64,000 nt of DNA from Archilochus colubris (Eukaryota; Chordata; Aves; Apodiformes; Trochilidae), in NCBI GenBank assembly GCA_023079485.1, contig CM041083.1, positions 65,839,196 through 65,903,195 of the forward strand, written 5' to 3'. Every line of letters begins with the position of its first letter. Positions within the stretch are counted from its first letter, which is position 1. The notes beneath the pieces are model-generated. The model ran no database searches. It saw only the letters and a program-made list of their open reading frames with translations, and was not told the origin of the DNA. Below, piece after piece: positions 1 through 64,000 of the stretch. A program made the position numbers and the translations under genes.

Positions 1-159
1 TGGTTTTATTTACTTGGTTTTATTTAATTACCTGATTTTATTTAATTGATTTAATTATATTTAATTTATTTTATTTGATTTTTATTTGATTGATTTTATT
101 TGATTTATTCATAAATAAAAGCGTTTGGAGAGGGTGTGCACGTGATGCTGGCTTAAGGG

Positions 160-975
160 TGTCCTGGTTTGGGCCAGGATAAAGGTGATTTTCTGTCTTG
201 TACTTTTGCTTTTAGCTCAGTCTCTTGTAAGTAGTTGCACTTGCTGAAATTAACAGCGAGTTTCTCAGACAGTGTGTGCTTCTAGGACTGATAACACTTG
301 ATGTTTATAGTTACTGCTAGAGACTGGTGTGCAGAGCCAAGGACGCTGCTCAGCTCTGAGGAAAACATTTTACCATCCAGGAGGATACAGAGGTCCCACC
401 TGAGCCCTCCTTTGGGGAGGAACAGACAAGATAGATGCCAGAATTGACCAAACAGAGGATTCCATCCCATATACGTCACACTCAGTATAAATTTGAGGCA
501 TCACGAGGGCCGAGCCAGATCTTTTCCGGATTTCCAGGTTTCCAGACTTCTGGATTTCCTGCTTTCCTGCTTCCCTTCCTTCACCCGGCATCCTGGAAGG
601 ATCCCGTCCGTTCGTCTGCCTGTGCTCCTGATCCGTGCCAGCCCATATCTGTGTGTTCCTGCCTCCAGTTCCCGACTGCTGCCGACTCCAGGAGTCCAGC
701 CTGGACTTTCCCAGGGCTGCCCTGCAGCCTCGGGGGTGACGTGAGAGTTATTGGGGGAGAGGGGGGAGGAATGTGGTTTCCATTTTCCTGTATATTTGTA
801 TAGATTTAGTAATTTTACCTATTTATCATTACTGTTCATTAAAGTTGTGTAGTTTAGTTTCCAACCCATCAGTCTCTCTCCCTTATTCTCTCTCCTTTCT
901 TCATCGAGGGGAGAGACATTAATAGAGAGCGTCTGGTATTCGGTTTAATTGCCGGGCCAGTGTTAAACCCTGACA
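160..975 (+). mobile_element. Solo LTR of an endogenous retrovirus, copy 1
   Basis: An 816-bp block that is nearly identical to 13994-14810. It begins TGTCCTGGTTT and ends AAACCCTGACA, so it has the TG...CA ends and short imperfect terminal inverted repeat of a retroviral LTR. An ATTAAA polyadenylation signal lies at 838-843. No gag, pol or env reading frame adjoins it. The bases on either side do not form an obvious target-site duplication. The family start resembles LTRs common in passerine genomes; I cannot name the family without a repeat library. Confidence 0.75.
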
Positions 976-1200
976 GTTAGGTAATTGTTGCTAAATGCTT
1001 TGTAGCCAATCAAGTTAAAACGTCTGTAACGAGATGTAGAAATCACCAATCAGCAATAGGTATACGTGGCATTAGCTCTTAGATTAGTGTATAAATATTG
1101 CCTTCTGAGTCAATAAAGTTGGACATTTGTTTGCATCAAACAAGTCCCCATCTCGCATCTGTTTGCATCAAACACCCACTGCGACATTGAAGCTGAAAAA
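976..1200 (+). mobile_element. Possible second LTR (U3/R-like) abutting copy 1
   Basis: This stretch has the order expected of a compact retroviral promoter: CCAAT boxes at 1006-1010 and near 1048, a TATA-like TATAAAT at 1090-1096, and AATAAA at 1112-1117. A short direct repeat containing TTTGCATCAAACA follows. It is unrelated to the 160-975 LTR and may be a different, nested or adjacent ERV. Boundaries are uncertain. Confidence 0.4.
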
Positions 1201-1960
1201 GGCCAAACAAAACTGTTTAGAGACAGAGTTTGAGTCTTTAAACAGCAAAGGTATTTATTTTTGGATCCGGGGAACCCCCCAGCTAGCGCTGGACAAAGAG
1301 TTCCAAGGGTTAAGGGAAAGGGTTAGGATATTTATACAGTAAAAGGGTAGGTTACATCATCCTTACATACATATTCATAACAGGTGGAGTCTGGGCGGAG
1401 TTGTCTTTTTGGGGACGTGTTCAGGGGTCTTTGGGGGTCTTCAGATGAAGTAACGAAGTCTTCCTCAGGGTTGAACTTTTTACCTTTCTTGCTCTTGATG
1501 ACTTCATCCCCTTGTTATAGAGGATAATTGGACCCTTATCTGCTTCCCCTTATCTGCTAGTTCTGGCAGCCTCATCCTGCCTTTCGTGCCGGTGTTTGCA
1601 CTCCCCCAGTGCCCAGCTGTCTCAGTGGTGCCAGGACTTACACTTCTAATTATCTCCAAGACAGAAGTTAATCCCGTTAGGGTCTTGACATGTCTCATCT
1701 GCTTTTGGTCACTTCTTTCTTAGTTTATCCCTGAATTCTACTGGTTATGAACACAAATTCATTAACATATATTACAAGTTCTAATTCTACATAAAGTAAA
1801 TTCACACAAACAGTTTGGCCTGATCCACTCTCTTCTTCAACATTAACCCTCACATGGAACCCTACCCACAGCACCACCAACAATCGGCCTACGGGTTTCC
1901 GTTTGACCACCAGCCTTGAAGATACAAGCCCTAAGCGGCCATCTGCCCGGATCGCTGAAT
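1200..1960. other. Repeat-derived intergenic sequence, ERV-like remnant
   Basis: No gene is recognisable. About 1390-1510 has a diverged inverted counterpart at 13905-13990; both contain CTTCCTCAGG next to a TTTTTACCTTT motif and a GACTTCAT motif. It is therefore a dispersed repeat, probably ERV-related given the LTRs beside both copies. The remainder is AT-rich with no reading frame worth calling. Confidence 0.35.
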
Positions 1961-1964
1961 AGGG

Positions 1965-2622
1965 TCCCGTGGCCAAGAAGGCCAATGGCATCCTGGGGTG
2001 CATTAGAAAGGGGGTGGTTAGTAGGTCAAGAGAGGTTCTCCTCCCCCTCTATTCTGCATTGGTGAGGCTGCACCTGGAGTATTGTGTCCAGTTCTGGGCC
2101 CCTCAGTTCAAGAAGGACAGGGAAGTGCTTGAAAGAGTCCAGTGCAGAGCTACTAAGATGATTAAGTAGCAGCGTGCTGTGTAGATTTAAAGTAAAATTG
2201 AGGGCAACCAGGCTGGTGAAGGGATCCAGCACAGATCCTATGAGGAGAGGCTGAGGGAGCTGGGGGTGTTGAGGCTGGAGAAGAGGAGGCTCAGGGGAGA
2301 CCTCATCACTCTCTCCAACTCCCTGAAAGGAGGTTGGAGCCAGGGGGGGGTTGGGCTCTTTTCCCAGGCAACTCTCAGCAAGACAAGAGGGCAGGGTCTC
2401 AAGTTGTGCCAGGGGAGGTTTAGGTTGGAGATGAGAAAGAATTTCTTTCTGGAGAGGGTGATCAGGCATTGGAATGGGCTGCCCAGGGAAGGAGTGGATT
2501 CTCCGTGTCTGGAGATATTTAAAAAGAGCCTGGATGTGGCACTGAGTGCCATGGTTCAAGGGTTGGACTCGATGATCTCTGAGGTCTCTTTCAACCCAGC
2601 CCACAATTCTATGATTCTATGA
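1965..2622 (+). mobile_element. CR1 LINE, 3' end of ORF2 and 3' tail
   Basis: Translation in shifting frames gives the familiar C-terminal CR1 ORF2 segment, including the motifs [40 protein letters not shown] and NGLPREGV, broken by frameshifts and a stop near 2168. It ends in a tandem ATTCTATGAT tail at about 2608-2622, the usual CR1 3' terminus. This is a 5'-truncated, inactive copy. Confidence 0.9.
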
Positions 2623-3048
2623 TTAAGGGAGTGGAACATCTCCCTTCTGAGGAAAGGCTGAGGGAGCTGGGTCTCTTTAGTTTGGAGAAAAGGAGACTGA
2701 GGGGTGACCTCATCAATGTGTTCAAACATGTAAGGGGTGAGTGTCAGGGAGATGGAGTTAGGCTCTTCTCAGTGGTGACCAGTGATAGGACAAGGGGTAA
2801 TGGGTGTAAATTGGAGCACAGGAGGTTCAAGTTGAATATCCAGAGGAATTGTTTTCCTGTAAGGGTGACAGAGCCCTGGAACAGGCTGCCCAGGGGGGTC
2901 GTGGAGTCTCTTCACTGGAGACATTCCAAACCCGCCTGGACACGTTCCTGTGCGAAGTGCTCTAGGTGGCCATGCTCTGGCAGGGGGGGTTGGACTAGAT
3001 GAGCTTTCGAGGTCCCTTCCAACCCCAAGGATTCTATGATTCTATGAT
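2620..3048 (+). mobile_element. Second CR1-like fragment, head-to-tail with the first
   Basis: A 127-aa frame at 2619-3002 carries [37 protein letters not shown] and [11 protein letters not shown], a diverged homolog of the CR1 ORF2 C-terminus and clearly a different subfamily from the preceding copy. The element ends with GAGCTTTCGAGGTCCC followed by the ATTCTATGAT tail at 3030-3048. Confidence 0.8.
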
Positions 3049-4205
3049 GGAGAAAAGGGAGGAAAAAAGGGAGAAGAAGGGAGGGGGAGGAAGAAGGGAA
3101 AAAGGGACAAAAAGGAGAGGAAAAAAGGAAGAAAAAAGGGAGAAGGAGAGAGGGGGAAGGGAGGGGGAGAGAGGGAAAAAAAGGGGTAAAAAAGAGAGGA
3201 GAAAAGGGGATGGGAAAAAGGGAGGAGAAAAGGGAGAAAAAGGGGGGGGAAGGGAGAAGAAAAGGGAGGGAAAAAGGGAATAAAAAGTGAGGAAAAAAGG
3301 GAGAAAAAAGGGAAAAGAAGGGAAGGGGGAGAAGAAGAAAAAGGATAAAAAATGGAGGAAAAAAGGAAGAAAAAAAGGGGCAAGAAAAGGAGAAAAAAAG
3401 GAGAAGAAGGGAGGGGAAAGTGGGGGGAAGAAGGAAAAAAGGGATTAAAAAGAGGAAAAAGGGAGAAAAAGAGGATGGAAAAAAGGGAGAAAAGGGAGAA
3501 GAAGGGAGGGGAGAAGGGAAAAAAGGGATAAAGAGGGGAAAAGGATAAAAAGGGGTTGGGGAAAAGAGAAGAAAAGGGAGGAAAAAAGGGAGAAGAAAAG
3601 GAGGGAGGAGGAGGGGGGAAAGAAGGAAAAAGGGTAAAAAAGAGGGAAAAAAGGATAAAAAGGGGATGGAGAAAAGGGAGGAAAAAAAGGGAGAAAAAAA
3701 GGGAGGAAAAAAGGGAGAAGAAGGGAGGGGGAAGGGGGGGAGAGGGAAAAAAAGGGTAAAAAAGAGAGGAGAAAAGGGATAGAAAGGGGATGGGGAAAAG
3801 GGAGAAGAAAAGAGGGGAGAAAAAGGGGAGAAAAAAGGAAAAAAAGAAGGGAGAAAAATGAGGAAAAGGAAAGGGATAAAAAAAGGGAAAACAGTGGTGG
3901 AAAAAGGAGGAAGGACAAAAAAGGGAGGAAAAAAAGGGAAAACGGGGAAGGACGAAAAAAAGACAAAAAAGGGGCAAAAACAGGGAAAAAGGGGCAAGAT
4001 AAAAGGTAAAAAGAGGGGGAAAGAAGGGGGGAAAAGGGAGAAAAAAAAAGAGAAAAAAGGGAAAACAAAGGGAGAAAGAAACAAAGGGGAAAAAAGGGAG
4101 AGGGAGGAAAAGACCAAAAAAAGGGGGGGAAAAAGCGTCAAGAGGAAGCAGAGCAAAAAAATGCAAAAAAAGGGAGGAAAAAGGAGGCAAAAAGGAGGCA
4201 GATTT
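3045..4205 (+). repeat. Polypurine minisatellite (GGGAAAAAAGGGAGAAG-like)
   Basis: About 1.15 kb of almost pure A and G on the + strand, made of variable units such as GGGAGAAAAAGGGA and GGGAGGAAAAAAGGG. It starts directly after a CR1 tail. A second copy of the same CR1 3' end (from GAGCTTTCGAGG to the ATTCTATGAT tail) follows at 4210-4258. Both strands show long open frames (for example 2912-4156 on the - strand) only because the tract lacks stop codons; they are low-complexity and not genes. Confidence 0.95.
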
Positions 4206-4260
4206 CTAGATGAGCTTTCGAGGTCCCTTCCAACCCCAAGGATTCTAGGATTCTATGATA
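4206..4260 (+). mobile_element. CR1 3'-end fragment bracketing the polypurine tract
   Basis: This segment of about 50 bp repeats 2997-3048 almost exactly, including the ATTCTATGAT tail, and sits at the far side of the polypurine tract. The pair forms a direct repeat around the tract. Confidence 0.8.
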
Positions 4261-5182
4261 CCAAGCTGAGTCCATCAGATCTGGGAGGGTTTGGGAATGG
4301 CTGTCCCTGTTTCTATGTCTTATCTCTTGTCAATATGTCGGTCTATTATCAGGAGGCATAGATGCAGGTGTCAGAATTCCAGCACAAGTGTGGCCTCCAC
4401 TCCAGCTTTGCCAGTGGCTTTTCCTGCTGTCCCTTGGCCAGTAGTGGCCCAGGTCCCTGTTCTGTGCTGCTTCCCCCTCCTGACCCAGGGGGACAGGGAG
4501 TGGGGCTTTGGGATCAGTTCCCCCCAGGTTGTCCCTGTGGTCAGGCAGTGAGGAAAGGCAGCTGAGCCCTGTGCTACTGAAGGCACAGCAAAGATGGAGC
4601 ATGTGGGAGAGAGCTCTGATGAAGATGAGAGAGCAAATCCTGTCCAAAGGGTGAAGAGAGAGGTTTCTGTAAAAGCTTGAGCAGCAAGTCCTTGTGAGGC
4701 CGCTCTTCCCTCATCACAAGAGGAGGAATTGGAGTCAGAGAAACTCAATCCTTTTTCCTGAAGGACTTGTGAAATGTGTGAAAGGACTTTGGCTGGCGTG
4801 AAGGGGAGACACTTGTCACCTGCTTGCTTTGGTGTTGGGATGATGGTGCAATCTCCTGAAATGATAGAGAAGGCAGAGAGTTGGGAAAGCTGGCCAGAGG
4901 TGGAGGCACTGGCCAAGTGGAGCACTATGGAAGAAGGTACTGAGAGAGCTGGCTGTTGGAAAGGTGATTTATGGTGCCTGTGCGTGTCAGACTTGGGTGT
5001 GGATGTTCCAGTACCTGCCTGAACACACCTGGCCCGGCTGCCGGGTGACAATGGGACCTTTGTTAGGTCATTGGTGACACCCCTGGACCCCAGGTCCCTT
5101 CCTAGTGCCGGGGTGACCCTGGCTCAGTGTCCAAGAGGACAGTGATCAGACAGGAGCAGAGAGCTGACTGGAGCCCTGAGCC
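4261..5182. other. Upstream region of the MROH-like gene
   Basis: No convincing exon, RNA or repeat is visible. Several short frames exist on both strands but lack splice context or family similarity. Untranslated exons and the promoter of the MROH-like gene should lie here. I see no clear TATA box or CpG island. Confidence 0.4.
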
Positions 5183-8100
5183 ATGTCTGGTGTTGGATCT
5201 TGCGAGAGCCGCTGTGGTCCCCAAGAGGACCATGGCAATTCCCGGAGGCCGCTCAGTCTCCCAGAGAGGTGAGAGCCAGGGGCTGGGATCATGAATGTGA
5301 GGGATCAAATGTGAGGGATCATGAAAGGCCTCTGTGGTTTGTCCATCGGGAGCTTCTGCCCAGCCCCGGAGGGCTCTGAATCTCCACAGGCTGCCCAGGA
5401 GCCTCCATCCCTGGGAGATTCCCTCCATCCCAGCCCTCTCCCTGCCCCACGCAGCCCCCGTGGCCCCACGGGCTCTCCCTGCAGGTTGTGCAGCCTTGGG
5501 GCCAGCAGCTCTGCCACCCCCATGCCCAACCCTCATGGCCTCCCCTCCTTCCCCAGGTCTGAGCGGAGGTCTCTGAGCCAGGCCCGGCTGGCCTGGGTAG
5601 AGGATGAGGTGGGAGAGAGCAGTCTCCCCTTCCCAAAGAGGATGGTCCAGCTGCTGGTGACAGGTCAGTGAGGTTCCTTTGGCTGCTTTGCTGTCCTCCT
5701 GCATGGCAGTGGCTGCTGGGCACATCCCCGGCCTGATCCCTGCCAGTCCCAGTCCCCTCTTTGGGTCCCCCTGCCCAGGGCTGGCTCTGTCCTCGGGAGC
5801 TGGCATGGGGCTGAGTGCTGGGTAGGGCCCTTCAGTTCCTCCTGCCAGCACCTTCAGCTCCCCCTCCTCCCTTGCTTTCTTAGATTCCAATCCTGATGCC
5901 ACCAGGCTTTGGTATTCAGCTGAAAAGGGCCAGGAGAGGAGTGCGGATGCTGAGGAAGAGTTAGGAGAGGTACCTACAGAGACTGTCACCTGCCTTGTGC
6001 CTGCTCCAGCATCTTATGCTGGAGTTATGCTCCCCATAACCTCCTCTTGTTGCAGGAGAAGGAAAAGGACTGTCTGAGAGTTCTGACAGCCAACCTTTGC
6101 CCCTCCAGCCTCAGGAATCTGCAGGATGTCTCACAGGTCTGGCATTTTCAGAGCAGGTCACAGTTTCCCCCGTGCAAACCCCCCAGGGAGGTTTCTCCCC
6201 CAAAGCCCTCTGCACCCCGAGGGGTACAGAGGCATAGAAAGGAGCAGAAAGGAGTGGGAAGGGGCTCTGGCCACCTCCTGGCCATGGCAGATGGGTGTGG
6301 GGATTCTTCCCTGAGGCTGCTGGCAGGGACCCCTCCCTGTGTGTGGCATCTGAGGGGATGGTTGCAGCCCAGTGGCAGCACCATCCTCCCCTCTGTTCCC
6401 TCCAGGCAGAAACACTCTTGAGGTGCATCCACGGAAAGGTGGAGAAGGTGTGCACAGAACCAGGGCAGTTCCTCCTGAGATCGGTGCTTGGGCTGCTGAG
6501 CGAGTGCTGCCCCGAGGAAACAGTGAGGAGCCTGTTGAGGATCAGTCCCTCCTGTGACAAGTATGAGCCCCAAGAGCCCTGGGGACTTGCTGCATAGCCC
6601 AGGCACAGCACAGTGGCCAAGGCAGCCCTGCTAACAGAGGGTTCTGGCTTGCAGCCCTGCGCTGGCCATGTGGGAGATGCTGCTGTCCCTGCCCAGCACT
6701 TCGGAGACAATCCTTGACAGGCTGCTCAGCGTGATCCAGGGCTGGAAACCAACCTGTGCTATCCCATCTGTGAGTGACCAGAGCAGGCCTTGCTCACCTT
6801 CAGGGCTGTTCATGGCTCCCCAGGAAAAGAGACACAGCCCCTCCTGCCTGCCCCCAACAGCCCCCTCCTCCAGGCCTTGTGGACACAGCCCCTGGGGGCC
6901 AGCAGGGACCTGCCCTGCACCAACCCCCTTGGGCCAGCTCCCCAAGGACAAATATGCCCCAGCAGCTTCCTTGCCCTGAGAGCTGTCCCTGTGTCTTTCT
7001 GCAGGCAAGCCAGGTCCTCTACAGGCTCAGCCAGCGGCCCCGCGGCCAGAGGATCCTGGAAGGGCTCTTCCCCAGGCTCCTCATGACCCTGATCTACAAA
7101 CTTTCCCTGGCTGCAGTGATGCTGAAGCAGGAGCAGCCTGGGGCTGATCGACCTGGCTCTTTGGGGTGCGCCAACCCCTTCCCCTGCCATTCCTTCCCCT
7201 GGGCCCTGGGCCTGGGCCCCTGCTCTGTCTGTAACCGGACCTTGCTCTGCACACAGGCTGGCAGTGGAGGGCATCAAAGTTCTGCTGCACGCTGCTGGCT
7301 GTGAAGGCCACGTCCAGAACATCCAGAAGGAGGGAGGCTGGGACATGATGCTGCGAGCGGAGACCCTGGACAGAGGAGTCAAATTGCTGGCCAGGTGAGA
7401 GCCCTTTGTAGCCAGCAGTGCCTCGGCAGCCCCATCCCCAGGGGCAGAGAAGTCCCCAGGCACCCAGGCCCCGGGCTGCAGCCGCAGAGCTGGCCAGGGA
7501 GCGATCCGAGTGGCAAGGGGTGCTCCTTGCCTGGGGAGACACCAGGGTGCTGTCAGCAAGTGGTGTGGAGGCTGGGGCTGGGGGCAAAGGTGTGTCCTGG
7601 CCTGGCTGGGCTGGGCAGGGCAATCCCAGCAAGGCTTTGCCTGCCCTGCTCACTGCCAACACTGCTTTTCTTGCCCTGTCCTGCCCAGGGAGATGAGGAA
7701 GAGCCCGGCTGAGCAGCAACGCCTCCTGTTCCAGCACACGAAGCAGATCGTTGCTCAGAGGAGGGAATGGCAGACCAACTATGCCATGACTTTCTATACT
7801 GAGGTAAGCCTGGTGGGAAGCAGTGCCTCTGCCAGATGCTGCTGAAGCCGTCCCTCTGGCACAGGCGGCTGCTGCCGGGTGGGATGACAGTCCCTGGAGC
7901 TGGGACAGAGGGCTCTGCTGCCTGGCAAGTCAGTCCCTGGGGCCTCCATCCAGCCCTTCCTGCTGGGGCAGTGCTCAGCACCCCCAGGTGTCCACAGGCA
8001 GGGCTGCCCCCCGGAGGGGCTGTGTCAGCCCCGAGCTGGCAGTGGTAACCGGGAGCTGCAGAGTGCCAGGGTCCTGCAGCTCTGCCCGTCTCTCACCGCT

Positions 8101-11010
8101 CTTGTTCTTTCAGCTGCTGGGCTGCCAGGGCCTCAAAAAGGACTGGAGTGACCTGCGCCTCCTCCACGCCTACCTGAAGCATGACAGGCAGTCAATCCGT
8201 CTGCGGGCACTCGAGGGCTTGGTGGCACTCGCAGGAGATCCGCAGATGGTGAGCGAGGCAGAGTCAGGCGGAGCCGCCTTGGCAGCCTGGGGCTGGGGTA
8301 ACGCGCTGGCTTGGGGCTGGCTGAGAGGAAGGAGGTGGCTGTCAGCAGAGAGAGGGGGGGCTGAGCAGGGGCCACAGAGCCTTTGCTGTCCTGCTCTCTC
8401 CTTCATCCCCATCGGCACGCACAGCGCCTGCTGGGAAGCCGGGGGGGAGGCTGGTGCTCAGCACACGGGGTGTCTGTGCCAGGCTGCTCCTCCACTGCTC
8501 CACTCACAGGGAAATTCTCTGTTTCCTCCAGGCAAGAGAAATGCAGGAGAGATCTCTGCTGGATGGGATCCTGAACTGCCTGAAGGATCCGTCCGCAGAC
8601 ATCAGGATGGAGGCCTTGCTCTTCTTCCAGACCATGATGGGTCAGCTGAAGAGGAGAGAGGCCAGCCCCATCGCTCTGCTGCTGGCACAGAAGCTCCCAC
8701 CGCTCTTTGGCAATGTAAGGCTGACCTGGGATGGGACCTGACCCCGCAGAGGGGCAAGGGACAAGGAGAGCTGCCCTCCAGCCCAGCCCCACGGGCAGCA
8801 CTTGGGCAGGGCTGCTGCCCTCCTCACGGCCCTGGGCTCTGCTGGGAGGGCTGCTGGGCTCTGCACCCAGCATGGCTTCTCCTTGGCCTCAGCCTCTAGA
8901 TAGGTGCCCCGAGCCCAGCAACCCCAGAGCACACTGACCACGTCAGTGCTTTTGGTCACCGTGGCTGGGGAGAGGCTGCTGTGCAGTCACACTGTCTTCT
9001 TTCTTTCCTCCCAGGAATCCAGCCAGGTGCAAGTGCTCTCCCTCAGCCTCTTTGGGGACACGCTGAAGGCTGTGGTGAGCAGAGACAAGGCAGAGATGAA
9101 GGAGGTGACACGCAGTGTCATGGTCTCGCTCTTCCTGCACATGTATGCTGAGAGCAGGAGTGTGGCTGAGGTAGAGAGCTGAAAGCTGAGCACCTGCTTT
9201 GCCCTTCCTTCCCTCTGCCCCAGCCCTGGCAGCAGCAGCTCAGCAGCTCTTGCCCATTTCTCTTGTGCTGGCTGTGAGAGTGCCATAGCTGAGGTGGTGG
9301 CTGCCCCGTGTCCCTGCCTCGGGCATTGAAGCCCGGGCATTCAGGCTCTGTCCCCAGCTGCCTCTTCCCAGAAGGAGCTGGGGACAGCTGGCAGCCTTGC
9401 CAAGAGGAGGGGGACAACAGGTCTCCTGCTCTGAGCTGTGGTGCCAGCTCCCACCTGCTGCTGTTTTGCAGGCCTCTGGCAGAACCCTCCTCATCTGTGC
9501 CAAGTTCCTGGGCTGGAGGAAGCTGAAGAGGGTGATCAAGAAGGGGAAGACCTGGCTGATTGGAGAGACTCTGGTGAGGACAAGCCCCAGGTGCCTGGGC
9601 TGGACAGGGGATGCTCCATGTGCCCAGGGTGTGGATGTGCAGCTGTTCCTGGCTGTCCCTGCTCCAGAGCAGAATGCAGAGCTTGGAGCTCAGTCCCCCT
9701 TCCTTCCCCTTTCCCTAAGGCACAGCCAGGGCTGCTTCTGCAGGACCCTCTGCCCCCAGCCCCTGGGTGCTGCAGGAGCCCCCGGCCCACCTGGGCCCTG
9801 GCAGCAGCACGGAGGGGTCACAGTACCCCCAGACCCCCTCTGCCTGTGGCTCTGGCTGCACCTCAGCCCCCTGGGGCTCCTGGCTGGCAGAAAGGAATGG
9901 GCTGGGGGGGAAGGGGTGGGCTGGGCAGAGGGACTGCTCTGGCAGACAGGGAAGGGTCTGTGCCAGCCCCATGACGTGACCTCGGGCACTCTCCAGGTGA
10001 AGCAGGACAGGAGCAGCGTGGAAGACAACATGCGCTTCAGCCTGCACTACCTGTGGGGCTCTCAGGCCAGCGTGAGATTGGAGGCCATCAGGTTCATAGG
10101 TGAGCCACAGCCCCCAGGAACCCTCTTCTGGCAGCACAGCCCCAGCCCCTGGTGCTGCCCTGGCACCAGGAGCAGCTCTGTGGCTGTCCCGGGCAGGGCC
10201 CTGGCCTCCTGCTGCCCCCTCTGCCCTGCCCTGCCCTGCCCAGGCTTGGTGGCCTTGGTGGCCTTGGTGGCCACCCAGCTCAGTGTCAGCAGTGCCCTGG
10301 GGGACTTGCCCAGGGCCATCCCTGTGCAGTGCTGGGCAGGAGGGCGTGTGGCTGAGCTGGCCGGGCTGGGGGCTGTGCTGCTGCAGAGCTGGGGAGGGGG
10401 AGGTCTGACGGGAGCTCTGTGCACAGGGACTGCTGCGCAGCGCCTGGGGAGGAAGGGATCCAAACAGACGCTGGAGGTTGTGTGGAATGGTGAGTAGGGT
10501 CAGAGGGGTGCTGGTGGGGCAGGGGAGAGAGCCTGGGCAGGGTGCTGCCATTCCTGGCTCCGCTGCTGCAGAGAAAGGAGGGAGGGAGAAGCTGTGACTG
10601 TCCCATCCCTGGAAGTGTTCATGGCCAGGCTGGGGGTGGCTTGGAGCTCCCCGGCCCAGTGGGAGGTGTCCCTGCTGGAGGTGGGGGCTTGGGACTAGGA
10701 GATCCTTAAGAAGGTCCCTTCCAGCCCAACCCAGTCTGGGAGCCTGGGATTCCTGAGCAGCAGCTTCCAGCTGCTCCCTTGGTCCCAGGGTCAGGTAAAG
10801 AGAGGGATGGGGCTTGCACAGAAGGGGCTGTGCAGACAGCAGGGTTTCACCACTGCTCGCTTCCTTTCTGTTGCAGCCCTCCATAGCTTGGAATATGACC
10901 CTGATCCCTCAGTCAGCTCCTTAGCAGGTCAGACCCTGCACATCCTGCAGAGTGTGAGGGAGCTGCAGAGCCAGAGATGGTCCTTCCGGAGGCTCTGCTT
11001 CTGGCGCTGA
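5183..11010 (+). CDS. Maestro HEAT-like repeat family (MROH-like) protein, 16 exons
   Basis: Sixteen exons join in one frame to about 639 aa: 5183-5268, 5557-5663, 5884-5969, 6056-6136, 6406-6560, 6655-6769, 7005-7165, 7257-7394, 7689-7803, 8114-8248, 8532-8714, 9015-9170, 9472-9573, 9997-10099, 10427-10489 and 10877-11010 (stop TGA). Every junction is GT/AG and phase-matched. The product is a chain of amphipathic helix pairs, e.g. LLHAYLKHDRQSIRLRALEG and GILNCLKDPSADIRMEALLF, typical of HEAT repeats. Wording such as LSVIQGWKP, KIWLIGE-like and VVSRDKAEMKEVTRSVM matches the MROH family, which is greatly expanded in birds. Function is poorly known; HEAT arrays act as protein-binding scaffolds. 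I see no signal peptide or membrane segment. The first exon is weaker than the rest: it rests on an ATG, a good donor and matching phase. The exact MROH subfamily cannot be assigned from sequence alone. Confidence 0.8.
10240..10274 (+). repeat. Short tandem repeat in MROH-like intron 14
   Basis: Three consecutive copies of a 9-bp CTTGGTGGC unit lie inside the intron between 10099 and 10427. Confidence 0.8.
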
Positions 11011-11980
11011 TGAGATGGGGCAAGGACAATCTTGCTGCCCCCACCTTCCTGACGGTACTTTCACCACCGCCCCGTCACGGCTGCTGTTCCCCAGACCCTC
11101 ACGTGTGCCCCACTGTCCCTGTCCAAACGAGTGCCCCCAGAACTCTCCTGTCCCCTGGCTCTCCCAGTTAAACCTCCCTAATGTCATCCCAGCAGGAGGC
11201 AGTGGCTGTGCTGGGGCGAAGGTCCTGGTGGGAAGATGGCGTTGAGAAATTGTCCCTGTCCTAAGGGCTCCTGGTGCAGATGGCAGCGTGTGACCAGAGA
11301 TGGAAGCAGCAGCCATGATGTCCTTTGCACAGGCAGCACCCCGAGCCTGCAGAGCACACGGCATCTGTCCTGCTACCTGCACATCAGCTGAGCCCTGTGA
11401 GTGCCCTGGCCCCAGCTTGTTGGACACCCAGGTTACACTTCTGGAGGGTGGTGATGCCAGGAGGCAGAGGGCAGAAGGGAGTCAGGGTTTACCTCAGCAA
11501 AAAGCTCTTTTAAACCCCAGCACTGCTTTGTCTTCAGGGCTGTGTTTGGCAGCTGCAGGAACAAGGCAGAGTGGAAAATGGAGGGTGTTTCACCTGAAAT
11601 GATGAGCCTCGTCACCACGCACAGCTACACCAGGGCAGTCCTGGTCACAGCTGAGGATGATGATGAGGATGATGAACGTTTGCTCCTCGCAGCAGTCCTG
11701 CTCAGTGTCCTGGGCATCATCAGCTGGTGCCGAGTTCTTCCAGCCCACCTACAGGTGAGGAATTGCATCAGCAGCCGGAGACTCCCAACTGATTCCAACT
11801 CTCCCAAGCTGTGAGAAGCAGCTGCTGCATTCCTCTTCTGTCACTTCCAGGAGGTCACCAGGGTGTCTGCAGAGTTTGTGGCCTCCCCCACAGAGACCTG
11901 GAGCAGCTGGATTCACACACCCAAACAAGACACCCTGTTGGAGGCTGTCTGGCAAGGGATTCATCACCAGCTCAGGTCAT
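11011..11980. other. 3' flank of the MROH-like gene
   Basis: No second gene is recognisable. The first kilobase after the stop probably holds the 3' UTR, but no AATAAA is present close to the stop. A frame at 11542-11814 (acidic DDDEDDER stretch then a hydrophobic run) has no splice or family support, and I leave it uncalled. Confidence 0.4.
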
Positions 11981-13070
11981 ACTAAGCTGGAGGAGAGTGT
12001 GGATCAGCTGGAAGGCAGGAGGGCTCTGCAGAGGGACCTGGAGAGACTGGAGAGTTGGGATGATCCCAAGGGGATGAGGTTTAATACAACAACCCCAAAA
12101 GGTGCCCAGCAGAAAAGACAAGGCCTTTGGCACCTTCTCCCACAGGATTCTCCTGGAAAAGCTGTGGATCAGCCATGTCTGGAACGGGCCCAGAGAGTGG
12201 TGCTGAACGGGGCTGCCTCAAAATGGCGGCTGTGGTGTCCAAAATGGCGGCTGTGGTGTCCCCCAGGGATCAGTGCTGGGCCCGGTTCTCTTTAATAAAT
12301 TTATTGATGATTTAGATGAGGGGATTGAGTCCACAATTAATAAATTCACAGATGACACCAAGCTGGAGGAGAGTGTGGATCAGCTGGAAGGCAGGAGGGC
12401 TCTGCAGAGACTGGAGAGTTGGGATGATCCCAAGGGGATGAGGTTCAACACAACAACCCCAAAAGGTGCCCAGCAGAAAAGGCAAGGCCTTTGGCACCTT
12501 CTCCCACAGGATTCTCCTGGAAAAGCTGTGGATCAGCCATGTCTGGAACGGGCCCAGAGAGTGGTGCTGAACGGGGCTGCCTCAAAATGGCGGCTGTGGT
12601 GTCCAAAATGGCGGCTGTGGTGTCCCTCAGGGATCAGTGCTGGGACCAGTTCTGTTTAATCTCTTTATTGATGATTTAGATGAGGGGATTGAGTCCACAA
12701 TTAATGAATTCAAAGATGAAATCAAGCTTGGGGGGGAAGTGTGGATCAGCTGGAAGGCAGGAGGGCTCTGCAGAGGGACCTGGAGAGACTGGAGAGTTGG
12801 GATGATCCCAACGGGATGAGGTTTAATACAACAACCCCAAAAGGTGCCCAGCAGAACAGGAAAGGCCTTTGGCACCTTCTCCCACAGGATTCTCCTGGAA
12901 AAGCTGTGGATCAGCCAGGAGCACTCTGTGCTGGGTCAGGAACTGCTGGAACGGGCCCAGGGAGTGGTGCTGAACAGGGCTGCCTCAAAATGGCGGCTGT
13001 GGTGTCCAAAATGGCGGCCGTGGTGTCCCCCAGGGATCAGTGCTGGGATCAGCTGAGTGAAGGATCAGTG
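11980..13070 (+). repeat. Three tandem units (about 370 bp) carrying CR1 reverse-transcriptase remnants
   Basis: Units begin near 11982, 12359 and 12723 with AAGCTGGAGGAGAGTGTGG or a variant. Each encodes a corrupted CR1 reverse-transcriptase stretch: [19 protein letters not shown] in place of the usual FADDTKL, then [18 protein letters not shown]. Each also holds a doubled AAAATGGCGGCTGTGGTGTCC-like 21-mer. The tandem state means a CR1-derived segment was amplified locally after insertion. No unit is coding. Confidence 0.85.
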
Positions 13071-13993
13071 AGGGATCAGCTGCCCAAGAGGCTACAGGAG
13101 GTTCCAGCCGTGCCGGGCAGGGTCCGTGTCACCGTGTGGGCCCAGGTGGCTTGGGACAGCTGGGCAGAGCTGAGCCAGAGCTGCTCTCCTTGTCTCCTCA
13201 GAGCAGCAGGAGGTGCAGCCTCCTGGCCTCTGGGATAGCTCCCAACAGGTCAAAAAGGTCCCCAAATAAAAGGTGGTGTTTGGAAAGCACAGCTTGTGGT
13301 GAAACCTGTTGGATGGGACCTGGGCTCTGACCCTGGGACCGATGGGTGATCCTGGGCTGAAGGCATCACAGAATCCTAGGAGTTCTCCAGGCTCCATTTT
13401 CTCACCTCTCCTGTGATTGTAGAGGCAGAACACTCTGTGTCCCTGCAGGGTCACAGTCAGGCTGCTCAGTGGCAGCTTCCCTCAGTGACTTTTGGGAAAA
13501 ACCAGAGCTGTTTGTGGTTTGAGGATTCCCATGCAGACTGAGTCTGAGCAGTGCTGTGGAGCTCCAGCTCTGTGTGCAGTTCTGGTGCCCTGCAGAGGAA
13601 GCAGAGTGGGATGGATGTTGATGGATTTGTATTTAAAATTCAGGAAAAGAACTGAACTGAGGAAGAAGTGAATCTGGGGCTAAACAGAGCAGTTGAGACA
13701 TGGAGTTTTTCCACTGGAACAGTGTGAACAAATCAGGGCCCTAAGGAGAGGATAATTAAAAGATAATTAAAAGGTGTGGGTCCTGTTCTTAAAACAAGGC
13801 TAAGGAGGCACCAAAGGAAGGTGAACACCTGCACAAGAAGAACAGAAAGGTGTCACAAGCAGCAGAGAAGGGGAAAGTTATGGCTGGGCTCTGATATCAC
13901 CTTGTAACAACGCAATGAAGTCGGGGAAATCAAAGGTAAAAAGCCTGAGGAAGACCTCTGACTTCATCCAAAGACCCCCCTGACAACCTCTGG
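13071..13993. other. Intergenic sequence with a lone polyadenylation signal and ERV-like remnant
   Basis: AATAAA occurs at about 13265, after an acceptor-like CTTGTCTCCTCAG at 13188-13200, so a terminal untranslated exon is possible, but nothing ties it to a gene. The 13905-13990 segment is the inverted counterpart of about 1390-1510. The rest shows no feature I can support. Confidence 0.3.
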
Positions 13994-14810
13994 TGTCCTG
14001 GTTTGGGCCAGGATAAAGGTGATTTTCTGTTTTGTACTTTTACTTTTAGCTCAGTCTCTTGTAAGTAGTTGCACTTGCTGAAATGAACAGCGAGTTTCTC
14101 AGACAGTGTGTGCTTCTAGGATTGATAACACTTGATGTTTATAGTTACTGCTAGAGACTGGTGTGCAGAGCCAAGGACACTGCTCAGCTCTGAAGAAAAC
14201 ATTTTACCATCCAGGAGGATACAGAGGTCCCACCTGAGCCCTCCTTTGGGGAGGAACAGACAAGATAGATGCCAGAATTGACCAAACAGAGGATTCCATC
14301 CCATATACGTCACACTCAGTATAAATTTGAGGCATCACGAGGGCCGAGCCAGATCTTTTCCGGATTTCCAGGTTTCCAGACTTCTGGATTTCCCGATTTC
14401 CTGCTTCCCTTCCTTCACCCGGCATCCTGGAAGGATCCCGTCCGTTCGTCTGCCTGTGCTCCTGATCCGTGCCAGCCCATATCTGTGTGTTCCTGCCTCC
14501 AGTTCCCGACTGCTGCCGACTCCAGGAGTCCAGCCTGGACTTTCCCAGGGCTGCCCTGCAGCCTCGGTGGTGACGTGAGAGTTATTGGGGGTGAGGGGGG
14601 AGGAATGTGGTATCCATTTTCCTGTATATTTGTATAGATTTAGTAATTTTACCTATTTATCATTACTGTTTCATTAAAGTTGTGTAGTTCAGTTTCCAAC
14701 CCATCAGTCTCTCTCCCTTATTCTCTCTCCTTTCTTTATCAAGGAGAGAGAGATTAATAGAGAGCGTCTGTTATTCGGTTTAATTGCCGGGCCAGTGTTA
14801 AACCGTGACA
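13994..14810 (+). mobile_element. Solo LTR of an endogenous retrovirus, copy 2
   Basis: This block is nearly identical to 160-975, has the same orientation and the same TGTCC...TGACA ends, and differs by scattered substitutions. No target-site duplication is evident on its own flanks, nor between the outer flanks of the two LTRs. The 13 kb between them holds the MROH-like gene rather than viral genes, so two independent solo LTRs is the simplest reading. Confidence 0.75.
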
Positions 14811-15070
14811 GAGGACCTAAGGGGGCTTTTTGAGGTGATCTGTTGGGGTTTTGGAGGGAGCTGAGAGGGCTTTTTTGGGGTGATCTGTTGGGGTATTGGG
14901 AGAGGACCTAAGGGGGCTTTTTGGGGTGATCTGTTGGGGTCTGGGGGGGGATCTGAGGAGGCTTCTTGGGGGGGAGCTCAGGGGTCTTTTTAGGGGTGAT
15001 CTCTTGTGGTTTTGGGGGGGAGTTGAGGAGGCTTTTTTGGGTTATTTCCTGTGGTTTTGGGTGTGTTTTG
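14811..15070 (-). repeat. Minisatellite shared with SPDYC, inverted copy
   Basis: Units such as GGGGTGATCTGTTGGGG plus GGGGGCTTTTT are the reverse complement of the array that fills 62930-64000. It directly follows the LTR and runs into the SPDYC exon fragment, in the order expected for SPDYC read on the minus strand. Confidence 0.9.
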
Positions 15071-15078
15071 GCACCCAC

Positions 15079-15232
15079 CTCCCGGCAGCAGCGCCGACTG
15101 ACCAGGGCCCGGTAGCTCATGCGGGCCCAGAGGCGATCGCGGCGCTGGAGGAAGCGAGGCAAGAGCTGGCGCCAGCGTCGCCCCAGAGCCCAGGGTAAGA
15201 TCCCCAACTTGGGCTCCTCGTTGTCCTCCTCC
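15079..15232 (-). pseudogene. Truncated copy of a SPDYC exon
   Basis: Read on the minus strand this encodes the Speedy/Ringo segment [17 protein letters not shown] through RRCCREV and ends at a GTGGGT donor. It matches the exon at 62743-62914 almost base for base, with CGGGAG in place of CAGGAG before the donor. The 5' side is cut: homology stops at about 15232, where a run of 13-14 T (A on the minus strand) replaces the acceptor and the first codons. No other SPDYC exon lies upstream, so it is a fragment and not a gene. Confidence 0.85.
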
Positions 15233-15234
15233 TT

Positions 15235-16640
15235 TTTTTTTTTTTTGTGGCCACTTGAGGGTTTTGAGGTAATTTTATTAATAATAATTTGTTTTGATAA
15301 TTTTATTCTTTTTAAAAGTCCCAAACTGAAAGAAATAAAACTCCCCACTTCTGAGAATAAAACCCCCACAAACAGGAGGAAAGGTGCCTTATGAATAATA
15401 ATAATAAATAAACCATTATAATTGAAAGGAGCTTTCATTAATAGTCACCCCACTTCTAAAAATAAAAATAATAAAATGTGGATTTTTTGCTTAAAAAAGT
15501 TGAGGTTTGAATTCAGTTTTGGGGGGGGGAGCAGCAAACTGATGGAGTCAGAACTGTCCTGGATGGAAAAAGCCTCTTGGATCACTGCATCCATCATGAA
15601 ATATAATTCGTAGATTAAAATATTATTTAAAAAGTGGGATTTTAAGTCATAAAAATGTTTTTCTATTCAGAAATTTATTCACAAAGTCAGATTTTTAGCT
15701 CTGAAAGTTTCGCAAAAACTGGGAGATTTTAATCAGCAAAGTCTTTTAAGCTAAAAAAGTGGAATTTTCAGTCACGAGAGTATTTTTAAAATTCACAACA
15801 CTTCTCTTTTTAGTGGGAAGTGGGTTTTTTTATGCAGAAAAATCGGATTTTCAGGCATAAAAATTGGATTTAATTCCTATCCACACAACTGAGGCAGCAG
15901 CACCACAAGTGCTTTGGGCTCAGAGCTTTCTTCCAGATGATAGAAATTTGATGAATCTGGAAAATTAGCCCTAAAATGCTCCAAACCTCACCTTGAAAAG
16001 CCCAAAACGACAAAAAAAACCCCAAAATGCCCCAATTTAACCCAAAGAGCCTCAAAACTGAACCAAGCTGAACCTCAGTGCCCCAAAGCCACTTTCCCCT
16101 CTATTTCTTAATAAAATATGTATTAAATACCTAATATTTATTTTTAATACTGATTAATTTAATATGTATTAATTGAATATGTATTAATTTAATATGTATT
16201 AATTTAATATGTATAATTCCAATATTTATTACTTTATTTTTACTCAATAATCTGAGGCCTTCTCCACCCCTGGTGGTTCCGTGATGAGGCCTCAGGCTGC
16301 TCCCCTTCAAATGTACCTAAAACCTCGTGTTTTTCAGCAAAATAAACCTTAATTTCCTTCAGAAAAGTGTGATTTCTCGTCACAAAAGTTGTTTTTTATT
16401 TCAGAAAAACGGGATATTCAGTCATAACATTTGGGTTTCCTCTCAGCTTCGGGAGGGGCGCGGTGACCCCAGGGCGCTTTTCCAACCTCTTCTTTCCCCC
16501 TTGATCCCTTTTATTTATTAATAAAATCGATTAAATCAAGAAACTAATTCATGAAATTAATAAAATCGTCTGATTTTTGTCACAATTCCCCGGGTTTGGG
16601 AAGTTTGGGAAGTTCACCCGGAACTTTAGTTCTCGGTTCT
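15235..16640. repeat. AT-rich region containing a diverged copy of WDR74 intron 3
   Basis: About 15640-16440 aligns by eye with 19660-20400 in WDR74 intron 3. Both have ladders of TTATTCACAAAAGT-like and GGGATTTTCAGTCA-like units, then CAGAGCT...TTCAGATGAT-GAAATTTGAT, CCTTGAAAAGCCCAAAAC, and a TTATT-rich tail. Apart from a 200-bp run of ATTAATTTAATATGT repeats around 16135-16220 I see no gene in it. Confidence 0.75.
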
Positions 16641-16659
16641 TGTCTCCACCCGGAGCAGG

Positions 16660-16730
16660 GGGGGGAGGCGGGGCAAGATGGCGGGGGGGGCGGGACAAGA
16701 TGGCGGGGGGGGCGGGACAAGATGGCGGCG
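16660..16730 (+). promoter_or_regulatory. WDR74 start region with a triplicated 22-bp start-codon unit
   Basis: The unit GCGGGACAAGATGGCGG recurs every 22 bp, giving ATGs at 16678, 16700 and 16722. Only the third is in frame with the WD-repeat protein; the other two lie in the other two frames. The region is GC-rich and should be the WDR74 5' UTR. Confidence 0.75.
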
Positions 16731-19700
16731 GCCTCAGCGAGGGGAACCCACGTGTGGGTGGGGGCTGAGACCGGAGTGCTGAAAGGTGGGGGGGTTGGGG
16801 GGGGGGCTTATGTCCTGGGGGGCTTTGGGAGGTGTTTTGAGTCTGGAGGGGTCTTTGGGGGGGGCTTTGTGTCCTTTGGGGGTGTTGTGTGCTTTGGGGG
16901 GGGGTCTTTGGGGGTGTTTTACGTCCTGGGGGGCTTTGGGTGAGTCTGGGGGGGTCTTTGGGGGGGGCTGTCTTGTGTCCTTTGGGGGTCTTTGGGGGTG
17001 TCTTGTGTCTTGGGGGGGTCTTTGGGAAGTGTTTTATGTCCTGGGGGGCTTTGGGAGGTGTTTTGAGTCTGGGGGGGTCTTTGGGAGGTGTCTTGTGTCC
17101 TTTGGGGGTGTTGTGTGCTTTGGGGGGGGTCTCTGGGGGTGTTTTGTGTCTTGGGGGGGCCTTTGGGGGTCTTTTATGTCCTTAGGGTCCTTTGGGTGAG
17201 TCTGGGGGGGTCTTTGGGGGTGTTTTGTGTCTTGGGGGGGTCTTTGGGGGTGTTTTATGTCCTTAGGGTCCTTTGGGTGAGTCTGGGGGGGTCTTTGGGA
17301 GTGTTTTGTGTCTGGGGGGGGTCTTTGGGAGGTGTTTTGAGTCTGGGGGGGTCTTTGGGGTGTGCTTTGTGTCCTGGGGGAGTCTTGGGAGGTGTTTTGA
17401 GTCTGGGGGGGTCTTTGGGAGTTGTCTTGTGTCCTTTGGGGGTCTTTAGGGGTGTTTTGTGTCTGGGGGGGGTTTTGGGGGGGTGTTTTATGTCCTGGGG
17501 GGCTTTGGGGAGGTGTTTTGAGTCTGGGGGGGTCTTTAGGAGGTGTCTTGTGTCCTTTGAGGGTGTTGTGTGCTTTGGGGGGGGTCTCTGGGGTGCCTTT
17601 TGTGCTTTGGGGGGCGTCTCTGGGGGTGTTTTGTGTCTTGGGGGGGCTTTTGGGGGTCTTTTATGTCCTGAGGGTCCTTTGGGTGAGTCTGGGGGGGTCT
17701 TTGGGGTGTGCTTTGTGTCCTTTGGGGGTGTTGTGTGCTTTGAGGGGGGCCTTTGGGGGTGTTTTGTGTTTGGGGGGATATTTGGGGGGGTGTTTTATGT
17801 CCTGGGGGGCTTTGGGTGAGTCTGGGGGTGTCTTTGGAGGTGTTTTGAGTCTGGGGGGGGGTCTTTGGGAGGTGTCTTGTGTCCTTTGGGGGTGTTTTGT
17901 GTCTTGGGGTGGCTTTGGGAGGTGTTTTGAGTCTGGGGGGCTCTTTGGGGGGGCTGTCTTGTGTCCTTTGGGGGTCTTTGGGGGGGTCTTTGGGGGTGTT
18001 TTATGTCCTGGGGGGCTTTGGGTGAGTCTGGGGGGGTCTCTGGGGGTGTTTTGTGTCTTGGGGGGGCCTTTGGGGGTCTTTTATGTCCTGAGGGTCCTTT
18101 GGGAGGTGTTTTGAGTCTGGGAGGCTCTTTGGGGGGGGCTGTCTTGTGTCCTTTGGGGGTCTTTGGGGGTGTTTTGTGTCTTGCGGTGGCTTTGGGGGGG
18201 TGTTCTGTGTCTTGGGGGGCTTTGGGAGGTGTTTTGAGTCTGGGGGGGGGTTCTTGGGAGGTGTCTTGTGTTCTTTGGGGGTGCTTTGTGCCTTGTGGGG
18301 GTGTCTCTGGGGTGCCTTTTGTGCTTTGGGGGGGGTCTCTGGGGGTGTTTTGTGTCTTGGGGGGGCCTTTGGGGGTCTTTTATGTCCTTAGGGTCCTTTG
18401 GGTGAGTCTGGGGGGGTCTTTGGGGGGTGTCTTGTGTCCTTTGGGGGTGTTGTGTGCTTTGGGGGGGGTCTTTGGGGGTGTTTTGTGTCTTGGGGGGGGT
18501 CTTTGGGGGTGTTTTATGTCCTGGGGGGCTTTGGGTGAGTCTGGGGGGGTCTTTGGGGGTGTTTTGTGTCTTGGGGGGGCCTTTGGGGGGTGTTTTATGT
18601 CCAGAGGGGCCTTTGGGAGATGTTTTGAGTCTGGGGGGGTCTTTGGGGGTGTGCTTTGTGTCCTGGGGGAGTCTTTGGGGGTGTCTTGTGTCCTTTGGGG
18701 GCGTTTTGTGTCTTGGGGGTGTTTGGGGGGAGTGTTTTGTGTCCTGGGGGGGTGTCTTTGGGGGGTGTTTTATGTCCAGAGGGCCTTTGGGAGGTGTTTT
18801 GAGTCTGGGGGGGTCTTTGGGGGAGGCTGTCTTGTGTCCTTTGAGGGTCTTTGGGGGTGTTTTGTGTCTTGGGGGGGCCTTTGGGTGTCTTTTATGTCCT
18901 TAGGGTCCTTTGGGTGAGTCTGGGGGGGTCTTTGGGGGTGTTTTGTGTTTGGGGGGGTATTTGGGGGGGTGTTTTATGTCCTGAGGGGTCTTTGGGTGGT
19001 GTTTTGAGTCTGAGGGGGTGTCTTTGGGGTGCATTTTGTGTCTTGGGGGGGTCTTCAGGGGTGTTCTCTGTCCTTTTGGGGTTTTGGGGGGTATTTTGTG
19101 CCTTGGGGGGGGTCTTTGGGGGTCTTTTGTGTCTCAAAGAAGGGGTCGTGGCCAGGGTGGTCTTTGGGAGGGGCAATGGGGGCACCCTCTGCCTAATACC
19201 CCCTCCCTCCCTAATTAATAACACCCCCACCTAATTAATAACCCCTTCCACTAATTAACAACCCCCCCCTAATTAATAACCCCCCCTCTCTGATTAATAA
19301 CCCCCCCCCCAGGTGTGAACCTGCAGAAGAAGAAGGCGACCAACTACCCAGAGGGGTCTGCACTGAACCGAGGGTCTGGGGTCTGTGCCCTGTGCTGGGG
19401 GGACCCCCAGGAGAGTGAGGTGAGTGTGGAGGTGATGGGGGGAGGACTGGGGGTCTTGGGCAGCCCCCCCAGATCTTTTAACCCCCCCCTCCCCCAGATC
19501 CTGGTGGGCTGCCTGGATCGAACCGTCCGAGTTTTCAGCACAGAAAAAGGGAAATTTGTTTCCTGCCTGGAATGCCCTGGGGGGCAGGGACCTTTCTGTG
19601 GGTTGGGCACCTGTGACAGGTAGGAGGAGTTTTGGGGGGGGGGGTTTAATGCACAAAAGTTGGGGGATTTATTCGTAAAAGTTTATTTTAAAAAAAGTAG

Positions 19701-22624
19701 GATTTTAAGTCAAAACAGTGTGTGTGGGGGGGTGATAGTCACAGAAGTTCAAAAAAGTTCTGTTATTCACAAAAGTTTTGTCCATAAAAGTGGTTTTCTC
19801 CATTCACAAAGCGACCTTTTTATCCAAAAGTGCTTTTTTTATTCAGATGAGTGGGATTTTCAGCCATAAAAATCATCTTTTTATTCATGAAAGTGCTTTC
19901 AAAAAGTGGGATTTTCAGTTACAGAAGTCTTTGGGTTTCATTCCCATGCACCCAACCCATCCTGTGGTCTCAGAGCTCTTTTTCAGATGATGGAAATTTG
20001 ATAATTCTGAAAAATCAGCCTGAAAATGACCTTGAAAAGCCCAAAACAGCAAAAAAACCCCAACTTAAAATGGCCCAAAGTGATCCCAAACTACCACAAT
20101 TCAACCCTAAAGTGCCCTGAAACTGAGCCAAGTTGACCCAAAATTCCCAAAGCCACCACCACACCTCCCCTTCTTTTATTTATTGATAAAATACTAAAGA
20201 ATTACTCATTAATTCAATATTATTTTAATATTATTTAACTCCTTGGGGGTCACACAGGTGAGGTCTTGTCTGACCCTGGCAGTTCCATGAGGGGCACACA
20301 TGCCCCTCCTTAAATTTTAATTAAAAAAATCGTGCTTTTTTTCAAAAAACACCTTTATTTTCATTATAAAAATGAGAATTTTCATTATAGAAGTGTTTAT
20401 TTTTTTAAATAATTCATTCCCCCCTCATTTTTTTTCCTCCCCCCCCTCCTCAGTGCCATCATCACCTGCGTCGAGTCAGGGCTCATCCGGCTCTGGCGGG
20501 AGGATGGGGCCCAGGAGGAGGTGAGTGGATGGAGGGGGGGGATCAGGGGGGATGGTGGCAATCCAGGGGGGTCCCCCCATCCCTGAGTGACCTCCCCAAA
20601 CCCCCCCAGGCCCAGCTGGAGCTGTCGGTGGGGGGGGGGCTGTGCCGGATGCGGCAGCACCCGGGGCGGCCGCATCGCTTGGGCACGGCGGGGAAGGAAA
20701 ATGCTCTGAAGGTTTGGGACCTGCAGCGCCCTGAGGAGCCCGTGTTCCGTGCCAAAAACGTGAGTGTGTGTCCCCTCCCTGTCCCCAAACGTCCCCGAGA
20801 TGTCCCCTGATATCCCTGACACCCCCCCTTTTTTTTTTTCAGGTGAGGAACGACTGGCTCGACCTCCGCGTCCCCATCTGGGATCGCGACCTCCAGTTCC
20901 TCCCTGATTCAGAGAAAATTGTCACCTGCACGGCCCATCGACAGGTTTGGGGACACACACAAACCCCCCCTGGGGACACTGGGGAGGGGGACAACCCAGG
21001 CGTCACCATCTTTGTCCCCAGGTGAGGCTCTATGACCCCAGTTCCCCACAGCGGCGCCCGGTGCTGGAGACGACGTTTGGGGATGCCCCGCTCACTGCCC
21101 TGGCTCTTGTCCCTGGGGAGACGTAAGGACAAGGGACAAAGAGGTGGCCCTGAGGGGGGGGACGGACACTGGTGGCTCATTTGAGGGACTGGTGACCCAG
21201 GGGGGGGGCGTTGGGTGGCCCCATGGTGGGCTACAAGGTCACCAGAATGTCCCAGGTGGGTGCTGAGCACGGCGACAAGGGGTGTGGGGAGTCCTGGGGG
21301 GAAAGGAGGGGGGGCTGTGGGGTGACTGAGGGGCTGGGGGTGACTTGGGGGGGGTCTGTGGGGTGACCTGGGGGGAGGGGGACACCAGGGGGGGACTGTG
21401 GGGTGACCGAGGTGTTGGGGGGCACCAGGGAGGATATGAGGTGATTTGGGAGGGGGCTTCAGAGTGACTGAGGGTGACTTGGGGGGGTATGAGGGTGATT
21501 TTTGGGGGGCTCTGGGGTGATCTGGGGAGGAGGGGGGCAGCAGGGAGGGGATAAAGGTGACTTGGGGGGGGGGGGGGTCTATGGGGTGACCTGGAGGGTA
21601 TGAGGGTGATTTGGGGGGGGGCTATGGGGTGACCTGGAGGGTATGAGGGTGATTTGGGGGGGGGTCTATGGGGTGACCTGGAGGGTATGAGGGTGATTTG
21701 GGGGGGGGGCTATGGGGTGACCTGGAGGGTATGAGGGTGATTTGGGGGGGGGCTATGGGGTGACCTGGGAAGGGTTGAGGGTGATTTGGGGGAAGAAGGG
21801 GGGGGGTGATTGAGGGGTTGGGGGGGCTGAAGGTGACTGAGGGGTTTCTGGGGTGCTCTTGGGGGGTCCATATCCCCCTCCCCCCCTAATTTCCACCCCC
21901 CTCCCTAATTTTTCCCCCTTCCCACAGCTCGGTGGTTGTGGGCAGTGCCCAGGGGGACGTGGCCGTCATTGACCTGCGCCAAGGTGGGGGGGGGGGGGAC
22001 ACAGAGTCAGGGGGGGGTTTGGTGGTGTCGTTCCCCCCCCCAACTCCTCTAGGGTGACCCTGTGTCCCCCCCCTCCAACCCCCAGGGAGGGTCCTGAAGT
22101 GCCTGAAGGGTTTTGCAGGGGGGGTGAGGGGGCTGCAGTGCCATTCCTCCCTCCCCCTCCTCGCCTCCTGCGGCCTCGACCGCTTCCTCCGCATCCACCA
22201 CCTGGGAGACAAACGGCTCTGCCACAAGGTGAGACCCCCCCCCCCAAATCACGCCCACACTCTCCAGACGCTCCCCCCACCCCATATTAACCCCCTGTCC
22301 CCCCCTTGTCCCCCCCCTGTCTCTCCCAGGTCTACCTGAAGTCCCGCCTGACCTGTCTCCTGCTCAGCACCCACCAGGACTGGGAGGTGAGACCCCCAGA
22401 ATTGTTTTTTTTTTTTTTGGGGGGGGGCAGGGGTCCTTTTCTCACCCCCCCAGCCCCATTTTTTTTTTTATTTTCTCCCCCCCCCCCAGGCTGAGGAGGA
22501 GCCCCCACCCCGGGCTGAGGTGAAGGAAGAAGAAGAGGACACGCTCTGGGACACCATGGAAGTTGTCCACACCCCCAGCACCACCACAAAAAAGGGCAAG
22601 AAAAGGAAGATTTTGGGGCCATAA
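16722..22624 (+). CDS. WDR74: WDR74, WD-repeat ribosome-biogenesis factor (11 exons)
   Basis: Exons are 16722-16785, 19313-19419, 19498-19619, 20454-20520, 20610-20759, 20843-20944, 21022-21122, 21928-21983, 22086-22228, 22330-22386 and 22490-22624, giving 367 aa (human about 385). The product starts MAAASARGTHVWVGAETG. It carries the diagnostic segments GKENALKVWDLQ, RAKNVRNDWLDLRVPIWD, SPQRRPVLETTFGD and LLASCGLDRFLRIH of the single WD40 propeller, then an acidic stretch and a lysine-rich tail KKGKKRK, a likely nuclear/nucleolar signal. WDR74 is the homolog of yeast Nsa1. It acts in the nucleolus on pre-60S particles with the AAA ATPase NVL2 and links to the exosome cofactor MTR4. Intron 1 (2.5 kb) and intron 7 are minisatellite. 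The gene converges on FAU. In human it is about 2 Mb from FAU, so its position here is a lineage difference. Confidence 0.95.
16790..19160 (+). repeat. WDR74 intron 1 minisatellite
   Basis: About 2.4 kb of G/T-rich units built on GGGGGTGTTTTGTGTC and TTGGGGGGGTCTTTGGG in variable higher-order combinations. The array is strongly strand-skewed (G and T on the + strand) and full of runs of seven or more G, so it could form G-quadruplexes on the transcript strand. The many open frames over it arise from the repeat. Confidence 0.95.
19640..20440 (+). repeat. WDR74 intron 3, source or sister of the upstream duplicate
   Basis: AT-rich intron with the TTATTCACAAAAGT-type ladder and the CAGATGAT-GAAATTTGAT segment. 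It is homologous to 15640-16440, upstream of exon 1. Confidence 0.7.
21130..21880 (+). repeat. WDR74 intron 7 minisatellite
   Basis: Tandem units built on GGGGTGACCTGGAGGGTATG and AGGGTGATTTGGGGGG. At least five consecutive 43-bp copies are regular at about 21575-21760; the flanking units are more variable. Confidence 0.9.
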
Positions 22625-22869
22625 GGGGCAGAACTGGGACCCCACCCCCACCCCGAAGGGAGGGGACCCCCCCCCCGCACCCCTGGACTCACTGCTGGGC
22701 ACCACTCCCATCATTTATTTTTTTTTTTTTTTCTTTGGGGGGGGCATCAGATTTTGGGGTGGGGGTTTTTGGGGGGGCTGGAGATGGAGCTGAGCCCCCC
22801 CCCAGCCCCGCTCTAATGCACAAACTGGGCTGAAATCCGCGAATTTTCCATAAAAATTGCGGTGTTTTA

Positions 22870-23110
22870 AGAGATAAATCAAGGCGGGCTCAGCTTCGGC
22901 TTTTTCCGCCGCCACTCGGGTGTTTCCGTCGCTCCCGCCTCCTCGCTGTGAGTCGGGAGTTGACGTCGCGGTTCGCCTCGCCCCGCCCCTCTCCCGCCTC
23001 CGCCAATCAGCGGCCTTGGTTCCACTCGGGTGTTCCCGTCACTGCTCGGCTATTTCCGCCAGCGAGAGCTCCCGGCATTACGGAGCTTTCCCGCCTAATT
23101 ACCGCTAATT
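22870..23110. promoter_or_regulatory. CpG-rich patch between the convergent 3' ends of WDR74 and FAU
   Basis: About 240 bp is dense in CG dinucleotides and contains an inverted-CCAAT-compatible GCCAATCAGCGG at 23001-23012. The motif CCACTCGGGTGTT occurs twice (about 22913 and 23025). It looks like a small CpG-island promoter but sits where two genes end. No reading frame with family similarity starts here. It could serve an unannotated non-coding transcript, or be a relic. Confidence 0.45.
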
Positions 23111-23199
23111 AACTCAGTACCCCAGCGCTCATTAACCCCCCCGAGTGCCCATTTCACCCTAAAACTCATTGAAATTTCTCCCAAACTCTATAAAGACCT

Positions 23200-23820
23200 A
23201 AAAAAACCCAAAACCCTCAACAAACAACAAAACCTGCAAAATGACCCAAAAAGCCCCAAATTTGCCTCAGTTTCTTGTCTCTCCCCTCAGGAGTTGACAT
23301 TGGGCCGCTTGTAGGCGGGCAGAACATTGACAAAGTGTCAATAGTTAAAAAAAAAACCAAAAAACCCCCCCAAACCAACCCTTCCACCAACACCACCATA
23401 AAACCCAAACACCACACCATCAAAATGCTCCAAAAAGGCCCAAAAAGCCCCAAATTTGCCTCAGTTTCTTGTCTCTGCACTCTGGAATTGACATTGGGCC
23501 ACTTGTAGGTGGGCAGAACGTTGACAAAACGTCAACAGTCAAAAAAAAAAAGCCAAACCAACCCTTCTACCACCACCACCAGCAAACCCAAACAACACAC
23601 CATCAAAAAAGCTCCAAAAAAGACCCAAATTTGCCCCAAATTTGCCTCAGTTTCTTGTCTCTCCCCTCAGGAGCTGACGTTGGGCTGCCTGTGGGCAGGC
23701 AGAACGTTGACAAAGCATCAAAAAGCCAAAACAACCTTTCCGCCAACACCACCATAAAACCCAACCAACACGCCATAAAATCACTCCAAAAAGACCCAAA
23801 ATGACCCAAAAAGGCCGGAA
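23200..23820 (-). pseudogene. Three decayed tandem copies of the FAU terminal exon
   Basis: Around 23270-23335, 23455-23540 and 23645-23720 the + strand repeats the pattern CTCAGGAGTTGACATTGGG, then a GGCGGGCAGAAC-like stretch, then GTTGACAAAG. This parallels the reverse complement of the FAU last exon (CTCAGGAGTTGGCGTTGGG through GACGTTGACGAAG). The unit is about 185-195 bp and includes A/C-rich spacer with GCCCCAAATTTGCCTCAG. The copies keep only the region around the stop codon and lack the basic K/R codons, so they are not translatable S30 exons. Confidence 0.65.
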
Positions 23821-23830
23821 CTGGCCCCAA

Positions 23831-23836
23831 TTTATT
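23831..23836 (-). terminator. FAU: FAU polyadenylation signal
   Basis: AATAAA on the minus strand about 10 bases after the FAU stop codon at 23847-23849. This gives the very short 3' UTR typical of ribosomal protein genes. Confidence 0.8.
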
Positions 23837-23846
23837 GTCCCCGTGC

Positions 23847-25531
<1,685 letters not shown>

Positions 25532-25879
25532 CCTGGACTGGGGGGACACACACACAGAGAGAGGGGGCTTTAGGGGTGTCCCCCCCTCAAAATAAAATGG
25601 GGAGACCCTCAGGGAAAAAGAGGGGGTTCCCCTGGGAAAAGAGGGAGCAGCTCTGGGGGGGTTGGAGTGGGTTTTTCTGGGGGGTGGGAGGTGTTTTCTG
25701 CAACCCCTCCCCACCCAGAAGGGACTTTGGCAGCTGGCAAGGGGCCCTGGGGACAAAGGGCTGGGACACGCGTGTGGCGCTGGCAGCCACCTGGGGGGGC
25801 TCCCCCCAGCCCCCCCAAAGCCTTCCAGACCCCCCCCACTGCCCCCAACCCCCCAAACATTCCCCACCCAACTGGATCC

Positions 25880-26640
25880 CCCCTCAAAGCCTCTCCCCAC
25901 ATTTCCGGGCACCCCAAAGCCTCCCAGAGCCCCCTCCCGCCCCCCTAAAGCCTTCCAAGCCCCCCAATAATCGCCAGAACCCTCTCCTAAGCCCCCCAAT
26001 AATCCCCCAACCCTCTCCTAAAGCCCCACAACCCTTCCAAGCCCCCCAATAATCCCAACCCTCTCCTAAACCCCCCAATAATCACACAAACCCTCTCCTA
26101 AGCCCTCCCAAGCCCCCCAATAATCCCAACCCTCTCCTAAGACCCTCATTAATCCCAACCCTCTCCTAAACCCTCCCACTCCAAGCCCCCCAGTAATCCC
26201 CCCAACCCTTTCCTAAGCCCCCCAGTAATCACCCAAACCCTCTCCTAAAATCTCCCACCCACTCCAAGCCCCCCAATAATCCCCCGAACCTTTCCAAGCC
26301 CCCAGTAACCCCCCGAACCCTCTCTTAAGGCCTCCAAGCCCCACAATAATCCCCCCAACCCTCTCCTAAACCCCCCAACAATCCCAACCCTCTCCTAAGC
26401 CCCCCCAAGCCCCCCAATAATCCCCTGAACCCTCTCCTAAAGTCTCCCCCTCCCCCACGCCATCCCCTCCAAGCCCCCCAATAAGCCCCCCCGAACCCTC
26501 TCTTAAGGCCTCCAAGCCCCCCAATAATCCCCCCAACCCCTCCAAGCCCCCCATTAATCCCCCAACCCTCTCCTAAGCCCCCCCAACCCCTCCAAGCCCC
26601 CCAGTAACCCCCGAACCCTCTCCCAAGGCCTCACAACCTC
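25880..26640 (-). repeat. FAU intron 1 minisatellite
   Basis: Short C-rich units built on AACCCTCTCCTAAGCCC and CCCCCCAATAATCCCC repeat throughout the intron between the untranslated first exon and the ATG exon. Confidence 0.95.
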
Positions 26641-26799
26641 TCCCTCCCCCCCCCTCCCCAAGGCCTTTCCCCCCACACACACCTCAGACCACCCTAAACC
26701 CACCCAGACTCCTCGCCAGGTCTCCCCGAACCCTCTCAGCCCCTCCGAGCCCGCTTCCTCTCCTCACAACCCCCCCGGATCCCCTTTTCTCCCCTCCGC

Positions 26800-26928
26800 C
26801 GCCCCTCACCGCCTCCTCACACTCCGCGGCCGCGCTGAGGAAAGGGAACGGCGCAGCGCGAGCGGCGTGGTGACGTCACCGCGTACGGAGGGCGGGAAGG
26901 GGGAGGGGGAGGAGGAGGCGCTGGCAAA
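26800..26928. promoter_or_regulatory. Bidirectional FAU / MRPL49 promoter with CRE and 5'-TOP start
   Basis: The two genes diverge across about 120 bp of CpG-rich DNA. A perfect palindromic cAMP-response/ATF element TGACGTCA lies at 26871-26878. On the minus strand the sequence CCCTTTCCTC at about 26835-26846 is a terminal oligopyrimidine start, expected for a ribosomal protein mRNA. FAU exon 1 then runs to a GTGAGG donor ending at 26810. On the + strand the MRPL49 ATG follows at 26929. Confidence 0.75.
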
Positions 26929-28729
26929 ATGGCGGCGATGGCGGCGCTGAGGGGGAGGCTGAGGGCTGTGGGGAGGGCAGTGGCGTGGAGAGGGGTGCAG
27001 GTAAAGGGGTGTTCGGGGAGGGTTGGAAGGGAGAGCGGGGGTGTTTGGGGGTGCAGAGGGGAAGGGAGGGAGGAGCTGAGGGGAGAGGGGTGAGGAGAGG
27101 GGGGTCCTGAGGGGAGAGCCTGGGAAAGTGGGGGGGGGAAAGGGAGGGATTGGGGGGTCTTAAAGAGGGTGGGGTGTTGGGGGGAGCCCCATGGAGAGGG
27201 GATTGGGGGGTTCTGGGGAGAGGGAGAGGGAGGGGGGGTTGAGGAAGGGGGGGATCCTGAGGTGGGGGGGGTCCCAGGAAAGAGAGGGGGGGGGCCTGGG
27301 GGGGGAGTGGGGAGGTGTTGGGGGGGTCTTAAAGAGGGGGTGTTGGGGAGACCCCCATGCAGAGGGGGTTGGGGGGTTCTGGGGAGAGGGGGGGGGTTGA
27401 GGAAGGGGGAGATGAAGAGAAAAACAAAGGGGGGGGGATCCCAGGAAAGAGAGGAGGGGGAATGGGGAGGTGTTGGGGGGCTCAAGGGAGGGATTGGGGG
27501 GTCTTAAGAAGAGGGGGTGTTGGGGGGACCCCCATGGAGAGGGGGTTGGGGGGTTCTGGGGAGAGGGGGGGCTGTTGAGGAAGGGGGAGATGAGGAGAAA
27601 ACAAAGGGAGGGGAATTGTGTGGGTGTGGGGGGGGTCCCAAGAAAAAGAGGGGGGGGATTTCCCTGGGAAATGGGGAGGAACTTGGGGGGACACCCTAGG
27701 GAGAGGGGATTATTGGGGTGTCTGACTTGCTGTTCCCTCCCCCCCAAAATATTCCAGAGCCACCCAGGAGCATCCCCCCCCCCTTCCAGCCCCCCCAAAG
27801 CCCCCCCTGAGGAGGGCCCCCCCGGGATGGTGGAGGAATCCACAGCCGATTACGTTTGGGTGGAGAGGCTGCTGCCCCCCAGCCGCGTCCCCGACCCCCC
27901 CCAGCACCCCTCCTACCCCACCCCCTGCGGATGGAGCCCCCCCAAAGGTCAGTTTTGGGGGGGGGTGTCACCATCCCCATCCCTTTTTCCACTCCCCCAG
28001 GGGTCAGTTTATTGAAGGGGGGGGGGGAGTTATTTACCCCCTGGGTGGGGGCAGTTTGTTTATTGTTTTTACTCTTTAAGTGGGGTTATTCACACCCCCC
28101 CCCCCGAAATTTAAGATGTACCCCCCCCAGGTTATAATTTTTAATTTTTTCTTAATTTACCCCCCCAGGATTAAAATTTAGGGGGGGGGGCAGTGAGTTC
28201 CCCCCCCTCCACCCCCCCGAATCTCTTCACCCAAATCCCGGCGCTGTAACCAGGGGGGGGTCCTTACCTTAGGGGGGGTTCCTACCCCCGGGATGGGGTC
28301 CCTGTTCCTCGGGGGGTTCCCTACCTTTCGGGGGGGGGTTGTTATTTACCTCAGGTGTCTTTTGATTTTATTTTATTATTTTTCCCTCCCCCCAGGCCCC
28401 CCCCCAGAGCTCCCCTATTTCGTCTCTCGCTCGCGGCTCCACAACCTCCCCGTCTACCCCTGCAGCGGCCAACGCCGCCTCACTGAGCTTCGGCGCATCC
28501 GGGGGGACATCTGGGTAAGTTTGGGGGTGGTTTTTTTTTTGGGGGGTGCTAACGACCCCCCCCTTTAATCGCTTTTTATCCCCCCCCCCTCCCCCAGGCG
28601 CTGGAGCGGGATCTGCGGGAGGATCTGGGGGTGCAGGAGGTGCAGGTGAACGAAGTGACCGGGACCCTGCGGCTGAGGGGAGATGTGGAGAAGGAGCTGA
28701 GGAGGTGGCTGCTGGAAAAGGGCTTCTAG
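26929..28729 (+). CDS. MRPL49: Mitochondrial ribosomal protein L49 (mL49)
   Basis: Exons 26929-27000, 27758-27947, 28396-28514 and 28598-28729 encode 170 aa (human 166). The arginine-rich start, [18 protein letters not shown], is a mitochondrial targeting peptide. A proline-rich linker follows, then the conserved core [31 protein letters not shown] and the mL49/Img2 C-terminus [19 protein letters not shown] through [14 protein letters not shown]. The protein belongs to the 39S mitochondrial subunit. AATAAA follows the stop at 28739-28744. Intron 1 is a four-unit minisatellite. It shares a promoter with FAU. Confidence 0.96.
27010..27710 (+). repeat. MRPL49 intron 1 minisatellite
   Basis: About four diverged copies of a roughly 170-bp G-rich unit containing TTAAAGAGGGGGTGTTGGGG, CCCCATGGAGAGGGG and GTTGAGGAAGGGGG. 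Confidence 0.9.
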
Positions 28730-28744
28730 GACCCCCCCAAATAA

Positions 28745-30060
28745 AGGGGGGACCCTAAAATATAGAGGAGGACCCTAAAATATATGGGGGGACCCCAAAA
28801 TATACTGGGGGGTAGCCCCAAAATGGGAGTGAAGCTGTGGAGGTTTCTGCGAAATGCGGGGAGGGGGTTGGAGGGGAAGGGGTGGGGGGGCACACCCCAA
28901 ATTATAGGGGGGACACCCCAAAATATAGGGGATACCCTAAAATATAGGGTTGGACCCCAAAATATATGGGGGATGCCCCAAATATAGGAGGGGTAGCCCC
29001 AAAATGGGAGTGAAGCTGTGGAGGTTTCTGCGAAATGCAAGGAGGAGGTTGGAGGGGGAGGGGTGGGGGGGGCACACCCCAAATTATAGGGGGGACACCC
29101 CAAAATATAGAGGATACCCTAAAGGATAGGGTGGGACCCCAAAATATATGGGGGATGCCCCAAATATAGGAGGGGTAGCCCCAAAATGGGAGTGAAGCAG
29201 TGGGGGGTTCCTCAGATGGGTGGGGGGCACCACCAAAATGGGGTGAGAAAGGTTGGACTGGAGGGGAAGGGGGGGAGGGACACCCCAAAATAGAAGGGGG
29301 GCACCCCAAAATGGAAGTGAAGCAGTGGGGGGGGGTTTAAAAAATGGGTGGGGGGCACCCTCAAAATGGGGTGGGAGAGGTTGGACTGGAGGGGAAGGAG
29401 TGAGGGGACACCCCAAAATAGAAGGGGGGCACCCCAAAATGGAAGTGAAGCAGTGGGGGGGTGGTTCAAAAAATGGGTGGGGGGCAACCCTAAAATGGGA
29501 TGAAAAAGGTTGGACTGGAGGGGAATGGGGGGAGGGACACCCCAAAATATAGGGGGGACACCCCAAATATAAGGGGATACCCCAAAATGAGAGTGAAGTA
29601 GTGGGAGGTTCCTCAAATGGGTGGGGGGCACCCCCAAAATGGGGTGGAAGAGGTTGAATTGGAGGGGAAGGAGTGAGGGGACACCCCAAATATAAGGGGA
29701 TACCCCAAAATGGGAGTGAAGCAGTGGGGGGGTTCCAAAAATGGGTGGGGGGCAACCCTAAAATGGGGTGAAAAAGGTTGGACTGGAGGGGAAGGAGTGA
29801 GGGGACACCCCAAATATAGGGGGGACACCCCAAAATGGGGGGGAGACCCAAAAATGGGGTCAGAAGGGGTGAGGGAGCCCTAAAACGAGGCCAAAGCTGC
29901 TTGTGAGGGGTGAGGAACCTCAAAATGGGGGTGAAACCCCCCTGCCCAAATTGTGTGTTTAAAACCAAACCCAAGGGGTAAGACCCCCCCAAAACAGACC
30001 TTGAGGGAGGGGGCTCCCCAGATTGCCCCCAGCCTGCAGCCCCCCCTCAAATGGAGAGAC
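28745..30060 (+). repeat. Minisatellite between the MRPL49 and PRPF39-paralog 3' ends
   Basis: Eight or so units of about 125-170 bp with the marks AAAATGGGAGTGAAGC, TTCCTCAAATGGGTGGGG, AAAGGTTGGACTGGAGGGG and ACACCCCAAAATATAGG. Nothing in it looks coding; the open frames on both strands follow the repeat. Confidence 0.95.
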
Positions 30061-30108
30061 CCCCCCCCCCAGTAAATGCTGCTGAAGAGCTCCTGGTGGT
30101 GCTGCCTC

Positions 30109-30114
30109 TTTATT
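30109..30114 (-). terminator. Polyadenylation signal of the PRPF39 paralog
   Basis: AATAAA on the minus strand, 108 bases beyond the stop codon at 30222-30224. Confidence 0.75.
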
Positions 30115-30221
30115 TACATCCAAAAAAAGGTAGAGAAAATGTGGGGTTTTGGGTGGTTTTCAGTAAAGGGGGGGTTAGAAAAAGGGGGTGAGGAAATCTG
30201 GGGGGGTCAGGGGGGGTCCCC

Positions 30222-33200
30222 TCAACTTTGGGGGTAATACTGGTTGTAGTTCCAGGGGCTCTGGTAGTTGTAGGCGCCGTAGCCGTGCTGGAGGGGGGGA
30301 GACAAAAAAAGGGGGGTTCAGAGGGGTCCTCAGCCCCCCCCAGGGACCCCCGAACCCCCCCAGCACTGACCTGGTACCAATAGTTGTAGGAGGAGGGGTT
30401 GGAGCCCACGTCCCCCCCGCCCCCCCCCGAAAAATGGAGGGGGGTGAAGAGGTTGGAGGGGTCATCGGGCCGGAGGCGTTTGTCCTCGGGTTCTTCTGAG
30501 CTGGGGTTTTGGGGGAAAAAAAGGGGGAAATGGGGTTAATAAAAATGTGGAGTGGGGGGGATATGGGGAGGGGAGGAATGGGGGGAAAAGGGGGAGAAGT
30601 TTGGGTTAAAGAGGGGAAGTGGAAAAGGGGGAAAATGGGGGTAAAGAATTGGGGTGAAAAGGGGGAATTGGGGTAAAAAGGGAATTGAGGTGAAAAAGGG
30701 GGAATTGGGGTGAAAAGGGGACATTGGGGTGAAAAGGGGACATTGGGGATAAAGGGATTTGGGGTGAAAAAGGGGAGTTGGGGATAAAGGGGGAATTGGG
30801 ATAAAAAGGGGGAATTGGGGTGAAAAGGGGGAATTTCAGTGAAAAGGGGGTTTTGGGGTGAAAAGGAGGAATTGGGGTGAAAAGGGGGAATTGGGGATAA
30901 AGGGGGAATTGGGGTGAAAAAAGGAATAGGGGATAAAGGGGGAAATGGGGTGAAAAGGGGGAATTTGTGTAAAAAGCAGGTTTTGGGGTGAAAAGGGGGA
31001 ATTGGGGTGAAAAAAGGAAATGGGTATAAAGGGGGAATGGAGGTGAAAGGGGAATGAAATGGGGATAAAGGGGGGAGTTGGGATAAGGGGAGCATTTGGG
31101 TTAAAAAGAAAATGGGGAGAAAAGGGGAGAAATGAGGATAAAAGGGGAGAAGTTTGGCTGAAACGGGGATTAAAAGGGGAGAACTGGGGTCAAAAGGGGA
31201 AGGAATGGGGAGAAAGGGGGGAAATGGGGCTAAAAAGGGAAGAAATAGGGAAAAGGGTGAAAAAAGGGGGAGAAATTGGGGTGAAAAGGGATGAAATTGG
31301 GTGCAAGAAAAGGTTGAAACAGGAGGAAAAATGTGGGAATAAAATGCAAAGTGGGGTCCAAAAAGTCAAAAATCAGGGAAGGGGAGGGAAAAAAAATGGG
31401 GAATAAAGGGAAGGGGGTTGGGGGGTGGGGTGGGAGGTTTTGGGGGGTGGGGTGGGAGGTTTTGGGGGGTCCCCTCACCCGTTTTCAGGGGGTCTCTTGC
31501 GCGCCGCGTGCTGCTTGAGGATCTTCTGGTGCTCATCGTAGGCACTCAGGAGGCTGGGGGGGGGGGTGGAAAGCTGATGGGGTCACCACCTTTTGGTAGA
31601 GACCCCCCCAGAAGCTTCAGGGTCAAAAAAAAAACCCCAAACCTGTGGATATTTGAGCCAAAATCCTCCAGGAATTCGAGGCGGCGCTGGGAGAAGAGGA
31701 GTTTGGCCTCGGGGGGCAGGGGGCTCCGAAGAGCCCGTTCCAAGCACCCAAGGGTGTTGGGCTCGTTCTGCCCCAATTCTGCCCCAAACTCCAACTCCAG
31801 GAGGTTGGCGTGGAGCCGAGCGTTGTCCTGGGGGAGGAAAGAAGGGGGGGTAAAAAAGGAACCCTGAGAGGGGTGATGGGGAAACCCCCAAGGGGGTTAT
31901 GGGGGGGAACAAAGGGGGTTGGAGAGACCTAAAGTTGGGTTTGGGGTCTTCAAAGGGAGAGACCTAAAAGGGTGTGGGGTCCTGAAAGGGGTTTGGGGAG
32001 ACCTAAAGTGGGTGTGGGGTCTTCAAAAAGATTTGCAGAGACCTAAAGTTGTGTTTGGGGTCTTCAAAGGGGTCTGGAGAGACTTGGAAGAGGGTGTGGG
32101 GTCCTCAAAGGGGTTTGGAGAGGTCTAAAGTTGGGTTTGGGGTCTTCAAAAGGAGAGACCTAAAAGGGTGTGGGGTCCTGAAAGGGGTTTGGAGAGGTCT
32201 AAAGTTGGGTTTGGGGGTCTTCAAAGGGGTCTGGAGAGACTTGGAAGAGGGTGTGGGGTCCTCAAAGGGGTTTGGAGAGGTCTAAAGTTGGGTTTGGGGT
32301 CTTCAAAGGGGTTTGGAGAGACTTGGAGGAGGTTATGGGGTCCTTAAAGGGGTTTGGAGAGACCCAAAAGGGTCTGGAGAGACCCAGTTATGGTTGTGGT
32401 TCTCCTAGGGTGGTTCTGAAGCTCCAGTGTTCCTCTGGGTCTACAGACCCCAACCCAGGGACCTCCAGACCCCTCGGAGACCCCCTGGGGATGTTCAGAA
32501 GGATCCCAAACCCCCTCCCCAAGGACCAAACTTTGGACCCTCCATCCCAAGCAGCTTTTCCATCCTCACCGGTTCCTTTTCCAGAGCTTCCACCAGGACC
32601 TTCCGGGCTTTTCCCAGGTTCTTTTGGACCTTGCAGGCTTGGCGAGCCAGCTTGACAGCATAGAAGGAGGCCAGGGGCAGCCCCTCGTTGGCTCTCATGG
32701 CTTCCAGGAGCAAAGCTTCTGCCTCTTCCAGGTTTCCCTGACGTCGTTCCAGGCTGACCCGGCGCAACCGGACCATGGCCAGGCCCGGAACCACCTCCTC
32801 AAAACAGCGCAGGATCCGACGGGCTTCGTCCAGGTTCCCTGCAGGAGGAGGAGGGGGGGTCAGGAGAGGGGGTTGGGGGTGGCTAAAGGGGTCCCTGGGG
32901 GGGGTTAAAAGGGTCCTTGGGGGGGGTTAAAGGGGTCCCTGGGGGGGTTAAGAGCATTCCTGGGGTTGTTAAAAGGGACCTTGGGGTCCATGAAGTGGTT
33001 AAAAGGGTTGTTATGGTGCTTAAGGGGTCCTTGGGGTGGTGGAGGTGGTCCCTGAGGTGGTTAAAAGGGTCTCTGGGGTGGTTAAAAGAGTCTCTGGGGT
33101 TATTATTTGTGTCTAAACAGTAATTAGTGGGGTCCATGAGGTGGTTAAAAGGGTCCCTATGGTGGTTAAGGGGTCCTTGGGGGGGTTAAAAGGGTCCTTA

Positions 33201-36200
33201 GGGTGGCTGAAGGGTTCCTTGGGGGGATTAGAGGGTGGATGAGGGGACCTTGGGGTGGTTAAGGTGTCCCTGGGGGGATTAAAGGGGCCCCTGGGGGGGT
33301 TGAAGGGGTCCCTATGGTGGTTAAGGGGTCCTTAGGGGGGTTAAAGGGGCCCCTGGGAGGGTTAAGAGGGACCCTGGGGTCCATGAAGTGGTTAAAAGGG
33401 TCCTTATGGTGGTTAAAGCGGTCCCTGGGGGGGTTAAAGGGGTCCCTGGGGGGGTTAAAGGGGTCCTTGGGGGGGTTAAAGGGGTCCCTGGGGGGGTTAT
33501 GGGGTGGTTGAGGGGTCCTTGAGGTGGTTAAAAGGGTCCTTATGGTGCTTAAGGGGTCCTTGGGGTGGCTGAAGGGGTGCTTGGGGGGGTTAATGGGGTC
33601 CTTGGGAGGTTGAGGGGGGGTCATGGGGTGGTTGAGGGGTCCTTGGGGTGGTTAAAAGGGTCGTTATGGTGCTTAAGGGGTCCTTGGGGGGGGTTAAAGG
33701 GGTCCCTGGGGGGATTAACAGGGTCCCTGGGGAGGTTAAAGGGGTCCCTGGGGGGGTTAAAGGGGTCCCTGGGGGGGTTAACAGGGTCCCTGGGGGGGTT
33801 AACAGGGTCCCTGGGGGGGTTAAAGGGGTCCTTGGGGGGGTTAAGGGGGTCCCTGAGGTATTTATGGGGGTTTTCAGGGTGATTAAGGAGGTCCCTGAAC
33901 CAATTATGGGGTCCCTGGGGTGGTTCCAGTGTTTGTCCTCGAATTTGATCTTCCAGCCCCCAAAAGCAGCATTTTGGGGTGGAATTTGATGTCTCAGCCC
34001 CCAAAATGAAGCATTTTGGGGTGAAATTTCATGTGTCAGCACAAAGCTGGATCATTCTGGGGTGGAATTTGGATTTCTTGACCCCAGAGCTGGAGCGTTT
34101 TGGGGTGAACCACAACCTCCCCCCCCACCAAACAGAGCAGTCTGGAGCTTCAGCTCCATTTATGAGCCTTGTACCCCCCAAAACTCCATTTCCACTCCTT
34201 CTCCTTCCCCCAGCAACCCCAAATTGTCCCCAGTTTGGGTTCCCCTCACCTTGTTTCTCCTCGAAGGCAGCCCAGAGGAGGTGGATGTTGGGTTTTCTGG
34301 GGAGGTGGTAGCCACAGGCACGTTGGAAAACACTCCTGGCTCCTGTCACCGTGTGGCTTTCCAAGTATTTGGTGTACTGTTGTGTGGGAAGAAAAAAGCA
34401 AAACAAACCAAAACAACCAAAAAAACCTCACAAAAAAAAAAAAAAGAAAGAAAGGAGGGTGGGGGGAAAACCCAACCAAACCAAAAGAGGGAGGAAAGGG
34501 ATGGGCAGAGGGAGGATTTGCTCAGTTGGGTGGGGGGCACTCACGTTCAGACCCCTCTCTTCCGAATTTCCTGCTCCCTCTTAGGCAGGGGGGGAGGTGC
34601 CCCGGGCAGGGGGGGGGAAGCAGCAGCAAGATTTAAAAAAAAATGGGTGTTAGAACCATTTGGTTGTTTTATAAACTTCAAATCAAGAGTTCAAACCATC
34701 CAGAAGGGTTGGGGAAGGGGGGAGAGAAGCCCTGGAGGGAGCTGGGCTGGGTCGGTCGGAAGGTTCCCAATCCGTGCGGTGTGAGGGGTGGGATCTTTGG
34801 GATGTGGATTGGATTTTGGTTTATTTTGGGGGGGTTTTATGGCAGGCAAAGAGGCTGGAAAGGGGGTGGGGGGGTCTCACCTTGATCCAGAACTCCTCAT
34901 AGAGGGCACAGGCGATGACACAGCGCTCGAAGAGGACGATCGTGCGCTCGTGAGAGCCCGTGGCCATCTCATAGTCCAGGTAATCCCTCCAGTTCCTCAG
35001 CTGAGCTCTTTCCAGAGGCTTCACGTGGAAATAAGGACGTTTGATCTAGAAAAGAAAAAAAAAATGGGGTGAAAAAACCAGAAAATCAGAGAGTAGGTTG
35101 GCTTGGAAGGGACCATGAGATCACCCGAGTTTCAAGCGCTCCGCCGTGGGCAGGGACACTTCCCACAGCCCAGGCTGCTCCAAGCCCCATCCAAACTGGG
35201 CTGGAAAAGCTCCAGACAGCCAAAATTTCCTTGGAAACTGTTCCAGGGTCTCACCACCCTCACAGGGGAAGAACTTCTTCCCCATGTCCAACCTCAATCT
35301 CCCCTCTTCCACTTTTTTTTCCTCTTCCATTTCCCCCTCGTCCTCTCTCTCTCCACACACCCATGCAGAAAGTTCTATCCCAGATTTTCTGTAGCTCCTT
35401 TCAGGGATTGGAATCCCTGGAGCCTTCAGGGCTTGGGAAGTCACCAGGAGGTCACCTGGGAGCCTCCTCCTCACCTCAGGCACCAGACCTGGTGATGCCA
35501 GCACTGCCAGATCGGATGCAGCAGTGCCAGGAGCAGTGCCTGGGATCCCTTTGCCTCCACCATGGATGGGAATTCCATGGCCACCACTCCTTGGGAAGAC
35601 ATGGAAGACTTTTCTGGGGCTCCATCAGCCCTTCAAGGAGTGCCCCTTCATGGGTTTTGTCCTGGAATGGTTTAGAGAGGGACCTTGAAGATCATTTCCT
35701 CCAACATCTCTCCCACAGGGCACCTCTCATCCAAGGGTTGCTCCAAGCCCCATCCAAGCTGGGCTGGAAAAGCTCCAGGCAGCCAGAATTTCCTTGGGAA
35801 TCCTGTTCCAGGGTCTCACCACCCTCACAGGGGAAGAACTTCTTCCCCATGTCCAACCTCAATCTCCCCTCTTCCACTTTTTTTCCTCTTCCATTTCCCC
35901 CTCGTCCTCTCTCTCTCCACACACCCATGCAGAAAGTTCTATCCCAGATTTTCTGTAGCCCCTTTCAGGGATTGGAATCCCTGGAGCCTTCAGGCCTTGG
36001 GAAGTCACCAGGAGGTCACCTGGGAGCCTCCTCTTCTCCAGGCTGAACAACCCCAATCCCTCAGCCTGGCTTCCCAGGGAGCTGCTCAGCCCTCTGAGCA
36101 TTTCAGGGGCTCCTCTGGAGAGGTTCCAGGAGCTCCAAGTCCTTCTGCTCTTGGGGATTCCAGACCTGGAGACTGCTCCAGGTGGGATCTGCCAGGAGCA

Positions 36201-39200
36201 GAGCAGAGCAGGGGGTTGGGAGCTCCCCTCCCTCACCCATCTGGACACTTTTCTTCTGATGCAGCCCAGGACAGGGTTGGTTTCTGGGCTCCAAGCTCAC
36301 GTTCTGTCCTGGTTTGGGCCAGGAGAAAGGGGATTTTGTCTTGGACTTTTGCTTTTAGCTGAGTCTGTCCTGGTTTAGGGCCAGAAGAAAAGTAATTTTC
36401 TGTCTTGTCTTTTCCTGGCTTGATTTTCTGGCTTTTAGCTGAGTCTCTTGTAAGCAGAGCAAAAAAGTAGAGTTCAAAGCAGAAATACAAAACAAAAAAT
36501 CCCTTTTCTCCTGGCCCAAACCAGGACACGTCCAGGGCTCCCCTTGGAGCTTCTGGGCCACCACAAACCCCCCCAAACCCTTCTCCTCAGGGCTGTCCCC
36601 AAACCTTTTCCTGGGATTGCCTCCCCCCAGGTGCAGAACCTTCTAGAACCTTCTAGTCAGTTGGCACTGACTCCTTTCTCCAGGCTCTCCAGGTCCCTCT
36701 GGATCCCACCCCTTCCCTCCAGGGACCCCCCCACCCTGGTGTCACCAGCACCCAAGTGTCTGAGGGTGCCTTCAGCACCCTTGTCCGTGTTGCTCAGGAC
36801 CCAGAGCAGAGCCTGAGGAGCTCCCCTTGTTAAAAAGAGGGGGGTGAGGGTGGTTTTGGGGGGGGTTGAGTCCCCCCTACCTACCCCATCCTCAAAATTC
36901 CAACGTTTGCTGACTTCCGCCTCGTTCTGCGCGTAGATTTGTTGCCTCATGGAGATCACCAGCTCCCGGATTTTTTCCTGGTCTAAATCCTCCTGGGAAT
37001 GAGGAAAGGATAAAAAATAGATTCCCAAAAACCACCCCCATCACAGAAAACCTTTGATGGGGGGGAGACACCTCCAAGATCATCCACAGCCCAACCTGTG
37101 AGCACCTCACCTCCCAAGCACCTCCCTAAGGACCAGATCCACACATCCCGGAGAGACTTCCAGGGATTCTGACTCCAGCACTGCCCTGGGCAGATTATTC
37201 CAGGCTCTGACAACCCTTCCAGTGAATCTCAGAGGATTTGTGCTCTCTCAAGGAGCTTTGTTGCCCTTTTCTCTCCTTTTTCTTGTAGGGAGGTGCCCAG
37301 ACCTGAATCCAGCATTCCCAGGGTGGCCCCAGCAGTGCTGAGGACAGGGTGGCAACCACCCCCCTCTTCCTGCTGGCCACCTTGGCCACCTGCATCCTCT
37401 CCTGACCCCCATTTACTCAACCAACACCCCCATCCCCACCCTGCAGCTTTCTAACCCCACCCCCCACCTGGTTCTGACCCAAATGCAGGACCTGCCACTT
37501 GTCCCAACCCCTCCAGACCCCCCCCACGTTTGGGTTTCCCCACCCTCCAGCAAACCCACCCAGCTCGGGGTCACCTCCCAAATGGATTTTGGGGGCCCCC
37601 AATCCCCTCCCATCCCCCCCACCCCCCAACCCCCTCCTCTGGAGGTCCCTACCTGGCTCTCTGCCCCTGCTGCTTTCCCCTCGGTCCCGGGGGGCAAATC
37701 CTCTCCTGGGGGCACCTCTGTCCCCTCAGGCTCGGGGGGTTTGGGCACGGGGTCCGTGGCCAGTTTGGATTGGACCCACAGGAGCTCCTCGGGGGACAGA
37801 ATGTCTCGTGGGGGGTTGTGGAGGACGTGTTCCTTGAACCTGGAGAAGGGAAGCACAAAGCTGAGTCGCTGGGATGTTCTCCTGGGGGACATTTCCCCCC
37901 CGTGACCTTTCCCACGGGGACATTTCCCCCCCAGGATCTTTCCCACAGGGACATTTCCCCCCCATGATCATTTTCCCCCCGTCACCTTTCCACAGGGACA
38001 TTTCCCACCCATGATCTTTCCCACAGGGACATTTCCCCCTCCCCCATCATGATTCCCACATGGAATTTCCCCCCATGATCTCTTCCCACAGGGACAATTC
38101 CCACCCATGATCTTTCCACAGGGACATTTCCCCCCCTTTTTTTTTCCCCACAGGGACAATTCCCACCCATGATCTTTCCACAGGGACATTTCCCCCCCCC
38201 TTTTCTTTCCCCACAGGGACATTTCCCCCTCATGATCTCTTCCCACAGGGACATTTCCCCCCGTGATCTTTCCACAGGGACATTTCCTCCCCATGATCAT
38301 TTCCCCCCCGTCACCTTTCCACAGGGACATTTCCCACCCATGATCTTTCCACAGGGACATTTCCCCCCCCCCATCATGATTCCCACATGGAATTTTCCCC
38401 CGTGACCTTTCCCACAGGGACAATTCCCACCCATGATCTCTTCCCACAGGGACATTTCCCACCCATGATCTTTCCACAGGGAATTTCCCCCCCTTTTCTT
38501 TCCCCACAGGGACATTTCCCCCCCCTTTTCTTTCCCCACAGGGACATTCCCACCCATGATCTTTCCACAGGGACATTTCCCCCCCTTTTTCTTTCCCCAC
38601 AGGGACAATTCCCACCCATGATCTTTCCACAGGGACATTTCTCCCTCCCTTTTCTTTCCCCACAGGGACATTTCCCCCCGTGACCTTTCCCACAGGGACA
38701 ATTCCCACCCATGATCTTTCCACAGGGACATTTCCCCCCCTTTTTCTTTCCCCACAGGGACATTTCCCACCCATGATCTTTCCACAGGGACATTTCCCCC
38801 CCATCATGATTCCCACATGGAATTTTCCCCCGTGATCTTTCCACAGGGACATTTCCCCCCCCCTTTTTCTTCCCCACAGGGACATTTCCCACCCATGATC
38901 ATTCCTACAGGGACATTTCCCCCCCTTTTTCTTCCCCACAGGGACATTTCCCACCCATGATGTTTCCACAGGGACATTTCCCCCCCCTTTTCTTTCCCCA
39001 CAGGGACATTTCCCCCCATGATCTCTTCCCACAGGGACATTTCCCACCCATGATCTTTCCACAGGGACATTTCCCCCCCTTTTTTCCCCACAGGGACATT
39101 CCCCCCCTCCCCCTTCCTCATTCCCACAGGGAATTTTTTCCCCCGTGGGGATGTTACCCACTTTTCCCAGTGGTGGTTGTAGAGCTGGGTGGGCATGGAA

Positions 39201-42200
39201 AGGACCCTGTCGTAGATGCTGGTGACAGCCCTGAGGTCCCCTTGTCCCTTTTCCCACTCCACGTAGAGTTCCCACAGTTTATCCGACCTGAAATCCATCC
39301 CGGCCGCTGCCACCGCTGCCTCGAAAACCCTGGAAGTGGGAAAACCTCCAGTGGGATCTCCCAAAAAAACCCCAAAAACCTCCAGGGATGTGGGATGGAG
39401 CTCTGAGGGTTGGGGTGGGGGTGACCCAGAGCTGTGGGGAAAAGTTGGGAGGGTGGAATCCACCTCTTTTTTTCCCAGAAAAATGGATTGAAGGAAAAAT
39501 TGGGAATTTCCACCTCAAAATTCCCAGGAATTTTGGAGGGGGAGAATCATAGAATTAGCAGGGTTGGAAGGGACCTCAGAGATCATCTAGTCCAACCCTT
39601 GACCCACCGGAGCAGTTGCTAGACCATGGCACTGAGTGCCACATCCAGTCTTTTTTTAAATGTCTCCAGGGACGGAGAATCTACCACCTCACTGGGCAGT
39701 CCATTCCATAGCCTAATCACCCTCTCCGTGAAGAAATTCTTTCTAATATCCAACCTAAACCTCCCCTGGCACAACTTAAGACTGTGTCCTCTTGTCTTGT
39801 TGAAGGTCGTCTGTGAAAAGAGTCCAGTTCCCACCTCGCTACAGCCTCCTTTCAGGGAGTTGTAGACAGCAATGAGGTCTCCCCTGAGCCTCCTCTTCTT
39901 CAGGCTGAACAGCCCCAGCTCTCTCAGCCTCTCCTCATAGGGCCTGTGCTCGAGTCCCTTCACCAGCCTGGTTGCCCTCCTTTGGACCTGTTCCAGGACC
40001 TCTACATCCTTCTTAAACTGAGGGGTCCAGAACTGGACACAGGACTCAAGCTGTGGCCTCACCAGTGCTGAGCACAGGGGCAGAATCCCTTCCCTGGACC
40101 TGCTGGCCACACTGTTCCTGAGCCAGCCCAGGATGCCATTGGCCTTCTTGGCCACCTGGGCACACTGCTGGCTCATGGTCACCTTCTAGGTCCCTTTCTG
40201 CCACTCTGGAGCTCCCCATGGGGTTGTTGTGGCCAATATTCAGGATCCAGCACTTGGAATGTTGAAACTCATCCCATTGGGGCTACACCTGGCTGCAACC
40301 AGGATTCAGGGAGTTGCAGAGAGTGATGAGGTCTCCCCTGAGCCTCCTCTTCTCCAGCCTCAACACCCCCAGCTCCCTCAGCCCTTCCTCACAGGAATTC
40401 TGCTGGATCCCTTCACAGCCTCCTTGCTCTTCTCTGGACCTGCTCCAGCACCTCAATCTCCTTCCTGAGCTGAGGGGCTCAGAACTGGACACAGGACTCA
40501 AGCTGTGGCCTCCCCAGGGCTGAGCACAGGGGCAGAATCCCTTCCCTGGACCTGCTGGCCACGCTGTTCCTGATCCAGCCCAGGATGCCATTGGCCTTCT
40601 TGGCCACCTGGGCACACTGCTGCCTCCTCTTCAGCTTCCTGGCAAGCCAGACTCCCAGCTCCCTTTCTGCCACTCTGTGCCCAGCCTGGAGCTCCCCATG
40701 GGGTTGTTGTGTTGAACCTCATCCCCTTGGGATCAGCCCAACTCTCCAGTCTGTCCAGGGAGGGAGGGAGGGAGCCCCCAGGCTGCCCCTGGAGCCTCCT
40801 GTGAGTTCAGGAGGTCCCTAAATCACCTCTTGAGGTCCCTTCCGAGCTCGAATTCCTTGGAATTCCCTGGAAATGGGGACACTTACCCCCGGATTTTCTG
40901 GATGGATTCTGGGAGGTTCATATCCAGGGTGGACTGGAGGTAGGAGATGTAATGGATCCATAAATCCATGCTGAGGGGGATGGACTGGAGCCCCCTCTCA
41001 AAAACCTGGAGGGGGAGGAGGAGGGGACATTGGGGTTGTCCCCAAGTGTCCCCTCTGTGGGATTTAGGGGGAAAAATGGGGTGAAACAATCCCAAAATGG
41101 CAAAAAAAAAACCAGTGGACAAATCTCTCCCAAGGGGCTGGAATGCTGTTGGGATAAGAGAAGGGGATATGGTGTGGGAAACCCCCCAAAAAACCCCACA
41201 GGGACCCCCCAAAAGTCCCCTGGTGTCCCCACCCCCGAGGGGACAACAAGGGAAAAAAGCCCCAAAATACCCCAAAAATTTCCTCACCCCTCAACCACTG
41301 AAAAAGGGGAAAAAAGGGGGGGGCACCCCAAAAGTGTGGGAAACTCCTCTGTTTGCTCAATAAACAGGGGAAGAAAAAAAAAAGGGGGGGGACACCCTAA
41401 AAAGAGGAGAGGAACCCCCAAAATCTCACAATCTGACCAAGAAAAAGGGGGATAACACCCCAAAACCAGCCCAGGGAGCCCAAAAAGGTGCAGGAACCCC
41501 TAAAAGGGGGGAAAAAGGGGGATAACACCCCAAAACCAGCCCAGGGACCCCAAAAAGGTGTAGGAACCCCTAAAAGGGGGATAACACCCCAAAACCAGCC
41601 CAGGAACCCCTAAAAGGGGGGATAAAGGGGGATAACACCCCAAAACCAGCCCAGGGACTCCTGAAACACCCCTGAAGGGTGAAAAAAAAGGGGGTAACAC
41701 CCCAAAACCAGGGCAGGGACCCCCCCAAAGCCCCTCTGGGTGCCCAAGAAAGGGGGACATGAGAAGGGGGGCTCCCCCCCAGCCCCCCATCACCTCCTGG
41801 GCCTGTCGGGGGCAGTCGAAGCGTCGCTCCATGTCTGCATACTTCTTCCAGTATCCATAGCAATAGGGATAATGGGAGAAAAAGGCATCAAAAGCCTTCC
41901 TGGCAGCATAGAGGTGGTTCTGGAAAAGGATTTGGGGAGAAAAGAAGGGATTTAGGGTCAGGAAGGAAAAGGGAAGAGGCTCCCGAGGAGCTGCTTGAAT
42001 GGGTCCAGGTGGGTTTTAATTAATGTTTGAATGGGTGCAGGGGGGTTTTAATAGGCAAAAATAAGTTTTAAATAAGGTTTTCATGGATCAGGATCCATTT
42101 AAATTAAACTTTAATGGGTCTGGGGGGGTTTAATTAAAGTCTGATCAGGCCTGGGGGGGTTTTAATTAACACTTTAATGGCTCTGTGGGATTAGGGGGGG

Positions 42201-44522
42201 GGTTTAAGGAAGGTTTGAGCAAGAGCAGCAGCTCAGGGTGGGGCTAAAATCAAGATTTTAAGGAATTCTGAAGAGAGGCTGTGGCTCAGGGGGGTTTAAG
42301 GGATCAAAATTAGGGGGGGGTGTTAATTAATGTGTAATATTAATTTTTAATTAATGCTTGAATGGGTGCAGGTGGGTTTTAATAGGTTTGGGGGGGTCAG
42401 GTGGGTTTTAATAGGCAAAAATAAGTTTTAAATAAGGTTTTCATGGATCAGGGTCCATTTAAATTAAACTCTAATGGGTCTGGGGGGGGTTTAATTAAAG
42501 TCTGATCAGGCCTGGGGGGGTTTTAATTAACACTTTAATGGCTCTGTGGGATTAGGGGGGGGGTTTAAGGAAGGTTTGAGCAAGAGCAGCAGCTCAGGGT
42601 GGGGCTAAAATCAAGATTTTAAGGAATTCTGAAGAGAGGCTGTGGCTCAGGGGGGTTTAAGGGATCAAAATTAGGGGGGGTGTTAATTAATGTGTAATAT
42701 TTATTTCTAATTAATGTTTGAGTGGGGTCAGGTGGGTTTTAATAAGCAAAAATAAGTTTTAAATAAGGTTTTCATGGATCAGGATCCATTTAAATTAAAC
42801 TTTAATGGGTCTGGGGGGGGTTTAATTAAAGTCTGATCAGGCCTGGGGGGGTTTTAATTAACACCTGAATGGCTCTGAGGGATTAGGGGGGGTTTAAGGA
42901 AGGTTTGAGCAAGAGCAGCAGCTCAGGGTGGGGCTAAAATCAAGATTTTAAGGAATTCTGAAAAGAGGCTGTGGCTCAGGGGGGTTTAAGGGATCAAAAT
43001 TAGGGGGGGGTGTTAATTAATGTGTAATATTAATTTTTAATTAATGCTTGAATGGGTGCAGGTGGGTTTTAATAGGTTTGGGGGGGTCAGGTGGGTTTTA
43101 ATAGGCAAATATAAGTTTTAAATAAGGTTTTCATGGATCAGGGTCCATTTAAATTAAATTCTAATGGGTCTGGGGGGGTTTAATTAAAGTCTGATCAGGC
43201 CTGGGGGGTTTTAATTAACACTTTAACAGCTCTGAGGGTCTTGGGGTGGGTTTTAAGGAAGGTCTGGATGTGTCTGGGAGGTCAGGGTGGGTTTTAATTC
43301 AGATTTGAAAGGTTCTGAGAGGTCACAGGGGGGGTTTAACCACTCTTAGAATAATCTGGGGGGGTTAGTTAAGATTTTAAGGGGTCTGGGGGTTAAATTA
43401 ATGTTAAATTAATGTTTTAATAAAAGGTTTTTAATTACCTCTTGCTCCACGTACTGCAGGAGCTCAGTCCAGGCAGTGAAGTCGTGGGGGTTGCTTTGTG
43501 CTGCTTGCCAAAGCTTCTCAAATTCGGGGGGGTAGGTGAGGGGGGGCTCCTCAGGAGGGGGCTCAGGGTCCCTGGGGGGTGGGGGGTCCTCAGGAGCAGC
43601 TGGGGGGGGCTCCTCAGGCTCTGGGGGGGCCACGGCACCGTTGCAGCCCTGGGGGATGGGAGGGGGGGGGGCACTGGGAGCCTCCGTAGGGGGGGCTGGG
43701 GGAGGGGGTTCTGCCCTTGGGGCTGGGGGGGAGGGAGGGGGGAAATGGGGGGTTAAAAATAGGGGGGGGGGTCACAGGGACCTCAGTGGGTGCCCTGGTG
43801 CCCCCCCCCCACTCCCTGTCACCCCTCAACCCCCCCTTTCAGCTCCATTCTCAGCTTCCCCCTCATCGATCCCAATAATTCCCCCCCCAAAAGTCCCAGA
43901 CACCCCCACACCCCCCCATCCCATCTGCTTCCCCCAAATCTACCCCAAAACTCCCCCTAAAAGCCCCAGACACCCCCATTTTACCTTTTCCCCCCAAAAC
44001 TCCCAAATCTTCCCAAAAACTCCCCCCCCAAAGCCCCAGACACCCCCATTTTCCTTTTTCCCCCAAAACTCCCAAATCTACCCCAAAACTCCCCTCAAAA
44101 CTCCCAGACACCCCCATTTCCTTTTCCCCCAAAACTCCCAAATCTGCCCCAAACCCCCCCTAAATAAGGTCCCAGACACCCCCCTATCCCCCCCATTTTC
44201 CATTTTCCTCCCCAATACCCCCCCTAATTTAATAACCGGACTCCATAAAGCCCCAGAGCTGCCCCACAGCCCCGCTCTGCACCCATTAAACCCCTTTTTT
44301 ACCCCAAAATGCCCCAGCCCTGCCTCACAGCCCCCCCCTCACAGCCCTTCACGCTTCCCTCCCCCCAAACCCCCCCTGCCCCTTCCCACCCCCCCCCATC
44401 CTCCCCCTCTCACCCTCCGGTTCCCCGGGGGTTCCGCTGCCGCCGTCCCCGCCGCTCCCCAAGGCTCCTTCAGCCCCAGCGCGGCCCGGGCTGCCCGAGG
44501 CCTCCGGTCCCTCCGCCGCCAT
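30222..44522 (-). CDS. PRPF39: PRPF39 paralog, HAT-repeat U1 snRNP splicing factor (14 exons)
   Basis: Exons in transcript order: 44522-44414, 43722-43439, 41919-41794, 41005-40887, 39329-39162, 37839-37653, 36992-36885, 35045-34881, 34376-34250, 32838-32570, 31827-31643, 31553-31479, 30500-30371 and 30287-30222, giving 705 aa (human PRPF39 669). All junctions are GT/AG and phase-matched. The N-terminus is acidic and proline-rich. The HAT-repeat body follows, with [74 protein letters not shown] and [23 protein letters not shown]. The tail is Tyr/Asn-rich, ending [20 protein letters not shown]39 homodimerises in metazoans and aids U1 snRNP in 5' splice-site choice. The sequence is clearly diverged from canonical PRPF39, whose avian locus by synteny should lie elsewhere, so I read this as a second copy. 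Nearly all introns are minisatellite or CR1. Confidence 0.92.
30500..31440 (-). repeat. PRPF39-paralog intron 12 minisatellite
   Basis: Short units built on GGGGTGAAAAGGGGGAATT and GGGGATAAAGGGGG (+ strand) fill the intron. Confidence 0.95.
31850..32400 (-). repeat. PRPF39-paralog intron 10 minisatellite
   Basis: About eight copies of a 60-75-bp unit with GGGTTTGGGGTCTTCAAA and GGAGAGACTTGGAAGAGG (+ strand). Confidence 0.95.
32870..34190 (-). repeat. PRPF39-paralog intron 9 minisatellites
   Basis: Up to about 33890 the intron is tens of copies of a 20-bp unit GGGGTCCCTGGGGGGGTTAA with variants. From 33950 to 34110 a different unit, about 55 bp with AGCATTTTGGGGTGGAATTT, takes over. Confidence 0.95.
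35090..35470 (-). mobile_element. CR1-like fragment in the PRPF39-paralog intron 7
   Basis: Minus-strand CR1 3' region: AAGGGACCATGAGATCA, GGGCAGGGACACTTCCCAC, CTGTTCCAGGGTCTCACCAC and AAGAACTTCTTCCCCATGTC are the reverse-complement CR1 consensus with substitutions. Most of it lies inside the inverted-duplication arm. Confidence 0.8.
35480..35590 (+). pseudogene. Degenerate copy of SYVN1 exon 12 inside the PRPF39 paralog
   Basis: The sequence from CAGACCTGGTGATGCCAGC through CTCCACCATGGATGGGAAT matches SYVN1 exon 12 (53126-53019, minus strand). The acceptor side CACCTCAG is retained, but the donor is lost: TTTGGTAAG has become CTTGGGAAG, and extra bases interrupt the codons before it. It lies antisense to the PRPF39 paralog. 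Confidence 0.85.
35690..36840 (-). mobile_element. CR1 element interrupted by LTR fragments
   Basis: Minus-strand CR1 sequence runs from CTCATCCAAGGGTTGCTCC through CTCTTCTCCAGGCTGAACAA, GATGCAGCCCAGGACAGGG and CTCCAGGTCCCTCTGGATCC, matching successive parts of the CR1 ORF2. It is broken at 36304-36528 by retroviral LTR pieces. Confidence 0.85.
36304..36528. mobile_element. Palindromic cluster of LTR 5' ends
   Basis: Two direct copies of an LTR start (TGTCCTGGTTTGGGCCAGGA at 36304 and TGTCCTGGTTTAGGGCCAGA at 36366) are followed by an inverted one ending TCCTGGCCCAAACCAGGACA at about 36528, so the outer ends are inverted repeats. The family is that of the LTRs at 160 and 13994. Its mirror image is at 51520-51743. 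Confidence 0.8.
37080..37420 (-). mobile_element. CR1-derived sequence in the PRPF39-paralog intron 6
   Basis: The minus strand resembles the C-terminal CR1 ORF2 and 3' region (reads like [13 protein letters not shown]) with substitutions. It also appears inverted at 50630-50970. Confidence 0.6.
37880..39140 (-). repeat. PRPF39-paralog intron 5 minisatellite
   Basis: More than thirty units of 25-50 bp built on CCACAGGGACATTTCCCCCC and CCCATGATCTTT (+ strand). The same array appears inverted at 49400-50160. Confidence 0.95.
39545..40190 (-). mobile_element. CR1 LINE, ORF2 C-terminus, minus strand
   Basis: A 187-aa frame at 39619-40182 encodes an unbroken CR1 ORF2 C-terminus ([80 protein letters not shown]), followed by the AATTCTATGATTC-type tail at about 39546. 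It lies in PRPF39-paralog intron 4. With no stop in this part, it is one of the younger CR1 insertions here, though 5'-truncated. Confidence 0.95.
40190..40760 (-). mobile_element. Second CR1 fragment, tandem to the first
   Basis: A diverged CR1 copy ([40 protein letters not shown]) has frameshifts and lacks the 3' tail. It sits directly upstream of the 39545-40190 copy in the same orientation. Confidence 0.9.
41030..41770 (-). repeat. PRPF39-paralog intron 3 minisatellite
   Basis: The right half has units of about 55-70 bp containing ACACCCCAAAACCAGCCCAG and GGAACCCCTAAAAGGGGG (+ strand). Confidence 0.9.
41990..43400 (-). repeat. PRPF39-paralog intron 2 long tandem repeat
   Basis: About four copies of a 335-360-bp AT-rich unit, each with AAATAAGGTTTTCATGGATC, TTTAATTAAAGTCTGATCAG, GAGCAAGAGCAGCAGCTCAG and AAGGAATTCTGAAGAGAGGC (or AAAGAGGC). 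Unlike the C/G-rich minisatellites of the other introns it is AT-rich and highly regular. Confidence 0.95.
43740..44400 (-). repeat. PRPF39-paralog intron 1 minisatellite
   Basis: At 43860-44170 four or five units of about 70 bp contain CCCAAAACTCCCAAATCT and GCCCCAGACACCCCCATTTT (+ strand). The flanks are C-rich without clear periodicity. Confidence 0.85.
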
Positions 44523-44700
44523 TTCGCCTCCAAGCCTGAGGCGCCGGAATACCCGGATGAGGAAACCAGCGAAGCGCGGGAAGGCTGCGCCAGAGCGGCC
44601 CCAGGGGCGGAAGTAGCGGTCGCAGCGCCCCCTAGCGCGCTGGAGACTTCCGGGTTCTCGCCTATCACCATGGAGACGAAGGGGAAGAGAGGCCAGAGCG
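44523..44700 (-). promoter_or_regulatory. Promoter of the PRPF39 paralog with CTCF-, ETS- and RFX-like sites
   Basis: A CpG-rich stretch immediately upstream of the ATG. It contains CGGAAGT (ETS type, about 44608) and CTTCCGG (ETS, about 44647). CGCAGCGCCCCCTAGCGCGC at 44621-44640 is, in reverse complement, a close match to the CTCF core. ATCACCATGGAGAC at 44664-44677 resembles an RFX X-box palindrome. SYVN1 transcription ends just upstream. Confidence 0.6.
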
Positions 44701-44739
44701 GCCTTGAAGGAAGGAACGGCGGCCATTTTTACTGCGATT

Positions 44740-44745
44740 TTTATT
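44740..44745 (-). terminator. SYVN1: Candidate SYVN1 polyadenylation signal
   Basis: AATAAA on the minus strand, about 1.25 kb beyond the SYVN1 stop. This gives a 3' UTR of ordinary size that ends just short of the PRPF39-paralog promoter. Confidence 0.6.
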
Positions 44746-45988
44746 CTGCAGTATTTACAACGGAGCTATTAAAACTTTATACATTATTTACAACTTAAAT
44801 AAATCCTCTGCTGCTGACACCCGCCCGAAAAAGAAATGCTTTTGGGGTGAAAAAGACCAAGTTTGGTGTCAAGTTTGCTTGACTTTGCATCTTCTTTCCC
44901 TGCCCCACCCCGAAAAAGAAGGAAATTTGGAAGAATCAACCAAAAAACAAACCCAACCAAGCAACCAGAAACATCCAACGTGAAACCAAAGCACAAAAAC
45001 TCAACATTTTGCCTCAGAATGGTTCAAAAAACACCCAACTGGGGTAAAAACAACTCCACGAAGAGGCCCGGTGACGTTTGCCCCTCACTGATTGGTGTTT
45101 CTCCTGTAGTCACTTGGGTTTGGGTCAACCAGAACCCATCATTTTGTTGGGTTGTCCTAAACCCAAGGCCTGGAGAGGGAAATGTGCCTCGTTCCCAAAA
45201 AACCACCATTTCCCCCCAAAAAAACCAAGAGGCTCTTTGGGATCCAACGCCGCCATTTCCCATCTGGGATTGGATTCCCTGAGAGGTTTCGGATCCGTCA
45301 GGCACTGAGGAGCCCCGGGAGAAGAAAGGGGGTGGGAAAGGGGGAGGTTCCGGAGCCTCCCGGCACCGTTGGAACCGGTTCCGCGGCGCCATGTTGGGTT
45401 TGGGGGGCACCCGGCTGCCCCACGTTGGCCCCCTGGGGGTGTTTTGGGGTGGGAAGTGGCTTTCTGAGGGGAGGACTAGTTAATACTGTTAACCAGCTAG
45501 TTTACTAAGGAAAGAGAGGGGTGGAAAATTCCCAAAATTCCTGGGGAAAATTCCCAGCTCGAAGTGGAGGCATCTCCAGGAGGGTTTGGCCGCCATGATG
45601 GTGTCGGTGACACGGGAGGAGAGCCCTGGGAAAGTTTTGGGTGGAAAAGAGGGGATTTTGAGCAATGTCAAGGGGTGTTTGCTCACCCATCCCAAAGTGG
45701 GGGTGGTCTCCCCCCCCACCATCTCCAAACCCCACCCCAGGACCTGCCTGGGGGGGGGGGAGGGAAGAGAATTGAGGTGAAACCAAGGAGAAATAGGGCA
45801 AAAAAACCCAGAAAAGGCTCAAGAAACACAGCTCTTGGCCACCAAAAAACTCCAGAAAGGTTTAGGGAGGTAACCAGGAACAGGGGTGGCATCTGGAAGG
45901 GCTTTTGGTGGGAAAAAACTTAAATCAAGGAAAAGGCCCCACCCGAGGGTCAGGAGCACCCGAGGGATTTCGGTGCCCCCCGGGGGGG
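44746..45988 (-). other. Presumed SYVN1 3' UTR
   Basis: This stretch follows the SYVN1 stop and has no repeat array, unlike the introns. It contains frames on both strands without family similarity. A 3' UTR is the simplest reading. Confidence 0.55.
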
Positions 45989-48900
45989 TCATTGGGGGGA
46001 GGGGGTCCCCAGTTTTTGGAGGCGTCGGCGACGCAGCTCGGCCGTGTCGGGTTCCTCTGGGGAGGAGGAGCCTTCAGCACCCCCCGTGGCCTCCTCTTCC
46101 TCCTTTCTCTCCTCTTCCTCCTCCTCCTTCTTCTCCTCCTCCGGGGCGGCCAAGGCCTCAGCGCCTGCCGGCGCAGGGGATTCTGGGAAGGAGAAAAGTT
46201 CAGCACTGGGAGGGAACTGGGGGAGAGGCAACGATCCCAGTTTGAACTGGGAGGATGCCCCAGGGGGGGGTTGCCCCCTCGGTGCACCCTCACGGGCCTG
46301 GGGTTCCCCAATCCCTGGAGATCCCCAACCCCTGGAGGTCCCCAACCCTTGGAGGTCCCCAATCCCTGGAGATCCCAACCCTTGGAGGTCCCCAATCCTT
46401 GGAGGTCCCCAATCCCTGGAGATCCCCAACCCTTGGAGGTCCCCAATCCCTGGAGATCCCAACCCTTGGAGGTCCCCAACCCTTGGAGGTCCCCAATCCC
46501 TGGAGGTCCCCAAACCCTGGAGGTCCCCAATCCCTGGAGATCCCCAACCCTTGGAGGTCCCCAACCCTTGGAGGTCTCAACCCTGGAGGTCCCCAACCCC
46601 TCAGGGTCCCCAACTCCCCAAGGTCCCCAACCCCTGGAGGTCCCAACCCCTGGAGGTCCCCAATCCCCCAGACATCCCCAATCCTGGAGGTCTCCAACCC
46701 CTGGGAGATCCCAACCCTTCAAGGTCCTCAACCCCTGGAGAGAGATCCCCAACTCCCAAAGGTCCCCAACCTCTCCAGGTCCCCAACCCCCAAAGGTCTC
46801 CAACCCCTGGAGCTCCCCAACCCCTGGAGCTCCCAAGCCCTGGAGATCCCAAACCTTGGAGGTCCCCAACCCCTGGGAGATCCCAACCCCCCAAGTTCCC
46901 CAACTCCTCAAGGTCCCCAACCCCTGGAGAGAGATCCCAAACCCCCAAAGGTCCCCAACCTCTCCAGGTCCCCAACCCCCAAAGGTCTCCAACCCCTGGA
47001 GCTCCCCAACCCCTGGAGCTCCCCAACCCCTGGAGCTCCCAAGCCCTGGAGATCCCAAACCTTGGAGGTCCCCAACCCCTGGGAGATCCCAACCCCCCAA
47101 GTTCCCCAACTCCTCAAGGTCCCCAACCCCTGGAGAGAGATCCCAAACCCCCAAAGGTCCCCAACCTCTCCAGGTCCCTAACCCCTGGAGATCCCCAGCC
47201 CTTGGGCATCCCAATCCCTGGAGATCCCAACCCCTAGGAGATCCCCAACCTCTCCAGGTCCCCAACCCCTGGAGATCCCCAACCCCTGGAGATCCCCAAT
47301 CCCTGGAGATCCCCAACCCCTGGAGATCCCCAACCCCTGGAGATCCCCAACCCCTGGAGATCCCCAATCCCTGGAGATCCCCAACCCCTGGAGATCCCCA
47401 ACCTCTCCAGGTCCCCAACCCCTGGAGATCCCCAACCCCTGGAGCTCCCCAACCCCTGGAGATCCCCAATCCCTGGATGTCCCCAGCCCTTGGACATCCC
47501 AGGCCCCGGAGATCCCAAGCCCTGGGAGATTCCCAACCTCTCCAGGTCCCCAACCCCTGGAGATCCCCAATCCCTGGATGTCCCCAGCCCTTGGAAATCC
47601 CAATCCCTGGAGATCCCAACCCCTAGGAGATCCCCAACCTCTCCAGGTCCCCAGCCCCTGGAGATCCCCAGCCCCTGGAGATCCCCAGCCCCTGGAGATC
47701 CCCAATCCCTGGACGTCCCCAGCCCTTGGACATCCCAAGCCCTGGAGATCCCAAGCCCTGGGAGATTCCCAACCTCTCCAGGTCCCCAACCCCTGGAGGT
47801 CCCTCCCTCACCGGTGGCAGCCGTGGTGCTGGTGCTGGGCTCGGAGCTGCTGGGTGAGTGGGGGGCGTTGGGCTCCTCAGGGCGAGGGGCCTGGGGGGGT
47901 CTGGGCTGAGGAGCCAGATTGGGGGACCTAGGAGGGACTCTGGTCAATTGCAGGAAAAAAACAAACAAAAAAACCTCCCCCAAAAACCCCCCAAAACCCA
48001 AAACAACAACAAAAAACCCAAAAACAAACAAGAAAAAAACCAAAACAACCCCCCCCCAAAAAAACCCCACCCAAACAAAAAAAAAAAACCCAAACAAAAA
48101 ACCCCCAAACAAATAAAAAACCAAAAAAACCCAAACCAAAAAATCCCAAACCAAAAAAACCAAACCAAAAAACCAAACCAAAAAAAACAAACCAAAAAAA
48201 CCCAAACCAAAAAAACACAAAAAACCACCAAAAACCCACAAAAAAACAAACAAAAAACCCAAAAACCAAAAAACCAAAGCAAAAAAAACCAAAGAAAAAA
48301 AAAAAACAAAGCAAAAACAAAGCAAAAAAAAAACAAAGCAAAAAAAACAAAGCAAAAAAAACAAAGCAAAAAAACCCAACACAAACACAAAAAACCGAAC
48401 ACAAAAAACAAAATAAAAAACAACCAAAAAACCACCAAAACAAAAAAACCCCAAGTCAACAAAAAAATCCAAATCCAAAAACCAACACAAAAAAACCAAA
48501 CCAAAACAAACACAACAAAACCCAAAACCAAACCAGACACAAAAAACCCCAAAACCAAACCAACCAAAACCAAAAAAACCCCGAACAAAAAACCACCAAA
48601 ACAAAAACCACCAAAATAAAAACCACCAAAACAAGAACCAAACAAAAAAAATGACAAAAAACAACCAAAACAAACAAAAAAAAAAACAAAAAAGCCAAAA
48701 AAACCCCAAACCAAACCCCAACAAACCCAACAAAACAAAACCCAACAAAACAAAACCCAACAAACCCAAAACCCAACAAACCCAAACCCCAACAAACCCA
48801 ACCCAAAACCAAACAAACCAAAACCCAACACATCAAAACAAAAAGCCCAAACCCCAACAAACCCAAAACCCTCCCAAAAGTTGTATTTTCGGGCGTTTCT

Positions 48901-51900
48901 CTCCGTTCCCCTCCCGGGATGAGGTCCTGGTGCTGCAGTGCCTCACCTGAGGCTGGCCAGCACCGTCAGGTACTGGCTGATCTGCAACATGGCGGCGTCC
49001 AGCAGGATGTTGATGTTCTGCAGACACTGCAGCCTGGCCTCCAGGTGCTGCCTCTCCTGGCCCTCCATGGCACGCTGCTCCTCCTCTGTCAGCCCAAAGA
49101 ACCCATCTGGAGGCATCGGCATGGGGGGGAATCCTGTGGGAAGAGAAGGGAGGTCAGGGAGAGGCACTTGGAGCCGGAGGCAAGATGGCGCCGGAGGAGG
49201 CGCTTGGGGTGACCCAGGGGTTGGTGTCCCACAAGGGGAGCTCCTCGGGGTCTCCTCTGGGGTGAATCCTGGGGGGGCCTTTGGGAATCTGTTTTTTTAT
49301 CCTCTCCTCATTCCCTGGAGGATTCTGTCCCCTGAGGAGCTCCTGTGGGTCCAATCCAAACTGGCCACGGACCCCGTGCCCAAACCCCCCCGAGCCTGAG
49401 ATCATGGGGGGGAAATGATCACAGAGGGGAAATGTCCCCGTGGGAAAGGTCACGGGGGGAAATATCCCTGTGGCAAAGATCCTGGGGGGGAAATGTCCCC
49501 GTGGGAATGAGGAAAGGAGGGGGGGGAATATCCCTGTGGGGAAAAAAGGGGCAGAAATGTCTCTGTGGGGAAAAAAAGGGGGGGAAATGTCCCTGTGGAA
49601 AGATCATGGGTGGGAATTGTCCCTGTGGGAGTGGTGACTGGGGGGAAATATCCCTGTGGGAATCATGATGGGGGGGGAATGTCCCTGTGGGAAAGATCAT
49701 GGGTGGGAAATGGCCCTGTGGAAAGATCATGGGTGGGAAATGTCCCTGTGGGGAAAGAAAAGGGGGGGGGGAAATGTCCCTGTGGAAAGATCATGGGTGG
49801 GAAATGTCCCTGTGGGAAAAATCGTGGGGGAAAATATCCCTGTGGGGAAAAAAATGGGGGGGAAATGTCCCTGTGGAAAGATCATGGATGGGAAATGTCC
49901 GTGGAAAGGTGACGGGGGGGAAATGTCCCTGGAGGGGGAAAAAAAAGGGGGGGAAATGTCCCTGAGGGAAAGATCATGGGTGGGAAATGTCCCTGTGGAA
50001 AGATCACGGGGGGAAATGTCCCTGTGGGAATGATCATGGGGGGGAAATGATCACAGAGGGGAAATGCCCCCATGGGAAAGTTCACGGGGGGAAATATCCC
50101 TGTGGGAAAGATCCTGGGGGGGAAATGTCCCCATGGGAAAGGTCACGGGGGGGAAATGTCCCCCAGGAGAACATCCCAGGGACTCAGCTTTGTGCTTCCC
50201 TTCTCCAGGTTCAAGGAACACGTCCTCCACAACCCCCCACGAGACATTCTGTCCCCCGAGGAGCTCCTGTGGGTCCAATCCAAACTGGCCACGGACCCCG
50301 TGCCCAAACCCCCCGAGCCTGAGGGGACAGAGGTGCCCCCAGGAGAGGATTTGCCCCCCGGGACCGAGGGGAAAGCAGCAGGGGCAGAGAGCCAGGTAGG
50401 GACCTCCAGAGGAGGGGGTTGGGGGGTGGGGGGGATGGGAGGGGATTGGGGGCCCCCAAAATCCATTTGGGAGGTGACCCCGAGCTGGGTGGGTTTGCTG
50501 GAGGGTGGGGAAACCCAAACGTGGGGGGGGTCTGGAGGGGTTGGGACAAGTGGCAGGTCCTGCATTTGGGTCAGAACCAGTTGGGGGTGGGGTTAGAAAG
50601 CTGCAGGGTGGGGCTGGGGGTGTTGGTTGAGTAAATGGGGGTCAGGAGAGGGTGCAGGTGGCCAAGGTGGCCAGCAGGAAGAGGGGGGTGGTTGCCACCC
50701 TGTCCTCAGCACTGCTGGGGCCACCCTGGGAATGCTGGATTCAGGTCTGGGCACCTCCCTACAAGAAAAAGGAGAGAAAAGGGCAACAAAGCTCCTTGAG
50801 AGAGCACAAATCCTCTGAGATTCACTGGAAGGGTTGTCAGAGCCTGGAATAATCTGCCCAGGGCAGTGCTGGAGTCAGAATCCCTGGAAGTCTCTCCGGG
50901 ATGTGTGGATCTGGTCCTTAGGGAGGTGCTTGGGAGGTGAGGTGCTCACAGGTTGGGCTGTGGATGATCTTGGAGGTGTCTCCCCCCCACCAAAGGTTTT
51001 CGGTGATGGGGGTGGTTTTTGGGAATCTATTTTTTATCCTTTCCTCATTCCCAGGAGGATTTAGACCAGGAAAAAATCCGGGAGCTGGTGATCTCCATGA
51101 GGCAACAAATCTACGCGCAGAACGAGGCGGAAGTCAGCAAACGTTGGAATTTTGAGGATGGGGTAGGTAGGGGGGACTCAAACCCCCCCCAAAACCACCC
51201 TCACCCCCCTCTTTTTAACAAGGGGAGCTCCTCAGGCTCTGCTCTGGGTCCTGAGCAACACGGACAAGGGTGCTGAGGGCACCCTCAGACACTTGGGTGC
51301 TGGTGACACCGGGGTGGGGGGTCCCTGGAGGGAAGGGGTGGGATCCAGAGGGACCTGGAGAGCCTGGAGAAAGGAGTCAGTGCCAACTGACTAGAAGGTT
51401 CTAGAAGGTTCTGCACCTGGGGGGAGGCAATCCCAGGAAAAGGTTTGGGGACAGCCCTGAGGAGAAGGGTTTGGGGGGGTTTGTGGTGGCCCAGAAGCTC
51501 CAAGGGGAGCCCTGGACGTGTCCTGGTTTGGGCCAGGAGAAAAGGGATTTTTTGTTTTGTATTTCTGCTTTGAACTCTACTTTTTTGCTCTGCTTACAAG
51601 AGACTCAGCTAAAAGCCAGAAAATCAAGCCAGGAAAAGACAAGACAGAAAATTACTTTTCTTCTGGCCCTAAACCAGGACAGACTCAGCTAAAAGCAAAA
51701 GTCCAAGACAAAATCCCCTTTCTCCTGGCCCAAACCAGGACAGAACGTGAGCTTGGAGCCCAGAAACCAACCCTGTCCTGGGCTGCATCAGAAGAAAAGT
51801 GTCCAGATGGGTGAGGGAGGGGAGCTCCCAACCCCCTGCTCTGCTCTGCTCCTGGCAGATCCCACCTGGAACAGTCTCCAGGTCTGGAATCCCCAAGAGC

Positions 51901-54900
51901 AGAAGGACTTGGAGCTCCTGGAACCTCTCCAGAGGAGCCCCTGAAATGCTCAGAGGGCTGAGCAGCTCCCTGGGAAGCCAGGCTGAGGGATTGGGGTTGT
52001 TCAGCCTGGAGAAGAGGAGGCTCCCAGGTGACCTCCTGGTGACTTCCCAAGCCCTGCAGCTTGGTTTCCAGGGATTCCAATCCCTGAAAGGGGCTACAGA
52101 AAATCTGGGATAGAACTTTCTGCATGGGTGTGTGGAGAGAGAGAGGACGAGGGGGAAATGGAAGAGGAAAAAAAGTGGAAGAGGGGAGATTGAGGTTGGA
52201 CATGGGGAAGAAGTTCTTCCCTGTGAGGGTGGTGAGACCCTGGAACAGGATTCCCAAGGAAATTTTGGCTGCCTGGAGCTTTTCCAGCCCAGCTTGGATG
52301 GGGCTTGGAGCAACCCTTGGATGAGAGGTGCCCTGTGGGAGAGATGTTGGAGGAAATGATCTTCAAGGTCCCTCTCTAAACCATTCCAGGACAAAACCCA
52401 TGAAGGGGCACTCCTTGAAGGGCTGATGGAGCCCCAGGAAAGTCTTCCATGTCTTCCCAAGGAGTGGTGGCCATGGAATTCCCATCCATGGTGGAGGGAA
52501 AGGGATCCCAGGCACTGCTCCTGGCACTGCTGCATCCGATCTGGCAGTGCTGGCATCACCAGGCCTGGTGCCTGAGGTGAGGAGGAGGCTCCCAGGTGAC
52601 CTCCTGGTGACTTCCCAAGCCCTGCAGCTTGGTTTCCAGGGATTCCAATCCCTGAAAGGAGCTACAGAAAACCTGGGATAGAACTTTCTGCATGGGTGTG
52701 TGGAGAGAGAGAGGACGAGGGGGAAATGGAAGAGGAAAAAAAAGTGGAAGAGGGGAGATTGAGGTTGGACATGGGGAAGAAGTTCTTCCCCTGTGAGGGT
52801 GGTGAGACCCTGGAACAGGATTCCCAAGGAAATTTTGGCTGCCTGGAGCTTTTCCAGCCCAGCTTGGATGGGGCTTGGAGCAACCCTTGGATGAGAGGTG
52901 CCCTGTGGCAGGGAGGTTGGAGGAGCTCATCCTTTCTAAACCATTCCAGGACAAAACCCATGAAGGGGCACTCCTTGAAGGGGTGATAGAGCCCCAAAAA
53001 AGTCTTCCCAAGGCTTACCAAAGAGTGGTGGCATTCCCATCCATGGTGGAGGCAAAGGGATCCCAGCCACTGCTCCTGGCACTGCTGCATCCGATCTGGC
53101 AGTGCTGGCATCACCAGGTCTGGAAGCTGACGTGAGGAGAGGGACATGAGGGTGGTGGGAGGTGTAAAATGGTGGGGGGAACCCTGTTTTGTTTTGTTTT
53201 TTTAAAGAGAACCCACCTGAGCCACTGCTGGAGCCAGAGCTGCCGTTTCCAGAGCCATCGTGTGGTGGACCACCACCAGGAGCTGGTGGGAAGGGACCCA
53301 TTGGTGGCCAGAAGGGAAACATTCCCGGTGGGAAGGGGGGGATGAGTCCCTGGGGAACTATAGAGGGGGAGAAGAAAGGTGGTGAGAACCCCAAAACCCC
53401 CCAAAGAAACCAGGTGACCCATCCCAGCTCCACGGGGACACCAGTCAGGGTGCCATTGGGTGTCAGGGTGACCTCGGGGAGGAGAAAGGACTCACAGTTT
53501 GGGGGCTGAGGAACTTGGGGGGGCTGGGGCTGAGGTTGGGCTTGCTCTGGGGGTTCTGGAGGGGTCTGTGTGGGGAGGGAAGCCCTGAGGATGTCCATAC
53601 GGCAGGTGGGACACGTCTGCTGGCGCTGGAACCACGACCGCAGGCAGCTGGGGAGGAGAAGGACACCAAAAACTACACCAAAAAATTCTGGAAATGACTC
53701 CAGAACAAGCCCTGCGCCCCCCCATGGATGCTGAGCTCACCAAAAATGCCAAAAAAACCCCCAAAAACCCCTAACCCTGAGGGCACACCTGGTGTGGAAG
53801 ATGTGGTTGCAAGGCAGGCGCTTGGCGCCCGTCACCATCTCCTCGCGGCAGATGATGCAAACGTTGTCCATGGCCTGCAGCTCCTCAGGGGTGGCATCAG
53901 GGTAGCTGGGGGGATGAGGAGGGGACATCTGAGGGGACAGCCACCATTCCTGACATTCCAGGAATGGTTGGGAAGGGAACGGGACAACTTCTGGATCCTC
54001 CCCACCACCCACCCACCCGCCCATTCTCCTCCTCCAGGGTTCTGGTGAAGGGATCTGGAGGGGGATCCCCCAGCTCGGAACCCTCCAGGCTCCTTCCCAC
54101 CTTTTTCCTGAGGGAAAAAGATGGAAGTTGGGAATTCCTGAAGGGGGATTTTACCTCAGGTGGCCTCCCAGGGAGAGGGGAGGCCGTGGGGGGAACTTAC
54201 AGAGTGTTCATGTTGCGGATGGCCCGACGGGACATGATGGCATCTGTCACTGCTTTCTTGAACTGCCTGGAAGGGAACAGACATGGTGGCACCAAACTGG
54301 GCTGTGGTGAGCTGGGGTGGCACCAAACTGGGCTGAGGTGGCACCAAACTGAGCTGGGGTGGCACCAAACCGGGCTCGGGTGAGCTGGGGTGGCACCAAA
54401 CTCAGCCTGGGTGGCACCAAACTCAGCCTGGGTGGCACCAAACTGAGATCTGGTGAGCTGTGGTGGCATCAAACCACCAGAGGTGACACCAAACTGAGCT
54501 GGGGTGGCACCAAAGCACCAGAGGTGTCCCCAAAGTGAACTCACCTCATGGCCAGGTACATGGGGCGGATGGCAAAGAGGGGGAAGGTGTGGACTTTGAT
54601 CATGATGGTCATGAAGGCCACGTAGAGCAGGACTTTGATGAACCCTGAGGGAAAGGAGAAACATCAACGATTTGTTCTTGGCTCAAGTCAGAGGTTGGTT
54701 GAGGTCATTTGGGTCCCATCCTCTTGGACAAGCATGTGGGATGAGAGCTCCAAGATCCCCTTGGATCCATCCTTGGATGGCAAAGAGGAGAAGGAGGAGG
54801 AGGCAAAGAGGAGGAGGAGGCAAAGAGGAGGAGGAGGCAAAGAGGAGGAGGAGGCAAAGAGGAGGAGGAGGCAAAGAGGAGGAGGAGGAGGAGGAGGCAA

Positions 54901-57731
54901 AGAGGAGGAGGAGGAAGAGGCAAAGAGGAGGAGGAGGCAGAAAGAGGGGGAGAAGGAGGCAGAAGGAGGGGGAGGAGGAGGCAAAGAGGAGGAGGAGGCA
55001 AAGAGGAGGAGGAGGCAAAGAGGAGGAGGAGGAGGCAAAGAGGAGGAGGAGGAGGCAAAGAGGAGGAGGAGGAGGCAAAGAGGAGGAGGAGGAGGCAAAG
55101 AGGGGGAGGAGGAGGCAAAGAGGGGGAGGAGGAGGCAAAGAGGGGGAGGAGGAGGCAAAGAGGGGGAGGAGGAGGCAAAGAGGGGGAGGAGGAGGCAGAA
55201 AGAGGGGGAGGAGGAGGCAGAAAGAGGGGGAGGAGGAGGCAGAAAGAGGGGGAGGAGGAGGCAGAAAGAGGGGGAGGAGGAGGCAAAGAGGAGGAGGAGG
55301 CAGAAAGAGGGGGAGGAGGAGGCAGAAAGAGGGGGAGGAGGAGGCAAAGAGGGGGAGGAGGAGGCAGAAAGAGGGGGAGGAGGAGGCAGAAAGAGGGGGA
55401 GGAGGAGGCAAAGAGGAGGAGGAGGAGGCAAAGAGGAGGAGGAGGAGGAGGAGGCAGAAAGAGGAGAAGCTAAAGAGGAAGAGGTACCTGTGAAGAGCTC
55501 AGTGTAGAGCATGTAAACAGCTTTGCTGTCCCAGGGGTTTTCATTCTGCAGGTCAATGGAGTGCAGGATGTACTTGATGAAGATGGTGAGCACCATGGTC
55601 ATGAGGATGGCATACTGAGGGGAGGAAGGGTCTGGTTGGACACCAGGGCCTGGCAGAGGAGCTGTTTGTCCATCCCAGGGCTGGATCTGGAGGTTTGTCC
55701 ATCCCCTTCCTTACCTCGAAGCCAAAAACAAGCTGGACAGAAGCTCCTCGGGTGAGGATGCTGTGGTAGGCATGGCTGATGAAGAGGAAATCCAGGATTC
55801 CCAAGAGGAACATCAAGGCTGGAAGCAGGAGAGAAGGAGGAAGGGAGATAACAAGCCTCAAGTTGGGGGTGGTGGGACCCCAAAAAGCCAAAGCTCTGAG
55901 GAGCAACAGCCTGAAATGGAGCCCACCAGGCTGAGACCTTTGAGGAGCAGCAGTCCCAGGAGATGATTAAATTAAACTGTTAATTAAGAGTGGAACTAAT
56001 GCACCACAATAACGAGGTTGTCTCATTTGACCCCCCCTCTAAACTCTTCCCATCTCCCCAACCCACCCCATAAATCCCAAGAAGAGTTTTCCAGCCCTTT
56101 CCAAGGCTTTTGAGGAGCAGCATTCCCAGGAGATGATTAAACTGTTAATTAAGAGTGGAATTAATGCACCCCAATAATGAGGTTGTCTCATTTAAATCCC
56201 TCTCCAAACTCTTCCCATCTCCCCATAAATCCCAAGAAGAGTTTTCCACCCCTTTCCCCACAAACAAGAAGGGATTTGTCACAGATCCAGCAACACTTTT
56301 CCTCATTAAGGCCCCCAAAAACTCTGCCCTGCTTCCCAGGGCTGCCCTGATAAGCTTTATCAGCCCTCACGCTCTGCTGCACTGGGTTTTGGGTTTTTTT
56401 TCCCCTGGTTTATGCAAAAAAGTTGCCAAAATTATCTTTCCTGCCCAGCTGGGCCACTCACAGATGATACGGAAGTGGAAGAGCCAGGAGATGTTGGGGC
56501 TCCGCTCCATCTGCCAACAAGGAGAGAAAAAATCTGACTTTCCCCTCCCCAAAACAGCCTTTTTTTAGGGGTGTTTTCTCACCACACAACACTCACAAAA
56601 TCCACCCGGTCTTCAGCCAACCAGTGGAAGCACTTGAGGAAGAGGAGGAGGGTGAAGAGGGCAACAAAACGAGGGCTGAAGTCGTCTCTGAAGACAGTGA
56701 AGGCCAAACAGGTCTCGGTCACCGCGTACCATGAACGCTCCAGGAGGTGCTGAAAGAGGGGGGAGAGGTTTGGGGGGGCTTCACCCCACTTTTCAGCACA
56801 GTTGAGGAGCCAAAATGGTGTCCAAGGGCTCTCAGGTGCCAGAACCCCCCTGAAAAATGGAGCTGAAAGCCTCCCAGGGTTCCAAATTTCCCCCAGAATT
56901 GCAGCACTATGTCTCAAAAGTTGGGAATTTCCCCCCAAAGACATCACAGGGTTCTAAATTCCCCCAAAACAGCAGCAAAAGCCTCTTGGGGATTCAAAAT
57001 TTCCCCCAAATTGTTCAAAATGGCAGCAAAAACCTCACAAGGTTTAAAATCCACCCCTCAGAAATACCACGAGAGGCATCTCAGGGTTCAGAATCCCCCT
57101 CAGAACACCATCAAAAACCTCACAAGGTTTAAAATCCCCTCTGAAATGGCCCCAAAAAGCTCACAGGGTTTGATATTCCCCCCAGCCCCTCAAGCATCTG
57201 AACATCCTTGGTTATTTGAACCTCCCCCTGACACCTCCAGCACCCACCAGCCCATCCCCACTCCTCACCTCCATCTCTGCCGCCCGCAGCTGCCCGAAGA
57301 AAACTTTGCCCATAAATTTCCCCAGCAGAAAAACCAAAACGAAGGCTTGGATGTAGAGAACCTGCGAGGGAAGGGATATAAATAACAAAAAACAAAGCAA
57401 GTTGGGGCAGAAAAAAGGTAGATGGAGAAGGAAGAGATGAGAAACAACCACAGAGATGCCAAAACCCATTTTGATGGCTGAAAGCAGAAGCGAGCAGCAC
57501 CCAGAGCTCCTCCCCTCCCTCAGTCAGGGGGTTGGTTTCACCTCTTCCTCCAACCTGGCGGCTTAATTACCCGCCTTAATTAATGAACTGGATCCTTACG
57601 GCCATGCTGGGGCTGGATTTGGTGAGGTAAACCACGGTGGGGTAGAACTGGTGCTTGAGGTAATAGGCGTGAGCCACCACCGCCGTGGTCAGCGCCAGGC
57701 TCCCCGCCATCACCACCGCCGTCCAGATCAT
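45989..57731 (-). CDS. SYVN1: SYVN1 (HRD1/synoviolin), ER-associated degradation E3 ligase (15 coding exons)
   Basis: Coding exons in transcript order: 57731-57600, 57361-57269, 56749-56597, 56510-56462, 55818-55715, 55614-55488, 54644-54545, 54266-54201, 53905-53789, 53647-53496, 53357-53217, 53126-53019, 49133-48947, 47939-47812 and 46182-45989; 616 aa, human 617. Junctions are GT/AG and in phase. The multispanning N-terminal half begins MIWTAVVMAGSLALTTAVVA; then come LYIQAFVLVFLLGKFMGK and LLGILDFLFISHAYHSILTR. The RING-H2 finger starts at Cys291 (CIICREEM, then LPCNHIFHTSCLRSW and TCPTC). The C-terminal half is proline-rich with GHERQHLEARLQ-like GQERQHLEARLQCLQ and ends AELRRRRLQKLGTPSPQ. 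HRD1 retrotranslocates and ubiquitinates misfolded ER proteins with SEL1L, HERP and Derlins. Intron 12 (3.9 kb) holds inverted PRPF39 sequence; introns 13 and 14 are low-complexity. Confidence 0.97.
46190..47805 (-). repeat. SYVN1 intron 14 minisatellite (18-bp unit)
   Basis: About ninety copies of an 18-bp unit, CCCCAACCCCTGGAGATC with variants AGGTCC and AGCTCC (+ strand). Because 18 is a multiple of three, long stretches stay open on both strands (45905-47626 on + and 45925-47619 on -). These are repeat artefacts unless the intron is retained. Confidence 0.95.
47950..48890 (-). repeat. SYVN1 intron 13 A/C-only tract
   Basis: About 930 bp almost entirely A and C on the + strand: AAAAAACCCAAACC, ACAAAGCAAAAAA and AACAAACCCAA in shifting periods of 5-11. 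On the transcript strand it is T/G-only. It is not a TTAGGG telomeric array. Confidence 0.95.
49200..49405 (+). pseudogene. Chimeric fragment of PRPF39-paralog intron 6 and exon 6
   Basis: The sequence GGGAATCTGTTTTTTTATCC matches the intron just before exon 7 (51030 in arm B). At about 49317 it joins, at a shared GGATT/CATTCTGTCCC word, to the middle of exon 6 (CTGAGGAGCTCCTGTGGGTC). Exon 6 homology continues to CCCGAGCCTGAG but with an extra C, which shifts the frame, and then passes into the intron 5 minisatellite. It is a third, broken copy. Confidence 0.75.
50209..51162 (+). pseudogene. Second copy of PRPF39-paralog exons 6 and 7, antisense in SYVN1
   Basis: Exon 6 (50209-50395, 187 bp, [20 protein letters not shown] onward) and exon 7 (51055-51162, 108 bp, [20 protein letters not shown] onward) are both complete, open and flanked by intact acceptors and donors (CCAG/GTAGGG; CCAG/GTAGGT). 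No other PRPF39 exon lies on this strand nearby. The copy is therefore an orphan exon pair on the strand opposite SYVN1, and cannot make PRPF39 alone. Confidence 0.9.
51520..51743. mobile_element. Palindromic cluster of LTR 5' ends, arm B
   Basis: Mirror image of 36304-36528, beginning TGTCCTGGTTTGGGCCAGGA and ending with two inverted LTR starts. Confidence 0.8.
51750..52920 (+). mobile_element. CR1-derived sequence in SYVN1 intron 12
   Basis: CR1 ORF2/3' segments on the + strand (GGTTGTTCAGCCTGGAGAAG, GAAGAAGTTCTTCCCTGTGA) appear twice, at about 51960-52350 and 52580-52920, on either side of the SYVN1 exon 12 copy. They form a tandem duplication of about 550 bp together with that exon. Confidence 0.75.
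52460..52571 (-). pseudogene. Degenerate tandem copy of SYVN1 exon 12
   Basis: It lies 550 bp downstream of the real exon 12 in the transcript direction. The acceptor CACCTCAG is present, but the donor is destroyed in the same way as the copy at 35480 (CTTGGGAAG for TTTGGTAAG), and the codons before it carry an insertion. It should be skipped in splicing. Confidence 0.85.
54280..54540 (-). repeat. SYVN1 intron 7 minisatellite
   Basis: About a dozen copies of a 19-35-bp unit with GGTGGCACCAAACTGGGCTG or a variant (+ strand). Confidence 0.95.
54780..55472 (-). repeat. SYVN1 intron 6 purine minisatellite
   Basis: About 690 bp of pure purine on the + strand (interrupted by single C) in units of 15-21 bp such as GAGGAGGAGGAGGCAAA and GGGGGAGGAGGAGGCAGAAA. 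It ends within 20 bases of the exon 6 donor. Frames are open on both strands because units are near multiples of three; it is not coding. Confidence 0.95.
55920..56240 (-). repeat. Tandem duplication in SYVN1 intron 4
   Basis: About 170 bp from TTTGAGGAGCAGCAGTCCCA to the TCTTCCCATCTCCCCA segment is repeated once with small changes (GAGGAGCAGCATTCCCAGGA in the second copy). Confidence 0.9.
56760..57180 (-). repeat. SYVN1 intron 2 minisatellite
   Basis: Units of about 55-60 bp with CACAGGGTTCTAAATTCCCC and CAGCAAAAGCCTC (+ strand), diverged. Confidence 0.85.
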
Positions 57732-57749
57732 CTCCCTGCCTCGGCCTGC

Positions 57750-58330
57750 TGGGCAAAAACCAGACAAAAAAAGGGGTTTTGCACCACAAAAAGGGGAAAT
57801 CTGAGCTCCAGCAGTCACCCTTGCACCTTTGGGATGTGGTTACACCCTTGTGAAGTGACCTCAAAACAACAAAAGGCTGAGGGGAAAGCTGCTGCCGAGC
57901 TGAGGGTTCTTCCACCCAAGCACCAGGTCTGAGGGGGACAAAGCCCCAGGGGCAGCTCCCAAAGGGGCTTTTCTGCTCCCCAAAAACACTGCCAGGTAGC
58001 ATCCCTACACCCCTTCTGTCCCCTCCTTGTCCCTGTCCCCACCTCCTTGTCCCCCCATTCCCTGCACCCAGGGTCAGATCCCCCCCCACGGTCACAGCCC
58101 CTCTCTATCTGGCAAAAAACAGACAAAAAAAGGGGGTTTGCACCCCAAAAAGGGGAAATCTGAGCTCCCAAAGGGGCTTTTCTGCTCCCCAAAAACACTG
58201 CCACAAGTGCCAGCAGCCAGGTGGCACCCCTGTGTCCCTTCTGTCCCCACCTTGTCCCCCTTGTCCCTGTCCCCACCTCCTTGTTCCCCCATTCCCTGCA
58301 CCCAGGGTCAGATCCCCCCTCCCAGGTTTG
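57750..58330 (-). repeat. Tandem duplication upstream of the SYVN1 start exon
   Basis: The segment with GCAAAAA-CAGACAAAAAAAGG, GGGGAAATCTGAGCTCC, AAAGGGGCTTTTCTGCTCCC and CTTGTCCCTGTCCCCACCTC occurs at about 57750-58080 and again at 58110-58320, the second copy lacking an internal part. Confidence 0.85.
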
Positions 58331-59366
58331 ACCTCTCTGTCACCCCCCTCCCCATATGTCCCCCTCACCCTCTGAGGTGACAACCCACCCCTCAACTCCT
58401 GTCCCCTCACCCCAACTCCCCCTGACACCTCCCACTTGGTGCCCTCACACCCCACCTCCAGTCTTGTCCCCCTCCTCTTCCCTCTCACCCCCCCCCAGAT
58501 GTCCCCAACCTCCCCACCTCTGTGTCTCTCCCCTCCAAGTGCCCCCATCGTGTCCCTTACCCCCCAGATTATTCCCCTCAGGGGCACCACCCCCCATGCC
58601 AGCCCACGTCCCCATTTTAATGCTCCACTCCCCACCCCCTCAGTGTCCCCAAGTCCCCTTTCCTTCCAAGCCCCCCCACCCCACCCCCCATGTACCCCCT
58701 CGACCCCCCCAAGCCACCCCTCACACACACACCCCCTCCAGGTGTCCCCCTCCTCCCTGTGTCCCTTTCCAGCTGCCCCCATGTCCCTGTCCCCCCAGGA
58801 CCCCAACATGTCACCCGCCCCCTCACTTTCCCCCTGGGCCCTCCCCAGGTCTTGGACCCTCCCCAGGTGCTTCCCCCCGCTCCCTGTGTCCCCTTCCAGG
58901 TGCCCCCCATGTCCCTGTCCCCTCTCCCCCCACCCAGGACCCCAACATGTCACCCACCCCCCCCCTTCCCCCCTGGACCCTTCCCAGGTGCTTCCCCCCG
59001 CTCCCTGTGTCCCTTTCCAGGTGTCCCCATGTCCCTGTCCCCCCAGAACCCCAACATGTCACCCATCCCCCTCCTTCCCCCCTGGACCCTCCCCAGGTCC
59101 TGGACCCTCCCCAGTTGCTTCCCCCCCTATGTCCCCTTCCAGGTGCCCCCCATGTCCCTGTCCCCTCTCCCCCCCCAGGACCCCAACATGTCACCCACCC
59201 CCCCCCTCACACTCTCCCTGTGTCCCCTTCCTGCCCCCCACCCCCCCCTCCTTCCCCCCTGGACCCTCCCCAGGTCCTGTGCCCTTCCCAGGTGCTTCCC
59301 CCCCCTCCCTGTGTCCCCTTCCAGTGCCCCATGTCCCTGTCCCCCCAGAACCCCAACATGTCACCC

Positions 59367-59398
<32 letters not shown>

Positions 59399-59720
59399 AC
59401 CCCCCCCCCCCAACCCCAACATGCCCTCCTTCCCCCTGGACCCTCCCCAGGTCCTGGCCCTTCCCAGGTGCTTCCCCCCTGTGCCCCTTCCAGCTGCCCC
59501 ATGTCCCTGTCCCCCCAGAACCCCAACATGTCACCCACCCTTCCTTCCCCCCAGGGCCCTCCCTAGATGCTTCCCCCCTCTCCCTGTGTCCCCTTCCTTG
59601 TGCCCCCCATGTCCCCCCTTCTCCCCCAGGACCCCAACATGTCACCCACCCCTCCCTCCTTCCCCTCTGGACCCTCCCCAGGTGCTTCCCCTCCCCTCCC
59701 TTTCCCCCAAACTCACTCGG
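58020..59720 (-). repeat. Minisatellite in the first SYVN1 intron, with a poly-C run
   Basis: From about 58780 there are about nine units of 100-190 bp with AGGACCCCAACATGTCACCC, CTGGACCCTCCCCAGGTGC and GTGCCCCCCATGTCCCTGT (+ strand). A run of almost uninterrupted C lies at about 59371-59412. The region is strongly C-skewed on +, hence G-rich in the SYVN1 transcript. Confidence 0.95.
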
Positions 59721-59929
59721 ACCGAGCCCCTCCGCTTCCCCCCTCTCCTCAGGCCGTTTCTCCACCGGAATCGCCTCACACACGACACCTCACTTCCTCC
59801 AGGCCTGCACCACCCTCCTGCCTCAGAGAGGGGGGAACCCACGCTGTGCCTGGGCCAATTCCCCTCTTTTCACACCTCAAACCCTTTCCCGATCACGCCT
59901 CCTTCCCTGACAGACGCTGAGGCTCCCTC

Positions 59930-60720
59930 ACCTCAAGCTCGGCGTGAAAAGGCCCACGGACCCCCACACAAAACCCACGGGGAGCTTCTCGCCCCCCCCA
60001 CTCCCCCGGCTGCGCTTGCAACGGCCCCAACAGCCTCGCATTCGCCCTTCGGGTGGGCGGGAACGCCGAGGGTCCCGTGTCTCGCTGCCATTGGCCAGCC
60101 CCGACGGCGTTCAGCCAATCAGAAAAATTCCTCGGCAGCCCCAGGCCGCTGTTGCTAAGGGGTGGGCGGCAGAGAGCGAGGAGGCGCCTCAGCCCCTTCT
60201 CCTCACACCTGGCAGTTACCTCCCCCCCCCCTCAGCCCCTTCAGCCCCCTGAGGAGACCCGAATTGGGTCAGATTTGCCTTTTTTCCATACTTCACGTCA
60301 CACTCGGCGGGTTTGCGCCTGCGCTAAGCGCTTCCCGGGCCCTCCTTCCCCTCAGCAACCCCGAAACTTCAGCCCCGGCCTCACGGAGTTAACAAACGCA
60401 ACGCCCTCGAGGGCCCCGCCCCCCACAGAGCCCAGCCAATCAGCGACGCCCCTCCTGCGATTCTCCCCTGTGATTGGCTGGCGCCCCGTATTGTCCCGCC
60501 TTCCCTCTAGCGGGGAGTGGCAGGGGAGTGGGCGGGGCGGGCTCGTGGATCTCCGCCTTCTGATTGGCGGTCAGGCGGGGAAGGGGGCGGGGTTAACTCG
60601 GTTCCTCCTTTCCCGCGCTTCGTGCGCTTCCTCCCTCGTGTGAGATCAGAAGGCGGGAAGCGGCGCAGTCGCCTCCTGAGGTGATTTCTTCCCCTTCCCT
60701 CGGTCCTGAGGGGAAAAAAG
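59930..60720. promoter_or_regulatory. CpG-rich bidirectional SYVN1 / SPDYC promoter
   Basis: CpG-dense DNA between the divergent genes. CCAAT boxes lie at 60115-60119 and 60436-60440 (+ strand) and, as ATTGG, at 60090-60094, 60473-60477 and 60563-60567. TGCGCCTGCGCT at 60314-60325 is one base from the NRF1 palindrome core. I could not fix the untranslated first exon of either gene. Confidence 0.7.
60076..60094 (-). promoter_or_regulatory. SYVN1: ER-stress response element (ERSE-like) upstream of SYVN1
   Basis: On the minus strand the sequence is CCAAT, nine bases, then ACACG. The ERSE consensus is CCAAT-N9-CCACG, so spacing and orientation are exact with one mismatch. ERSE binds NF-Y plus ATF6/XBP1, and mammalian HRD1 is induced by ER stress, so a functional site is plausible. 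Confidence 0.6.
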
Positions 60721-62011
60721 GAGGCGGCGTGGGGTGAAGTTGTTCGCTCCTGCCCTGTTCTGTGAGAGGAAGACTGAGTCTTGGTGCTGCCGGGTGCAAA
60801 GAGCCTTGTAGATGTTTTTATTTTCCTTTTTTTCCTCTCGCTACCTGAGGGAACAGCGGCTGGAGTGGTTTTATTTGCTTGGAAAATCCCCTGAGGAGGG
60901 GGAGCGGGAAATAATCCCCTTTTTATCTTCTTAAAGCTGAGATTTGGTGTCGCTGAGCACAAAGAACCATTTATACTGATAAATCTTTGTGCCTGGGGGA
61001 TAGTCCTGCCAAAGGGATGTGAAATAATAAATAAGGAAGCTTATTATTTTCTCCCTGAGCTCTCCCTTCTCTTCTCTTTGAGGCTGTGGTAATAAAACCT
61101 CTAAAACTCAAGTGGTTGAGGCTTTTAGTTGAAAATAAATGTGGTTTTATTGTCTTTATTGTCCCTTTGAACGAGGTAAGAGCTGTTCCAACCCTCAGCT
61201 GCTTGATTTGGTGACAAATGAGGTATTTGAGGTATTTTATTTTTTTTTAATGTATTTGGTATTTTTTTAAACACCAATTTTTTAAGGTATTTGAGGGCTT
61301 TTTAAAGAAGATTGGTCAGGGCTTGAGTTAACTGAAATATTGAGGCATTTTGGTCTTGAAACCTCTTCTTTTTTTCCCCTAAAAGTATTGAAAAGGTGGA
61401 GAAAATCAGCTCAGTGCTGTTCTGCCCTTTTTTTTATTAAAAAAAACCCTAAAAAAAAGACAATTTTTGCAGCCTGGAAAACCTGGAAGTGGCTGAAAAG
61501 AAACCCAAAACCTTATAAAGTTTCTGGTTTATTGTTGGGTTTTTTTGGCACAGCAATGGGGTTGGTGCCAGGAACAAACTCTTGTCATTTAGGTTTGGAT
61601 TTGGAGCTTTCTGGGGGGGTTTGAGGTGTTTTCATGGTTCACGTGGATTCTGGGGGAATTTTGGGGCATTTTAGTGGAGGTGCTTGGTCCTTTTTGCTCT
61701 TTTCTGGGGTTTTTTTGAGGGGGGGTTTGGTTTCTTAAGGGTTCGTCTGTTCTTGGGGCAACTGGCAGTGGTGGAATTGACAGTTTTGGGACAATTTTGG
61801 GATATTTAAGGGCTCAGTCTTTTTTGGGGGGATAATTGAGTTGTTTGGGTTGGGTTTGTGGGGCTGGATTTTGGGGGCAATTCGGGGCTTTTTTAGGCTG
61901 GGTGCTGGGGCTTGGTCTATGGTTTTTTTGGGGGGCTTTCTGCTTTGGGGAGGCTTTCTTTGGGGTTTTTTTTGGGGGATTAAGGGTTTATTGTGCCTTT
62001 TTCTCCTTCAG
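60721..62011 (+). other. Presumed SPDYC 5' UTR and first intron
   Basis: No coding exon is visible. A consensus donor, ACGAG/GTAAGAG, occurs at 61175, and the coding exon has a proper acceptor at 62011, so a long untranslated first exon is possible. The rest is T/G-rich with TTTTGGGG-type runs near 61800-61990 but no regular repeat. Confidence 0.35.
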
Positions 62012-62014
62012 ACC

Positions 62015-62914
62015 ATGAAGCCCCCCTCTGAAGGTGAGAGACCCCTCCCCAGCAGCACCCGGCACTGCCAGGACCAAAAAGCTTTTTTCAGGCTTCTGGG
62101 TGAGGAAACAGCCCCAAAAAAAAACCAGAATAGGGGAGGAGGAGTGGGGAGAACCTTATCCCCTACAGTATTAAAACCCAAACTGGGATTTTTCCACCCA
62201 AAATATCATTTTAATAACTTTTCCCCCTCCTCCAGACAACGCCGTGGTGCGGGATTTCCTCTTGGCGGATGTTTGCTGCCGGATTTCTGATAAGGTCAGT
62301 CCTTCAAAAATAGATAGTAATTTAGTCAGAAACGTCATGTTTTGGTTATTTTTTCTCCCTGAATTCAGCCCTTGTATATTTTTTTCCTCAAATTGCTGTT
62401 TTTCTCCTCATTTCCCCAGTATCTGCTGGCCATGGTCTTCACCTACTTCCAGCGTGCCCGCCTGTCCCCCGCCGAGTACACCTGCACCAACTTCTTTGCT
62501 GCCCTGTATGTACCCCCAGCTCCTTAACAAACCTTCATTAACCACCTCTAATTAACAGTTAATTAACCTCTAATTAATCCTCATTAACAAAACCAGGGGT
62601 TTGCTAACGAAGCACTGAGCTCCATTAGCTCAACCTGGGCTTAACCCCAACCTTCGATCCTCACCCCGCCTGCTCCGCATCCCCCCTTGCTGGATTGACC
62701 CAAATCCCCTGAATCTGCCCCATTTTTCCCCCCTTCCTGCAGGTACCTGGCGAATGACATGGAGGAGGACAACGAGGAGCCCAAGTTGGGGATCTTACCC
62801 TGGGCTCTGGGGCGACGCTGGCGCCAGCTCTTGCCTCGCTTCCTCCAGCGCCGCGATCGCCTCTGGGCCCGCATGAGCTACCGGGCCCTGGTCAGTCGGC
62901 GCTGCTGCCAGGAG
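62015..62914 (+). CDS. SPDYC: SPDYC, Speedy/RINGO cell-cycle regulator (partial, 3' end outside)
   Basis: Exons 62015-62099, 62236-62294, 62420-62505 and 62743-62914 join in phase to 134 codons, the last ending at a GTAGGT donor, so the gene continues past 64000. The product starts [18 protein letters not shown] and then enters the Speedy/Ringo core: [77 protein letters not shown] and [12 protein letters not shown]. Speedy proteins bind and activate CDK1/CDK2 without T-loop phosphorylation. The assignment to SPDYC rather than SPDYA rests on its place beside SYVN1, as in human. The ATG is four bases into its exon. The exon at 62743 has an inverted, broken copy at 15079-15232. Confidence 0.88.
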
Positions 62915-62924
62915 GTAGGTGCCA

Positions 62925-64000
62925 AAACACACCCAAAACCACAGGAAATAACCCCAAAAAAGCTCCCTCAGCTCCCCCCCAAAACCACAAGAGATCACCC
63001 CTAAAAAGACCCCTGAGCTCCCCCCCAAGAAGCCTCCTCAGATCACCCCCCAGACCCAACAGATCACCCAAAAACCCCCTAGCCCCCCAACCCCAACAGA
63101 TCACCCCAAAAAGCCCCCTTAGGTACTCCCCCAAAACCCCAACAGATCACCCCAAAAAGCCCCCTTAGCTCCTCCCCAAAACCCCAACAGATCACCCCAA
63201 AAAAGCCTCCTTAGCTCCCTCCCAAAGCCCCAACAGATCACCCCAAAAAGCCCCCTCAGCTCCACCCCCCAAAAAACCCTCTCAGCTCCCCCCCAGAACC
63301 CCAACAGGTCACCCCAAAAAAGCCCCCTCAGCTCCTCCCCAAAAAGCCTCCTCAGATCACCCCCCAGACCCCAACAGATCATCCCAAAAAGCCCCCTTAG
63401 CTCCTCTCCCAATACCCCAACAGATCACCCCAAAAAGCCCCCTTGGCTTGCCCCCCAAAACCCCAACAGATCACCTCAAAAAAACCCTCTCAGCTCCACC
63501 CCCCAAAACCCCAACAGGTCACCCCAAAACCCCCCTAAGCTATCCTCCAGAAAGCCCCGTCAGCTCCCCCCAAAACTCCAACAGATCACCCCAAAAAAGC
63601 CCCCTCAGTTCCCTCACAAAACCTCCATCAGCTCCCCCCCAAAACCACAACAGATCACCCCCCAGACCCCAACAGATCACCCCAAAAAGCCCCCTTAGCT
63701 CCTCCCCAAAACCCCAACAGATCACCCCAAAAAGCCTCCTCAGCTCCCTCCCAAAGCCCCAACAGATCACCCCAAAAAGCCCCCTCAGCTCCACCCCCAA
63801 AAAACCCTCTCAGCTCCCCCAGAACCCCAACAGGTCACCCCAAAACCCCCCTAAGCTACCCTCCAAAAAGCCCCCTCAGCTCCCCCCAAAACTCCAACAG
63901 ATCACCCCAAAAAAGCCCCCACAGTTCCCTCACAAAACCTCCATCAGTTCCCCCCAAAACCACAACAGATCACCCCAAAACCCTCCCTAAGCTGCCCTCC
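62925..64000 (+). repeat. SPDYC intron minisatellite, running off the window
   Basis: Units of about 38-50 bp with ACCCCAACAGATCACCCC, AAAAAGCCCCCTTAGCTCC and CTCCCCCCAAAACC. A higher-order repeat is visible: about 63180-63590 recurs at 63725-63920. The same unit, inverted, lies at 14811-15070. Confidence 0.95.

Follow-up and report, generated by a model that had tools for sequence, protein, structure and literature searches.

Inverted arms in a PRPF39-like gene and its neighbour SYVN1 in a hummingbird: probable recombination-dependent copying between two genes

Two inverted arms of Archilochus colubris DNA lie one inside a PRPF39-like gene (PRPF39L) and the other inside its neighbour SYVN1. 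We judge, with a probability of about 0.6, that the inverted duplication is real and that recombination-dependent copying between the two genes produced it. BLASTN of the window (the whole 64,000-nucleotide stretch analysed here) against itself aligns arm A (35173-38628) with arm B (49411-52885) in inverted orientation, 35176-38628 against 52882-49411, at 94.7% identity (E=0), confirming the inverted duplication proposed in a sequence-only reading of this DNA. Its description as near-identical holds for a 2.7-kb core, where identity reaches 99.1% (2678 matches, 25 mismatches and 7 gap events with 16 gap bases). It fails for the rest of the arms, a diverged minisatellite in which pairwise matches between A and B are 80-86% and array lengths differ. 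The arms are collinear over their whole length, and their flanks are unlike each other except at the outer edge, where repeats are weakly similar. The simple G-quadruplex motif is absent from both minisatellite arrays (the window has 98 G and 104 C motifs), which leaves a G-quadruplex cause there unsupported.

Table 1 Features of the locus, in window coordinates.
Feature	Coordinates	Strand	Remarks
PRPF39-like gene (PRPF39L)	30220..44522	-	model covers exons 1-10, open over 554 aa; C-terminal exons placed by eye near 30.2-30.5 kb
PRPF39L exon 6, native	37653..37839	-	187 bp; frame open with flanking exons, AG/GT borders
PRPF39L exon 7, native	36885..36992	-	108 bp; open frame, splice borders
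SYVN1 gene	45986..57731	-	extent and last two exons judged by eye; exon 13 at 48947-49133
SYVN1 exon 12, native	53019..53119	-	outside arm B; donor GTAAGC intact
Arm A core	35173..37878	+	inside PRPF39L introns 5-7, includes exons 6 and 7; 99.1% to B core
Arm B core	50170..52885	-	SYVN1 intron 12; copy of the arm A core in inverted orientation
Minisatellite, arm A side	about 37886..39107	+	PRPF39L intron 5
Minisatellite, arm B side	about 49406..50160	-	80-86% to A side
Exon 6 copy	50209..50395	+	SYVN1 intron 12, antisense to SYVN1; 100%
Exon 7 copy	51055..51162	+	SYVN1 intron 12, antisense to SYVN1; 100%
Unit U1 (exon 12 and CR1-like part), SYVN1	52576..53142	-	92.6% to U2
Unit U2, the tandem copy, carrying dead exon 12'	52008..52588	-	donor lost
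Arm A copy of U2, with dead SYVN1 exon 12' (PRPF39L intron 7)	35463..36039	+	
CR1-like copy across outer arm edge 35173	35067..35413	-	PRPF39L intron 7; unbroken
Second CR1-like copy, arm A	35668..36722	-	pieces 35668-36300 and 36534-36722; insert 36300-36534
Inner-edge patch 1	49280..49324	+	PRPF39L exon 7 acceptor region (51018-51061), 91%
Inner-edge patch 2	49322..49400	+	further partial PRPF39L exon 6 copy, 97.5%
Inner-edge patch 3	49400..49507	+	minisatellite edge (50032-50139), 95.4%
SPDYC-like exon (Spy1 domain), native	62743..62914	+	
Inverted SPDYC-like exon copy (15079-15232) and its intron minisatellite	14811..15232	-	

Material has moved both ways: PRPF39L exons lie within SYVN1, and SYVN1 exon 12' lies within PRPF39L. 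PRPF39L keeps an open frame and GT-AG borders through exons 1-10, and a second PRPF39 gene on another contig (C8) bears out its earlier designation as a paralog. The two PRPF39 exons that had been placed in SYVN1 intron 12 are indeed there, antisense, and prove to be exons 6 and 7; they are, as also claimed, base-identical between the arms (100% over 295 bp). At the rate of the core, 0 differences in 295 exon bp are unremarkable (P=0.064), and an argument for selection from this identity was dropped. Arm A does carry a SYVN1 exon 12 copy, as first noted, but the native exon is not shared by the arms; what they share is the second tandem copy, which has no GT donor in either of them. Judged from its sequence, the arm A copy is dead, and its source is the tandem duplicate within SYVN1. 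Because each foreign piece is antisense to the gene that received it, neither host gene looks disrupted.

The outer edge of arm A falls inside a dispersed repeat that we take to be CR1 (hence CR1-like); a Pfam scan of one CR1-like open reading frame in the window found no family. Across position 35173, the arm A repeat gives a single alignment to all six of the fetched genome copies (L003-L008). Identity between A and B is 24/41 and 18/46 to the left of the edge, against 60/64 and then 94/94 to its right, while A matches the family copy L004 both to the left (37/61 and 36/50) and to the right (50/64). In arm B, CR1-like similarity reaches at most about 36 bp beyond the edge and is weak (20/44 between B and L004). 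The tract edge thus lies in register within homologous sequence on the A side, weakly so on the B side. These alignments point to an edge inside the repeat of the kind expected from homologous conversion.

The inner edge in SYVN1 is of another kind. It is a mosaic pieced together from three PRPF39L segments that overlap by 3 bp and 1 bp, and every jump between them goes backward on the template, a pattern that fits template switching. Outside the satellite the patches lack a collinear partner; they differ from their sources at 4/122 positions, compared with 25/2703 in the core (P=0.034, a weak test). This would agree with later conversion of the core, but the short pieces could simply be older or error-copied.

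We propose the following course of events, in which either transfer may have come first. An old CR1-like repeat, present in opposite orientations in SYVN1 intron 12 and PRPF39L intron 7, would be the starting point, and its copies would pair, presumably by strand invasion. Conversion would carry a SYVN1 CR1 piece, dead exon 12' and CR1 into PRPF39L intron 7. Repair synthesis, perhaps as break-induced replication, would bring into SYVN1 intron 12 a stretch comprising PRPF39L intron 7, exons 7 and 6 and the intron 5 minisatellite, and would end there with short backward template jumps. Since then, gene conversion has probably maintained the similarity of the core.

A rival account, which we consider unlikely, is a single inverted segmental duplication of the ordinary kind that has aged neutrally, with neither later conversion nor any special process. 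The 0.9% divergence of the core is compatible with one recent event, and in the polarisable part of U2 all three differences are derived in B, an outcome that mere ageing of one copy could produce. Against it stands the edge in register inside the repeat. In addition, a 5-bp indel and three substitutions occur in each of the two tandem units of arm A but in neither unit of B, with three sites beside this cluster sorting by unit; such sharing within arm A would most simply reflect conversion. Divergence is also uneven along the core, with 17/1003 on the left and 8/1700 on the right (P=0.003), or 11/997 and 8/1700 once the six substitutions of the shared cluster are removed (P=0.09). Since the left core is the more diverged, a single event with uniform conversion fits poorly too. 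Finally, each arm includes sequence that is native to the other gene, so a single copy step from one donor is insufficient unless earlier transfers took place. The initial inference of a recent event or gene conversion is supported. That reading had passed over the CR1-like boundary, the patchwork at the inner edge, the variants common to tandem units of one arm, the dead exon 12 copy and the SPDYC-like case.

An assembly artefact, either a false inverted duplication or a collapsed or duplicated haplotype, had been named as the main alternative; it now appears less likely, and we rate it as improbable. GC-rich minisatellites are difficult to assemble, and the window, when checked for a place on a dot chromosome, lies in a GC-rich island within a 200-Mb contig whose joins are themselves uncertain. 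However, the window contains no N, and the arm flanks differ, apart from the weakly similar repeats at the outer edge. The arms are distinguished by 25 sites, 7 indels and satellite length, and their edges bear the in-register repeat and microhomology signatures. A search of the 1.1-Gb assembly found the core twice at 98-100% (best 40 of 8025 candidates scored) and SYVN1 exon 13 once, which makes a duplicated haplotype unlikely; neither a third copy nor a spare haplotig was seen. The inverted arms look real rather than artefactual. Whereas the CR1-like part belongs to a dispersed family, full-length arm matches at 98-100% occur twice among those best 40 candidates, and a mobile element carrying the arms is rejected. 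A plasmid collection searched with the arm gave no match, as expected, and a tRNA scan found no tRNA.

Exon copies were screened by comparing 24 exon stretches with the window, at a threshold of 42.1 bits (that of PMC12954441). Six matches exceeded it, from 4 of the 24 stretches. Five are inverted and lie in another gene or in intergenic sequence; the sixth, of SYVN1 exon 12, is direct and local. The five inverted copies score 133-371 bits, while the best exon match per shuffled window reached 30.2-42.1 bits (n=30 shuffles), which excludes chance for them. A SPDYC-like exon and its inverted copy, 48 kb apart in the same window, are a second case of inverted exon copying. Local stuttering of exons and introns by tandem slippage, as on avian dot chromosomes, could explain the direct copy of SYVN1 exon 12 in its own intron, and tandem repeats do fill the window (255 TRF rows, overlapping rows counted). 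Slippage yields direct local copies, and five of six here are inverted and outside their own gene; we regard it as very improbable for the arms. A staggered-break inversion would leave an inverted duplicate at each of its ends and so likewise yield inverted repeats at two points, but is scarcely credible, because it predicts a swapped order of the two duplicated pieces at the two ends, while the arms are collinear throughout and the segment between them keeps its orientation relative to both genes.

The arms are a lasting risk, since SYVN1 and PRPF39L would both be severed by a crossover between them. That a flip would break both genes, as the sequence-only reading held, follows from the map: it would part PRPF39L exons 1-5 from exon 8 and those after it, and would likewise part SYVN1 exons 1-12 from exon 13 and its successors; in the assembly both genes are in intact order. 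Both primary transcripts are read from the minus strand and have 2.7 kb of near-perfect complementarity, and 295 nt of the complementary arm sequence are perfectly antisense to the PRPF39L mRNA. We tentatively raise the possibility that in dot-type regions a non-local, strand-switching templated copying moves inverted whole exons between genes, the published stuttering being its local face. If so, complementary SYVN1 and PRPF39L transcripts could form double-stranded RNA in trans.

In the open-licence literature, judged by titles and the starts of abstracts, we found no paper on inverted exon copies between genes on dot chromosomes. The same literature gave nothing on PRPF39 and SYVN1 in chicken or on dot chromosomes and minisatellites, only cancer reviews for a PRPF39 paralog, and only a volume of conference abstracts for inverted repeats and gene conversion on microchromosomes.

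Three known systems bear comparison. The inner edge resembles break-induced replication with microhomology template switching (MMBIR; PMC2621351 and PMC8421209) in its several short templated pieces with microhomology at the junction (three pieces, overlaps within 1-3 bp). Unlike MMBIR, the outer edge is in register in a repeat and not at microhomology. For yeast Alu inverted repeats with single-stranded DNA, PMC10164571 reports similar rearrangement levels at spacings of 12 bp and 30 kb, suppression only above 25% heterology, and a dicentric chromosome as the outcome. There as here, distant diverged inverted repeats can interact (the opposed repeats of this locus are about 17 kb apart), but the outcome here is a stable exchange of copies.

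Of published phenomena, the nearest is the exon stuttering that Hron et al. 2026 (PMC12954441) describe for avian dot chromosomes, in which direct tandem copies arise in the adjacent intron and are "strictly local"; its authors suggest repair under replication stress or gene conversion. Their screen compared exons only with the introns of their own gene and kept only direct copies. Our window holds two independent instances in which copies are inverted and lie outside their gene. Inverted non-local copies may extend this newly described instability of tiny bird chromosomes. Were they common, template switching in replication or repair would be more likely than slippage, and this mechanism would offer a way in which genes on dot chromosomes are broken and lost. 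As in stuttering, the introns are GC-rich and full of imperfect repeats, exon parts with a splice site are copied into introns, and the host exons are intact. Unlike in stuttering, the copies here are mostly inverted and away from their own gene, and two whole exons moved together with the intron between them.

The arms of the inverted duplication lie in two genes of the minus strand, SYVN1 and a PRPF39-like gene (PRPF39L): arm A is placed inside PRPF39L, arm B inside SYVN1 intron 12. The PRPF39L model matches PRPF39 (6g70, E=1.1e-192) and both Pfam domains, HAT_PRP39_N and HAT_PRP39_C. When the assembly was searched with the protein, 11 of the 17 matches fell in the window and 6 on another contig, C8, at 54-72% identity. 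These mark a second PRPF39 gene elsewhere, so the window gene is a PRPF39 paralog, as the sequence-only reading had called it. In the same search, arms A and B are the sole places where PRPF39L exons 6 and 7 match in full; match number 17 is the exon 6 fragment of the inner edge.

Coordinates of the genes, arms and exon copies in the window
Feature	Coordinates	Strand	Remarks
SYVN1	~57.7 to 46.0 kb	-	joined stretch matches PDB synoviolin chains, E=4.6e-164
PRPF39L	44.5 to ~30.2 kb	-	10 modelled exons, 554 aa without stop
Long inverted pair	35176-38628 and 52882-49411		94.7%, from self-comparison of the window
Core	A 35173-37878; B 52885-50170
Minisatellite	A ~37886-39107; B ~49406-50160		pairwise hits 80-86%
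Native SYVN1 exon 12	53019-53119	-	donor GTAAGC; outside arm B
SYVN1 tandem units	53142-52576 and 52588-52008		~570 bp, 92.6% alike
Second unit in arm A	35463-36039
Inner-edge piece	49280-49324		PRPF39L exon 7 acceptor region, 91%
Inner-edge piece	49322-49400		part of PRPF39L exon 6, 97.5%
Inner-edge piece	49400-49507		satellite edge before exon 6, 95.4%
SPDYC-like inverted copy pair	62761-63174 and 15232-14811		48 kb apart; 93.9% whole, 99.4% in exon

Window-by-window alignment divides the single long inverted pair into a core and a minisatellite, the latter longer in A than in B. The core is identical at 99.1% of aligned bases (2678 matches, 25 mismatches), with 7 gap events and 16 gap bases; within 35176-37878, the arms differ by 14 transitions and 10 transversions. 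At an avian neutral rate near 2e-9 per site per year, the divergence of 0.92% would place the last homogenisation of the core roughly two million years ago, as an order of magnitude only.

PRPF39L exons 6 and 7 are native to arm A and have AG/GT borders. Their copies in arm B are identical, with borders kept, on the strand opposite to SYVN1; the earlier claim of base-identical PRPF39 exons thus holds. Arm A does carry the SYVN1 exon 12 copy reported before, but this copy derives from the second of two tandem SYVN1 units, the native exon being outside arm B. The donor GT of the second-unit copy (exon 12') is missing in both arms, so it is dead as an exon. Neither SYVN1 nor PRPF39L is visibly damaged.

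At three sites of the unit alignment, units 1 and 2 differ in arm A and arm B alike, while a 5-bp indel and three substitutions are common to both arm A units and absent from both arm B units. The simplest reading is that, since the arms last exchanged sequence, one of them has had one unit overwritten by a copy of its other unit. With unit 1 as outgroup, all arm differences in the exon 12' part (3/3) are derived in B. Divergence is spread unevenly along the core: 17/1003 sites to the left of 36177 against 8/1700 to the right (P=0.003); leaving out the six substitutions of the cluster shared within arm A gives 11/997 against 8/1700 (P=0.09). This unevenness slightly favours, and does not settle, that the SYVN1-to-PRPF39L transfer is older than the reverse.

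The inner edge, in SYVN1 intron 12, is a patchwork of PRPF39L pieces that overlap by 3 bp and 1 bp, every jump going backward on the template. Closing sequences of this kind are ascribed to template switching. Compared with their source, the two non-satellite pieces carry differences at 4/122 sites, versus 25/2703 for the core (P=0.034; adding the satellite piece gives P=0.0009). This hints that later conversion kept the collinear core alike and not these pieces, which could also simply be older.

The core includes sequence of a dispersed repeat family, which we take to be CR1-like; an ORF of similar kind had no match in Pfam. The whole-genome search, in which the 40 best of 8025 initial candidates were scored, returned 78 core matches. 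Two are full-length (98-100%), 38 further ones lie within query positions 493-1131 (72-84%), and the remainder are shorter or weaker, four of them being a hairpin insert matching itself. This insert, at 36300-36534 (and 51513-51747), lies inside the CR1-like repeat; its inverted arms of ~53 bp resemble the start of an element at 158.

In PRPF39L intron 7 the repeat runs unbroken over ~35067-35413, through the outer arm edge at 35173, and 6/6 fetched genome copies (L003-L008) cross that position in a single alignment. To the left of the edge, A matches B at 24/41 and 18/46 positions, and family copy L004 at 37/61 and 36/50; to the right, A-B agreement is 60/64, then 94/94. An edge in register with the repeat is expected of homologous conversion, not of end joining. 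The B side adds little, since family similarity past the edge is weak there and extends at most ~36 bp.

That the second arm is an assembly artefact is improbable: the window has no N, the arm flanks differ save at the outer edge, where the repeat gives a weak similarity, and in the 1.1-Gb, 182-contig assembly SYVN1 exon 13 is found once and the core twice among those best 40 candidates, so that a spare haplotype does not account for the extra arm.

Taking the arms as a real structure, a crossover between them would invert 38.6-49.4 kb. PRPF39L exons 1-5 would run on into the exon 6 and 7 copies of arm B and stop there, and SYVN1 would be severed after exon 12, away from exons 13-15; the suggestion that a flip breaks both genes follows from this map of exons and arms. 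The flipped form is not seen in this assembly. Both pre-mRNAs come from the same strand, hence the arms are complementary as RNA, and SYVN1 intron 12 contains perfect antisense to 295 nt of PRPF39L mRNA. The two transcripts might pair via the arms.

By eye, WDR74 (+), FAU (-) and MRPL49 (+) lie at 19300-30200, beside PRPF39L, SYVN1 and SPDYC, a neighbourhood that presumably resembles the human 11q13 order. Putative HEAT-like repeat gene fragments at 5000-11000 are, we assume, maestro/MROH-like. The window sits within a GC-rich island of ~1.1 Mb (~65.14-66.225 Mb of the 200-Mb contig; samples 0.45-0.65 GC) with AT-rich flanks (0.34-0.48, most <0.42). A degenerate array close to the left side of the island holds 237 TTAGGG and 0 CCCTAA in ~3.8 kb, and 20 kb read at the right border contain no N. 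The island resembles dot-chromosome sequence embedded in a large chromosome, through either a real fusion or a misjoin.

Applying the bit-score cut-off of Hron et al. 2026 (PMC12954441), we screened 24 exon stretches, a subset of the window's exons (21 with borders modelled by eye, 3 approximate), across the window. Four exons yielded six copies; best scores in a shuffle control of 30 windows were 30.2-42.1 bits. One of the six, SYVN1 exon 12, is direct and local, and five are inverted and outside their own gene. The fifth inverted copy is an exon with a Spy1 domain, presumably SPDYC-like, together with its donor side and intron satellite. Among 50 genome matches to this piece, only two places are near-identical (100%, 98%); the other 48 match less well, and almost all of these are adjacent satellite units. 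A direct pair, 158-976 and 13992-14811 (97.7% over 820 bp), has ends that we take to be LTR-like; the second member of the pair directly adjoins the SPDYC copy at 14811.

Exon stuttering, as described by Hron et al. 2026 (PMC12954441), consists of direct tandem copies in the adjacent intron; its expansions are termed strictly local, and each exon was set only against the introns of its own gene. In contrast, five of the six copies here are inverted and outside their gene: they fall outside both the definition of exon stuttering and the reach of the published screen.
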